Notes under the pieces: generated by a model
Database searches by the model: none
Told to the model about the DNA's origin: nothing
Seen by the model: only the letters and a program-made list of their open reading frames with translations
Program-made: the position numbers and the translations under genes
Shown here: in pieces, positions 1-64,000 of the stretch
Position numbering within the stretch: position 1 is the stretch's first letter
Layout of the letters: every line of letters begins with the position of its first letter
Source: Styela clava
Lineage: Eukaryota; Chordata; Ascidiacea; Stolidobranchia; Styelidae
Length of the DNA stretch: 64,000 nucleotides
Assembly (NCBI RefSeq): GCF_964204865.1
Contig: NC_135254.1
Coordinates: 10,793,001 to 10,857,000, forward strand
Reading direction: 5' to 3'

Positions 1-752
1 ACCAATTTAAGCAATTCAAATAAAAGCATTTTTTTGGCTCATCCTTTATATTCAAAGTATTGACATGCAAGGCGAATAGGTGAGTGTGAACTCATCACTT
101 AGTCCTATAGCATTATAAAATAAGACGATTCCACCAAGCTTCAAATTATTGAATACCAATTATTGTAAAAAAAATGTCAGTGGCACCTACAAACAAAAAA
201 GAAACACACTTAAAAAAATATGTTACTAATTTAGAAGGAAACAGGATGGATGCTATCAGGGTAAAGCTTTCAACAAAATATGACTTCAGATTAACAATAT
301 TTGTTGAAAACACTTCAGAGTTAGACAATAGTGCTTGTGTACTTGCTTTCATTTATGGTAGGAAATAGAAAACCAAGGAATATCACAATACATCCATAAT
401 ACAATACATCAACTTCATTTATATTACGGGATTCTTAAAAAAGTGGCAAATGTATTGCAAAGAAACCATTACCAGCCTAGATCATGTTATGCCAGTTATA
501 CGAATCCAGATCCACAGTTGCCTTTATAATGAAAGATCCAAATTTTACATCTCCGATATGCAATGTTATTTTTGTTTCAATAAGTATCAGCTAATACAAG
601 CGCAGAAGTTCAAGAACAAGTAGTAATGGTTAAAATTACAATGCTTGTATGCGTTTCAGAATGTATAACAAGATTCACGACTAAACAGGAGTGGCAATGG
701 ATGATTGCTATTTAAAATCAACATGTCAAGAATCATATTCATTTTTAGGCAT
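1..752. other. 3' flank of gene 1
   Basis: Matches the flank of gene 2 (13.06-13.77 kb) over most of its length. It probably includes the gene 1 3' UTR. No separate gene seen. Confidence 0.6.
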
Positions 753-3700
753 TTAATTGATGTACGGATGTTCTTTTGTTGTGCTATTATTCATTTCTTC
801 GTATTGATGATCTCCGTCTTTTATTTTCTCATAATTATGCGGGATTTCATAATTTTCTTCTTTCTCTTCTCTTAACTCATAATTTCCGGAGTTCAGTTGT
901 GATGTTTGAATTTCATCAAAGTTTTCATAATAACTCGGGACGTCATTAACAACCCTATTCATCTCTGAAAGACGTTGTGGTTGAGTTGCGATTTTTTGAG
1001 AATTCCTTCAGTAAACAAAAAATAAGTTAGAATTAATTAATAAGTAGGATTTTAAATAAGAAACATTGGATTTGTTTTCGGAATTGCTTCTACCATAGAG
1101 GAGTTAGACAAAACAATCGACGAAAATGTTAGAGCCCAGTATTGCAGACATTGTCCCAGACATTGAGATTGCGCATACAGCTGTATAAAGAGACACACCT
1201 TACTGATTCAATTAAGAGTGAATACTCCAAATTTTCGGAAAATATACACATTTTGTTGTAGTATCGAACATTTCTCACCTCATTTTTTTGTTTCTACAAA
1301 TCAGCGAACCAATTCCAAATAGAATGATTGCAAGAATCAATGTGACTATGGATGAAATAATTGCAACCAATAAATTGTCGTGGCCTGCAATATATTTCAA
1401 CATATAGTAAGAAGAAGCATAAACGTTAAAAAAATTATCAGCATTGAACACAGGTTAAACATGAGAATCAGAAAGTCAGTGAGCATTTTATGTAACCACA
1501 AAATAGTAGTTTTAAAAACTCTGATTTTGTGCACTTAAGACTAATGTCTCTTATAATTTGTAAGCTATATAATCTTACCACAAGAAGTCGTTGTAGTAGT
1601 AGTGATTGCACTAGAGGGAAAGAAAATGTTTATCTTCGTAGATTCTGTGTTATTTGCATTGGCAGACAATGTGGAAGTATGTGTCATGTCATTGAGAGTT
1701 GTAAATTTATGATAAATATTTGTTGTTGTCATTTCAGCAGGCGCCGCGGTGGACGTTGTACTACAGGCAGTGTCTCTTGAACAATTGGTCGTCTGAAGAA
1801 AGTAATTGTGTTTAGCAATTTTTCGATACAATATATGTACGATAATATTTGTATATTCCAACATTTATTTAAATCCGAAGTTTAATGGTTGAACGTTCTT
1901 CAAAAAGTTAAACAAATTTAAAAATGCTCACAAAAATATTAATTCACACGCTTATGAAAAATAACGTCGGGCGCCCTGAATAAGAACTACTAGATATTCA
2001 CTTTTACGACTGCGGCTTATACGCTGTGAAATAGTAAAAACTATTCACACAACATAGAATGATGATCCTTTTTTTTTGAACCTTTTAGAAAATCAGAAAT
2101 TATTAACTTACTACAAATAATGGCATTTTTTTTATTATTTCTTACCTCAAAATTAGAACCAATGCAAATATTGGGCCCCGTTCTTCCCGAGTCAATGCAT
2201 GTTCGATTACGTACTTTCATCATTGAGCTGCAGTTACATGTACTCAACGATGACCAGGTTTCCCAGTATCTTCCTGCACAGTGTAAAGATTTAAAACAAA
2301 AGTTTTTTTGCCTGTTTTGATTAGAATGGCTGTATTTTTGTACGTAGTAAATAGGTTTAAACTTAAATAGGAAAAATTGCCAATTGCTTCTTATTCGCAA
2401 TAAACCCTTCGAAACTCTACAAATATCGATGACTTGCCCATACACGCCTTCTCAAGCTGTAGTGCAATACGTCCGCAAACATGGTCGGCGGAGAAAGACG
2501 CAAACGATAAGCCATTAAGTGAACCACTCCGTGTCGACGAGAAGTCCAACACTCTTGCACATTGTCACATCCCTCATGAGATTCGAACCAGGGGCGACTA
2601 TACCATTGGGCAAGGTAGGCTAAAGCCTTGAAGCCTCTAACCTCGTAGGCCTTAACAATCAATTTTAAGCTCATATTCACTGTAAATCCTTTTTGAATTG
2701 TGAAGCCTTCAGAGTTCCAGAATAATGTCACTTTAAAACTTTATATTTTTATTATTCACGGTAATAATTCCAAATATTTACCGATTGAAAGATTAAAAAA
2801 TTTGAAATATGGCCGAATAAATGATTTTGTAATAATACATCAACTTGAAATCCCTATTATGTTATATCCCATGGTTTAAATTTGTCCCAGATTCGAACCT
2901 GCATTCCAGCCGATCTAAGTATATTCTCCATTATTGTATTAATGCACTTGTTTTGTCGAATTTACAAGCGGTGACCGGGCTCCTGATGCAAATGTCTTTA
3001 GATTGTAGTAGGCCCGTGAGAGATGTTACATGATTTTTCTTTTTTTTTACTCAAAGCGTCTCCCTGATAACTCAGATAAACATTCCTGTTAAAATCTTAC
3101 GACTTTAGTGTTGGTACTAAGTTGGCGATATAGTTGCACAATGACAGTGAAACTTGAAGCAAACATTATAATAATCATTTATGCACTAATATTTAATCAA
3201 GAGTAGTTAGTTTTGAACGGAATATTTATGATAGAATTCATAGTCGCACTCACTAGGAATAAAAAAAAATCGTATCTGATTAAAATACGGGCGGTCGCTG
3301 AAATGCCAAGTGCCACTGAAATCATACCGTATTTTGTTGGCGCAAAGAGCAACAGCGAATACCTGTTGATGCGATACTTGAAGTTATTTAAATTAATGTT
3401 ATAAAGTTTATATAAACTAACGATCAGTAAACATTGGTATGATTTAAATGAACTAAATTAAAGTCAATGGCATTAAAATACATAAATAGTTATTTGTATA
3501 AAGAAAAAATGACATAATCTACAAATTAAGTAGACTTATTACATTAAAAGTTTGTTACCGATTAATCGTTGACATACAAATTCAGTTGGTGCATTCGCAG
3601 CGCAATCGACGTCATACCACGGTACATTTGCAAAATACGCGTTAAACCACCCCATAGCACCACAAGATTGGGTACTCTCACTAGAAGGTTCTCCTGAGTT

Positions 3701-4379
3701 CCAGTTAGTGTAGGTTAGTTCTGAATTGTCATTCCATATGAAGGTATTACTTGTGCCAACTTCCTTCAATCCAATATAAAATCCATAGGGTTGTCCTGTG
3801 CACAATAAAATGCCTTATCTTAGGGTAACGTTTTGTCGTGTGTAATATTTATCCAATATGAACATGGCTGATTGGGGCTGTTGAACATAATTGGAAACAT
3901 GTGCGAACACTTGAATACTGATGAATTAAGAATTCATAAACCAATGTATGGGGATTTCTCGCGCAAATCCCAAAACCCATGAGCAAAAGATTCTAATGAC
4001 CATGATGATAAATAACCTTAAGTAAATTCATTCAGGGATTTGAAATAAAAAGTGAAATGTCCTATTTACCTGAGGTAGCTGAGACTTGATTCTGAATAAA
4101 CGTTTGAATCTCGCTCGTTTTAATCATTGCCATCTCACCATCATTGTTTTTACAGAATGTTTCACCATCGGCATATGGTTTTATATCATCTTTTCCGGAT
4201 ACGTAATATTGGTAACTTCCAAATGCATTCCACTCACCTCTACCTGGTTCGCAAAAATAAAAAGTTTATGAATAAGCAAATAATTTGAAAGACATGATAT
4301 ATAGTATATACCAACCTGCGTTAACGACAGCAATCATCCAAGGAAATAATCCAATGTATATAAAAAGTTTCTCCTTCAT
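753..4379 (-). CDS. Receptor gene 1: CTLD-TSP1-stalk-TM, short Tyr tail
   Basis: Predicted type I membrane receptor of 391 residues. Exons in transcription order: 4379-4316, 4243-4070, 3795-3559, 2273-2146, 1792-1579, 1384-1279, 1005-753. All junctions are GT-AG and the frame is continuous. A hydrophobic signal peptide (about residues 1-21, starting MKEKLFIYIG) leads to one C-type lectin domain (22-158) with the canonical cysteines. It has an FYIGL version of WIGL, EPS where carbohydrate binders have EPN or QPD, and WYD in place of WND. One TSP1 follows (159 to about 211, with W..W and CIDSGRTGP), then a Thr/Ser-rich stalk, a TM helix (about 277-302) and an 84-90 residue acidic tail. Tail tyrosines include YEIP, YEKI and YEEM. 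It lacks the first TSP1 and second CTLD of gene 2. It is divergent from the vWA-FN3 gene at 6.7 kb. The family is novel to me and ligand and function are unknown. The weakest join is the acceptor of the last exon, CTGAAG. Confidence 0.82.
2440..2700 (-). repeat. tRNA-derived SINE in gene 1 intron
   Basis: On the minus strand, CTTGCCCAATGGTATAGTCG resembles an A box, and 35 or so bases later GGTTCGAATCTCATG is a good B box, followed by a non-tRNA tail to about 2440. It lies in the enlarged intron where gene 1 lacks the TSP1A and CTLD2 exons present in gene 2. Ends are approximate. Confidence 0.6.
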
Positions 4380-6745
4380 TTACGCGGCTAATTATCTATC
4401 ATTTCTAACTTTCCCCATAACATTACAATTTGAATACAAAAATTGAAATAAAACAAGAATGGTGTGTATTTGCGAGCTGAGAACGTTTCCATCTTCTTCA
4501 TCACAAAATTGAGGATACTCAAAATAGTGTTTGATTAGGTTTAAAAACTAACAACAAATTTGTCTATATACCGTGACTCAACGTCCTGACTGTAAAGGCA
4601 GCTATGTTTTCATGCAGCAGAGAACCCTGTGGAAAACTAACTAAATAAACTATCCATGACAACATTAAAACATCAAAAGCTATGACCGATTAGATAACTC
4701 TACTAAATTTCTTCCAAAGCTAATAATACAATACACGCAAAACTTATGAATGAATGATTTGATTGCCCATAAGTACATTGAATCTAATTATTCGAGAATT
4801 TTCATTATTATTATCAGTACACTGCGACTAATTATCAAATTTCTAGCCACATTACTTTCAGTATCAGAAGAATGATGCAGCTGAAACCCTAATTCGACTC
4901 GCCAGGATGAAATCGTAAGCAATATGATCTAACATTTGTAAGATCAGTCAGTTCTTATCTTACAATGCCTAAGCCTAATATGAGTAATAAAGGTAATATT
5001 TTTATAAATGTAAAAATAAATAAAGATTTTGTGGGGGACAGAATGAAACTTTCTATTACGAGTGGGATATTTCCATAACCTTTTAGTTACAACGTTTTTG
5101 AAATGACTGCAAAGAGAAGATTAAAGATGAATATGCTCCAAAAGACGATACCTATTACAAAGCTAATTAGCAATGTTATCATATTATTCAGTCACTTATG
5201 TTGATGTTATTTTCGAGCGAACCTTATTCATACAGAAACATAGCGGTATTCTGAAAACTGACAACACTCAGATATAGGTATGTGAAAAATTATAACAGGG
5301 TTGACCTAATACTATTTATTGGAATTTCTAGCGCAAATAAGATGGTTATTATATTGAAAATACATATCTGAATCAGATTTTAATATACGAATTGTTTTCA
5401 TATGAAATTCTTGATTCTGGTTTCGCCAATCAAATCGATTTATGCGTTTTGGTTTCTACTGCAGAAGCCATACGATAACCATTACTATGGCCTTCTTACT
5501 ACGGAAATGCATGTCGAAAAAAACAACAACGGAAAATGAAGCAGAACGAAGATGGAAATGACACGTACCACAACTATTAGAATAATACATGAATATCATG
5601 ACAACTTTATAAGCAAAGCCAAGTAAAGCGATGAATATCGTGGACTATACTAGAGTTTTAATCTAATAAAAGTTTAGTAATCTCTTGTGACCGACTGCTG
5701 TGCTATCGTGAATGTCAAAAAAATTATTTAACCATTATTAAAAAAAAACTATTTGATATATGTAAAAAAACTATTCATTCATAAAATAATAAATCCATGA
5801 GTTCAAATCATTTGCGTTTTGTGGAACAAAAAAAAATAATCATAAAATTCCGAAATTTGTGTTGAAATAAATGAACGATTGTTGGTAAATGAGATGAATT
5901 CAGGTTTTAAGTTACACAAAAAAAAATTAAATTATATGTAACAACATGATTTCTCGAATATCATTTTTTTCCTAAGGGGTGTAATTAGACACTTTTATTT
6001 TCCATTGCAGAAATGAGAGTAACATTACTATGATGACTTGTGCAACAAACACTATTTTCTGAGAGTAGAAGTGTGAGCTACATATTTAGTGACGACTTGT
6101 GTTTATTTTGTATGTGTGTGTGATTCGTTCAATCTATTCGATTTTGAGCCAGTTTTGGGGAAGTTTAACGAAATTTGATTCAAAAATTACGATTATATAT
6201 TGTAAACTGTATTTTAGAGATACACTAAGATAACTGTTTACGTACTGACGTTTGCGCAAATGATTCACTGGAATAATTAGTCATAAAAAATGAACCTTGG
6301 TGATCCCCTCGCATATAATTGATCACAGTATAGTTAAATCTGTATTCAAGTTGCATTTGTTTGCATTTTTGTTTATCAGTGCATATTATAGCCACCTGTG
6401 CTGTATATTTAAAAATATGAAAATTTCGCATTGTGACTAAATATCTCAAACCGAAATTAGTATAGCGATACCAAACAGTCATATGTAAATGGGGCATTGG
6501 AGTATGTATCAAGCGCACGTATTTAACTTATTAGACATATTTTCAATTTCAATAAAATATGAATGAATAATATACTAGTGGCAGAAGTAACTGAATGCCA
6601 AGGATTTATCAATTCTTTGGAACAAGTTTTTTTTTAATGTTTTGGCATTTTCATTATCATTCTGTTTAACATATTTTTCAGAGCAATCATCCGCAAAGCA
6701 TTACAATCTATATTTGAATTTTGTCAGCTTATAGGATTTAGAAGA
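4380..6745. other. Divergent spacer between gene 1 and vWA copy 1
   Basis: No credible gene. Long blocks match 34579-36926 (for example CAGAAGCCATACGATAACCA near 5464 and CCTAAGGGGTGTAATTAGAC near 5973). It presumably contains promoters for both divergent genes. Confidence 0.6.
4564..4610 (-). promoter_or_regulatory. Conserved upstream element of gene 1, TATA-like
   Basis: About 185 bases before the gene 1 ATG. The minus strand reads AAAACATAGCTG, then CAGTCAGGACGTTGAGTCAC, then GGTATATAG. Gene 4 has almost the same block. The GTATATA could be a TATA box; the GAGTCAC part resembles an AP-1/CREB-type site. Function is inferred from conservation only. Confidence 0.45.
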
Positions 6746-9700
6746 ATGAGAATTGAATCAATATTTTTGTTTATTCTTCTTCAATACCCGAGGCATCTGA
6801 ACGCAGCAGGTATTATTTTATTGTTATGACTTTTTCAGGAAATTTGCTAGAAACAAAGTCATTCATTCAAGGAAAAGGGAGCTTGATCACTGATCAATGT
6901 TAGTGCAACCACGAAACGCCATCAAGAAATTTTGAGACGTTAAGAGATTGAAGCATAGAATTGAGCGTTGGTTAATACCGATGGGCATGAGGCGTAAAAC
7001 TAACTGAATTTAACGGCTGAAAACTTTTAGAGGGACAATATTCAAAGATTCAAAAGAAAATTTTAAAAGCGGTAACAACGGTTGTCTGACAATGTGAATG
7101 AGTTTAGAAAATATAGGATTACATTACATCTCAAATATTAATTTATTTTGCCAGCATGTCGTGAAACGCCCATGGATCTTGTATTTGTGCTGGATGGATC
7201 GGGTTCCATCAGAGATGAGAATTGGGAGCTTATTAAGTCATGGGTCAAGTTGGTAGCAGAAAATTATGACTTAGGCGGATTAACACAGATTGGCATCGTT
7301 CAGTTCTCACACTGGTTTCCAAATGAAAGGTAAGCTTAGAAAGATATAATCATTCAACAAATCAACGTCAATAAAGTAAGATTTTCATTTTATTCATTTT
7401 GTAAGCCGAATTTATAATTTTTCTTTAAATTATTCAAAGCAACTGCTCAATCAATTAAAATTAATTTACCTATAAACAGCTGCCATGCCATGAATGATTT
7501 TTTTCAAGCGTCAGACCATGAATGTAGCTTCAAAAATTTTCTGACTTAAGTAATGAGCTGTGTTAAATATTGTAAAATTTTTGGACATGTTAGTGGACAT
7601 AACGATCGTTTCGTTATTATGTTATTGTTGTTCTTGTTGTTCTTTGTCATAGAAAAAAAAATCGTTTTTCTCTTTGATCACTGGACCAATCGCTTTGAAA
7701 TTTAAGTGCCTAATTTTTTGCTAGAAGGCTATTACTTTGATTTATTTTAAATATTCAAGTGAGCTGTATAAAATTCGTTATTTTGTGTGCTATGACGTCA
7801 TCAAAGTTTGCTACCATGTGGCGCTACGTTTCCATATATTGAGCATAGCTCTCTTGTTTTAATTACCCAAAAAGTGTTAATTTTAAACTTTGCCATTTTG
7901 TTGTTCCACTTCGCTTCGTGTTTTCACTGCTTTTATTTGAGTACAGTCAGCATACATTCTTCCAAAATCATTTTCGGCTTTTCTTTGGGTTTTCGAATCC
8001 ATTGTCATTCAAACACAAAATATGATAAAATGATTTTCATTTTTTTTAACAGCGCACAGCCATATTTAAAAACTGAAATACAGCTCGGAAAACTGAAGAC
8101 TGAAGCCCAATTCAAGGTAAAATATTCATCGAGCGTTGACTACCGCTGAGAGGGGTAGCGTCACGGTACGATCAGACGAGAGTGCTTGCTGATAATGTCT
8201 CAAGCATGGTAGAATAAAAAGTATTCTTCTATAAATAAAATACAATGGTGAAATTTAGAGTTAGTTATTGGGCGACATAGGTGTCAAAAAAAATTTGAAG
8301 AAAACAGCAATATCATTCGTAAAATCAAAAATACTAAACACCAAAATTCAGACGGACTTCGTGTGTACACGAAATGTAGTTTCCCAACAATGCTATTGAG
8401 CTAGTGTGGAGTCACGTTCTATGCAGAATAGAATTTAAAGGAAAATTTGTCGTATGATTTATCTTATTAAAAAGATTTGTTCACAAATTTGTGATATTTG
8501 AATATATCAAAATGCAATTAGCTTCAAAATAATAACTTAAACTGAGTATTCCTTAGGAAGCTGTTGACGAAATATTAATTCATGGATTCACAACTTACAC
8601 TGCACATGCTATCAACAAAACAGTAAACGATGATTTCATGAGATCTGATCGTTTTTATGATGCTTCAGTGAAGAAAGTCATTATTTTATTTACAGATGGA
8701 AGGTAATAACTTGTCTGAACAATGTCTGAATACACGCAAAATGCACCTTTGAAACGTATTGTTAACTGTTGTTAATGTTTTTGTCACTATTGTTAATGTT
8801 CACGGTTAATGTAATGTAAGTTAGCAGATTTCTTTCGATATATCCGAATATTTAGCCCCTCTGTTATTCAACTTTGGTTTCTGCGCGATATATATGGTAT
8901 TTCAAAGATAATTACTCAGAATTATTATTTCGTTTTATTATTCACTAAATTATTCTAATCAAAGTGATGCCCGCATAAGAATTCTTAGTTATTCTTGTAC
9001 AGAAATTTTTAATTTATTTGAAGATCTTACGACAGAAATGATTTGCCTTTGTCAGCAAAATATGCTCGATCAAATGGGATTACTATATTTGCAGTTGGTG
9101 CTGGAGGTTATGTAATGGAGGAATTACAGGTAACTGAAAAGTTGTGACAAATTGAAATAACTGAGAAAAAATAACTAAGTTAGTTATCAAAATAAAACTC
9201 TTTTTGACTGAGATTGATAAATAGCAATGTATTATGAATGTTTAAATATTGTTTCTTTTTGGGGATTTGTGAGTGAGATTCGCTTATGTATATTCTATGC
9301 TTCTCAGTTCCGGGTTTTTCACAAAATATTTTATTTAAATAATATTTTTGTGTTAAATAATTAGGGATGTTGCATGGAGAAATAATGTATCGCGGGAACT
9401 CAAAGCTGATATACGACCGGCACCGAGTACGTCTTCGCATTTGCAAAATGCTCGGTGACGTTCAATATAATCGCTGAAGAGCCCCAGTGGTGATGACGTT
9501 TGTGGCTGCGAGCCATCGCACAATTGTGTTGGATTTGTTCGAAATTACTGGATGGTGTGCGATATAGTAACTGTGGAAACACGCATACATAAAAGCCATA
9601 TTCGCATAATAAATTTCATTATAACAAAATGTCTAAAACTCTGGCGATTAATTTGTATTTCTTGATTAGATAAGTTAGGACACCATGATTCAGTAGTATT

Positions 9701-11124
9701 TAAAAAAGTTGAATGGCCATTATACGTTGTTATGTTTCATCAATAAAGTCAACTAATATGCATTATGCACATGCACGTGGTTTGCATTTAAATCAAGCCG
9801 GTAGACACCCAGGATCTCCACTGATACATGAGGCTCGTTCTCTAGCAAAACGTTAAGCCATGCATGCAAAATTGCTGATCAATATCTGCAGTGTATTGCG
9901 GAACTGTCAGTTTATTTGGACGCTGCGCGGCTCTTCAGCATATCAGCTTGTGCGATTTTCTGTGGCTAATTGTCAAAACATGTTCACTTGAATTCCTAAC
10001 TTCCAAAGTTTCCCCAGTTGTGGAATATCGAAATTAGTTTACGAGAAAATCTACTGGAGCAACATCCAACATTTTGTATTCACGTTTAACGACATAGTTG
10101 AATTGGGATCATATGAGGAAGTATCAAATGAAACGGTAACAAAAATATTTTTAGTAACGAACAAGACCTTTTATTTACAGATTATTGCTAATGGCCAGGT
10201 CAATAACAATGAACGAGTGATTACAGTTTCAAATTTTACTAGGCTGAATTCTACGGTTGATATTTTAAAGCAAGGTATATGCGCTATCCAAGGTAATGTT
10301 GATATTAATAGTCAGTTTTTATTGAGGCAGCTACGATGTGTTAGTAGCATATAATTTCGAACTACGTTTTCAAAATATTCTTTGCGCCCGAATCTGATAT
10401 TGAGCCAAGACACTATAATAATTAAATGTTCCACATCTCGACGTCATATGCCGAAATGGTATTCGATTTTTTTTTTGTTAAAATCAGTGGAATATGAAAT
10501 GAGATTATTTTTGCAGGCTACCACAGCAAAATTAACGATTGAAATTTGATTTCTCGTTTTCGAAAAGCATTTCGTTCAATGCGCAGAGCTAATAATAAAT
10601 AACTCATTTCCTACAGATTTTATGTCATATAATATAGAAATAACAAGGTATAACAGCTGAAATGTACAAATTAAAGAGGGAATTATATAAGATTCAAAAA
10701 AAAATATTTATATTTGTTTATAGTTCCCTTCATAGTGTCTCGCTACACTTGCACAACTTCATCGTTAGAGGTTCAATGGAAAACAACTACATTTAAGTCG
10801 ATCTTCTCCTACAGACTTCAAATTCAGGTTATATTGATAAATATAATGAAAATCATTACATTGGTCTAAACACTTTTACTATGCGCTAGAACATGCAATT
10901 TTATGCTTAATATCACAAATATGTATTTAACTTATAAGGATCTCAAGACCAAAGAAATCAAGGAGACAAGCGTTCAATTACTCATGAAAAAAGAACCAAC
11001 AATAAAAATTCACGAAGAAAAGACATCTTCGAAATTTGATTGTATCACTACGACAAATTTGTATATTTCAAGCAACTACGAAATCGTTGTTGAGGAAATA
11101 TCGGCAAAACAAATAATCAAATAA
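6746..11124 (+). CDS. Secreted vWA-FN3 protein, copy 1 (C-terminus frameshifted)
   Basis: Eight exons: 6746-6809, 7155-7329, 8053-8116, 8557-8702, 9036-9129, 10181-10292, 10724-10827, 10939-11124, giving 314 residues. The signal peptide (starts MRIESIFLF) is followed by a von Willebrand A domain (about 23-216). Its metal-ion site looks complete: DGSGS at 35-39, the loop GFTTYTAHAI, and FTDGR. Cysteines bracket the domain (CRETP and GICAIQ). A fibronectin III-like module follows (about 219 on, with SSLEVQW and SNYEIVV). No TM helix is seen, so the product is probably secreted. Compared with copy 2 (36.9 kb) one A is missing near 11108, which ends the protein at IIK after ISAKQ and removes the last strand of FN3. 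The last intron's acceptor is AAG rather than TAG. Matrix and integrin-like vWA domains with this motif usually bind protein ligands through a divalent cation; the partner here is unknown. Confidence 0.8.
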
Positions 11125-13769
11125 AAACCATATTCAAAGTTCTTCACAATGCAAATGGGAAGAATATTATGCGGTTAACGTTTCTTGACTTTGTCTAAGT
11201 TATATTCCGGATATCAGACATTTTCAAAAAAATATATTTTTCACACATACCAACTTAAAACACATGTAAATCTATATCTGTGTGCGTGTTTTTTCATTCA
11301 GTGTATCGGTGGAAACCAAAATTAAACATATTAGGACAATCCATCTATTATATGCTGATAGCCACCACCACATTCAGAGTGTAATAAACTGGGTTAGGAA
11401 TGCGGAACCGGAAATAATCTGGTCCACCGAGCTCTGTTCTTTATGTCTTGACTACTTCCTTATGTAATTGACTACTTCCATGGTTTCTTTTTTGGAGTGA
11501 AATTGTGGATGACACTTCATAAAAATAACGCCAACTGACAGCTCCAAACTTGATTGGAATTCTGATTCGAATTGATAATACATTCAATTATTCAGGCTGT
11601 ACTTGGGCATATGACAATGGCAAGAAAAGCCAACACTGCTTGAAAACACAATCAAACTCAGTTCAGGTGAATTAAACTGAATGTTCTCTTTGCCATTCAG
11701 ATTCCAAATTCAGATTTCAGATTCCGTAAAATAGATTATCACCATGTAATATAAATAGATTGAAATCATGTATTCAAATTTATATGAAAAATATGTAGAT
11801 TTTTTAATATTTTTCGAAATTGTTTTCGAGATCAGTTTGCTTTGATACATTTTAATTGTATATTTACTATGAACACATTTAAAACCTATATTAGTAAATT
11901 AAAAAAAAAACGAATGTAAGAAAGTTTTAATTTTATTTGGTTATTGTATTACAATCTTGGAGAAACTGTCATTGCCATTATCCTAATGTTTAGTACAAAA
12001 CAATATTATTTAGTTTATATACTCTGTCGAATAACTTATCCTCGAACGTAAGGGCAGTCAGCTAACTAAAGAAAATCATTCGAGCATGTACGTTTTTACG
12101 TCACAACTCACAAATGCCGCCATCGGTATCACATCATGAGAAAGCGTTTACCAAGATTTTATTTGCGCTTCTTGTTTTCTTTTGAGATATCTAGGTCAGT
12201 GGTTTCCAAACTTTTCAGAGTTGGGACCCACTAATTATTACCACAGCTTTTGGCGGCCCAATTAACTTTAATTAAATTTTTTTTTATGACATAACACAGA
12301 ACACAGCACTGGCTAATCATTGTAAAACTACCGGGTTTCCTCGAAAATAAGACCAGGCCTGAAAATAAGATAATAATTTGAATTTTCAAATGATTTTAAT
12401 TAAACCTTACCCTTAAAATAAATTTAAAATGTATGGAGGAGGAAAGGTTCATTGGCCTGAGGTAAGGTGAAGATCACACCACTATTCAAGATTGTGTGAT
12501 ATCACAATTATGATATTTGTCACTTGATTTTTGTATAGGAAATACAAATAGAAACAATGGACGTCGGTTTTTATATAATGTTTAGTAAAAAATCTTGTGA
12601 TTTTCTACAATGTGATTATATTTTTGATAAATGAACACAAAAGACCTCTTCCAAAAACAACCATAGTGTTATTCTTCAAAAGAAAATAAATCTGAATCCT
12701 GACTAAATTTCAGGGAAACACGTTAAGAAGTGCTGTACAGTGTACAAAACACTATGCGTAAAAAAGCCACATGGTCATTCTTGTTACTTTGAAAAGATCG
12801 TAAAAAGGAAACTTTCACAGATTAGAATTTAATTTATTTTGTTTTTATGAAGATTTACGTATTCGAGTCGCCCCCGATCCTAATAACCAGTATAATTAAC
12901 CAAATCTTTCGACATCTTTTCACGACCCACTAAGATTCCTTTTGCGACCCACCAGTGGTTTGCCACCCATAGTTTGGGAACCGCTGATCTAGGTCATATT
13001 TGAACAAATACATTCAATTTAAAAAATTAATTTGTGAATATATGCTCACAAACCAATTTTGTATTGAATATATAAACGATACCACCAAGTTTCAAATTAT
13101 TAATATCAGTTATTGCAAGAAGAATGTCAATGGCCTCCACAAACAAAGAATGAAAAAAACTTCACAAAAAATGTTTCTAATTCAGAAGGAAACGTGAGAT
13201 GGCTGGTATCAGGATAAAGCTTTCCATAGATTATGACTTTAATTTACTCGAGTTTAGAAATATTTGTTGAAAACACTTGATAATTAGACAATAGTGCTTG
13301 TGTACCCGTTTTCATTTATGGTGGGAAATAGAGAGCCAAGGAATATCACAATGTATCCATAATATACTATATCAAACTTATATTATTGAACGGGACGCTT
13401 GAAAAAGGGCAAATGTATTTCAAAGAAACCATTAGCAGTTCAGATCATGTCATGAGAGTTATACAAATCTAGATCCTCCTTAGTTGGTTCGTATGCCACT
13501 TCCGGTCCTCGCCGCATTTAAAAAAACGCATCAGCAGATGACTTAACTACACGTGACTTGCCTTTATAATGAAAGAACCGAATTTCACATCCGAATATTA
13601 CTAAATAAATTTATTTTGTTTCAATAAATATCAGTCAACACAAGAGCAGAAGTTCAAGAACAAGTAGTAATAGTTAAAGTAACAATGTGTATATGTGTCT
13701 CGGAAAGAATAACATGATTCAGGATTGAACAAAAATGACAAAGGGTGATCGCCATTTATATTCAACATG
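11125..13769. other. Spacer after vWA copy 1
   Basis: To about 12.1 kb it matches the flank of vWA copy 2 (41.7-42.5 kb), including the lost last codons of FN3 up to about 11199. Then comes the hAT element at 12197-12986, and from about 13.06 kb the duplicated 3' flank of gene 2. No gene seen. Confidence 0.6.
12197..12986. mobile_element. Non-autonomous hAT element
   Basis: Begins CAGTGGTTTCCAAACTTTTC and ends AGTTTGGGAACCGCTG, the classic hAT terminal motif. It is flanked by a perfect 8-bp duplication ATCTAGGT (12189-12196 and 12987-12994). The 790-bp interior shows no transposase. It lies between vWA copy 1 and gene 2. Confidence 0.88.
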
Positions 13770-16700
13770 TCAAGCATCATATTCATTTTCAGGCATTGAA
13801 TTGATGTACGGATGTTCTTTTGTTGTACGATCATTCATTTCTTCGTACTGATGATCTCCGTCTTTTATTTCTTCATAATTATGTGGGATTTCATAATTAC
13901 CTTCTTTTTCTTCTCTTAACTCATTATTTCCGGAGTTCAATTGTGATGTTTGAATTTTATCATATTGTACATAAGAAACCGGGACGTCATTAACAATCCC
14001 ATTCATCTCTGAAAGACGTTGTGGTTGAGTTGCGATTTTTTTAGAAATTCCCCTGTAAACAACAATAAACTTGAAATAATTCACACGTAGGCTTTTGAAT
14101 AAGAAACAATGGATTTTTTTTTTTATTGAATTGCTTCTAATAACATATATTAGCTAAACGTCATCGTGATCGGACGAAAATGTTAGAGCCCAGTATTTAA
14201 GACATTGTTCCAGACATTGAGATTGTTACTGCTGTATAAAAGATTTTATTTAACTTATTCAATTGAGAGGAAATACTCAAAATCGTTTAAAACTTACACA
14301 TTTTATTGTTGGATCGAACAATTCTCACCTCATTACTCTGCATCTACGAATCAGCAAAACAATTCCAAATAAAATGACTGCAAGAATCAATGTGAAAATG
14401 GATGAGATAATTGCAACCAATAGAATGTTGTGTTCTGCAATATATTTCCATATATAATAAGAATCATAAACCTCAATAAATTTATCAGGTGCGACCACAA
14501 ACAACTACCTAACAGTACAGAAAACGGGTTAAATATGAGTTGTAAAAGACAAAAAGTCAGTGAGCATATTGAACCACAAAATAGTAGTTTAGAAAATCAA
14601 ATTATAAGCACTTGAGACTAATGTCTCTTATAATTTGTAAGCTATATAATCTTACCACTAGAAGTCGTTGTGGTAGTATTGATTGCACCAGTGGGAATGA
14701 GAATGTTTATCTCAGTAGTTTTTGTGTAATTTGCATTGGCAGACAATGCGGAAGTATGTGTCATGTCAGTAGGAGTTGTAAATTCATGATATTTATTTGT
14801 TGTTGTCATTTCAACGGTTGAAGGGGTGGGCGTTGTTTCACAGGTAGTGTATCTTGAACAATTGGTCGTCTGAAGAAAGTAATTGTGATTTAGCAATATT
14901 TCGATTCAATATATGTACGATAATTTTTTATTTATTTCAGCGGTTATTTAAATCTGTATAATGTTCTTCAAAAAGTTTAAAAATATAAAAAAGCTCACAA
15001 AAATATTGATTCACATGCTAATGAAAAATATCGAAAGTGAATAATTCAGATGAATCAGAAACCTTTTTGGTAATTCGTCAATAGCCAGGTCCTGCGACCT
15101 GAATCAGAAATATTGAAGATTCACTTTTGAAAGTGCAGCTTATACATTAATATAGTAAAAACTAATAAAAAAAACATAGAATGATAATCATTTTTCTTTT
15201 AAGCACTTTAGAAGATCAAAAATTGTTAAATTACTACAAAAAGTGGCTTTCCCTATTTTTTACCTCAAAATTAGAACCAATGCAATTATTGGGCCCCATC
15301 CTGCTCGAGTCAATGCATGTCCGATTTCTTACTTTCATCATAGAGCTGCAGTTACATATACTCCACGATGACCAGGTTTCCCAGTATTTTCCTACACAGT
15401 GTAAACATAATCATACGTACGATTCCTCTTTTTATTGATTTTATTCGTGGTCCATATTCCAACTATATCATATTCTAAACTTTATGCTCTTTTAATTTGT
15501 TGAATCTTACAACTAAATATAGATTCAGAGCCAGGTTTTTTTTGTCATAATTGAAACTAAGTTAAGTTGGAGTTCGTGTAAATTTGTATTCCTTTTCGCC
15601 GTTTGAATTCGTCTCAACTCGCTTGTCACCAGACATTTTACTCACCGATATGGCGTTGACACACCAATCCTTTCAACCCTGTTGCTCCAGTGTCACAGTC
15701 CATCGTATGCCATAGAAGATTTGCGTCATAAGTTTTTTGTTCACCTATCGATACACAAGTCTGTGTTCCACTATCAGTATCATGATTGTTTGGTTCTCCT
15801 TCATCCCAACGAATGAATGAAAGGTTTGTTCCGTCGTTCCATTGAAACATCGACTTTGATTTGTCATAAACAAGTCCAATGTAAAATGTGTATGGTTCTC
15901 CTGTAATAAGACATATCATATCGTCACGCTAATAATCGAATTGCGTAAGTCATTTTTGGCGATTTCGAGTTTTTTTTATAAATTAGGTATTTATGTAATG
16001 CTGCGCACCTGTCTGTTAAATCAGATTTTATTTTAAGAATTCCGAAACCCATAAAAATGGAGATTTAGTATTACAGGCACATTTGTGCAATTGTTTCGTC
16101 ATAATGAATTATCATTGTTACCGCAGGACTATTGTGACGTCACAAAGGCAAAATAACCTCGGCCAAGTATTTTCGAGTTTTTGCATCTCGGATTCTAGCT
16201 TAGCGCGTATTAATTTGAATTTTTACTACAGTATAGGAAGACGTGCACTTGTGATATTCACTGTCCGAGTCCAATTCACCTTGGTTGGCTTTTATATTGG
16301 GTGCATTGCTGTTTTATTCTTTATATTTATTCTTAGTCTAATTTCGGTGGATGTGCAGAACATGTTATATCGATGAAATATATATTTTTAAACATAAAAA
16401 ATAATGTAATTGAAACTGATTAGCTATTTTGGGGATTAGACATTGTAGATACTGAGAATTACATTCGTTTTTGGAATGTTTTGTTTTCAGGACTTGTGCA
16501 TATAGTAAAGATGCAAAATTGCGTATGTCCCCAAGTCATACACACATTTCTGCCTAAGTCACAGTGCGCCATTATGACGTCACAACCTAAATCCGGCTAC
16601 GATCAAAACATTGAACCATGGCAAATCATTGACTCTCAATGGCACAACAATATCATTAGGAAGTTTTTTACGTTTTTCTCAAAACTGCTAAAAATGACTT

Positions 16701-19494
16701 ACGCAATTCGGTTATTAGCGTGACGATATTGTTTTATACTGCTAGGGCACGTCTAGACAAGTGTTTTAGCGATGAACAATCGGTTGAAGCGTTAGCTCTA
16801 ACTGTGTTGGCATTGCAGATTACGCATCTTCGTTTCAAAAGCCATCCCACGTCACCCGTGGGTGCAATGAATTGATCAGACAACGCCAAACAGTTATAGA
16901 ATCTCCCTATATATTGTTAGATATCAGTGGTTTTTGTACAGGTCCGCGTTCGCGTCCTTGTGTGTGTCATATCCCACAGGGATCGGACTTATTGCATTTC
17001 GTTCGTAATGCCATCAACGACCGAAGTTATTATATCGGCGCAATACATACACATTCATTGACTTTCAATACTTACAATAATGCACGTACCTGATCCATCA
17101 AAAATGAGTGCTTTTATAAATCTTTGTGTTATTTTATTCTTTATTAATGCTAATTCGCCTCCTTCATTTTTGCAAAATGTTTTCGAATATTCATAAGAAC
17201 TTGAACTACCACCCGGTGAAACATAATATTCATAACTTCCATTGGGAAACCAGTTTCCTCGACCTGTTTCACAAATGAAATACCAAATATTTGAAAAATA
17301 CCAGAATCTCGAAACATGCGCAGCGAAAATGCACGGTGGAACGAGATGCCATCAGGTATTGCAGGCGCTTGGTTTTCTTTAAATACTAAAGTCAAAAATA
17401 AAGAGAAGCGGTAATATAGGGACTATTTAAAATTTTTTGGAATATTAGCTATTTTATCACCTTTTGATTAGAGCGAATAGCATAGTTAAAGGCAACGGCG
17501 TGAGTCAGTGGAAACATTCGTAACATAATTACAAAAAGACGTGTGTTCGACGTGACTTATGTGAAAGAGTTTAACAGAGCCCATTGTTCATTTCCCAATC
17601 TCTTTTTAGCATTAATTGTAATAATTGGTCAGTTTTCGGGAAATGAAGACGTAATAATATAATTTTAAAATGAGTTTTCCATTCTCACCTAGTTGAGTCG
17701 GAGCTGTGTTCATAAAGGCACAGGTAGCGGATGGCGTGCATATCTAAAAACAACGTTCAAATTGTTCATTTGGGCATGCAAGTATTTTAACCGAGCCAAC
17801 TATAATAAACAAGCATTTTGAACGGAAAGTCAATCATAATAAGTTATATATCTAAAAAACGTTTACTTCAGACTGTGTTGCCGTGTCATTGCATAAGTAT
17901 GGACCAATTCTTCCGCTGTCAACACAAGTTCGGTTAGGCTGTCTTATTCCCGGGCATTCACAACTTCCCCAAGATTCCAATGATCCCCAATTCCAGCCTG
18001 CAGAAACATACAGAGTAAAATAGGAAGTATATTCTTTACAACTAAGTATTCTGGATCAATTTTGTATCAGTAAATGTAAATCAAGATGAACTTTTAATAC
18101 AGTATGAGCGGAAGAAACAATAGCATAGCTGTGCAAGGTATATAAGTAGTGATAAGATCAAAAACAGTTAGTTATTTTTGCTTGCAGTAAATTTATGATA
18201 TTTTGAAACTGCTTTCTTTAAACATAATTTATCCTGTTAAATTTAAAATATTGGACCCAGATAACCCAATTCTCAATTTTGCTCAAAGCAAAGTTAGTCG
18301 CACTCATTCGGAATAAAGTATACTAGTATCTGATAAATATACGGGCGGTCGCTAAAATGCCAAGTGTCATTGCAATTATACAGTATTTTGGTGGTGCAAT
18401 AAACACCAGCGGATGCCTGCTGATGCGTTACTATAAGCAGTTCAAATTAATGCTATAATGAGCATAATCATGGGCAGTAACTCTTGACATGGTTAAAATT
18501 TACCAAATTGGCGTTAAAATATATAAATAGTTATTTGCATAAAGATTATGACTCTTGTGTTTTACAAAGTTCAGACGACCATTTATTGCATGAAAGATTA
18601 GTCCGTATTCACAAAAAATACATAATCTACAAATTAAGTATACATTTATTACAAACAAATGTTGTTACCGATTAATCGTTGGCAGACAAATCCAGTTGGC
18701 AAATTCGCAGCGCAGGCGACGTCATACCACGGTAGATTTGCATAATACGTGAGAAACCATCCCATAGCAACACACGGTTGGGGTCTCCCACTAGAAGGTT
18801 CTCCTGAGTTCCAGTTAATGTAGGTTAGTTCTGAATTGTCATTCCATATGAAGGTATTACTTGTGCCAACTTCGTTTAATGCAATATAAAATCCATAGGG
18901 TTGTCCTGTGGATAATGAAATGCCTTAGCTTAGGGTAATAAAACGTTTTGTCGTGTGTAATATTTGTCCAATATAACCATGAATGATTGGGGCTGTTGAA
19001 CATAATTGGAAACATGTGCGAACACTTGAATACTGATGAATTAAGAATATTAAGAATTCATAAACCAACGTATGGGGATTTCTCGCGCAAATCCCCAAAC
19101 CGATGAGCAAAGGATTCTAATGACTATGATGATAAATAACCTCAAGCAAATTCATTCAGGGATTTGGGATAAAACGTGAAATATCCTATTTACCTGAGGT
19201 AGCTGAGACTTGATTCTGAATAAACGTTTGAATCTCACTCGTTTTTATCATTGCCATCTCACCATCATTGTTTTTACAGAATGTTTCACCATCGGCATAT
19301 GGTTTTATATCATTCTTTCCGGATACGTAGTATTGGTAACTTCCAAATGCATTCCACTCACCTCTACCTGGTTCGCAAAAATAAAGAGTTTATGAATAAG
19401 CACATAGTATGAAAGACCGGATGATATATCATATATACCAACCTGCGTTAACGACGGCAATCATCCAAGCAAATATCAAAAGTTGCTCTTTCAT
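13770..19494 (-). CDS. Receptor gene 2: CTLD-TSP1-CTLD-TSP1-stalk-TM, short Tyr tail
   Basis: Complete 11-exon gene encoding 602 residues: 19494-19443, 19367-19194, 18905-18669, 17997-17867, 17743-17689, 17263-17090, 15900-15646, 15391-15264, 14869-14656, 14434-14329, 14052-13770. All exons join in frame. The order is signal peptide (1-17), CTLD1 (18-154), TSP1A (155 to about 206, split over two exons), CTLD2 (217-359), TSP1B (360 to about 412), Thr-rich stalk, TM helix (about 477-503) and a tail of about 95 residues. CTLD2 has the EPN motif (GEPNNHD) but LLWHTMDC instead of the WND calcium motif, so classical calcium-dependent sugar binding is doubtful. The tail carries YDKI, YEIP, YEEI (the classical Src-family SH2 target) and YEEM. 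A MITE (15922-16725) sits in the intron within CTLD2. Gene 2 is a tandem relative of gene 1. Its divergent vWA partner is absent. A possible poly(A) signal lies at 13610-13615. Confidence 0.87.
15922..16725. mobile_element. MITE with about 40-bp inverted ends, copy 1
   Basis: Left end CGTCACGCTAATAATCGAAT and right end in inverse (ATTCGGTTATTAGCGTGACG), with the inverted match running about 40 bp through GCGTAAGTCATTTTT. It lies in the intron between the two CTLD2 exons of gene 2. No clear target duplication and no protein. A second copy is at 22828-23644. Confidence 0.82.
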
Positions 19495-20985
19495 TTCCGC
19501 GGCTAATTATCCAACATTTCCAACTTACCCATTAACATTTTAATTTGAATGTAAAAATTAAAATAAAACAAGGATGATATCTATTTGCGAGCTGAAAACG
19601 TTGTAAACTTCTTCGTCACAAAAATGAGAATATTCAAAAAAGTGTTTGCGTAAGAACCAGTATGGAAAACTAACGACATGAACTTTTCTTGACAATATTA
19701 AAACATCAAAAACTATGAACCGATTATATAGCACTACTAAATTTCTTTCAAAGCTAATAATGCAACAATATGCCATACTTAGGAATAAATGATTTGATTT
19801 CCCACAATAGCATTAAATATAGGTATTCAAAAATCTTCGATATTATTTTCAGTACACTGCGAATAATTATCAAATTTCTAGCCGTATTAATTTAAGTTTC
19901 AGAAGAGTAATGCAGATAAATCCTTAATTCGACTTGCCAGGATGAAATCATAAGCAATATGATCTGACATTTATTATTATACAATAATTGGGTCTAATAT
20001 GAGTAATGAAGTTAACATTTTTAGACATGTAAAAATAAAGTGTTTGTGGGGGAAGGAAAGAGTAAAACTTACTATCATGAGTGGGACGTTTCAGTAACCT
20101 TTCAGTTACAACGTTTTTTAAATGACAGCAAAGAGATGATTAATGACGAAATTTCCTTCAGACGACGATGCTTATCACAAAGCTAATTAGCATTATTATA
20201 GTATTCTCTAGTAACTTATGTTCTGTTATGCATTGAGAAAACCATACAAAAAAATAGTACATTTTAAAAAATGACAAAACTCGGATATCAAAATGTAAAA
20301 ATTACAACAGGGTTGGCCTAATGCTATTTAGTTGAGATTTGAACGAAACAATTAGTTTCTATTCTAAAAATAAATATATGTATTATATTTCAATGTGAAT
20401 TAAAAATAATATCGTCTAGTGCCATTTCACATGGTTTTCATAAATAAAAAGTGAGTTGCGAAAATAAAATTACAAAACTCCTAAATGCAAGTATATACAA
20501 GTGATATAGTGATCACTGACTCATAGATATATTAATGCGGTAATGTAATAAAAACGGATGTTTTCCTATATTTCATAAAAATGTCTTTTTATGCATTATA
20601 ATAAAACAGTTAAATTTGAGGTGAGATACAAGCGGGTCCTACTGGATTTAGAGGTAATGTCAAAGACATAATATATATAAGCAATGGCATTCTTGCGGTT
20701 TTGCTATCTTCGGGTACTAGGAATCAGAAATCGATTAGTTGGAGTTCAATTACGACGAAATAGCCTATGGGTTCATCACTACAGCATCGACAACAACAGT
20801 AATTTAGAAAAACGATTTATATGTCCATTTTGTGTTCACAATTTGCACGGGGCTCTATTGCATTCAAATACCCATCTTTTATTGTTACTTCAGATTTCAA
20901 GATTGGACACCGGGCTGTCATCATCTACATTCTACAACAACAAACGGCCCGTCAGGCGGTAATGTTACTTGAGCATAACGACCAA
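19495..20985. other. Spacer between gene 2 and the gene 5 pseudogene
   Basis: Holds the upstream flank of gene 2 (to about 20.4 kb) and, from about 20.69 kb, sequence matching the 3' UTR of gene 5 in reverse. A junction between two duplications lies around 20.40-20.69 kb. No gene seen. Confidence 0.6.
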
Positions 20986-21897
20986 TTAGACGTCTTTTGT
21001 CACAATGACATATTCATCACCTTTTGGACCAATAACTGTCCTTTGTATTCTATTCTGCCTTCTGACTGCCGTGGTCTTATCAATTTCCTCGTATACATCC
21101 TGTTCACATGATTTAAAACTTGGATTGACCGGTGTTGCAACTTTTATGTAGTCATCTTCAAGACTCCCTTCTTTAGCTAGAGATGGACGGATAAAACATT
21201 TTTGGGGATGTATTTATTTGTTTTTGAATAACGTTTAATTTTAACATTGTAATTATTTTCATCATCGTTGTAATATTGAGTGTCAAATTGGGACAATTTC
21301 TCGAGTGCAGAATACATGTTTTGAAGAGAATCGACTTACATATATCACGTACCTTGGACAGAAGTAAATTCATAAAGGTTCGTGCTTTGAGTTGTTTTTG
21401 TTGATCGGGTTGGTATAATATATGTCGATGCCGTTGAAAAGATTTTGTCTACCGTAGTCTGAGAACTGGTTTTATCCGATGTCGATATTGCCTCTAGAGT
21501 TGTCTGCTGGACTGATTGGTTGACGAAGTGCAAAGCAAAGACAGTCGCCTTATCATAAACTGTTGGGGCGATGTTGTCAGCGTTTGCAGGTGATGTTGTC
21601 GATTCGTCCAACCCGAAACCAGATGAGCCCAGAACAGCTATTTAAAAAATCACAATAACTAAGCTTCAACATTTATGATACTTGAGTCATTCAGAGTAAT
21701 TTTTTATAAAAACACGAAAACCCTGATACATTTTTATTATTTATTTCACATCTTCGATTCTAGAAAGTAAAGTTTTGGTGCTATCTAAATCTATATTATG
21801 CAAATTTTTTAATTTATATTGCAACAGTATTGCAAAACTCTTACTTGTAAATTCCCTGACACAGAAGATCGATCCAGTAAAAGAAGAAGAATCGCAT
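20986..21897 (-). pseudogene. Pseudogene of receptor gene 5 (internal deletion)
   Basis: Inverted remnant of gene 5 (54.6-59.3 kb). Retained parts are a signal-peptide exon (21897-21845, MRFFFFYW), the Ser/Thr-rich exon (21637-21353, with DESTTSP and TTQSTNLYE), part of the next intron, and the last 66 or so codons of the cytoplasmic tail (about 21185-20986, with DDYIKV, DVYEEI, DEYVIV and a TAA stop). The lectin exons, stalk-TM exon and most of the tail are missing. Around 21185 the intron sequence joins tail coding sequence directly, a simple deletion of about 3.8 kb relative to gene 5. The first exon also has an indel, so it ends in phase 2 while the next exon needs phase 1. The 3' flank still matches the 3' UTR of gene 5. 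It cannot encode the receptor. Confidence 0.85.
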
Positions 21898-22827
21898 TTC
21901 TACGTTTACGTCAACATATATATTAAAATCTCAATAATAACTTGAAATCCCTTTCATCTTGAACAGCCAATCAAAAAATTTGCGCACGTGTGCCCAGCTC
22001 AAATCGTTTTATCCTGCCTCCTACAAACCCTATCCAATCGTCTTATTTATTTCACAGACCTACAAAATATTGCATGTTCTGTTACTTCCCTGTATTGCCC
22101 TATTTTAAAGATATAACTTTAATCCTCCTCAGCGATTAATGAACAGAATTTATGTATGCAAAATGGATATAATTTTTCAGTTTCATTAAGTTTAGACATC
22201 CCACTCGTTTACATTATTTGTTTTGACGTGTTTTATATACGTAGTTTCTACATCACCACGCTTTCCTATTCTTGCTAATATACGTACATGCATGCAGCTA
22301 TACGTAATGTTGTTTTGAGTCGATAAATTTTTAACAAGACATTTACACAATGTGAATTATATGAAAAAAAGATGGTGAAACTTTTAGAGATCTTACAGTA
22401 AGTTTATTATTGTTCACACTTGTTCTGTCATATGTAACTCCAAAGTAATTAATTGTGTTGGTGGACAAGAACCCTCTCCTAAATTTATTGTATGTTTTTC
22501 CACATATGTGACTTTTGGTTGAATACAACTATATAAAACTAAACTCAGTTACTTTGTAGCTCCATTCATAAATCGTGGTTGAGCTTAACAAATCTTGTAA
22601 CATAGCCCTGATTAGGCAACAAAATTTTGGACAAATAATGGCTGTGACCTCCAATTCAGGAAGTTTGATTAAAATTTATATGAATTTACAATGAAAGCTA
22701 TATATGTGAAGGTAAACTAGTAATATATATTTGCGAAATGCGTTTTAATTCAATGTTCGATTAAAATAAATAATTTAGTAAAATAAATAAGTTAGTAAAA
22801 AATTCTCTGACTAAGTTTATTGCATAT

Positions 22828-23644
22828 CGTCACGCTAACAACCGAATTGCGTAAGTCATTTTTGGCGATTTTGAGTTTGTTATAAAATAGGTATTTCTTT
22901 AATGCTGCGCACCTGTCTGTTCACTCAGATTTTACTTTAGGAATTCCGAAACCCATGAGAATGGAGATTTAGTATGACATGTATATTTGTGCAATTGTTT
23001 CGTCATAATGAATTATCATTGTTACCGCAGGACTATTGTGACGTCACAAAGGCAAAATATCCTCTGCTAAGTATTTTTGAGTTTTTGCATCTCGGATTCT
23101 ACATAGCGCGTATTAATTTGAATTTATACTACAGTATAGGAAGACGTGCACTTGTGATATTCACTGTCCGAGTCCAATTCACCTTGGTTGGCTTTTATAT
23201 TGGGTGCATTGCTGTTTTATTCTTTATATTTAATCTTAGTCTTATTTGGGTGTGCAGAACGTGTTATATTGATAAAATATATATTTTTAAACATGAAAAA
23301 TAATGTAATTGAAACTGATTAGCTATTTTGGGAATTAGACATTGTAGATACTCAGAATTACATTCGATTTTGGAATGTTTAGTTTTCAGGACTGGTGCAT
23401 ATAGTATACTTGCAAAATTGCGTATGTCCCCAAGTCATAGACACATTTCTGCCTAAGTCACAGTGCGCCATTATGACGCCACTTAAATGCGTGATACAAA
23501 TTACCTCAAATCCGGCTACGATCAAAAAATTGAACCCTGCCAAATTATTGACTCTAAATGGCATAACAATATCATTAGGAAGTTTTTTACGTTTTTCTCA
23601 AAACTGATAAAAATGACTTACGCAATTCGGTTATTATCGTGACG
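22828..23644. mobile_element. MITE with about 40-bp inverted ends, copy 2
   Basis: Nearly co-linear with the element at 15922-16725 over its whole length, with the same ends (CGTCACGCTAACAACCGAAT and CGGTTATTATCGTGACG). It lies between the gene 3 tail and the gene 5 pseudogene. Gene 4/gene 5 spacer sequence at the mirrored position lacks it, so it arrived after the inverted duplication or was lost from the other arm. Confidence 0.82.
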
Positions 23645-24599
23645 AAATGTATATTTGAATAAATGTCAAATTCTAACACGATTGTCAGCTCTACCACTAG
23701 ATGAAATTTGGTTTTGCATATTTCTTACCTTTATTGCGAGATTTAATAGACGAAACGGAAAAGCTAGATTTGATAAAAAATACCCATCGATTAAATTAAA
23801 TTGGCAGTGTAAATTTTTATATCTTGGAATGAAACATTGTTACCAAGTCGGAAAATGCAATGCTATGCATGATTAAAAAGTATGGATTCAGCTTTATTTA
23901 TGGAATCTTATGAATCGTTTTCTTTTTCTGTTTTATCAGTGTTTATAGTATACGGCAGAACAGCGTAACATATTCGAAAACTAAAAAATAGTCAAAATGT
24001 AAAAATAACTTGAAAAACCCTTCCAGATAACCAGACAAATTACTATTGTTCCCAATACATGTTTATATCGTGGCATCAAAGTAGATATAGTTTGGTAAAG
24101 ATTTAAACAACGACGGCGTTTTGTCGATTAACCGATCCGGGTCCGATCTCTGTGAATAGTTAACCAAGTAATTGTTCCAAATGCACAACGTGAAAGCAAC
24201 ACGATACTTTCCATTGGATTTAGATCGACATTCTGCTTTACTGCTTGTTTGTTTCATTGAAAAAGAATATCGTGACTATTTCCGAAAGTTTTGTTCACAC
24301 CTTCAATGAAAATAACGCTTTGGTAAAGCAGTTTGAATTGAATTGTTCAAATTTATATTTATTTCACAAAATCAATTTAAGTATATTCATCGTGAATTTA
24401 ACTTATATATTAGTACTATGTTGACCTTTTTGTCAGTTTTCTTTTGTAAATTGTCGACGATGGGGCGAAGTTGTTGAACCTTCATCATTCAATCAATTTA
24501 AAACAAGCTTCAAAATTACTATCGTAAAGTTAATTGGGATTAGAAAATATATTTTCAAAAACAAAGCAGGAGCAGTTTATAATCAACCCGGGGCGCTCC

Positions 24600-24805
24600 A
24601 GAGGTGTGTGTACCAATATGGGAGTAGCTAATTTTGTTCGCCTACTTTACATCAAATTATGTGAAGGTACTGAAACCTTTTGGCAGAGGGCTTGTTCACT
24701 TGGCTAACACAGACAGTCCCAATCTCGTAATAGAACTAAAATAGGGGGAATCGGAATAAAACTATGGCCTAACTCTAACCCGGTACAGACACTACGGAAG
24801 TAGCC
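24600..24805 (+). repeat. Dispersed ~205-bp repeat, copy 1
   Basis: Shares the order TACCAATATGGGAGTA, AACTAATTTTGTTCG-like, CTTGGCTAACACAGACAG, CTCGTAATAGAACTAAA, ACACTACGGAAGTA with the copies at 62195-62402 and 62855-63053. No terminal inverted repeats or coding capacity seen. Confidence 0.75.
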
Positions 24806-24971
24806 AACCAGATGTATAACATATTAGATAATCAACAGTTACTTCCAGAAGCAACATGGCTCGAAGTTAGAAAAGCATTAGTAGGATTATTCATCAGTCT
24901 GAACCTGTTTTTCTGCTACTAATCCAATAAATATGTGATTTTGATTATAGCTTAATTTAACTTTCCCATCC

Positions 24972-27900
24972 TTATTTAATATTGTCAATATTTGCATATG
25001 GGTCATCGTTTACTTCAATGTAAGTCCCTTCAGCACCTCCCGTGACATCGGAATTCTGATCAGTTTCAGGTTTATTGACCGTTGCAAAAGTTACTTCATT
25101 GAAGTTTGAAGAATCTTTTTTTGGGGGTTTCTGTACAACAGCAAGAGTCACTTTATTGTCGTCTCCATCTGAAGAAGTTTCCTGTTTCACGGGGACTTTC
25201 GATTTGGTATCCTGCACGGTAGCGTAAGTCGGACCAGACACTAGTTTTTCATCAAATGAATTTTCTGATTGCGACATTTTTTTAGAATCTTCAACGTTGT
25301 GTTTTTGAACTGTTGCGTAAACCACAGGGGAGTTTTCGTCAGGGTAACCGGAAACAATAATTTTTTCGCTCTTTTTTTGCTTCTTAACGACAGCGTATTG
25401 AGTTTCTGATACATCTGTCGCATCCGAATCTTTTGAGTATTTGAATAACTTTTTCGATTTTGTTTTGTTTACAGCAGTATATATAGCATTGTTGTTGCCT
25501 TCTGTGGTCACATCGTTTATCTGATTCTGATGGTTATCAGCAATGGCGCAGAGGGAATCTGGCCCGTTTGATGAGTCAACTTGAACTTCGGGTAAGAGAG
25601 AATTATTGTCTGCGTGTCCATCATGGGTTACAAACGTTTGATAACGAAGAGTTTCCGTACTTTGAGAATTGTCTCGACCTGATTCCACATCTCCGGGATC
25701 TGTAGCAGTAAAACGTGTTAGTTATATATATTAATATGAAGCACCTGTTTTGACACACTTGAAGCATTTTCGTTTGGAGGGGATGTAAAATAGGTCGGAA
25801 CCATTCAGAATAACTGACTACAGATTTGAACACGGACTCATAACCTATTACCTACTCGAGTTACTTATATTAATATATTCACCAAAACTGAATGCATGAT
25901 AAAGTTCATAAAAAACAACAATTCTGAATTTTTACGTGGAAGATTCTATTTAATATCAGTTGAGATCGTTGCAACAGGTTGTGATTTAGGTGATAATACA
26001 TAGAAATGAGTATTTCCTCTTATTTGTCATACAATTACTAGCATTTGGTAGACAGTAAAGTATAGGAATTCATCAACCCAGATACAAAACGTTGACGTAA
26101 TACTTTAAATGAAGTTACATTAACTTACGCTCTGACATTATATCTCTCGGATTAAGTTGATCTTCCATTTCTAACCCTTCATTGTAATTGCCGCGCTCTC
26201 CTGTGTTTATGATTCCGTGTCCTCTTCTGAAAGCAAAACTTCAGATTATATACATTCTCTGTGAAATGAGTGAACCCTTAGAAGAATATTTGATATTTGT
26301 TCACTATTCATAAGAGATGTAATGTCATAATGTTGGATATATTACCTCTTTTTGAGTTGCTTTGAAAGTATAAAAACAACGATAAGTGCTAAAAGAAGAA
26401 ACCCTCCGATAGTTCCCGCGACTGGTCCAATGATTGATGTTTGTGCAGCGGGTGTAGATGGACAAAGAATACCAATCGTTGAAATGTCAGAAATTTCTGT
26501 GTAAGATAATATAAGAATTGATATCTGTATAATATAAATGATCAGAAATCTAGTTTAATACATTATGTTCATTTAGACAAGCTAACACATTTACGCGAGC
26601 TGAAATTGAATTTAAAATATTTTGCAACGCTCACATTTGAAAATTAATCGTACGAAAGTTAATTGACTGCTCCATCCTGATGTTATATATTCTAATTGGT
26701 CTTTTGATCGATGAACAAATCTTGGCCACGTTCTCACGTGCATTTTAATAAATCACTCAATTGTAGAAAAGGTGAAACTGATTGTATCAACTTATGATTT
26801 GTTATGGCAAACTATTTCTAATGCTGTTATAATCATACCACGTTACGTTTGTTGGTATTTTTTGAGTTTGGTTTAAGGCGGATTTTGCCAATATTAACTC
26901 TGATCAAATATAGATGGTTGCTTATATGCAGCTAATAGTATAAGATCATGCCCGAAAATCATAAATTGCTGTTATTTTGCGCGTTGCGTGTTGATTGTTA
27001 CTAGATTCTGGATTTATAGTGACTGTAGAATTCTGCTCAAAGCATGTAGTGTCGGCAGTAGACGTAGAATCAGTGTTTGTGGGAGTAGAATCAGATTGAG
27101 TAATTCTTCCGGTCGTTGTTTCCATTACCGTTGTTGCTACAGACAAAATGGGCGATGTGACTTCAAAACTACTTCCTTCGCTTGTTTCGTACGTTGATTG
27201 TATAATTGTACTTGTAGGGATAGTGGTTTCCAATTAGCTACTTGGTATTTCTGCGCTACCGAAAGTTGTCATTTCATTTGCCATCGTCGTCCTCCTCTCA
27301 TTTGTCTGTGTGAGAGACATGGTTGAAGGCCCTGTAATCATCGTGCTTTCCGTATTAAAAACGTGGCTATTCGGTGATCTGGACAGTTGAATGGGCAAAA
27401 ATTTATGCCCGTTCCTTCTGTGCTATTAATTTTAAATTAAGATGTGAATTAAAAAGTCACTGTCGTCATTTGGTCTTGTTCCGCACCTGCAAATGAAGAA
27501 GAAATGCCTTGCAAGTTAAAGGTTGCGTTTGCCACCACATACACACCGGCGGTCATGGTAGTCATTACGTCGATGGGTTCTTCGTTTCTGGACGAGGTGG
27601 TTAACTCACCAGTTGTGGTTAATGGAGATGTTTTTTCCGCAACAATTGTCGTATAACAAGTTGGGTCTTTTGTACAATTTCCAGTCTGTTAAAAATATTA
27701 AATCAAACTAAGGGAAAATTGAAATTGATCACTATTATTACAATTCCCAAACATGACTTTTAAATTGCAAAAGTTTCTGTAACATACCCGGAAAGCATTA
27801 ATATTTTCAATATACAAAGGCTATGATATAGTATCCCTCTGATTGTTCCACCGCCAAAACAATTTAATCATACCGTGAAAATAAGTTCTACGATATACGC

Positions 27901-30900
27901 TATAATATTTTGAGGTTCAAGATCATCTCTAACATGCTAAAGTAGAATATTCCGAATGGAGAATGCCATCACTTTATAACGTGGTTACTCGAGAATGGAA
28001 AACTATCATTTATTATAGCTGTGTATACATTTGACATTGAGTTTAAGCTACACTGCAGTACAAAACTGCAGATAAAATAAACAACCACGACGACAAGAAA
28101 ATAATAAAATGTACATACTAAATATTTAGCTAATTCATACCTCATTGCGACTGCCAGCACAGGCATCGGGCCCTGTTCGCGGAGAATTAATGCATGTGCG
28201 ATTTCTCAATTTGATTATGGTTGAGCAGTTACATTCACTCCAAGAAGACCAGGTTCCCCAGTATTTATCTAGATTGGAACAGTTCGTTTTTATCAATGCG
28301 ATCAGCTAGATCAGGGGTCACCAACGCGTTGCCCGCGGGCATCAAGTCGCCCGCGAAGATCATACAAGTTGCCCGCAGGCATGTTCCAAACTAAGCTTAA
28401 TAACGGCGCTTATAAGTGAGCTACATCATCTAAATGTTGTCCTGCTATTCTTGTATAAATCACACTTATATGGAACTGAGAATGACACTATATTATTTAT
28501 TGTAACCATCAATCTGATTTTTATTTGACCTCAGTAATGTGACGCGTCAATTAACACTTTTCCAATTATGACATCACACTGATATCACTTTCCACGAACC
28601 CGCGCTTTTTCTTGTCCGCTAGTTTGTGGAGCAGCAGTAATACAATTATAGATTCCAAAGAAAAATGGCAAAAAACGATGAAAAACCCACCATTTTCACG
28701 ATGAATGGGAGGTGGATATATTTTTACCACCATAAAACAGACTGCGTGTGTCTCATTTGTGGGGCGATTGTAGCGACAGTAAAGCGAAGAGATATTTCAC
28801 ATCTTGTCACGCAATCTACCACGCTTACTATCCACTGGTCAGCACTGTACGGGCAGCTCGCGATTCAAATCATACAGCAATTCTATTTTACGAGACCATT
28901 GTTTGGTTCAACCTATCTTTGCGAATCAACATTTTCGACATAAACTCAGGATAGGATTTACATATTTATCCCAGGGGAGAAGATAGCCGATATGACGACT
29001 TAACCATATGACGAACCACGGCCTCTCGTCCGGTTACCATTCCATGTCGGGTATGAGATTAGTTAGTTATTTGCTTTTGAAAGCATGGACTTGATGGCGA
29101 AGGAAGCGGTTACGTGAAGCACCCAATGGCGGCGAGGCGTCCAGCAATCCTCTCGCACTTAACTATCCCCGCATGTGATTCTAACCTGCGAACCTAGCGC
29201 TTAGCACGATGGGCCACACCGCCGCGACTCACTCCACCAAGAACAAACACTGAACACGCCTCACTAATGAAAATGTACAAGACTTGCTCAGAGTTACAGT
29301 GTCAAGCACACGTCGAGGTTTTGAATGCAAGTGTCATTGATAGAAATTAATTTGCTACGTTGTGATAATCGTTTGACTTTCTGAAGGATCCACTAATGCA
29401 GGGGTCTCAAACTCGCGGCCCGCGGGCCAATTGCAGCCGTCGGTTAGCTTGTTGACTGTTAACTATTGACTTTGTTAAAGACAAACAAAGGCAAAAGGTC
29501 AACCGTTATTCCTCCATCTCTACCTGGTTTTACTTTGAAATGCTGAAAGTTTTTTGCGCATTTGCAACTCGCCACGGCGAAACCATTGGGAACCGCTATA
29601 TTGCACCGTTTTTCTATATCAATTTGACAATTTCACCCTTTCATTTTTTGGTGTTCCGCGAGGAGATATAAAAAGTGTAAGTGTTGCGTGGCCGAAAATG
29701 GGAAACTCTCACGTAGTGCAAAACAAAATATTTTATTATCTATTTCCTGAAAGAAATATGCGGTGCGGTAACCTACCAGTACCATACCTGTAGGCCTGCG
29801 CCTGATATTCGATCGCGGGACCGCCTGAAATAATTCAAAAACAATGTTCCATGATTTTTGACGTCACAATCACTAACGCTTAGATTTATCTTGATACATT
29901 GTAACCATGTTTCCCATGTGGCGAAACATCACTGTCCATCGGCTAAATGCTTGATTGAAACATCAGCGCAACAGTTATTACAAAATGGAATTTTATAATT
30001 TCGCACATCCCTAAACGTGTCGTTGGAAGTGAAGTTTCAGTAAACAGAAAGGTTGGTGATGAGCACAGACAATTTCAAAAAACTGGGAAATGCAATATTT
30101 CTTTGTTGAGCATAGGAGCATCCCGACATGTTTTATCTGCACAGTTAAAGATGCAGTGCACACGGAATACAATTTAAACGAATTGCTAAGCTTTTATTGT
30201 GGAAAACCAGATGCAACCCGGACTCATCCAGACTCTGCCCTAGCGGCCCCCAAGTAAATTGAGTTTGAGACCTCTGCGACTAATCCTATCAGTGTCTCTA
30301 CTTGACTAAATACCAGTAATTATCAATAATTGAAGTTTAATTCAGCAAACTGGCTTTTTTGGAATAGTACATTGAACTGGAAGCCCGCAGCTTAATCTGT
30401 ACCCAGAAAGTAGCCCTCGGCCTCGAAAAGGTTGGTGACCCCTGAGCTAGATAGTAATATATAGATATATAAAAGTGGTGGTTCAGCAAAGTTCTAACTT
30501 TCTAACTAACTTTTTTGCAAAATGTTCTCGAATCTTCATAAGATCTTGAACAACCACCCGTTGAAACATAGTATTCATAACTTCCATTAGGAAACAGATT
30601 CCTCAATCTGTTTCACAAATGAAATATCAAATAATAGAATAAAGACAGTATCTCGAAAAATGCGCAGTAAAAATGCGTGAGCTAGTGAAAACATTTGAAA
30701 AATAATTACAAAAAATACGTTGACTTTGGCGTGACTTATATGGGAGCGAATAACAGAGCCCATTGTTCATATTGTATCTCTTTTTCCCGACGATTGCAAT
30801 AAGTGTCCAGTTTGATGGGAAATGAAGACGTAACAATCTAACTTTAAAATGGGTTTTTCATTCTCACCTTGTGGAGCCGGAGCCGTGGTCAATAACGGCA

Positions 30901-33900
30901 TAGTTGCATTGCAGGAAGCGGATGGCGTGCATATCTAAAAACAACGCTCAATTTGTTCAATCGTGCATGTAGGTGTTTTAACCAAACTAAATGTAAATCA
31001 AAAATTTAATATTTAATGTAGGATGATCAAAATATGATTTTTCTCTGGCAATGAAATCTGAATTAGTTGGGTCCGCACTGAAGGGTTCGCAAGTCACATT
31101 CAAAATTGTATTATGGTAATATTTCATTACGTCAATCAATCTGTTCGAATTAATAACGAAATACGACTAAACTGACTTGAATAAATTTACCTGGGTGGCA
31201 ATGCTAGGTGTAGCTATTATTGTAGTCAAGGAAGTTAGGGACAAAAATCTACAAAACGGTTGCTTCACAACGAAATTGAGTCTCAACATGATTATGTACG
31301 GGATTTTTTTTTTATTTCATTGGGAAGTTAGTTTTCGAACAACACACTAATCGACATGCTAGAACCCTATAAAATTCCAAACTTAAATGTAATAGTTATC
31401 AATACAGCCAGGTAATAAGCAAGCATTTTGAACGGAAACACAATCATAATGAGTTATATACAGTGGTGGGATTCAGCCGGTTCGCACCAGTTCTATAGAA
31501 CCGTCTCACGGAATTTTATGGGATCAGCGAACCGGTTAGCATTACTGGCTACTGTCAATGTTTTATTTGTAACAGAACCGGCTGAAAAAGATGACTTTCG
31601 GAAGGAACCGGCTGTTACGGACTGCTAATAATCAAATTTCATCAAGTTGTTTCATGTAATCAAGTTGTTTACATTTTTAGATTTTGTTTTTAGTTGTTTA
31701 GGGCTATTGCATTCAGAATAGTTATATGTTTATGATGGAATAGGAATTATAGCTCCACTGAATATCCCTTATTGTTATTTATTTGCAGTTAAGTTATTTA
31801 TCTTAATTGTGATTTACGTTGTTCACTTTTGTAAATCCCCCGTTAGGGTACTCATTACCCGTTACGGTACTAGATAGTATACCCATTACCCCGGTTTGGA
31901 CGTTTCGTATTTGTTCTCAAGACGTTATCTACACCTGCAAGTTACCTATATGTTTACTGTCATTATTTCTGGATTTGCTGCTTGATGATTAACTTTCGAC
32001 ATTAACGGTGACCGTACATTTGAACCCACGTACATTTGAACCCATGTGTATATCCACTGGTTCAATCTATATGCTGGTGCTAAAACCCATGGGTTAGGGT
32101 TAGTATGGGTTCGGTTCCATTACATTTGAACCCACGTACATTTGAACCCATGGCAATTGCACCTGTATGCTATTGCACCCATAGAATTTTTTTTTGTTTT
32201 TCGGATAGTTAAACCCATACTAACCCTAACCCATGGGTTTTAGCACCCGCATATAGATTGAACCCGTGGATATACACATGGGTTCAAATGTACGTGGGTT
32301 CAAATGTACGGTCACCTATGGGTTCAACTATCCGTAAAACAAAAAAAAAATTCCTAGGTACAATAGCATACAGGTGCAATTGTCATGGGTTCAAATGTAC
32401 GTGGGTTCAAATGTAATGGAACCGACATTAACATTTGAAGTGCTGTGGAACCTTTTCAATATAAGTTTCAAAGCAATTCAGATTGTTTGACAGTGTGGAA
32501 CTGGGGAGGGATTTTGCAAGGTTCAACTAAGATCGTATCAAATTATTATTGTTTGCACCGAGCAAAAGGTTCGGAGTCTACAGTACTCTAAAGTCAAACG
32601 CTAGAACTCTAGTCCAAATATCCAACGCCGGCTGGCAAAATATTTGAATCCCACCACTGGTTATATATATATATGTAAAACAATTTTACTTCGAACTGTG
32701 ATGCCGTATCGTTGCAAGCGTATGAACCAATTCTTCCACTGTCAACACAAGTTCGGTTTCGCAGCTTCATTCCCGGGCATTCACAGCTTCCCCAAGACTC
32801 CCATGATCCCCAATTCCAGCCTGCAGAAACATGCAGAATAAAATAATAGTTATTTATTTTACAACCGAGTATTTCGAAGCAATATGATATCAGTAAGTTT
32901 AAATCAAGATGAACTGTAATATAATATGAGCGGTAGAAAAAATAGCTTAGCTGTGCAAAGTATAAATAGCGATGAGATGACATTAAGAAAATTTCAAAAC
33001 ATTATCAAAATCTTTCCTGCACTCATAGCTAATCAAAAAAAAGTTCTGTACTGAATATTTTAGATAAAATTTAGCTGACAGGTTTTTGGCGGTTTTATCG
33101 AAAACTGAGAATTCTTCTGACAGTAATTTAATGATATTGCGCAACTGTTTTCTTTAATAAACATAATTTATCCAGCTAAATTTAAAACATCTGACCCAGT
33201 TAACCCAATTTTCAATTTTTTGTAGGAGAATTTACTCAAAGAAAAGTCAGTCGCAATCACTCGAAAACTGTAAACTAGTGTCTGGTTAAAAGGCCGGCAG
33301 TCGCAGAGATGCCAAGTGCTACTGAAATCAAACGGTATTTTGATGGTGCAATAAGCAACAGCGAATACCTGATGATGTGATATTTGAGCACTTTAAATCA
33401 ATGCTATAATAAACTATGAGGCAGTAAACATGGCATGAGCAAAATTTACCAAAGTGGAGTCAATGTCATTAAAATATATAAATATTTATTTGTATAAAGA
33501 AATAGAAATTGCGTGGAAAATTTAGTATACATTTATTACAAATAAAGTTTTTTACCGATTACTCGTTGACAGACAAATCCAGTTGGCGAATTCGCAGTGC
33601 AATTGACGTCATACCACGGTAGATTTGCATAATACGTGTGCCACCACCCCATAGCAACACAAGGTTCAGGTTTATCACTAGAAGGTTCTCCTGAGTTCCA
33701 GTTAGTGTAAGTTAGTTCCGAATTGTCATTCCATATGAAGGTATCGTTTGTGCCAACTTCCTTTAATCCAATATAAAACCCATAGGGTTGTCCTGTAGAC
33801 AATAAGATGCTTTAGAGCAGAATTTCCCAAACTGGGCTCCCTTAGCTTAATTGAGCAGTAAAAAGCATTAATTACGTTTGTGTTGCTACATATATGAAAC

Positions 33901-34578
33901 ATTATCCTTCCTCATCCTTTCTCCTGGTTAGACACATAAATTGATTCGGCATACCATAGGGATCCGACAAAACTAAGATTTACAAATATGGGTACGCGAC
34001 TTAAAAAGTTTGGGAAACCCTGCTTCAGATTAATGGAAAGTTATGTAAGGTTGTATGTAAACATGGCTGGTTAGGACTGTTGTACATAATTGAAAACAGG
34101 TAAAACAAATACGTAAAGACTGACGAATTAAAAATTCTCAAACCAACGTATTGAGAATTCCAACACAAATCCCAAAACGCATGAACAAAGATAAAAATCA
34201 TAATGTTAAATAACCTTAAGCAAATTCATTTCGGGATTTGGGGTAAAACGTGAAATGTCTTGTTTACCTGAGGTAGCTGAGATTTGATTCTGAATAAACA
34301 TTTGAATCTCGCTAGTTTTTATCATTGCTATCTCACCATCATTGTTTTTACAGAATGTTTCACCATCAACATAGGATTTTTTATCATCTTTTCCAGATAC
34401 GTAGTATTGGTAACTTCCAAATGCATTCCACTTACCTCTACCTTGTCGTAAAATAAAGAGTTTATGAATAAGCACATCATTTGAAAGTCATGATGATATA
34501 TAGTATATGCCAACCTGCGCTAACGACGGCAACCATCCAAGCAAAAATCCCAACGAATATCAAAAGATTCTCCTTCAT
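24972..34578 (-). CDS. Receptor gene 3: CTLD-TSP1 receptor with second CTLD destroyed
   Basis: Inverted paralogue of gene 4. Recognisable exons: 34578-34515 (signal peptide), 34441-34268 and 33792-33556 (CTLD1), 32820-32690 and 30934-30868 (TSP1A), 28268-28141 (TSP1B), 27685-27610 (short stalk), 26496-26346 (TM), 26226-26129, 25699-24972 (tail). CTLD2 is lost: its first exon survives as a fragment (30607 to about 30512) that opens with a TGA codon, and the rest is replaced by a nested hAT transposon. Because TSP1A ends and TSP1B starts in phase 1, skipping CTLD2 restores an open frame of about 617 residues, so the gene may still be expressed. The longer mucin stalk of gene 4 is broken here by TAA codons. 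The tail is open for over 240 codons, but three ITIM-like tyrosines of gene 4 are replaced (SLCAIA, VTLAVV, VTFATV). It is either a shortened functional receptor or a young pseudogene. Confidence 0.65.
28975..29235 (-). repeat. tRNA-derived SINE-like segment
   Basis: Read on the minus strand, 29235-29150 resembles a tRNA head: GTGTGGCCCATCGTGCTAAG as an A-box region, then GGTTAGAATCACATG as a B box. A non-tRNA body follows down to about 28975. The boundaries are approximate. It lies inside the outer hAT element, left of the nested hAT. Confidence 0.5.
29399..30276 (+). mobile_element. Second hAT element nested in the first
   Basis: Begins CAGGGGTCTCAAACTCGCGG and ends in the inverted counterpart GAGTTTGAGACCTCTG. 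The left flank ends CACTAATG and the right flank starts CGACTAAT, so an 8-bp duplication is only partly visible (ACTAAT shared). Near 30070-30190 a frame with QYFFVEHRSIPTCFIC and EYNLNE resembles the BED-type finger of GTF2IRD2/ZBED-like hAT transposases. A frameshift precedes it, so it is inactive. Confidence 0.75.
30512..30607 (-). pseudogene. CTLD2 exon fragment of gene 3
   Basis: Matches the first exon of CTLD2 in gene 4 (47527 onward) and gene 2. The acceptor CAG is kept, but the first complete codon reads TGA where gene 4 has CGA. The similarity stops after the TTTTGCAAAAA stretch, about 60 bases before the hAT insertion at 30444. The second half of the exon and the whole second CTLD2 exon are gone. 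Confidence 0.85.
31461..32659. mobile_element. Non-autonomous hAT element in gene 3 intron
   Basis: Starts CAGTGGTGGGATTC and ends in its exact inverse GAATCCCACCACTG. It is flanked by a perfect 8-bp target duplication GTTATATA (31453-31460 and 32660-32667). No transposase frame is seen. It sits about 30 bases downstream of the donor of the first TSP1A exon of gene 3 and holds the interleaved inverted repeats at 32008-32427. Confidence 0.88.
32008..32427. repeat. Interleaved inverted repeats A-B-A'-B'
   Basis: Block A (about 32008-32105, starting GTGACCGTACATTTGAACCC) has its reverse complement A' at about 32213-32317. Block B (about 32106-32212, from GGTTCCATTACATTTGAACC) has its reverse complement B' at about 32318-32427. 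The order is A-B-A'-B', not a simple hairpin. Both blocks share the motif TACATTTGAACCCAYG. Confidence 0.8.
33818..34022. mobile_element. Short hAT-like MITE in gene 3 intron 2
   Basis: A 205-bp element with imperfect inverted ends (CAGAATTTCCCAAACTGGG and AAAAAGTTTGGGAAACCCTG). The flanking 8-mers CTTTAGAG and CTTCAGAT match at 6 of 8 positions, consistent with an aged target duplication. It interrupts the intron between the two CTLD1 exons; genes 1, 2 and 4 lack it. Confidence 0.75.
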
Positions 34579-36926
34579 TTCCGCGCTAATTATCTAACTT
34601 TCTTACCCCATAACATTCTTATTTGAATCCAAAAAGTGAATAAAACGAGATTGATATATACCAGATAGGGAAAACTAACGAGTAACGACATAAACTTCTC
34701 AAGACAATACTAAAACATCAAAAGCTATGAATCGATTAGATAACACTACTAAATATCTACAAAGCAAATATTTCAATGCATAATACTTCATGCCATAACT
34801 GGGAATGAATGATTTGATTGCCCACAATAGCATTAAATGTAAATATTCGAAAATTTTTGATATTATATTTAGTACACTGCAACTAAAGTTCATATTACTA
34901 GCCGCATTACTTCCATTATCAGAAGAGTGATGCAGATAAGACCTTAATTCGACTTGCCGGGATGAAATCATAAGCAATATGATCTGACAGTTCTTACCTT
35001 ACAATAACTAAGCCTAATATGAGTAATGAAGTTAATAAAGATAATATTTTTATAGAATACAGAATGAAACTTCCTATTACGAGTGGGATGTTTGAATAAC
35101 CTCCTAGTCACAACATTTTTGAAATTACAGCAAAGAGATGATTAATGACGAATATGCTTCAGGAGAAAATACTTATTACAAGACTGATTAGCCTTGTTAT
35201 GCGGTATTCTCTAGTCACTTATGTTTATCTCAAGATTGGCCTATTTAGTTGAGATTTGAACGCAACAATTGTTTCTTTCCTAAAAATAAATATCTGTATC
35301 ATATTTTAATATATGAATTGTTTCTAATATTGGACGAGTTATTTAATATGAAATCTTTGATTCTGGTTTCACCGATCAACTCAAATTATTCGCTTATGTT
35401 GAAAATGATATTTCGATCATATTGTGTTTGTTTTTGTAGTATAATAAACAATAACCATAATAAAGTAATAAATATTTATTTCACGAATGACACATGAATA
35501 ACAGACGGAAAAAATGAAAGAATTGTATTGTTTGCTACATTGATTGGCTCATTGGTTGTGTTTTCCGTTTTGGCTTCTACTACAGAAGCCATACGATAAC
35601 CATTACTATGGCCTTCTTACTAAGGAAATGCATGTCGAGAAAACAACAACGGAGAATATGACTAATCTAAGCAGAACGAAGATGGAAATTACATAAACAA
35701 CAACTATTAAAGTCATGCATGAATATCATGACAAATTTATAAGCAAAGTCTGGTGAAGCGATGAATATTGTGGGCTATACTAACCTGAGTTTTAACCTGA
35801 TAAATGTATAGTAATCTGTTGTGACCGACTGCTGTGCTATCGTAAATGACAGAAGAATTATTGAACCATTATTCAAAATACACAATTCGATATTTGTAGA
35901 AAAATTATTCATTTATAAAATAATAAATACATGAGTTCAAATCAATTTCGTTTTGTGGAACAAAAAAAAAAATCCTAAAATTCTAAAATTTGTGTTGAAA
36001 TAAATGAACGATTGTTGGTGAATGAGATGAATTCAGGTTTTAAGTTACAAAAAAAAAATTAAATTATATGTAACAACATGATTTCTCGAAAATCAATCTT
36101 TCTCCTAAGGGGTGTAATTAGACACTTTTATTTTCCATTGCAGAAATGAGTGTAACATTACGATGATGACTTGTGCAACAAACACTATTTTCTGAGAGTA
36201 AATGTGTGAGCTACATATTTAGTGACGACTTGGGTTTATTTGGTATGTGTATGTGATTCATCCCATTTTTTTTAGAACTTGAGCAAGTTTTGGGGAAAGT
36301 TGAACGAAATTTGATTCAAAATTTACGATTATATATTGTAAACTGTATTTTATAGATACACTAAAATAACTGTTAACGTTCTGGCATTTGCGAAAATGAT
36401 TCACTGGAATAATTAGTCATAAAAAACGAACCGTGGTGATCCCCTCGCATTTAATTGATCATAGTATAGTTAAATCTGTATTCAATTTGCATTTGTTCGT
36501 TTATCATTGCATCTTATAGCCACCTGTGATGTATATTTGGAAGATATGAGCATTTCGCTCTGTGACTAAATATCCCCAATCGAATTTAGTATAGCGATAC
36601 TAAGCAGTGATATGTAAATGGGGCATTGGCGTATGTATCAAGCGCACGTATTTAACTTATCTATTACATATGCCTCAAATTATACATATTTTAAATTTCA
36701 ATAAAATATGAATAAATTAATATACTAGTGGCAGAAGTAACTGAATGTCAAGTATTTATCAATTCTTTGGAACAAGTTTCTTTAAAAATGTTTTGGTATT
36801 TTTATTATTCATTTTGTTTAACAGAGCGTTTAATGTTTTTCAGAGCTAATCATTTTTACTGCTAGGTACATCCGCAAAGCATTACAATCTATATTCGAAT
36901 TTTGTCATCTTATATGATTCAGAAGA
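34579..36926. other. Divergent spacer between gene 3 and vWA copy 2
   Basis: Counterpart of 4380-6745, nearly the same length and largely co-linear. The TATA-like block found upstream of genes 1 and 4 is missing next to gene 3. No gene seen. Confidence 0.6.
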
Positions 36927-39900
36927 ATGAGAATCGAATTAATATTTTTGTTGGTTCTTCTTCAATATCCGAGGCATCTGAACGCAGCAGGTATTATTTC
37001 ATTGTTATGACTTTTTTTTTAGAAAATTTACTGAAAATAAGGTTACTCATACAGGTATAAGGGAGATTGATCTGATCAAAGATTTTGAGACTATAAGAGA
37101 TTAAAGGATAGAATTGAGAGTTGGTAAATACCGATCGGCACTAAACTTAAAAGCAGTTCATATCAATACAATCAGTAAAAGATGTGTGAGGTATTGAATT
37201 CCATATATATACATGGAGTTTTTGGAATGAACTTAGGAATTATAGGTACAGTAAACCGATGAGAGCTCACAGTCAATCGTATTTAACGGCTGAAAACATT
37301 TGGTAAGCGGTAACAACGGTTACCAGACAATATGAAATGGTAAAATTAGTTTAGATAATATAGGATTACATTACGTTGAATATTGTTCCAAATATTAATT
37401 TATTTTGCCAGAATGTCGTGAAACGCCCATGGATCTTGTATTTATGCTGGATGGATCGGGTTCTATCACAAATGTGAATTGGGAGCTTATGAAGTCATGG
37501 GTCAAGTTAGTAGCAGAAAATTATGACTTAGGCGGATTAACACAGATTGGCGTCGTTCAGTTCTCACACTGGTTTTCAAATGAGAAGTAAGCTATTGAAA
37601 GAGATTTCATTTTATTTATTTAGTTTTGAAGCAGCATTTATAACTAATTTATTTAAATTTTTCAAAGCAGCCGCTCAATCAGTCAAGATCAAATTTCCCA
37701 GAAACAGCTGCCATGACATGTATGGGGCTTGACTTTGTGGCGAAGAATGATTCCTTCTTAAGCGTCAAATGAGATCATCATGATCATAATAGTTCAAAAA
37801 TTATGTCAACAGTGTTTTAGCTATGTTTTATATTTTGGTGCTTTATTAAAAATTAACAAGGAATTAGTTTTGATCGTTTTCCACTTTGTTCCACTTCGCT
37901 GCGAGTGTTTTTACGACTTTTATCTGGGTACAGTAAGACTAAGATACATTCTTCTAAAATCATTTTCGGCGTTTGTTTGTGTTTTCAAATTCTTTGTAAT
38001 TCGATAAAAAAAATTTGATAAAACAATTTTCATTCTTTTTTCATAGCACACAGCCATATTTAAAAACTGAAATTCAGCTAGGAAAACTGAAGACCAAAGC
38101 CCAATTGAAGGTAAAATATTCATCAAGGGTTGAGCAGTCGAGACTGGTACCGCCACGGTAAGATCAGACCACAGTTCTTTCTGATGAGGTATCAAACATG
38201 GCGGAATAAAAAGTATTCCTCTCTAATTGAAATACAATAGTAAACTTTCGAGATAATCATTTGGTTCTATATTTTGAAAAAAAAAATTCCTTTCGTAACA
38301 ACAAAAAAAACAAAACCCAAAATTTAGCATATTTTAGATTCACATGTACAATAAACGCAGTTGCAAAACAAAGCTAGTGAGATAGTGTGGGGTCACGTTC
38401 TATGCGAAAAAGAACTAAAGTAATATTTGTCGTATGAATTGTCTTATTTAACGATTTGTTCACAAAATTGTGATACCTTCAGAATTCAAAATGCAATTAG
38501 CTTTAAATTAATAACTGAGTATTCATTAGGCCGCTGTTGACGAAATATCAATTCATGGGTTCACAACTTACACTGCACATGCTATCAACAAAACAGTGAA
38601 CGAAGATTTCATGAGATCTTATCGTTTTTATGATGCTTCAGTGAAGAAAGTCATTATTTTATTTACAGATGGAAGGTAATAACTTATGTGTACAATGTCT
38701 GAATACACGTAAAATGCATCTCTGAATCGTATCGTTAACTGTTGTTAATGTTTTTGTTATTATTGTTAATTTTCACGGTTCATGTAATGGTAGTTAGCAG
38801 ATTTTTTCCGATATATCCGTATATTTAGCTCCTTTGTTTTTCAACTTGAGTTTCTGCGCGATATATATTATTTTTATACCATCAAGATATTAGTTGTTGA
38901 AAATCTAAATAAATGTTATTTCAAAGCTGATTACTACTTTATTATTTACCAAATTATTCTAATCTTAGACATCCAAAAATTAAGAAGTAGTATAAAACCG
39001 TTTTCCTTTTGCTCGATTTATTGAAGGTATGCTCGTGTAACAAGTCTTAAAGATGTGTGTAGATTGTAGATGGTTATAGATAATTTTTTAAATCTTTTGA
39101 AGATCTACCGACAGAAATGATTTGCTTTTGTCAGCAAAATATGCTCGGTCAAATGGGATTACTATATTTGCAGTTGGTGCTGGAGGTTATGTAATGGAGG
39201 AATTACAGGTAATCTGAAAAGTTGTAACAAATTGAAATAAGAGAAATTTTATGTTTCAATATATTATAGCTTTTCTACCTTTTGTCTAATCATTATATTT
39301 CTGTGTATTAAAGATTGTTCATCAACAAGACTGAGAAAATATAACCAAATTAGTTATCAGGATAAAACTCTTTTTGACTGAGATCAATAAGTAACAATGT
39401 ACTGTACTTGTTTAAATGTTGTTTACATATATGAAAACAAGAATACCTATAAGCCATATTCGCATGATAATTTCTTTCTAACAAAATGTCTATAATTCTG
39501 GCCATTAATTTGTATTCCGTGATTAGATAAGTTAGAACTCATCATAAGCATTGCATGATTCACCGATAAATTCAACTAATATGCATATGCAATAAATACA
39601 TGCACGCGATTTACATATAAAACAAGCCGGTAGACGCCCAGAATCTGCACTGATACTTGAGGCCGGAGGTTCAGGAAAACGTTACCACACATGCAAAATA
39701 ACAGATCTATAACGACAGTGTACTGCGGAACTGCCAGTTCATTTGAACGATGCGCGGCTCTTCAGCATCTCAGCTTTGGCGGTTTTCTGTGTTTAATTGT
39801 CAAAACATATTTACTTGTATTCCAAACTCCTGAGGTTTCCCCAGTTGTAAAGTATCGAAATTAAATTACGAAAAATTCTTCTACAGCAACATCCAGCAAC

Positions 39901-41674
39901 ATCAATTTTAAGTGCATTTACTTTCAATCGTTTGATATTAGAGCATTTTGTGCTCTTTGCAAACGATTGCGGGAGTGCTAGCATAACACACTGCACTTTA
40001 TGAGTGATTGTCTGTGTTTTCTCGTTTGCAATGAATTTTTCTTTAGGAATATTGACGCTATGCTTCGCGTCTTTTGCCACCAATCACGTGTTGCCTGTGC
40101 TTGAACATATTTGAATATACAGCGCTAGGATTGAGGGCATGGACGTGCCAAACTTCTCTGCTGTCCAGTATGAGGTTATGATAGGAATGCCCCATAACTC
40201 CAAATCAATTCGCGGAATAAACAAATTATAGATGTTGTTATAAATGAGAATGAATAACTTGAAGGTCACGTATGAGGAGAGTGTTTGTTGTATAATTGCG
40301 GTATATCACTATGTGTTGGCATGTAATAAGACTCCGGCATCCCTTTTAATTTAGCATTCACTGGTATGATTGTCTCCATTACGATTTTAATATTCATGGT
40401 TGTAGCAAATTGTATTTATGTCTTTGTGTTCATTTTTACCGACATAGTTGAATTGGGATCATATGAGTAGGAAGTATCAAATAAAACGGTAACAAAAATA
40501 TTTTTTTAGTAACGAACAAGACCTAACCTTGTATAGCTTGGCTACATCGGATGTTTAAACCGAAACTGGGACAATCGTAAAATACCCACAAGTAAAACTC
40601 CGCTGGCGAATAAATTTCATATACTTTGACAGTAACTTTCATTTACAGATTATTGCAAATGGCCAGATCAATAACAATGAACGAGTGATTACAGTTTCAA
40701 ATTTTACTAGGCTGAATACTACGGTAGACATTTTAAAGCAAGGTATATGTGCTATCCAAGGTAATGTTGATATTAATAGTCAGTTTTTATCGAGGCTGCT
40801 ACGACATGTTAGTAGCATATAATTTCGAACTACGTTTTCAAAATATTCTTTGCGCCCGAATCTGATATTGAGCCAAGACACTATAATAATTAAATGTTCC
40901 ACATTTCGACATCATAAGCTGAAATGATACTTGATGTTTTTTTGTTTAAATCAGTGGATTATAAGATGAGAGGCTTTTTGCAGGCTACCACAACATAATC
41001 AACGATTGAAATTCATTTTCTCGTTTTCGAAAAGCATTTTGTTCAATGCGCAGAGCTAATAATAACTCATTTCCTACAGATTTTATAGCATATAATATAG
41101 AAATTAACATTCACCACAAGGTATAACTGCAGAAATGTTCAAATTAAAGAGGGAATTATATAAAATTCTTTTACAAAAAATATTTACATTCGTTTATAGT
41201 TTCCTTCATAGTGTCTCGCTACACTTGCACAACTTCATCGTTAGAAGTTCAATGGGAAACAACTACATTTAAGTCGGTCTTCTCATACAGACTTCAAATT
41301 CAGGTTACCTTTATAAATAGAATGAAAGTCATTACATTGGTCTAAACACTTTTACTGTGCGCTAGAACTTGCCATTTTATGCTAAATATCACATTTATGT
41401 ATTTAACTTATAGGATCTCAAGACCAAAGAAATCAAGAAGACAAGCGTTCAATTACTCATGAAAAAGGAACCAACAATAAAAATTCACGAAGAAAACACA
41501 TCTTCGAAGTTTGCTTGCGTCACTACGACAAATTTGTATATTTCAGGAAACTACGAAATCGTTGTTAAGCAAATATCGGCAAAAACAAACAATCAAATAA
41601 AAACCATATCCAAAGTTCTTCACAATGCAAATGGAAAGACTATTATGCAGTTAACGTTTCTTGACTTTGTCTAA
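36927..41674 (+). CDS. Secreted vWA-FN3 protein, copy 2
   Basis: Eight exons: 36927-36990, 37412-37586, 38047-38110, 38530-38675, 39115-39208, 40649-40760, 41200-41303, 41414-41674, giving 339 residues. The order matches copy 1: signal peptide (MRIELIFLL), vWA domain with MIDAS residues (LDGSGS, FTTYTAHA, FTDGR), then an FN3-like module. Here FN3 runs to its natural end (NGKTIMQLTFLDFV), 25 residues beyond copy 1. Copies 1 and 2 differ by scattered substitutions in the vWA face (for example IRDENWELIK against ITNVNWELMK). No TM helix is seen. It is transcribed divergently from receptor gene 3 across a 2.35-kb region that closely matches the gene 1/copy 1 intergenic region. A secreted adhesive or opsonin-like ligand is possible, but nothing in the sequence proves the partner. 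Confidence 0.85.
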
Positions 41675-44517
41675 GTTATATTCCGGATATCAGACATTTT
41701 AAAAAAAAAAAAAATTTTTACACATACCAATTTAAACGACATGTAAATCTATAAATGTGTGCGTGTTTTTTTCATTCAGTGTATCGGTGGAAACCAAATA
41801 AACATATTAGGACAATCCATCTATTATATGCTGATATAGCCACCACCACATTCAGAGTGTAATAAACTTGGTTAGGAATGCGGAACCGGAAATATTCTTG
41901 TCCGCCAAGCTCTGTTCTTTATGTATCATCGACTACTTCTGGTTTCTTATTCGAGGTAAAATTGTGGATAACACTTCATAAAAATAATGCCAACTGATTA
42001 CAGCTCCAAACTTGATTGGAATCCTGATTCAAATCGATGATACATCCAATTATCCAGGAATAATACATTCAATTATTCAGGCTGTACTTGGGAATTTGAT
42101 ACTGGCAAGGAAAGCCAACATTGCTTGACAATACAATAAAACTCAGTTTAGGTGAATTAAACTAAATGTTCTCTTGGCCATTCAGATTCTGTCATATAGA
42201 ATATCACCATGTAATGTAAATAGATTGAAATCATGTATTCAAATTTATATGGAAAATATGTAGATTTTTTTAATATTTTTCGAAATCGTTTTCGAGATAA
42301 ATTTGCTTCGATTCATTTTAAGGGAATATTTACTATGAACACATTTATCAATTATATTAGTCAATTTAAAGAAAATTGAATGTCATAAGTTTTGATTGTA
42401 TTGATTGCTAGTATTTACAGTCTTGAAGAAATTGCTATTACCATTATTTTAATGTTTAGTACAAGACTATATTATTTACTTTATAATCTGTCGAATAACT
42501 TATCCGCGAACGTAAGGACAGTCAGCTAACTAAGAAAATAATTTAAGTACTCAGTGTGAGTGTCAAAATTATTTAGAGTTAAAAGCGACGAATCTTAATT
42601 AATCATAGAAGAGGGCAACAGTTGGTATGAGTCGAGAGACTTCGAAAAGGAACAGTTCGGCCCATCGCCGATACATAATCTTACTGACTGAAAATGCCGA
42701 TAGCCTGGAACACATTTGAGCATCTGCATCCAACTTTTAGGTATCATGCATAATTGATAATTGCTCCTCATATGGATTATGACTGGAGGCTTTTTTAAAA
42801 TTTGATGACTGTACAATTAAATTGCAAATTCAGTATGCGATAGAAAAACAGCAACTGGCTATAGGACAGGCAACTGCTCCCATTAGTAGAGAGCTTTAAA
42901 ATGTTTACATTATATTGGTGATATCTCGCCTTGAAAAGTAATAATAACGCATTGTGCATCTGGTGCTGCAAATACAGAACCTTGTTTCCGAAGCGAACGT
43001 CGTAAAAAATCGTTGTTTCACTACTTGAACGATAACACTAGCAATCACATTGCTCAAAGTTTAATAGGCTTTATTCTGCTGAATTTACATGATTAAGACA
43101 GGTAAATTTCCGTGTTGGTGTAATCGTGCGCAATAACCACCTGCATCCGGTGCTTGAGGCTTCTGGGAAATCCACCTCATGATTGCAACTTTGTGTTGAT
43201 ATATGAATTCAATAAAACTTTTACCTGCTTCTGTATAGACGGACGTTAAATACGAGTACTTGGCGAAATTTGACCTAGAAGATAAAAATTCTCATAGCCT
43301 CGCTTATAAATAGAACAATGTCTGTAATATGATTAAACAAATATTCTCGCTGTGGTAATATTGTTGCCACATTTCAACTTCACAATATGTTTAGCAATAA
43401 TGAATTCTGTTCCATGCAAAGGTATATATGTTTAAAGCTACTAATTATGAGGTAGGCCTACTAAAATAAGTTGTAGAAAGCTCGGAATATAAAGGTTTTC
43501 TATGTATAATCTAGTGAACTGGACAGTGTGTGTGGAGGAAGTAACCTATGACGTTATCTGTAAGACAGTAAAAGTAATCATGAGACTCGAGTAATAGGTT
43601 TTGCAAATTGGACTTTAGTCATCATAACAAAGCCGGACAAATCCGGGCCGAGGATAAACTCAAATTATATAGAATTGGTTTAGATGGTCTTCATTTGATA
43701 GGAGTATAGTTTGTGTTGACTGCACAGGTGAACACAATTTTACTTATTTAATCATATCGTTCCTTTCAAATTTTCAACATTTCGAATAATGTATCTCCTA
43801 CGTACCACATACGGAAGAAGGAAGTAATTACTTAGTTGGAAATTTTGATAACAATACTACACGCTAATGTGTCAATGCAGTAATGCTCTTTAGACCTTTT
43901 GTGATATCGAGTATTTTAGATATCTAAATGAATCATATATATATATGTCGGCAATACCAAGTATTCATCAGATCAGAGGGAATTCTGTTTAGCGTAGATT
44001 AGCATATACATTCTTACATTGTAGATATTCATTGCTATATACAAATGGGATAACTTGAGTGTTTTGTAGTACAAACAACTACACTGTCACTGGAGTTTTA
44101 CATTGGAAATGTTATTAGATTGTCTTCAATTAGATCTCATGAGCAAAGAAATATCTCATTTGACAATTTATGAACGAGGGAGGTAAATATAGTATTCAAA
44201 ATTTCCATTATTTTCAATAATATATATATATAACAAGTGCCGTGATTGCGTATTTAGATGTATAAAAACATAGCTGAATTCACAGTCAGGACGTTAAGTC
44301 ACAGTATATTGGCAACTTTTATGTTAGTTTACCCGAAAACTTCTCTGAATATTGTTATCCTCCATTTGCTGATAAAGGAGATGGCAATGTGTTCAGTTCC
44401 AGAATATCCATTATCCCTGTTTTGTATTATTTTTTTTAACTTGTTTTATTTCGATTTTTGGATTCAAATTAGAATGTTATTGGGAAAGTTAGAAATGTTA
44501 GATAAGTAGCCGCGGAA
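41675..44517. other. Spacer between vWA copy 2 and gene 4
   Basis: 41.7-42.5 kb matches the flank of vWA copy 1. 42.5-44.2 kb has no match elsewhere in the window and no convincing gene. The right arm of the inverted duplication starts near 44.18 kb. Confidence 0.55.
44265..44311 (+). promoter_or_regulatory. Conserved upstream element of gene 4, TATA-like
   Basis: Counterpart of 4564-4610, about 207 bases before the gene 4 ATG, with CAGTCAGGACGTTAAGTCAC followed by AGTATATT. About 41 of 47 positions match gene 1. Genes 2 and 3 lack the block. Confidence 0.45.
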
Positions 44518-47500
44518 ATGAATGAGAAACTTTTGATATACATTGGATTATTTGCTTGGATGATTGCTGTCGTTAGCGCAGGTTGGTATATATTATATAT
44601 CATCACATCTTCTAATTTTGTGCTTGTTGATAAACTCTTTATTTTTGCGACCAGGTAGAGGTGAGTGGAATGCATTTGGAAGTTATCAATACTACGTATC
44701 TGGAAATGAAGATATAAAACCATATGCTGATGGTGAAACATTCTGTAAAAATAATGATGGGAAGATGGCATTGATTAAAACGAGCGAGATTCAAACGTTT
44801 ATTCAAAATCAAGTAACAGCTACCTCAGGTAAATAGGACATTTTACGTTTTACCCCAAATCCCCGAATGAATTTTCTCAAGGTTATTTATCATCATGGTC
44901 ATAAGAAATTTTGTTCATGTGTTTTGGGATTTGCGCAAGAATCATTCATACGTTTATTTAGAAATACTAATATTACTAATTTGTCAGTCTTCATGTATTT
45001 GCACATGCTTTCAATTATGTCCAACAGCTATAATCAGCCATGTATACATGCAACAAATATTACACACGACAAAACTTTTTATTACTACAAGGCATTTTAT
45101 TGTCTACAGGAACACCCTATGGATTTTATATTGGATTAAAGGAAGTTGGCACAAGCAATACCTTCATATGGAATGACAATTCAGAACTAACTTACATCAA
45201 CTGGAAGAAGGGTCAACCTTCTAGTGAGAAACCTGAACCGTGTGTTTCTATGGGGTGGTTTCACACGTATTATGCAGATCTACTGTGGTATGACGTTGAA
45301 TGCGTTGCGAATGCACCAATTGGGTTTGTCTGCCAGCGATTAATTGGTAAAATTTTGTTCTCTATTTTGTTTATATTGTCTAGACTTCTGTTTTATGTAA
45401 CAAATCGCTGTCTTAACTTTGTAAAACACAAAAATGATAATCTTTTTGCAAATAACTATTTATATATTTTGATGCCATTGACGTCAATTTAATCTATTTT
45501 TATCATGCCAAGGTTTACTGCCCCATAGTTTATAGCATTAATTTTAAGTTATTAAAGCATCTCATTAACAGGTATTTGCTGGTGGTGATTGCACCATCAA
45601 AATACTGTATGATTTCATGGACACTATACATTTCTGCGACCGCCCGAGTTTGAGCAAATGCCCCTAAGAAAATTGAGAATTGAGTTATCTGGGTCCAATG
45701 TTTTAAATTCAACTGGATGAAATATGTTTATTCGCGAAAGCAGTTGCACAATATCATTTATTTGCGGCCAGATGAATTTTCAGTTTTATATGAAACAAAA
45801 CTGCTAAAAACCTGTCAGCGGTTCAATTTCAATTTCATTAAAAATGTTTCTTACAAAACTAACTACTTTTAGCTATTAGTGCAGAAAATATTCTGAGAAA
45901 GTTTTTAAGTTTTCAGTAATGTCATCTTATCACTAATTATACCTTGTACAGCTATGCTATTGTTTCCATCGCTGCTACTGTATTAACTTGAGTTAAATTT
46001 ACTGATATAAAATTCTCAGAATACTCAATTGTACAAAATATATTTTCTCTGTTTTTTTCTGCAGGCTGGAATTGGGGATCATGGGAGTCTTGGGGAAGTT
46101 GTGAATGCCCGGGAATGAGACAGCGTAACCGAACTTGTGTTGACAGCGGAAGAATTGGTCCATACTCATGTAATGATACGTCAACACAATCGGAAGTAAA
46201 CTTGTTTTACATATATAACTCATCATGATTGTCATTCCGTTCAAAATGCTTGCTCATTACCTCGTTGTATTAATAAATATCACATTAAAGTTTAGGATTT
46301 TATAAAGTTCTAACATGTCGATTAGTGTGTCGTTTCAAAACTAACTCAAAAATAGAAATACATTTTTTTATGCTTACCGTTGAGACACGCTTACGTTAAA
46401 TAGCTATTGTTTGGTTGATTTTTGTACTCAACTCAACGACATTGCCACACAGGTAAATTTATTTGAGTCAGTTTAGTCGTATTTAGCTATTAATTGAAAC
46501 AGATTGATTAATGTAATAAAATAAGTCCATATGACAGTTCTAATTTTAAATGTAACTTGCAAATCCAGTCTGCGCCGCATCAATTTGGATTTCATTGTTA
46601 CATTTTTCTATTTTTTTGGATCATGTAATAAATTTCAGAGTTACAGTTAATTTGATTAAAACACGTACATGTACGGTTGAACAAAATGAACGTTGTTTTT
46701 AGATATGCGCGCCATCTGTTTCCTGCAATGCAACTATGCCTTTGATTCCACTAGGTGAGAATGAGAACCTATTCTAGAATTAGGTTGTTATGTTTTCATT
46801 TCCCAGCAAACTGACCACATAGTACAGTTCTTGCGAAAATGAGATAGTGATATGAACAATGGGCTCTGTTATTCTCTTTCACATGAGTCATGAACCAGTT
46901 TCTATCAATTATCTTTCTCTAGTGAAACTGTATAATTTTTTTTTTATTGTAACTTTGGCACGAATATATATATTTTTTTTATTGGCTGAAAAGCAATATA
47001 GACTGAGTATATACAGATACACGGTACTCTGTACTGGTAACGGAACCGTAAGGGTACCTGTACCAAGCGTAACCGGTAAAGTAGGTTACCGTTGTCGTTT
47101 ACTGATAATGTTGAAGGACAGCGTCAACGACAGTAGATTCAAAGCTCTAAAAAAAAAATTTAAATTACATATTTGAACCTTTGCTGTTGCTGCTCAATAA
47201 CCAGCTTTGGTCCCCCGCGACTACTCTTTCCCAGTAAATCTGTGTAAATAATATTTTCTCGTACTTTGTGTTCGATTGTTGTTAATTTACTGGTTGGAAA
47301 AAATAAACTTGACTTGACTCTAATCGAAAGGTGCTAAAACGACTTACAATCGAAACTTTTAAATGCGTCAATATATCAACGTTTTTCTTTATTATTTACT
47401 TTGGTACTTAAATTAAAGCAAGTGCTTGCGATAATTGATGCTATCTCGCTCAATCGTGCATTTTCATTGCGAATTTATCGAGATACTGATATTGTATAAT

Positions 47501-50500
47501 TATTTGATATTTCATTTGTGAAACAGATCGAGGAAACTGGTTTCCTAACGGAAGTTATGAATATTACGTTTCACCGGGTGGTAGTTCAGGATCTTATGAA
47601 TATTCGAAAACATTTTGCAAAAATAAAGGAAGCGAATTAGCATTGATAAAGAATAAAATAACCCAAGGATTTATTAAAACACTCATTTCTAATGGATCAG
47701 GTACGTGCATTATACGTGCAGTATTAGTTTTTAGCACTGTATGGCAAATTTATTACACCCATGGGTGACGTGAGATGATATTTGAAACTGAGATGCGTAA
47801 TCTGCAATGCCAAAACAATTAATTCGTACGCTTTAACCGCTCTGTCATCGATAAAACGCTTATCCACGCATGTCGCAGCAGTATAAAATAATACGGTATG
47901 TTTTATTACAGGAGAACCATACACGTTCTATATTGGACTTGTTTATGACAAATCAAAGTCGATGTTTCAATGGAACGATGGAACAAACTTGTCATTCACT
48001 CTTTGGGATGAAGGAGAACCAAACAATCATGATTCTGATAGTAGCACACAAATTTGCGTATCGATTGGTAAACAAAAAACTTATGACACAAATCTCCTGT
48101 GGCATACGATAGACTGTATCACAGGAGCAACAGGACAAAAAGGATTGGTGTGTCAAAGAATTATTGGTAATTGCAATTAGTTAATGTCGAAAGTCTCGAA
48201 AGTCACGTTACTGCCCCTCTGACCACTAAAATCGTTTATTCCATTGAACAAACTTGGTAAGTTTCAATTGAATGGAGATTGCTTTATGGGGTATAAAAAA
48301 CATAAAGCTGACTAAAATCAAGTGATGTGGTAAAATGTTATGGCAAACCTTGCGTGGAAATTTAGGCCCTTTTGTGAACCGCTCCCATCGTATTTCTAAA
48401 TTACCATCTAGCTGATCGCATTAATAAAAACGAACTGTTTTGATCTAGGTAAATACTGGCAAACCTGGTCTTCTTGGAGTGAATGTAACTGCTCAACCAT
48501 AATCAAAATGAGAAAACGCACATGCATTGATTCTTCTCGAACAGGGCCCGATGCGTGCGTTGGCAGCCACAATGAGGTATGAAGTAGCTAAATATTCCAT
48601 ATAGGTACATTTTATTTTTTTTTTATCGCCGTCGTGGTTATTCATTGATATCTTCAGTTTTGTACTGCAGTGTAGCTTGAACTCGATGTCAAATTTATTC
48701 ACAGCTATATTAAATGATATTTTTTTATTCTTAAATAACCACGATATGAAGTGATGGCATTCTTCATTCGATGTAGTTTTTTAGCATGTTTAAGCTGATC
48801 TTGAATCTCGAAATAATGAAGCGGATATAATATAACTTATTTCCACGACATGGTCAAATCGTTTTGGCGGTAGCGGAGTGATACTATTGTATATCATAAC
48901 ATGTGCACATAAAATGAAATGTTGATGCTTTCCGGGTATGTTATAATAACTTTTGCTTTTAAAAACCATGTTTGGAAATTGTAATAAAACCGATCGATTT
49001 CAATTTTCTTTCAGTTTGTGTCAATATTTTTAACAGACTGCAAATTGTACAAAAGACCCAACTTGTTATACGACTACTGTTGCGGAAACAACATTACCAT
49101 TAACTACAACTGCTGGTAAGTTAACCACCGACGTAATGACTATCATGACTACTGGTTCTACAGATGAAAATAATGTTGTGACAAATGCAACCTCTAACTT
49201 GCAAGGCACTTCTTCTTTACTCGCAGAAACCGAACAAGACCAAATGACGACAGTGACCTTCCAATTCACATTTGAAACTAAAATTAACAGCACTGAAGAA
49301 ATGGGCATAAATTTAACCCAGTCAACTATTCATCTCCCCGAACCAATGACAACCACAGGGATGGACAGCCACGTTGTTAATACAGAAAGCACGACGATTA
49401 CAGGGCCGTCCCCCATGTCCCTCGTACAGACAAATGAGAGTAAAACGACGATGGAAAATAAAATGACAACTTCTGATAGCGGTGGAATAACAAGTAGCTT
49501 ATTGAACACCACTATCCCTACAAGTACAATAATACAATCAACGAGCGAAACTAGCCAAGGAAGTAATTTCGAAGTGACATCGCCAATTTTGTCTATGGCA
49601 ACAACGGTAATGGAAACAACGACAGGAAGAATTACTCAATCTATTTCCACTCCCACAAAAACTGATTTCACGTCTACTGCCGTCACTACGAGTCCAGAAT
49701 CTAGCAGCAATCAACACGCAACTTCAATTAGTGTTACAACCACAACGACGAAGGAACATAAAAGCACGGCCACAATAAAACAAACAAAGACGCAAAAGAG
49801 TGCTACTTTTGAATCGACAACTGAAGACGAAACGTCGAGTAAATTTCACAAAGATTATATATTTCAAAGCAGAGAATATTTCAAAATTATATTTTTTTTA
49901 CGTATTATTTACATATTAACGTATTTGGAGTAAAAATGTAAACGTGTCGCCACAATATAAATGTAATGTCACAAAACGCAAACATGGAAGTCATAATTCA
50001 TTTGAGGGCAAAATCAATTTATACACTCCGATAGCAGAATTAGAAATACTTCATTCATATCTTTCTTTTAACTCAAGTGACTTGCTACAGATGAGAATCG
50101 CGGAAAAAAAATGCGATTTATAATTTTACGGGCTTGATCTTATACTATTAGCTGCAAATAATCAACAAAATACATTTGATCAGAGTTAATATTGGCAAAA
50201 TCTGCAAAGAAACCAAACTCAAATAATACCAACAAACGGAACGTGGGATAATTATAACGGCATTAGCAATAGTTTAGCATAACAAATCATAAATTTATAG
50301 GTTAGTTTCGCCTTTTGTACAATTGAGTCATTTACTAAGATACACGCGAGAACGCGGCCAACATTCGATCATTGAAAAAGCCAATCAGAATGTTTAAATG
50401 TTAACATACAATCATGATGAAGCGGTCTAATAATTTTCGGACGATTAATTTCCAAATAGGAGCTTAGGAAAAATTTTAAATCAAATTTCAGCTCGCGAAA

Positions 50501-52260
50501 TTGTGTAAGCTTGTCTAAATGAACATTATCTATTAATTAAATTTCTGATTTTGTATATTGTACTGATATCAATTCCTATATTATCTCACACAGAAATTCC
50601 TGACATTTCGACGATTGGTATTCTTCGTCCATCTACACCCGCTTCACAAACATCAATCATTGGACCAGTCGTGGGAACTATCGGAGGGATTCTTCTTTTA
50701 GCGCTTATCGTTGTTTTTATACTTTCAAAGCAACTCAAAAAAAGGTAGTATATCCAACATTATCTGTTATGAATAGTGAATGAATACCAAATATGAAGGT
50801 ACACTCATTTCACAGAGAATGCATATAATCTAAAGTTTTGCTTTCAGAAGAGGTAGTGGAACCATAAACAAGGGTGGGCGTGGCAATTACAATGAGGGGT
50901 TAGAAATGGAAGAACAACTTAATCCGAGAGATATAATGTCAGAGCGTAAGTTAATGTAACTTCATTTTAAGTATTACGTCAACGCATTGTATCTGGGTTG
51001 ATGAATTACCGTACTTTACTGTCCACCACATGCTGCTAAATGTATGACAATTAAGAGGAAATACTAATTCCGACATGCACCGTATGATTATCTAAACTAT
51101 AGGCCTTATAGGAAAAACAGTGATTTCATGGAAATATATTCATTCTGAGAATGTATAGCAAATAAGAATAGTATATATAGAAGCGTAATACAAGATTGAG
51201 TTTTACACTAAAATCACAACTTATTGCAACGAGCCCAACCGATATTAAATAAATCTTTCTACGTAGAAATTTCAGAATTGTTGTTACTTATGAACATAAT
51301 TATGAGTTATTTATGTTAAAAAACGATACACCCAGTTATGGTGATTATATTATAACTAACTCAAGTTGGTAATAAGGTATGAGTCCGTATTCAAATCTGT
51401 AGTCGGTTAATTTGAATGGCTCGGACCTAATTTTCATCTCCTCCAGATGAAAACGTTTCAAGTGATTCAAAATTGCTGCTACATATTGGTATATAATATC
51501 ACTTACATGTTTTACTGCTACAGATCCCGAAGATGTGGAATCAGGTCGAGACAATTCTGAAAAAACGGAAACTCTTCGTTATCAGACGTTTTCGAACCCT
51601 GCTGGAAATTCAGACAATAATTCTCTCTTACCCAAAGATCAAGTTGACTCGTCAAACGGGCAAGATTCACCCTACGCCGTTGTCGATAACCATCAGAATC
51701 AGATAAACGATGTGACCACAGAAGGCAACGACAATGCAATGTATACTGCTGTGAACAAGACAAAATCGAAAAAGTTAACCGAATCCTCAAATGTTTCGGA
51801 TGCGGTGGATGTAACAGAACCCCAATATGCTGTTGTTGATAAGCAAAAAAAAGGCGAAATAATTAATGTTTCTGCTAACCCTGACGAGAACTCCCCTGTA
51901 GCTTATGCAACGGTTCAAAAAACCAATGTTGAGGATTCTAAAAAAATGTCAAAATCAGAAAACCCCTCTGATGAAAACCAAGAGTCTGGTCCGACTTACG
52001 CTACCGTGGAGAAATCGAAATCAAAAGGCCCTGTGAAACAGAAAACACCTTCAGATGGAGACGACAAACACGACAATAAAGTGACATACGCTGTTGTACA
52101 GAAACCCAAAAAAGATGATTCTTCAAACGTCATTGAAGTAACTTATGCAACGGTCAATAAACCCAAAACAGATCAGAGTTCCGATGTCAAGGGACGTGCT
52201 GAAGGGGCTGACATTGAACTAAATGACGACCCATATGCAATGATTGACAAGGGTAAATAA
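44518..52260 (+). CDS. Receptor gene 4: CTLD-TSP1-CTLD-TSP1-mucin-TM, ITIM-like tail
   Basis: Complete 12-exon gene: 44518-44581, 44655-44828, 45110-45346, 46065-46195, 46703-46754, 47527-47700, 47912-48166, 48449-48576, 49037-49838 (or ending 49115), 50594-50744, 50848-50945, 51524-52260. The long form has 1000 residues, the short form 759; both donors are phase 1. The order is signal peptide (1-21), CTLD1 (22-158), TSP1A, CTLD2 (220-362), TSP1B (WQTWSSWSECNCS), Thr/Ser-rich mucin-like stalk (about 406-672), TM helix (about 692-717, GTIGGILLLALIVVFIL) and a tail of about 280 residues. The tail has eight regularly spaced Y-A/T-x-V/I motifs; YAVV after DSP, YATV after VA, and VTYAVV and VTYATV fit the ITIM pattern (S/I/V/L)xYxx(I/V/L). 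In vertebrate receptors such motifs recruit SH2 phosphatases. The mucin donor at 49838 is my choice; transcripts would settle it. Confidence 0.87.
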
Positions 52261-54560
52261 GGATGGAGAAGTTAAACGAAACTACAATCGATATTACGCG
52301 TTTGCTAGATTAGCAGCAAAAAAAGCAGGTTCAGACTGATTGATAAACCTACTAATGCCTAAATTAGAGCCATGTTGCTGCTAGAAGTAATTGTTGATCA
52401 TCTAATGTGTTATACATCGGGCTGTTTCTGAACTGTTCCTGCTTTGTTTTTTGAAATGTGTTTTCTGATCGCAATTACCTTTACAATTGTAGTTTTGAAG
52501 CTTGTTTTGAATTGATTGAATTATTTAAATTAAATGTTCAACAACTCTGCCCCGGCGTTGAGGAGGAATTTAAAAATGAAAACTGGCAAAAAAAGTTAAC
52601 ATATCACCAATACGTTTAAATTCACATTAAATTTAATTTAACTGACTTTGTAAGTTGATTATGAATTTAAACAATCTAATTCAGACTGCTTTACCAGAGC
52701 GTCATTTTCATTGAAGGTGTGAACTAAACTTCTGAAAGTCACAATTAACATCCTCATGCAATGAAACAACCACACAGTATAGAAGATTTTTTATTCAAAA
52801 TAATATAAAGTATCATGTTGCTTTCACTCGATGCATTTGGGAAGTATACATGGTCAACTATTCCCTCATCAGGCCCGGATCGGTTTCCAGACAAAAGGCT
52901 GTCGTTGTTCAAATCTTCACCAAACTATATCTTTTTTGATGCCATGATATCAGCATGTATTGGGAACAGTATCAATTTGACCGGTTATCTGAAAGTTTTT
53001 TCTAGTAATTTTTACCTGCATTTTTTGACTATTCTTTAGTTTTCGAGTTTTCGAAAGTGTTGCGCTGTTCTACTTTATATATATAACATATACATTTATA
53101 CATTGACAACAGAATTTGATAATGATCCATAATATTTCGTGAATGAAGTTGAATCCGTACTTTTCAACTATGGATACCATTCTCTTTATTTGACATGATA
53201 AAGATGTTTCATTCCAAGATATAAGAATTCCATGCCATGTTTGCCTATATTAATCTCTAATATTATAGTTTCTGTAACTGTACTGATACTTCCTTATTTA
53301 GTAATGTAAATATTTATCCTATACTCTATATATTTATGCACAAATACTATCAATTTTATTTAATCGATTGCTATTTTTTATCAAAATAGCCTTTTTCGTT
53401 TCGTCTATCAAAATTCGTAATAACGGTATAAAATATGCAAAATTGAATTTCACCTAATTTCAGTGGTATAGCTAACAATTGTGTTCACTTTTATTCAAAT
53501 ATATACATGCAATAAACTTGGATAGAGAAATTTTTAAAATGTGTTTTAACTAATATTTATTAGTTACATCTCAAGTATCCTATGTTGAGATGTACTTCTA
53601 TTTTTTATACCTGTATATTGTTGTTGCTATTATTATGTGCAACATAAGCAGGATATTGCGTATACTTTTGGCCCTAATTTGATTTTATTTGAATCAAGCA
53701 TTATATTAAACGCATTTCCCCAATAATATACTAGTTTACCTGCCCACATAAATAGGCGCTATTCAATGTAAATTCATATAAGTTTTAACCAAACTTCCTG
53801 ACTTGGAGGTCACAGGCAATGTTTGTCCAAAATTTTGCTACCTAATCAGGGTCAAGTTACAAGATCTGTTAGGCTTAACCACAATTTATGGAATAGACAA
53901 AAAGGTAACTAAGTTCGATCGTACAATTTTATATAGTTGAATTCAACCAAAAGGAACCTATGTGGAAAAACATACGATACGCTTCGAAGAGGGCTTATGT
54001 CCACCAATACAATTGATTATTATGGCGTTTCATATGCCAGAACAAGTGTGAACAATAAAAAACTTACTATAAGATCTCTAAAAGTTTCACCATCTTTTTT
54101 TCATATAATTCACATTGTGTAAATGTCTTGTAATAAATTTATCGACTCAAAACAACATTATGTATACAGCTGCATGCATGTATATTAGCAAGAACAGGAA
54201 AGCGTGGTGATGTCGAAACTATGTATAAAAACTACGTCAACACAAATAATGTATGCGAGTGGGATGTCTAAACTTCATGGAACTTAATAAATATATTGCA
54301 TACTTAAATTGTGTTCATTAATCGCAGTGGTGGATTATAGTTATATCTGTAAAACCTGGCAATACAAGGAGGTAACCGAATATGCAATAATTTGTGGGTC
54401 TGTGAATTGATTAAGACGATTGGATAGGAATGATAGGAGGTGGGATAAAACGATTTGAGTTGAATACACGTCCGCAAATTTTTTGATTAATTGGTTTAAA
54501 TCAGACTAGATTTTAAGTTATAATTAAAATTTTAATTTTTATGTTGACGAAAACGTAAAA
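52261..54560. other. Spacer between genes 4 and 5
   Basis: 3' flank of gene 4 and upstream region of gene 5. Matches the left arm in several blocks. No gene or transposon seen. Confidence 0.6.
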
Positions 54561-57500
54561 ATGCGATTCTCCTTCTGCTCATGGATCTTATGTGTCACGG
54601 AATTTACAAGTAAGAGTTTTGCAATATTGTAAATAAAAATTTAAAAGTTTGCGGCATATAGATTTAGACAGCATCAGAAATTTACCTTATCAAGATACCA
54701 AAAAATTTGTAAATATTTATTTCGAGTCTTATTATATCACCAGATATGTGGATTACCTGTAAATGGTTTGTAAGAAGCGAAGGTGTGATAAACCAATGGG
54801 AATTAAAATGTAGCAGGGCTTTCATGTTTTATATTCCGATTGAATCAAGTATGTATGATAAATGTTAAAACTTAGTTGTTGTTATTTTTTAAATAGCTGT
54901 TCTGGGCTCATCTGGTTTCGGGTTGGACGAATCGACAACGTCACCAGTAAACAATGATAACATCGCCTCAACTGTTTATGATAAGGAGTTTGATAAAACC
55001 ATATCCCAGACTACGGTAGCCAAAATATTCTCAACTGCATCGACATCTAGTGCATCAACCCGAACAACAAAAGCAACCCAAAGCACGAGTCTATATGAAA
55101 CTACTTCTGCCCAAGGTACGTAATATATTTGGACAATTTTCTTCAAGGCATATTTTCTTCGCTGGAGAAAGCCAGAAAGTTGACACTCAATATTATCACA
55201 TCGATGATGGAAATGATTACAATGTTAAAATAAAACGTTATTCAGAAATAAATATTTACATCCCCAAAATTGCTTTTTCCAAAGGTCTTAGAGTTTACGA
55301 AATTATTAAACAAAGTTGCAAGATTAAAAAAAAGTCTATTTAAAATATTTGTCTCAAATTTTAGCCGATTTATTTTTAATTTTTTTCATACATTTTAAAA
55401 CTGTAAACAACCGCAGTGTACCAATGGTTTTGTTTGAGTGATAAATTATATAAAATTTTCACAAAATACCAATAGGATGGGTTGTAGGATAATTGATACT
55501 GGTGCAAAAACTCGTCATAGGAACTATCAATTTCGGTTTTGTACAAAATACAAAAACAAGATGACATTTTAGCTTTAATGATATTGTGCTGGTTTGAGTT
55601 TAAAACATTTCTTTAATTAGAAAACTAGTCTTTTTGACATGCCCTAAACTGCATCCAAAATTAGATTATTTTGACAAAATGCATATGGCCAGATGGAGTC
55701 ACCTACGCCACATTTTCAGTGATTAACACAGCCTATGTCATATCATTCAATAAATATAATTATGTGTATGTTCTTCATTATACCCTTTTTCTGTTTGTTT
55801 TTACATCCGAATAGATCGTCGTGGGAGTTGGCAGAGGCTAAATAATATCGAATATTACGTATCTAAAGCTAGAGAGATAAAGAATTTCGACCAAAGTAAA
55901 GAGTTTTGCAGGCAACAGGGTGGAACGCTTGCTCTTGTTAAAACAAGCGAAACACAGAGTTTCATTGCAAGTCTTGTGATCCGAGACTCAGGTATTTTTA
56001 TAAGCTATGACATCGACTGAGTATACTTTTCTTGATGCTTTCCTTGGCGTTTAAAATTTTTCTCCTTCTGACATCATATTTCAATGCTAATTTTAATTTT
56101 ATAAATTTGAATTAAATTTTTAACCAATATTGAAAATTGGTAGTAATGTTTTCGACACAACATTTTGTGAAAATATATATATATATTATAGATTTGTTTA
56201 ATTTTGAAGTTACTAAATTATTGGATGTTATTTTATCTTGAACTTACTTTAAACGAGCAAAGCTGCGTCTAAGAAGTCATTTATTTTTCAAAATTTCACC
56301 TAAAAATGTGTAATATTTATTTTCAATTATCCAATTGTTTGTTTAGGCATAAATTTCTCAATTTCATTACTGTATAACAGTACAATTAATTTTTTTTAAG
56401 ATGCAACAAAGAATTTATTTAAACCTGTAAAATTCAAAATAAAAAATTAAAAACAGCAATTCATTTCACAGGTACGCCATATGGGTTTTTCATTGGTTTG
56501 AAAAGAGTGAACAATAACAGCTTTGCGTGGATTGATAACGAGGCTGAATCGTATGGGGCATGGCATTCTGGAGAACCTAATAATACGGATGAAAATGAAG
56601 ATTGCGTTATTATGGGTTGGATTCACGAATTTATGAAAAATCTCCGATGGAGAGACTACAAATGTGGCGTGGAAAAATTCGCACCAACCGGATTCATATG
56701 CCAAAGGATATTAGGTAAAATAACATAAATTTTGAATTAAATTATAATAATCTTTTCAAATACAAATACATTGGAGAAATTTTTAGACTGGGAAATATTA
56801 AAAAGTAAAACAAGTACCAAATAAACATTGATAAAATCTTTCACAGGGATGTGAACGCTTATCAAATATGACATAAATTCACATCGCAAAAGATAAATTG
56901 TAGAAAAATAAATTAAGGTTAAAATATGCAATTATGACATTGTAATTGTAAACAAAAATTAAAATTTGTCCCAAGTCCAAAATCAAAAATTGTCTTTCGC
57001 CTTTGAAATTTAAAAAGAATACATCGTCATGGTGAAATCTTTTTTCAACCTCTTGTGCTTTTCTTCAGTGAAGCTTGAATTTTTATATTAAAATTTGAAG
57101 TTGGTCAAAGTACCTAATTGATTTTTTTTCGTTTTCTACTAATCACGTATTTTTCATCAAAACTTCTATTGGGCATTTGTTTGACCATCTGACCACTGCT
57201 AGTTTGCATGTTGTCAGTGATAATTGTAGGTACGATCACAACCTTTTTTCGAATACCAGGCAAATGGGGAACAATACGATTGGCCATGAGCAACGACAGT
57301 TTTGTACTTAAACTTTTCTCAAATATAACAATATAATATTTATTTTCTATTTCAGAAACGACTGTCATTCCTACTACGGAGTCGTTCACAAGCGCTTTGA
57401 AAACTACAGCTTCAAAATATATTTCGACGGAAGGGGAACTCACAACAAAATCGTCAACTTCAGAAATCTTCGAACCCACGTCCGGGACTCAACAAATTTC

Positions 57501-59313
57501 AACAAAAGAATCGACTGATCTTATTTTATGGACAGAAAGACCGAATTCTCAAACTACAACAATTGGTCTTGTGGTCGGCGGGATATCGCTGTTGCTTCTA
57601 GTTGTGATAACCGTACTTGGATATTGCTATCGAAAAAGGTACATTGAATCGGGTGTTGGGCTTGTTAACGTTATCGTAGATTCAATATACATTTTGAATT
57701 ATGTTTTATAGGCAATCTAAGAATGAATTACTGCAGAGAATACAAAAAACAAATCTTGGTAAGTACCGTAATATATGGTATATAATAGCTTTGAGAAGCA
57801 TATAAAAATCTTTTTGGCAATATCCATTTTCTCCAGAAAACAAGTACAAGAATACAACATGTAATGTCACAATATTATCGAATTCAGCAATAATCGCGCA
57901 TCTACCGTTGTTAAAAAATATTTTTACTCTGTGGTTCGCATTTTAGCGTACACTTCAAAGTTGTAATTTAACACTTTTGCAGATGTGGATGACTATGTGG
58001 AGTTACATCAAATTAATATTGAAGAACCCCGTTCTACAAAACCAGTACAGAAAGATCCTAGTTCGCCAACGCCTCTAGAATATATAAAAGATCGTGACAC
58101 GTCTACAAAAATATCCGTAAGAGATTCAACATATGTGTTGATGACGTCTCCTTCAATAGAAATCAAATCTCGCTCTGAAAGCAATCGCTCATTCGTCGAT
58201 ATCATGCTTCCAACCACAAATGTAACTCCAACAGACAATACCATTACCAGTCCTGAAGCAGAAGCATACGAGTTTATGTCTGGTGGATTTGAAGAAGATG
58301 AAAAAGAAAAAAATCTGATTTTGGGCAAAACGCAATTGACAAGCGTAGGCCAGGAAACAACAGAAGGATGCTTATACGAAATCATGACAAAGGGAACAAC
58401 GAACGAATCAAGTAATGTTAATAAACATTCGAACACAAGTCAAAGTTCAAAAATACATTTGAGAATGGATAATTCAAATAAGGATAAGCAAATGTCATCG
58501 CATATTTTGAAGGAAAAAGGCGACATCAAAAATATTGAAACACGTGAAAAATCAGCTCAAGGGGACAAATCGAATTTACAAGAAGATTTGCAGGGTAAAA
58601 CTATACAGAAAGTGGAAAAAATCATTCAGTTACCATTACCTTCAATACCGAAGTGTGGAGATGAAAACAAGACCACTGATGAGTACGAATTGATGCCGTA
58701 TGGCGAGATAACTTTTCAAAATGAACCTCCTAGTAAAGCTGATGTGCTGCCGCCTGAAGTTATCATGACAAAACAAAATTCAATGAGAATAAAGACCAAC
58801 GATAGTAGCAAAATAGTGCAGGGCAGTACTCTGCCCATCTTACCCGAAAACACAGACATAGAAATCGATAATGACATTACGCCATATGGTGCAATTGAAT
58901 ACGAGGAAAAATCTACGGAGACCGAAGAATCGCTGAGCAATAAAGAAAATCTCAGCAACGATTCAAATAAGAATAAATCAGTCATACAGAATATGCCTTT
59001 ACCTGCAATACCAATATCAGACGATAGCAATTCGCCTGTAGAAAGTCGAAACGAAATTTACGCTGAAATACAAAGTGAATCAACAATCAAAGTAGTCTCG
59101 ACCGCACTCGGTCCATCTCTAGATAAAGAGGAGATTCTTGAAGATGACTACACCAAAGTGGAAACACCGGTCAAACTGAGTTTTGATCCGGGCGATCAGG
59201 ATGTATATGAGGAGATTGATAAGACCACGGCAGTCAGCAGACAGAATAGGAAACGAAGGACAATTATTGGTCCTAAAGGTGACGAATATGCTATAGTGAC
59301 AAAAGAAGTCTAA
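54561..59313 (+). CDS. Receptor gene 5: single CTLD, stalk, TM, long multi-tyrosine tail
   Basis: Seven exons, 782 residues: 54561-54609, 54897-55115, 55815-55991, 56472-56714, 57356-57638, 57712-57758, 57983-59313. The short signal peptide (MRFSFCSWILCVTEFT) is followed by a Ser/Thr-rich segment (17-89), one CTLD (90-229), a second Ser/Thr stalk (230 to about 297), a TM helix (about 298-320, IGLVVGGISLLLLVVI) and a tail of about 460 residues. The CTLD has the EPN motif (GEPNNTDENEDC) and WRD at the WND position. The tail has four YxxM motifs (YVLM, YEFM, YEIM, YELM), the usual PI3-kinase p85 SH2 target, plus DYVEL, IYAEI, DVYEEI and EYAIV. Two LPxIP segments (LPLPSIP, MPLPAIP) are SH3-ligand-like. 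It lies head-to-tail behind gene 4. A possible poly(A) signal (AATAAA) is near 59693. Confidence 0.85.
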
Positions 59314-60634
59314 TTGACCACAATACTCAAGTAACATTATTGCCTGTGGACCGTCTGTTGTTGGCGCATTGCTGATGGCATCCCGGTGTCGAATCTTGTT
59401 TAGTGAAGTAACAATCAAAAATAGTTATTTGAATGCAATATTGTCCCGTGCTAATTTTGGACACGAAATGGACATATAAATTATGCTCTGTTGTGAAAAA
59501 CCCACAAACCATTTATTCGTAACTAAATTACGACTGATTGATTTCAGATTTCCATTCCAAAGGTGGTTGAAGCCTCAGGAATACCATTAATTTTAATATT
59601 TTTTTCGCATTTCCTCTAAATACTGTAGGACCCGCTATGCCACCCCAAATTCAGCTGTTTCATTCTAATTCATGAGAAGACTTTTTTATGAAAAATAAAA
59701 ACATATTTTTATTCACGCATATCCATATTTATTGCATTACTCGATAAAGATATTTATAAGTCAGTAGTCATGAGTCACTATAACACATTTATATAGTTGC
59801 ATTTAAGAGTTTTGCAATTTTATTATATATATTATGTTGATAAATAATGTAAATTAATGTATATACTTTACAGTATACTTTACTTCAAAGTGTTTACTTC
59901 AAAATGAAAAATGAAATCTTATGACTAAAGACATAAAATGTAGAAGGCTACAAGAGTCAAATTGCAAATACTTGAGATGCCATTTTAAACACATTTTCTG
60001 CATCGGAACCTTATTTACCCTAATTTCCCTGAAAACCCCAAAATTTTCAGATTTTCATTTATTTTAAAAAATTGTTGATATGCATTAAAATACCAGGAAA
60101 CTTGTTGTGCATTTGTGATATTATGAAGGAATCACATTCAATGGAAAAGCAGATGGCACGTTCCATATGGCTTGCTTTCTAATATTTAGAGTGGGTGGAA
60201 AGACGATAAATAGCCGATGTCACGAACTCCGACGTAGTCTATCTCACGACGTTACGAGAAACGCAAATGAAAAACAAATTCCAAACAATGAACAGTTGTT
60301 ATCATGGCGACCTCCAAGAAGCCTGTGAAGAGATGGATAATGACACTTCGCGATTTACCTACTTAGGTTTAGGATGCTATACCAGGTTACACATTAAATT
60401 GTGCAACCCAGTCATATCCTGGCAAGACAGAAGACCGAGCGACAGGCGTGGCTCGTCTATGAATTAATTTCCTTCGTTCAAATTCTTGAGAGGGTGTACC
60501 CTATAAAACTTTAGCAGTTCTTAAACAGGAATTATTACCTATACAGCCCTATATTACCTAAGAAGCGGTATTTTGTACTTACAATTGATACTTAAATTCA
60601 ACAGTTTTACAGGTTTCACAGAAAAACGTTAAAA
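59314..60634. other. Spacer between gene 5 and Kelch gene
   Basis: The first 200 or so bases match the flank of the pseudogene, so they are probably 3' UTR. The remainder is AT-rich; 60180-60480 is less AT-rich and may be an old repeat, but no diagnostic ends were found. Confidence 0.5.
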
Positions 60635-61720
60635 TTAACTACAATACTTTGGATTGAAGTTGCATGCTATGATTTCGTGTACAGATTCCTTGAAGTTTTC
60701 CAGTATTTCCCATTTGTTTTCTGCCTCTTTGTAAACCTCTATTGTATTCGGTCCAAAGCTATCACCACCGATTACATAGAGCTTATTTTCAACAATACAG
60801 GCACTGAAGCTATTACGAGAAATACACATGCTTGCTATTTCAGTCCATTCATTTGTATTGGCGCTGTAAAACTCTACCTCGTTATCGATTCCACCGTTTA
60901 CGATACCACCGCAAAGGTAAACTTTATGACACAAAGCTGCAGCTGCTGCACTCATTCTAATTCTTTTCATCTTTGCTATGTCCGACCATTTTTGTGTTGC
61001 TGGGTCGTACCGTCTGGCTCGTCTTGCAGAACCACACCCAATTGCATATATGAACTCATTTGACGCAGCGACAGCGATTCTAGGTTCGAGGTCAGTGCCA
61101 GGTAGGTTCTCAGACCATTTGTCGATGGTTGGATTATATGAAAAAATGCGATTTTCTCCGAGTACATAAATTTTGTTCTGAAATGCCACAGCCATGTGCC
61201 ATCTGTCTGGAAGTCCAACTATGGACGCTTTTTTGATCCAAGATCCGTTATGTAAATAAACCAAATCTCTGTCCGTTATTGCGTAAAGACCGCTTCGAAT
61301 AAATGCCATTCGGCTTGTTTGTTTTAGAGTTTTGAAGCTCGGGAGTTTACTCCAAATTTTCCTGATTGGGTCAAAATATTTGAAGTCTCCTGTATATGTA
61401 TACATTACCGCAATGTGTGTTGCAGTAATAGGTCGGGTATATACCTCGTCAATTGTTTCGTAAATAGGTTCATCTGTTTCTTCGTACGTTGATATATTCT
61501 CTAATTGCGCAACATCGAATCGTCTTGAAACAGATGCGGGGTCATGTAGGTTATGCGTTGCACCCTTTTCTTCTGTGTCATCAACATCTTGTGCATAGTC
61601 ATATATCGGTGACGCATCAGTAGCAATTGAATATTCACTCTCTTCAAAATTTATGGATGAGTCATTTTCGTCCTTCTTCGAAATATTTTGATTCGCGTAG
61701 TCATAAACATTTTCGTTCAT
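60635..61720 (-). CDS. Kelch-repeat protein with Tyr-rich N-terminus
   Basis: Single uninterrupted frame of 361 codons. The first ATG has an in-frame TAA 15 bases upstream, so it is probably the true start unless an upstream exon splices in. Residues 1 to about 105 are acidic and low in complexity, with tyrosines in repeated contexts (VYDYANQ, SEYSIAT, PIYDYAQ, STYEET, PIYETIDEVY). From about 105 to the end there are five or so Kelch blades, for example NKIYVLGENRIFSYNPTIDKW, HKVYLCGGI and NKLYVIGGDSF, with the usual paired glycines and Y/W spacing. Kelch propellers bind proteins; the BTB and BACK domains of KLHL ubiquitin adaptors are absent. It is tail-to-tail with gene 5. The tyrosine motifs resemble those in the neighbouring receptor tails, so an adaptor role is conceivable but unproven. 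Confidence 0.8.
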   Translation of the reverse strand: MNENVYDYANQNISKKDENDSSINFEESEYSIATDASPIYDYAQDVDDTEEKGATHNLHDPASVSRRFDVAQLENISTYEETDEPIYETIDEVYTRPITATHIAVMYTYTGDFKYFDPIRKIWSKLPSFKTLKQTSRMAFIRSGLYAITDRDLVYLHNGSWIKKASIVGLPDRWHMAVAFQNKIYVLGENRIFSYNPTIDKWSENLPGTDLEPRIAVAASNEFIYAIGCGSARRARRYDPATQKWSDIAKMKRIRMSAAAAALCHKVYLCGGIVNGGIDNEVEFYSANTNEWTEIASMCISRNSFSACIVENKLYVIGGDSFGPNTIEVYKEAENKWEILENFKESVHEIIACNFNPKYCS

Positions 61721-62194
61721 TTGGTAGAACTTAATTTAAGTTTGATTGCAGTAATGAAAACGATGGGACACGGATTTAATTTCAATGAAAACCTTTCAAC
61801 TGCATACGAATATAAAATATACTTCATCCAAAATATTTCATTGTCGAAGGAAGGATTCGATTTGTATTTGCAATGAACACATGGAACTAAGTCTAACCAT
61901 AATTTTATAAGAATCATTGCGCTGGGATTAGATCATACTGTTGCCAATGCTATGTTAAGGTAAATAAATTCTGATAGAAAATCTGTAACAACGTTTACGA
62001 TCTTGTAAAAGTCTCTGAAGAAAGACTTGTTTGCATCAGTGGAATTAGATAGCCATGATGGATTTGGAATTTTATTTTTCTCAATTCAGAAAATACTTGT
62101 CTCTATTTTTCCTTGAAAACGGTCACAGTTTTTTAGACAATTCAGATTGTTGGCAAGAAATTAGTGGTATTACAATAACATCCGGCGCACACGA

Positions 62195-62402
62195 AAAGTA
62201 TGTACTGATATGGAAGTAACTAATTTTGATCGTCCTTATTCTATCGAGTTGAGTAAAGGGACTGAAACCTATGAACAGGGGGTATATTCACTTGGCTAAC
62301 ACAGACAATCACCGAACTCGTAATAGAACTAAAATAAGGAAAACATGAATAAAATTATGCTCTGACCCTAACCTGGTACACATATATACTAGGGGAGTAC
62401 CT
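62195..62402 (+). repeat. Dispersed ~205-bp repeat, copy 2
   Basis: Same family as 24600-24805, with TTCACTTGGCTAACACAGAC and CTCGTAATAGAACTAAAATA. It is the most diverged of the three and ends near GGGGAGTACC. Confidence 0.72.
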
Positions 62403-62854
62403 AACATCCAACCAGTACCCCGCGACAAAATATTTCAAACCCCGTAAATTATGCGTTGCTGTTATATAAAGCTAAAAAGAACATCTACTTAACTCTCATA
62501 AAAACATACATTTGAAATATAGTGACATACATAACACCCAACATAATTTAACTAAGCTAACCTCTTTAGACAGGTGAATAACATAGTCACTTCAGGTATG
62601 AAAATCTTTCTGTGCAATTTCCTAAACTGCCATAAATTTCAAACACAATACAAGCTAGAATATATACATATATCTTCACAAGAAGCCGATATAACGAGTT
62701 TCTTGTGTGTTGCCCCGGTTGACGGGTGTTTGCCTTGATACGAGCTGGTAAACACACTATTTCGGTAAACAATCGTATAGTTGCTCTCAGTCGGGAAATG
62801 ACATGTTTTCCCCTTATTTGAATTTATTTGAAACAATTTGCTCGGCGCGCTAGG

Positions 62855-63053
62855 AGTGTGTGCACCAATATGGAGGTAACTAATTTTGTTCGTTTACTTC
62901 ACATCAAGCTGTGTAAAGGGATTGAAACCTATCTGCAGGGGGTATATTCACTTGGCTAACACAGTCAGTCCCCGACCTCGTAATAGAACTAAATTAGGTA
63001 AATCGGAATAAAATTATGGCCTAACCCCAACCTAGTACACACACTACGGGAGT
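62855..63053 (+). repeat. Dispersed ~205-bp repeat, copy 3
   Basis: Same family as 24600-24805, in direct orientation about 450 bp after copy 2. It begins near GTGTGTGCACCAATATGG and ends near ACACACTACGGGAGTACC. Confidence 0.75.
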
Positions 63054-64000
63054 ACCCTTTGCCCAGTATTACAGCTAAAGTTTGTTATATATTCGCTCAA
63101 TATCTTCAGAGAGTGTTTTCAGTTTTTCTCAAGTAGATAACAGTTATAAAAATTGACGTGTAGGAACGAACGGCTAACTTGTCGAATTTGTTGAAATAAA
63201 AACAATTCATCTTTTTCCGAATTTGAATTATAGTTTATTCAACTTCTTCAACATCTTTCCAAACATGGTTTGAAAGGCATGTGATATACTACAACTATAA
63301 CTGGGGTTTTCTACCTTTAAAATCCGAAATCTTGAACAGGTCCCACTATTAGGCCATCATGAAAACTGATTAGTAAAAATAAATTGTGATTTGTGTATTT
63401 CGAATCTGTATTATTTGCAAACCTCCTGTAACGTTTTGCGTAATTCACTTAACTAATGCACTACCAAGCCTTACACCAGATACCGCTTGAATGATGGACC
63501 GCATAATAATTTGCTTTTACTTTGCGCCCCTTCCATCCACTGATCCGAAATAGGGGAATGTATTCGCCTGAATTATGTTTAGTAAACGGGGGAATTTTTA
63601 GCAGTGTTTTCGTTTGATTTTCTTTTCCAAATTCATTGCGATTAGCAGTATCCTACAAGAATGGCGTACCAGTTATTTACATAAACGGGAATTTTTTGAG
63701 AATTTTTTGCTTGGAGTCAGTAGGTTATTTTACTAATTATTAATTAAGCTTGAATTTAATATTTTTTGTTATTTCTACATCTTAATATTTGAGGTAAGCA
63801 GGTCTCAAACTAAAATATTACGGCAAATCAAAAGGTGTTAAATTTCAATAATTGTAGTCAATGAAGCACACACGGAGATTTGAAGTAGAGTGAACAAATA
63901 AAATATGGAATTTCATTGGGATGAATATCGACAGAAACAACGATCCACGTATGAATTCAGTCATACCAAAAACGCATTCTTTTCGCGTGTCGTTCACGTT

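Follow-up and report, generated by a model that had tools for sequence, protein, structure and literature searches.

What kind of gene family occupies the region of the Styela clava genome between 10,793,001 and 10,857,000 on NC_135254.1, where CTLD-TSP1 membrane proteins lie among genes for secreted vWA-FN3 proteins? A first-pass annotation of these 64,000 nucleotides, here called the window (GC content about 34%), described a fast-evolving recognition cluster within 60 kb. The cluster is real, and the window holds just one end of it, at the edge of an array of approximately 340 kb. We read the array, with a probability of about 0.6 and from sequence evidence, as a tandem multigene cluster of paired type I CTLD-TSP1 receptors.

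Gene content of the window

The four CTLD-TSP1 receptor loci that had been proposed were all found, though only three of them (g1, g3 and g5) are intact and the fourth (g4) is a pseudogene. Gene g1 (positions 753-4379 of the window, minus strand) encodes a signal peptide, CTLD1, TSP1, stalk, transmembrane segment (TM) and tail in 391 amino acids. Its seven exons (4316-4379, 4070-4243, 3559-3795, 2146-2273, 1579-1792, 1279-1384 and 753-1005, minus strand) have GT/AG at all internal splice sites, consistent phase and an open frame. This gene has a single CTLD and a single TSP1 instead of the two CTLDs previously assigned to it; two CTLDs were borne out in g3 and g5. The splice-consistent model of g3 (13770-19494, minus strand; 602 amino acids, 11 exons) has the order signal peptide-CTLD1-TSP1-CTLD2-TSP1-stalk-TM-tail. 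The model of the inverted receptor g5 (44518-52260, plus strand; 1000 amino acids, 12 exons), also splice-consistent, has this order with a long stalk, encoded by a Ser/Thr-rich exon of 267 codons, and a tail of approximately 245 amino acids. The g4 locus (approximately 24975-34578, minus strand) is the remnant of an ITIM-type receptor: CTLD2 exon A is broken, the stalk frame contains a stop, no CTLD2 exon B was found in a search of the locus, and the open tail exon retains one canonical ITIM. The single-CTLD relative, g6 (55820-59313, plus strand), was confirmed as a gene with a TM and a tail of approximately 443 amino acids, and a search of its 5' side gave no convincing signal-peptide exon. 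A relict of a g6-type tail, comprising the C-terminal part only, lies at 20989-21186 (minus strand).

Both vWA-FN3 genes were also found where they had been placed. Gene 1 (6746-11124, plus strand) has a signal-peptide exon (6746-6809), vWA exons (7155-7329, 8053-8116, 8557-8702 and 9036-9129, the boundary at 9036 being read by eye), a later exon from 10181 and FN3 exons (approximately 10730-10836, and 10939-11124); its C-terminus is shifted relative to most copies. Gene 2 (37414-41674, plus strand) has vWA exons at 37414-37587 and 38533-38676, FN3 exons at 41214-41303 and 41414-41674, and a conserved signal-peptide exon upstream of 37414.

Extent and organization of the array

A search of the 376.6-Mb genome with its own sequences located 24 close copies of CTLD1 in the array, along with 24 receptor tails, 16 of the YEIP-YEEI/YEKI-YEEM type (YEEM type) and 8 of the ITIM type. 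The eight ITIM-type tails are the only ones genome-wide, and five have an open frame. The equal totals do not reflect one-to-one pairing: two tails lie near a single CTLD1 at 10,728 and 10,730 kb of the contig, and the CTLD1 at 10755582 has no tail of its own. The number of CTLDs per receptor ranges from one to four. Twelve of the 16 receptor genes having both CTLD1 and tail sequence showed no internal stop in the exons searched, a count that covers exons other than the stalk and includes four genes whose tail ends 9 codons early. Expected splice dinucleotides were present at 258 of 275 sites in the receptor genes examined. Of other genes looked for in this genome, GH6 gave one exon above the cut-off, on chromosome C9, and no signal in any of 14 control genomes, which fits the GH6 portion of tunicate cellulose synthase. 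COX1, sought as a guide to the mitochondrial code, gave no hit, nor did GFP in a search that lacked a positive control.

The same search found 14 close vWA genes in the array, with FN3 present in all 11 examined. The vWA genes regularly stand head to head with receptors: all 14 are divergent to a minus-strand receptor at a spacing of 2.9-3.5 kb, so that 14 of the 24 receptors have such a neighbor and 10 do not. This adjacency may stem merely from duplication of the module as a block.

Domain composition of the ectodomains

Pfam Lectin_C matched g1 (2.4e-14, 54.4 bits) and g3 (5.8e-27, 95 bits) well above its cut-off of 22.6, which places both in the C-type lectin-like superfamily. Among solved structures, the nearest CTLDs by sequence are those of the mannose receptor family. 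Mannose-type Ca2+-dependent C-type lectins carry EPN and WND motifs. EPN was found in none of 20 CTLD1 copies, in which W[YFS][DG] replaces WND; it was kept in eight of the nine CTLD2 copies examined, all nine of which have WHT.DC in place of WND. By sequence, then, neither domain appears to be of the mannose type. Because CTLD1 lacks EPN, a protein ligand or non-classical binding would be likelier for it than mannose-type sugar binding.

The TSP1 modules have six invariant cysteines, as expected of TSP1 domains, which are marked by six cysteines and a Trp ladder. Nine of 12 matched Pfam TSP_1 when searched in isolation (threshold E 10; best 1.5e-6), the first of the set scored 23.8 bits against a cut-off of 21.6, and a profile search retrieved thrombospondin-1 structures (E 0.0012). 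In full-length g1 or g3, Pfam did not report TSP_1, and neither protein had a match to an Ig, sushi, CysR or FNII domain. In a word search of a paper library, none of the titles or beginnings of abstracts listed described the CTLD-TSP1-CTLD-TSP1-TM architecture.

Two classes of cytoplasmic tail

Two TM/tail cassettes, unrelated to each other, were found on closely related ectodomains. The SH2-type tyrosine tails noted in the first-pass annotation hold up, in two main classes across the array. The motifs are YELR, YEIP, YEKI, YEEM and YIN in g1 and YDKI, YEIP, YEEI, YEEM and YIN in g3; the g5 tail exon (51524-52260, plus strand) encodes eight Y..[ILV] motifs, including four canonical ITIMs. The g6 tail has four YxxM and seven Y..[ILV] motifs.

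Canonical ITIMs were defined as [IVLS]xYxx[LIV] in the cytoplasmic tail, and the level expected by chance was taken from 2000 shuffles. For g5, eight Y..[ILV] motifs were reached in none of the shuffles and four ITIMs in one; a second open ITIM tail, at 10546848 on the contig, has three ITIMs (12 of 2000), and the g4 pseudogene tail has one (683 of 2000). ITIMs therefore appear to exceed chance in ITIM-type tails, as judged from the three of eight such tails that the test covered. The combination of YEEI and YEEM was reached in none of 2000 shuffles for g3 and one other tail, and YEEM alone, as in g1, in 37; single motifs other than YEE[IM] were inside the shuffle range. No strict canonical ITAM was matched in the three YEEM tails tested. 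The tyrosines of YEIP, YE[EK]I, Y..M and PYI were invariant in all 10 distinct YEEM-type tails examined, and the motif core (pN 0.050, pS 0.202) is more constrained than the rest of the tail (pN 0.096, pS 0.131). The ITIM class is decaying, with three of its eight tails broken and g4 down to one ITIM.

Closely related ectodomains that bear either of two unrelated TM/tail cassettes are the hallmark of paired activating and inhibitory receptors, and here 16 YEEM-type and 8 ITIM-type tails occur on one CTLD1 family in a single cluster. The tails look inhibitory or activating, a paired-receptor organization that had not been stated before; calling them opposite relies on reading their motifs. In activating members of paired receptors, a charged TM residue serves to engage an ITAM adaptor. 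No charge was seen within the hydrophobic stretch of 12 g3-type TM sequences, read from sequence, so an ITAM adaptor of this kind is not indicated for them.

The tail classes were not cleanly sorted on a tree built from a set of 21 of the 24 CTLD1 copies, in which the classes of copies in the stretch of the array outside the examined sequence were assigned by the position of tail matches. Three changes of class were needed, and a single change was found in 0% of 200 bootstrap trees. A single origin of the ITIM class was not rejected by the AU test (p 0.094), and the classes clustered on the tree more than they did under label shuffling, in which values as low came up in 2 and 5 of 500 shuffles.

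Diversification of the receptors

The claim of fast evolution is upheld by the 24 close CTLD1 copies, by two modules that are 99.75% alike across 8.07 kb, and by diversification focused in the ligand loop of CTLD1. In codons 92-119 (N 64.2, S 9.8), a motif-bounded region chosen after an earlier loop scan, pN/pS was 1.9 versus 0.35 elsewhere (Fisher p 1.1e-6). The excess over neutral had a one-sided p of 0.029 in nine pairs that used each sequence once and whose tree paths share branches. In a codon bootstrap of pN minus pS for the scanned loop, 10.3% of values were at or below zero. The copy at 10609151, which has in-frame stops, was dropped from the selection tests and kept in the tree. Raised dN/dS was also seen in TM exons (0.70 and 0.69) and CTLD2 exon A (0.70). 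The loop values suggest that the long loop of CTLD1 has been diversified by selection and is probably the ligand-binding surface.

The secreted vWA-FN3 proteins

Pfam recognized the vWA domain strongly (2.3e-26) and fn3 only at 6e-4, under the Pfam cut-off. The MIDAS of a vWA domain consists of DxSxS, T and D residues. DxSxS was present in 10 of 11 first exons examined, and GFTT and FTDG in all 11, as in a MIDAS-bearing vWA domain. The ATG and GT of the signal-peptide exon were conserved in all 11 copies examined, and no TM stretch was seen in the last exon. Although these proteins had been called divergent, their sequence is constrained: dN/dS was 0.16-0.25 for vWA exons, a range that includes two first exons carrying a stop, and 0.16-0.39 for vWA-FN3 exons, values that put them with the more strongly constrained exons of the array. 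Such a protein is a plausible invariant partner of the receptors.

Comparison with known receptor clusters

The mammalian NK complex (Ly49, Nkrp1) clusters type II receptors that have one CTLD, related ectodomains and both activating and inhibitory members, the activating members using charged TM residues and ITAM adaptors. The array likewise clusters CTLD receptors with related ectodomains and putative activating and inhibitory members, but its receptors are type I, with an N-terminal signal exon and one to four CTLDs plus TSP1, and the charged TM residue was not seen in the TM sequences examined. Paired receptors of the LRC/SIRP/Siglec type share an Ig-fold ectodomain and have opposite tails, with several ITIMs per tail and short-tailed activating members. 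The array resembles them in its shared ectodomain, in tails that read as opposite from their motifs and in having several ITIMs in one tail, and differs in that its ectodomain is not Ig-fold and both classes bear tyrosine tails. Mannose receptors have CysR and FNII domains ahead of their CTLDs. That family and the array both have type I proteins with several CTLDs; in the array, TSP1 lies between the CTLDs, g1 and g3 gave no match to CysR or FNII, and tail tyrosine motifs are many.

Hydractinia Alr ectodomains are Ig-like, unlike the CTLD-TSP1 ectodomains of the array. Both groups are clustered and have tyrosine motifs, the Alr genes being described, in the part of the source available, as clustered allorecognition candidates with ITIM/ITAM-like motifs (PMC12065747). 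In the same partial account, the fester family and fester co-receptors (FF/FcoR) of Botryllus schlosseri form multigene arrays, amplified as neighboring pairs and evolving by birth and death, whose type I receptors bear ITIMs or tyrosine motifs of other kinds; the FcoR ectodomain is IgV-sushi-Ig and its partner is a fester-family receptor, the gene content of the pairs is reported to differ between individuals, and a link to fusion is reported as well (PMC12065747). Compared with FF/FcoR as so described, the array of this one assembly is also a multigene type I receptor array with tyrosine motifs and adjacent gene pairs, but it has CTLD-TSP1 in place of IgV, sushi and Ig domains, and its partner gene encodes a secreted vWA-FN3 protein. 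The best reading by analogy is that the cluster would work like the NKC/LRC or the Botryllus FF/FcoR clusters while being a member of neither.

Possible functions of the array

In the reading as paired receptors, a single ectodomain kit of one to four CTLDs, spaced by TSP1 on a Ser/Thr-rich stalk, would be joined to one of two TM/tail cassettes. Once phosphorylated, the repeated-ITIM cassette would be expected to recruit SH2 phosphatases and inhibit; the YEIP-YEEI/YEKI-YEEM-YIN cassette would be expected to recruit Src-family, PI3K and Grb2-type SH2 proteins and be activating or co-stimulatory, following general SH2 preferences. The YxxM repeats of g6 would be a third, rarer tail type. The secreted, MIDAS-bearing vWA-FN3 protein would be a probable invariant partner, acting as bridge, opsonin or shared ligand.

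That last role competes with the view that vWA-FN3 is a passenger of block duplication and functionally unconnected with the receptors, which has only slightly less than an even chance. The nearly identical 8.07-kb modules indicate that blocks copy whole, 10 receptors lack a vWA neighbor, and two of 11 first vWA exons examined contain a stop; set against these are the uniform divergent orientation of all 14 copies, the nine first exons free of stops and the low dN/dS. As for what the receptors recognize, sensing of pathogens or symbionts, with CTLDs binding microbial surfaces, vWA-FN3 as opsonin and tails setting phagocytosis thresholds, can be proposed tentatively. Loop diversification, copy-number growth and the kinship to mannose-receptor-family CTLDs agree with it, and the EPN of CTLD2 leaves sugar binding possible there, but EPN is absent from CTLD1 and WND is replaced throughout CTLD2.

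It is improbable that the array is a tissue-compatibility locus for self/non-self recognition, with vWA-FN3 or another linked product as ligand. The closest organizational match is Botryllus FF/FcoR, with its adjacent-pair amplification and ITIM or other tyrosine motifs, as far as the available part of that report describes it (PMC12065747), and the GH6 exon points to a possible tunicate host, but FcoR ectodomains are Ig/sushi and vWA-FN3 is constrained, not variable as an allodeterminant would be. An array of adhesion or matrix receptors for development or tissue adhesion, with generic tyrosine tails, seems about as unlikely: modules such as vWA-FN3 and TSP1 are widespread in the matrix, and both are under purifying selection here, but a birth-and-death tandem array with pseudogenes, a diversified loop and two tail classes on a single ectodomain type would be unusual for structural adhesion genes. 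A more elaborate form of the paired-receptor reading is a CTLD recognition supergene that arose separately from vertebrate NKC/LRC and from Botryllus FF/FcoR, in which a receptor could take either an inhibitory or an activating tail and a varying number of CTLD-TSP1 beads and would be inherited in a head-to-head block with its own soluble vWA-FN3, so that repertoire and partner are copied and lost together; in this full form it is doubtful.

As a cluster of paired receptors, the array resembles, in its sequence, the cell-recognition gene clusters of immunity and self/non-self recognition. Clusters that pair inhibitory with activating receptors are known best in vertebrates. Allorecognition candidates of Botryllus and Hydractinia carry ITIM and ITAM-type motifs too, according to the part of the source available (PMC12065747). 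If the reading is correct, the CTLD-TSP1 array would be another case in which the paired signaling solution came into use independently, here on a new ectodomain. With a length series of one to four CTLDs, two tail cassettes and a co-amplified soluble gene, it would be well suited as a natural system to studies of how one ectodomain gives rise to both inhibitory and activating partners.

Receptor genes in the window

Three intact receptor genes with splice-consistent models were identified in the window: g1 (753-4379, minus strand; 391 aa), with one CTLD and one TSP1, g3 (13770-19494, minus strand; 602 aa), with the order CTLD-TSP1-CTLD-TSP1, and g5 (44518-52260, plus strand; 1000 aa), which has the domain order of g3 and a long Ser/Thr stalk. 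Also in the window were g4, a minus-strand pseudogene of the g5 type, g6, a plus-strand single-CTLD relative with a tail of approximately 443 aa and a model left incomplete at its 5' end, and two plus-strand vWA-FN3 genes. Self-comparison (matches of at least 150 bases) revealed both direct and inverted duplications within the window, at 72-91% identity. Pfam matched Lectin_C in g1 and g3 and VWA in the vWA gene, where the fn3 match fell below the cut-off; the nearest solved CTLDs are those of mannose-receptor-family proteins. TSP_1 was not reported by Pfam in the full-length g1 and g3 proteins; when TSP1 domains were searched in isolation, 9 of 12 matched (best 1.5e-6), and their six cysteines were invariant in alignment.

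At the expected place of CTLD2 exon B, g4 contains a stretch without similarity to its paralogue (28311-30512), perhaps an insertion; GC content at 28-32 kb was 39%, compared with 31.5-36.5% in the remaining 4-kb bins. Between g5 and g6 (54893-55330, plus strand) an open frame resembling a stalk precedes a frame with tyrosines (QYYHIDDGNDYNV), and a similar stretch lies inverted at approximately 21.2-21.8 kb. Adjoining the array, a Kelch-repeat protein (60635-61735, minus strand) has a tyrosine-rich N-terminus (YDYA twice, YEETDEPIYETIDEVY) that looks like a signalling tail.

Extent and integrity of the array

In its own genome the window corresponds to C5:10,793,001-10,857,000. Searching the genome with the second CTLD1 exon returned at least 24 matches (at least 64% identity), all at 10.51-10.84 Mb of chromosome C5, a lower bound because 150 of the 218 candidates were scored. 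Tails of the g3 type (YEEM tails, n = 16) and of the g5 type (ITIM tails, 8 places, 5 with an open frame) were likewise all within the array. The 24 CTLD1 copies and 24 tails do not match one to one: one CTLD1 has two tails nearby (10,728 and 10,730 kb), and the CTLD1 at 10755582 is without its own tail. Close matches to the first vWA exon numbered 14, all on the plus strand and in the array, at 73-85% identity except for one copy at 60% over a longer alignment running beyond the exon. Looser vWA relatives occurred outside the array, some at 71-72% over exon 3 (C5 9.60 and 10.22 Mb). The array sequence examined comprised the window, 200 kb and 30 kb, with five short loci from 10.660-10.763 Mb (approximately 103 kb). 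Two adjacent modules starting at 10,780 and 10,794 kb (C5:10779900-10806700) were 99.75% identical over 8,071 bases and may represent a very recent tandem duplication or else an assembly duplicate.

Exon order in the fetched stretches indicated one, two, three or four CTLDs per receptor, the longest forms being a four-CTLD gene at C5:10,619,669-10,635,076 and a three-CTLD gene at C5:10,645,075-10,655,129. The expected splice dinucleotides were found at 258 of 275 positions. Nine of the 17 misses were in the stop-carrying genes 10605558, 10763816 and g4 (genes other than g1 to g6 are named by C5 position), one in a broken tail at 10,657 kb, one in the TM exon of g6, which has diverged, and three in matches at 10.48 Mb that are diverged or due to chance. 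The other three were tail acceptors not fitted by a fixed offset (10619669, 10780343 and 10793729), the last of which is g1, with a good tail acceptor in the hand model. Twelve of the 16 receptor genes with both CTLD1 and tail fetched were stop-free in every searched exon, a count that takes as intact four genes with tails ending 9 codons early and includes stalk exons in g1, g3 and g5 only; 10510686, 10605558, 10763816 and g4 were broken.

Outside the array, one locus (C18:15691501-15697500) encodes a single CTLD with EPN and a TSP1 exon, and its downstream frames carry tyrosines (for example EPEYATI). Judged from the layout of this one locus, the ancestral gene may have had a plain CTLD-TSP1-tail structure. 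Genome-wide, at least 149 Lectin_C exon matches on many contigs were obtained, from 150 scored candidates out of 697, and further groups occurred on C13, C16, C8, C1 and C2. A GH6 (Glyco_hydro_6) exon above the Pfam cut-off at C9:16179895-16180164 hints at a tunicate-type cellulose synthase, and thereby at a tunicate as the host.

Paired genes and selection

Each of the 14 vWA genes started 2.9-3.5 kb past the first CTLD1 exon of a minus-strand receptor and faced away from it. As read from positions, six adjoin ITIM-type receptors (of 8) and eight adjoin the other 16. Among the 11 fetched copies, the receptor signal exon was 2.8-3.1 kb from the first vWA exon, and every copy had FN3 exons and a stop-free vWA signal-peptide exon with ATG and GT (window 6746-6809); in two of them the first vWA exon is interrupted by a stop.

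Across 19 distinct CTLD1 sequences without stops, overall dN/dS was 0.53. A scan gave 1.48 for codons 86-113 versus 0.36, although pN minus pS was zero or less in 10.3% of codon bootstraps; the best 28-codon window (95-122) was matched by 2 of 2000 codon permutations. For the loop from the EPN to the WND position (codons 92-119, bounds chosen after the scan), dN/dS over all pairs was 1.65 versus 0.37 elsewhere. Nine pairs, which use every sequence once but have branches common to their tree paths, gave 64.2 nonsynonymous and 9.8 synonymous changes in the loop, compared with 110.7 and 88.3 in the remaining codons (p = 1.1e-6, Fisher test), and a loop excess over neutral at one-sided p = 0.029. 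Values for other exons were 0.25 and 0.16 (vWA), 0.31 and 0.39 (FN3), 0.35 and 0.41 (TSP1), 0.70 and 0.69 (TM), 0.70 (CTLD2 exon A), 0.23 (CTLD2 exon B, 3 sequences) and 0.51 (YEEM tail). Comparison of the loop with vWA and FN3 thus indicates a diversifying receptor loop beside a nearly constant secreted protein.

Cytoplasmic tails and their exchange

Eight of the nine tyrosines of the g5 tail are within Y..[ILV], a number reached in 0 of 2000 shuffles (mean 1.32), and its canonical ITIMs, four in number, were equalled in 1 of 2000 (mean 0.30). Three ITIMs were counted in another open tail of the ITIM type (12 of 2000), and one in the g4 pseudogene tail (683 of 2000). The g3 tail combines YEEI and YEEM (0 of 2000) and the g1 tail has YEEM alone (37 of 2000); other single motifs in these two tails were not beyond the shuffle range. 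Four tyrosines were invariant in all 10 distinct g3-type tails among the 12 fetched, and pN and pS were 0.050 and 0.202 in a 22-codon core and 0.096 and 0.131 outside it. The g6 tail, with a single full-length copy and decayed copies elsewhere in the array, contains four YxxM, a number reached in 0 of 2000 shuffles, along with seven Y..[ILV], reached in 14. The recruitment partners of such motifs come from vertebrate signalling and are predicted here.

A CTLD1 tree was built from 21 copies (14 YEEM and 7 ITIM, with class assigned by position in the unfetched gap); on it the tail classes required three changes, and none of 200 bootstrap trees allowed one. Two results speak against exchange: shuffled labels required a mean of 6.0, with three or fewer in just 2 and 5 of 500, so the classes are clustered on the tree, and the AU test did not reject a single ITIM clade (p = 0.094). 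The ITIM receptor 10550941 was sister to the YEEM receptor 10526119 (support 92/88). Tail exchange between receptors is likely on this evidence, but not proven.

Place among known receptor systems

No description of the CTLD-TSP1 receptor architecture was found among the titles and abstract openings surveyed. In the parts of the source consulted, the closest organisation is that of Botryllus FF/FcoR, in which gene pairs, ITIM and hemITAM motifs and gene-content variation are described (PMC12065747); its ectodomains are of the Ig and sushi type, whereas those on C5 are CTLD-TSP1. Because topology or ectodomain differs in each case, the array is outside each of the named receptor families compared. 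Its sequence argues for a paired-receptor cluster with a new ectodomain type and a co-amplified secreted-protein gene, and by analogy this cluster would resemble known paired-receptor clusters in its working.
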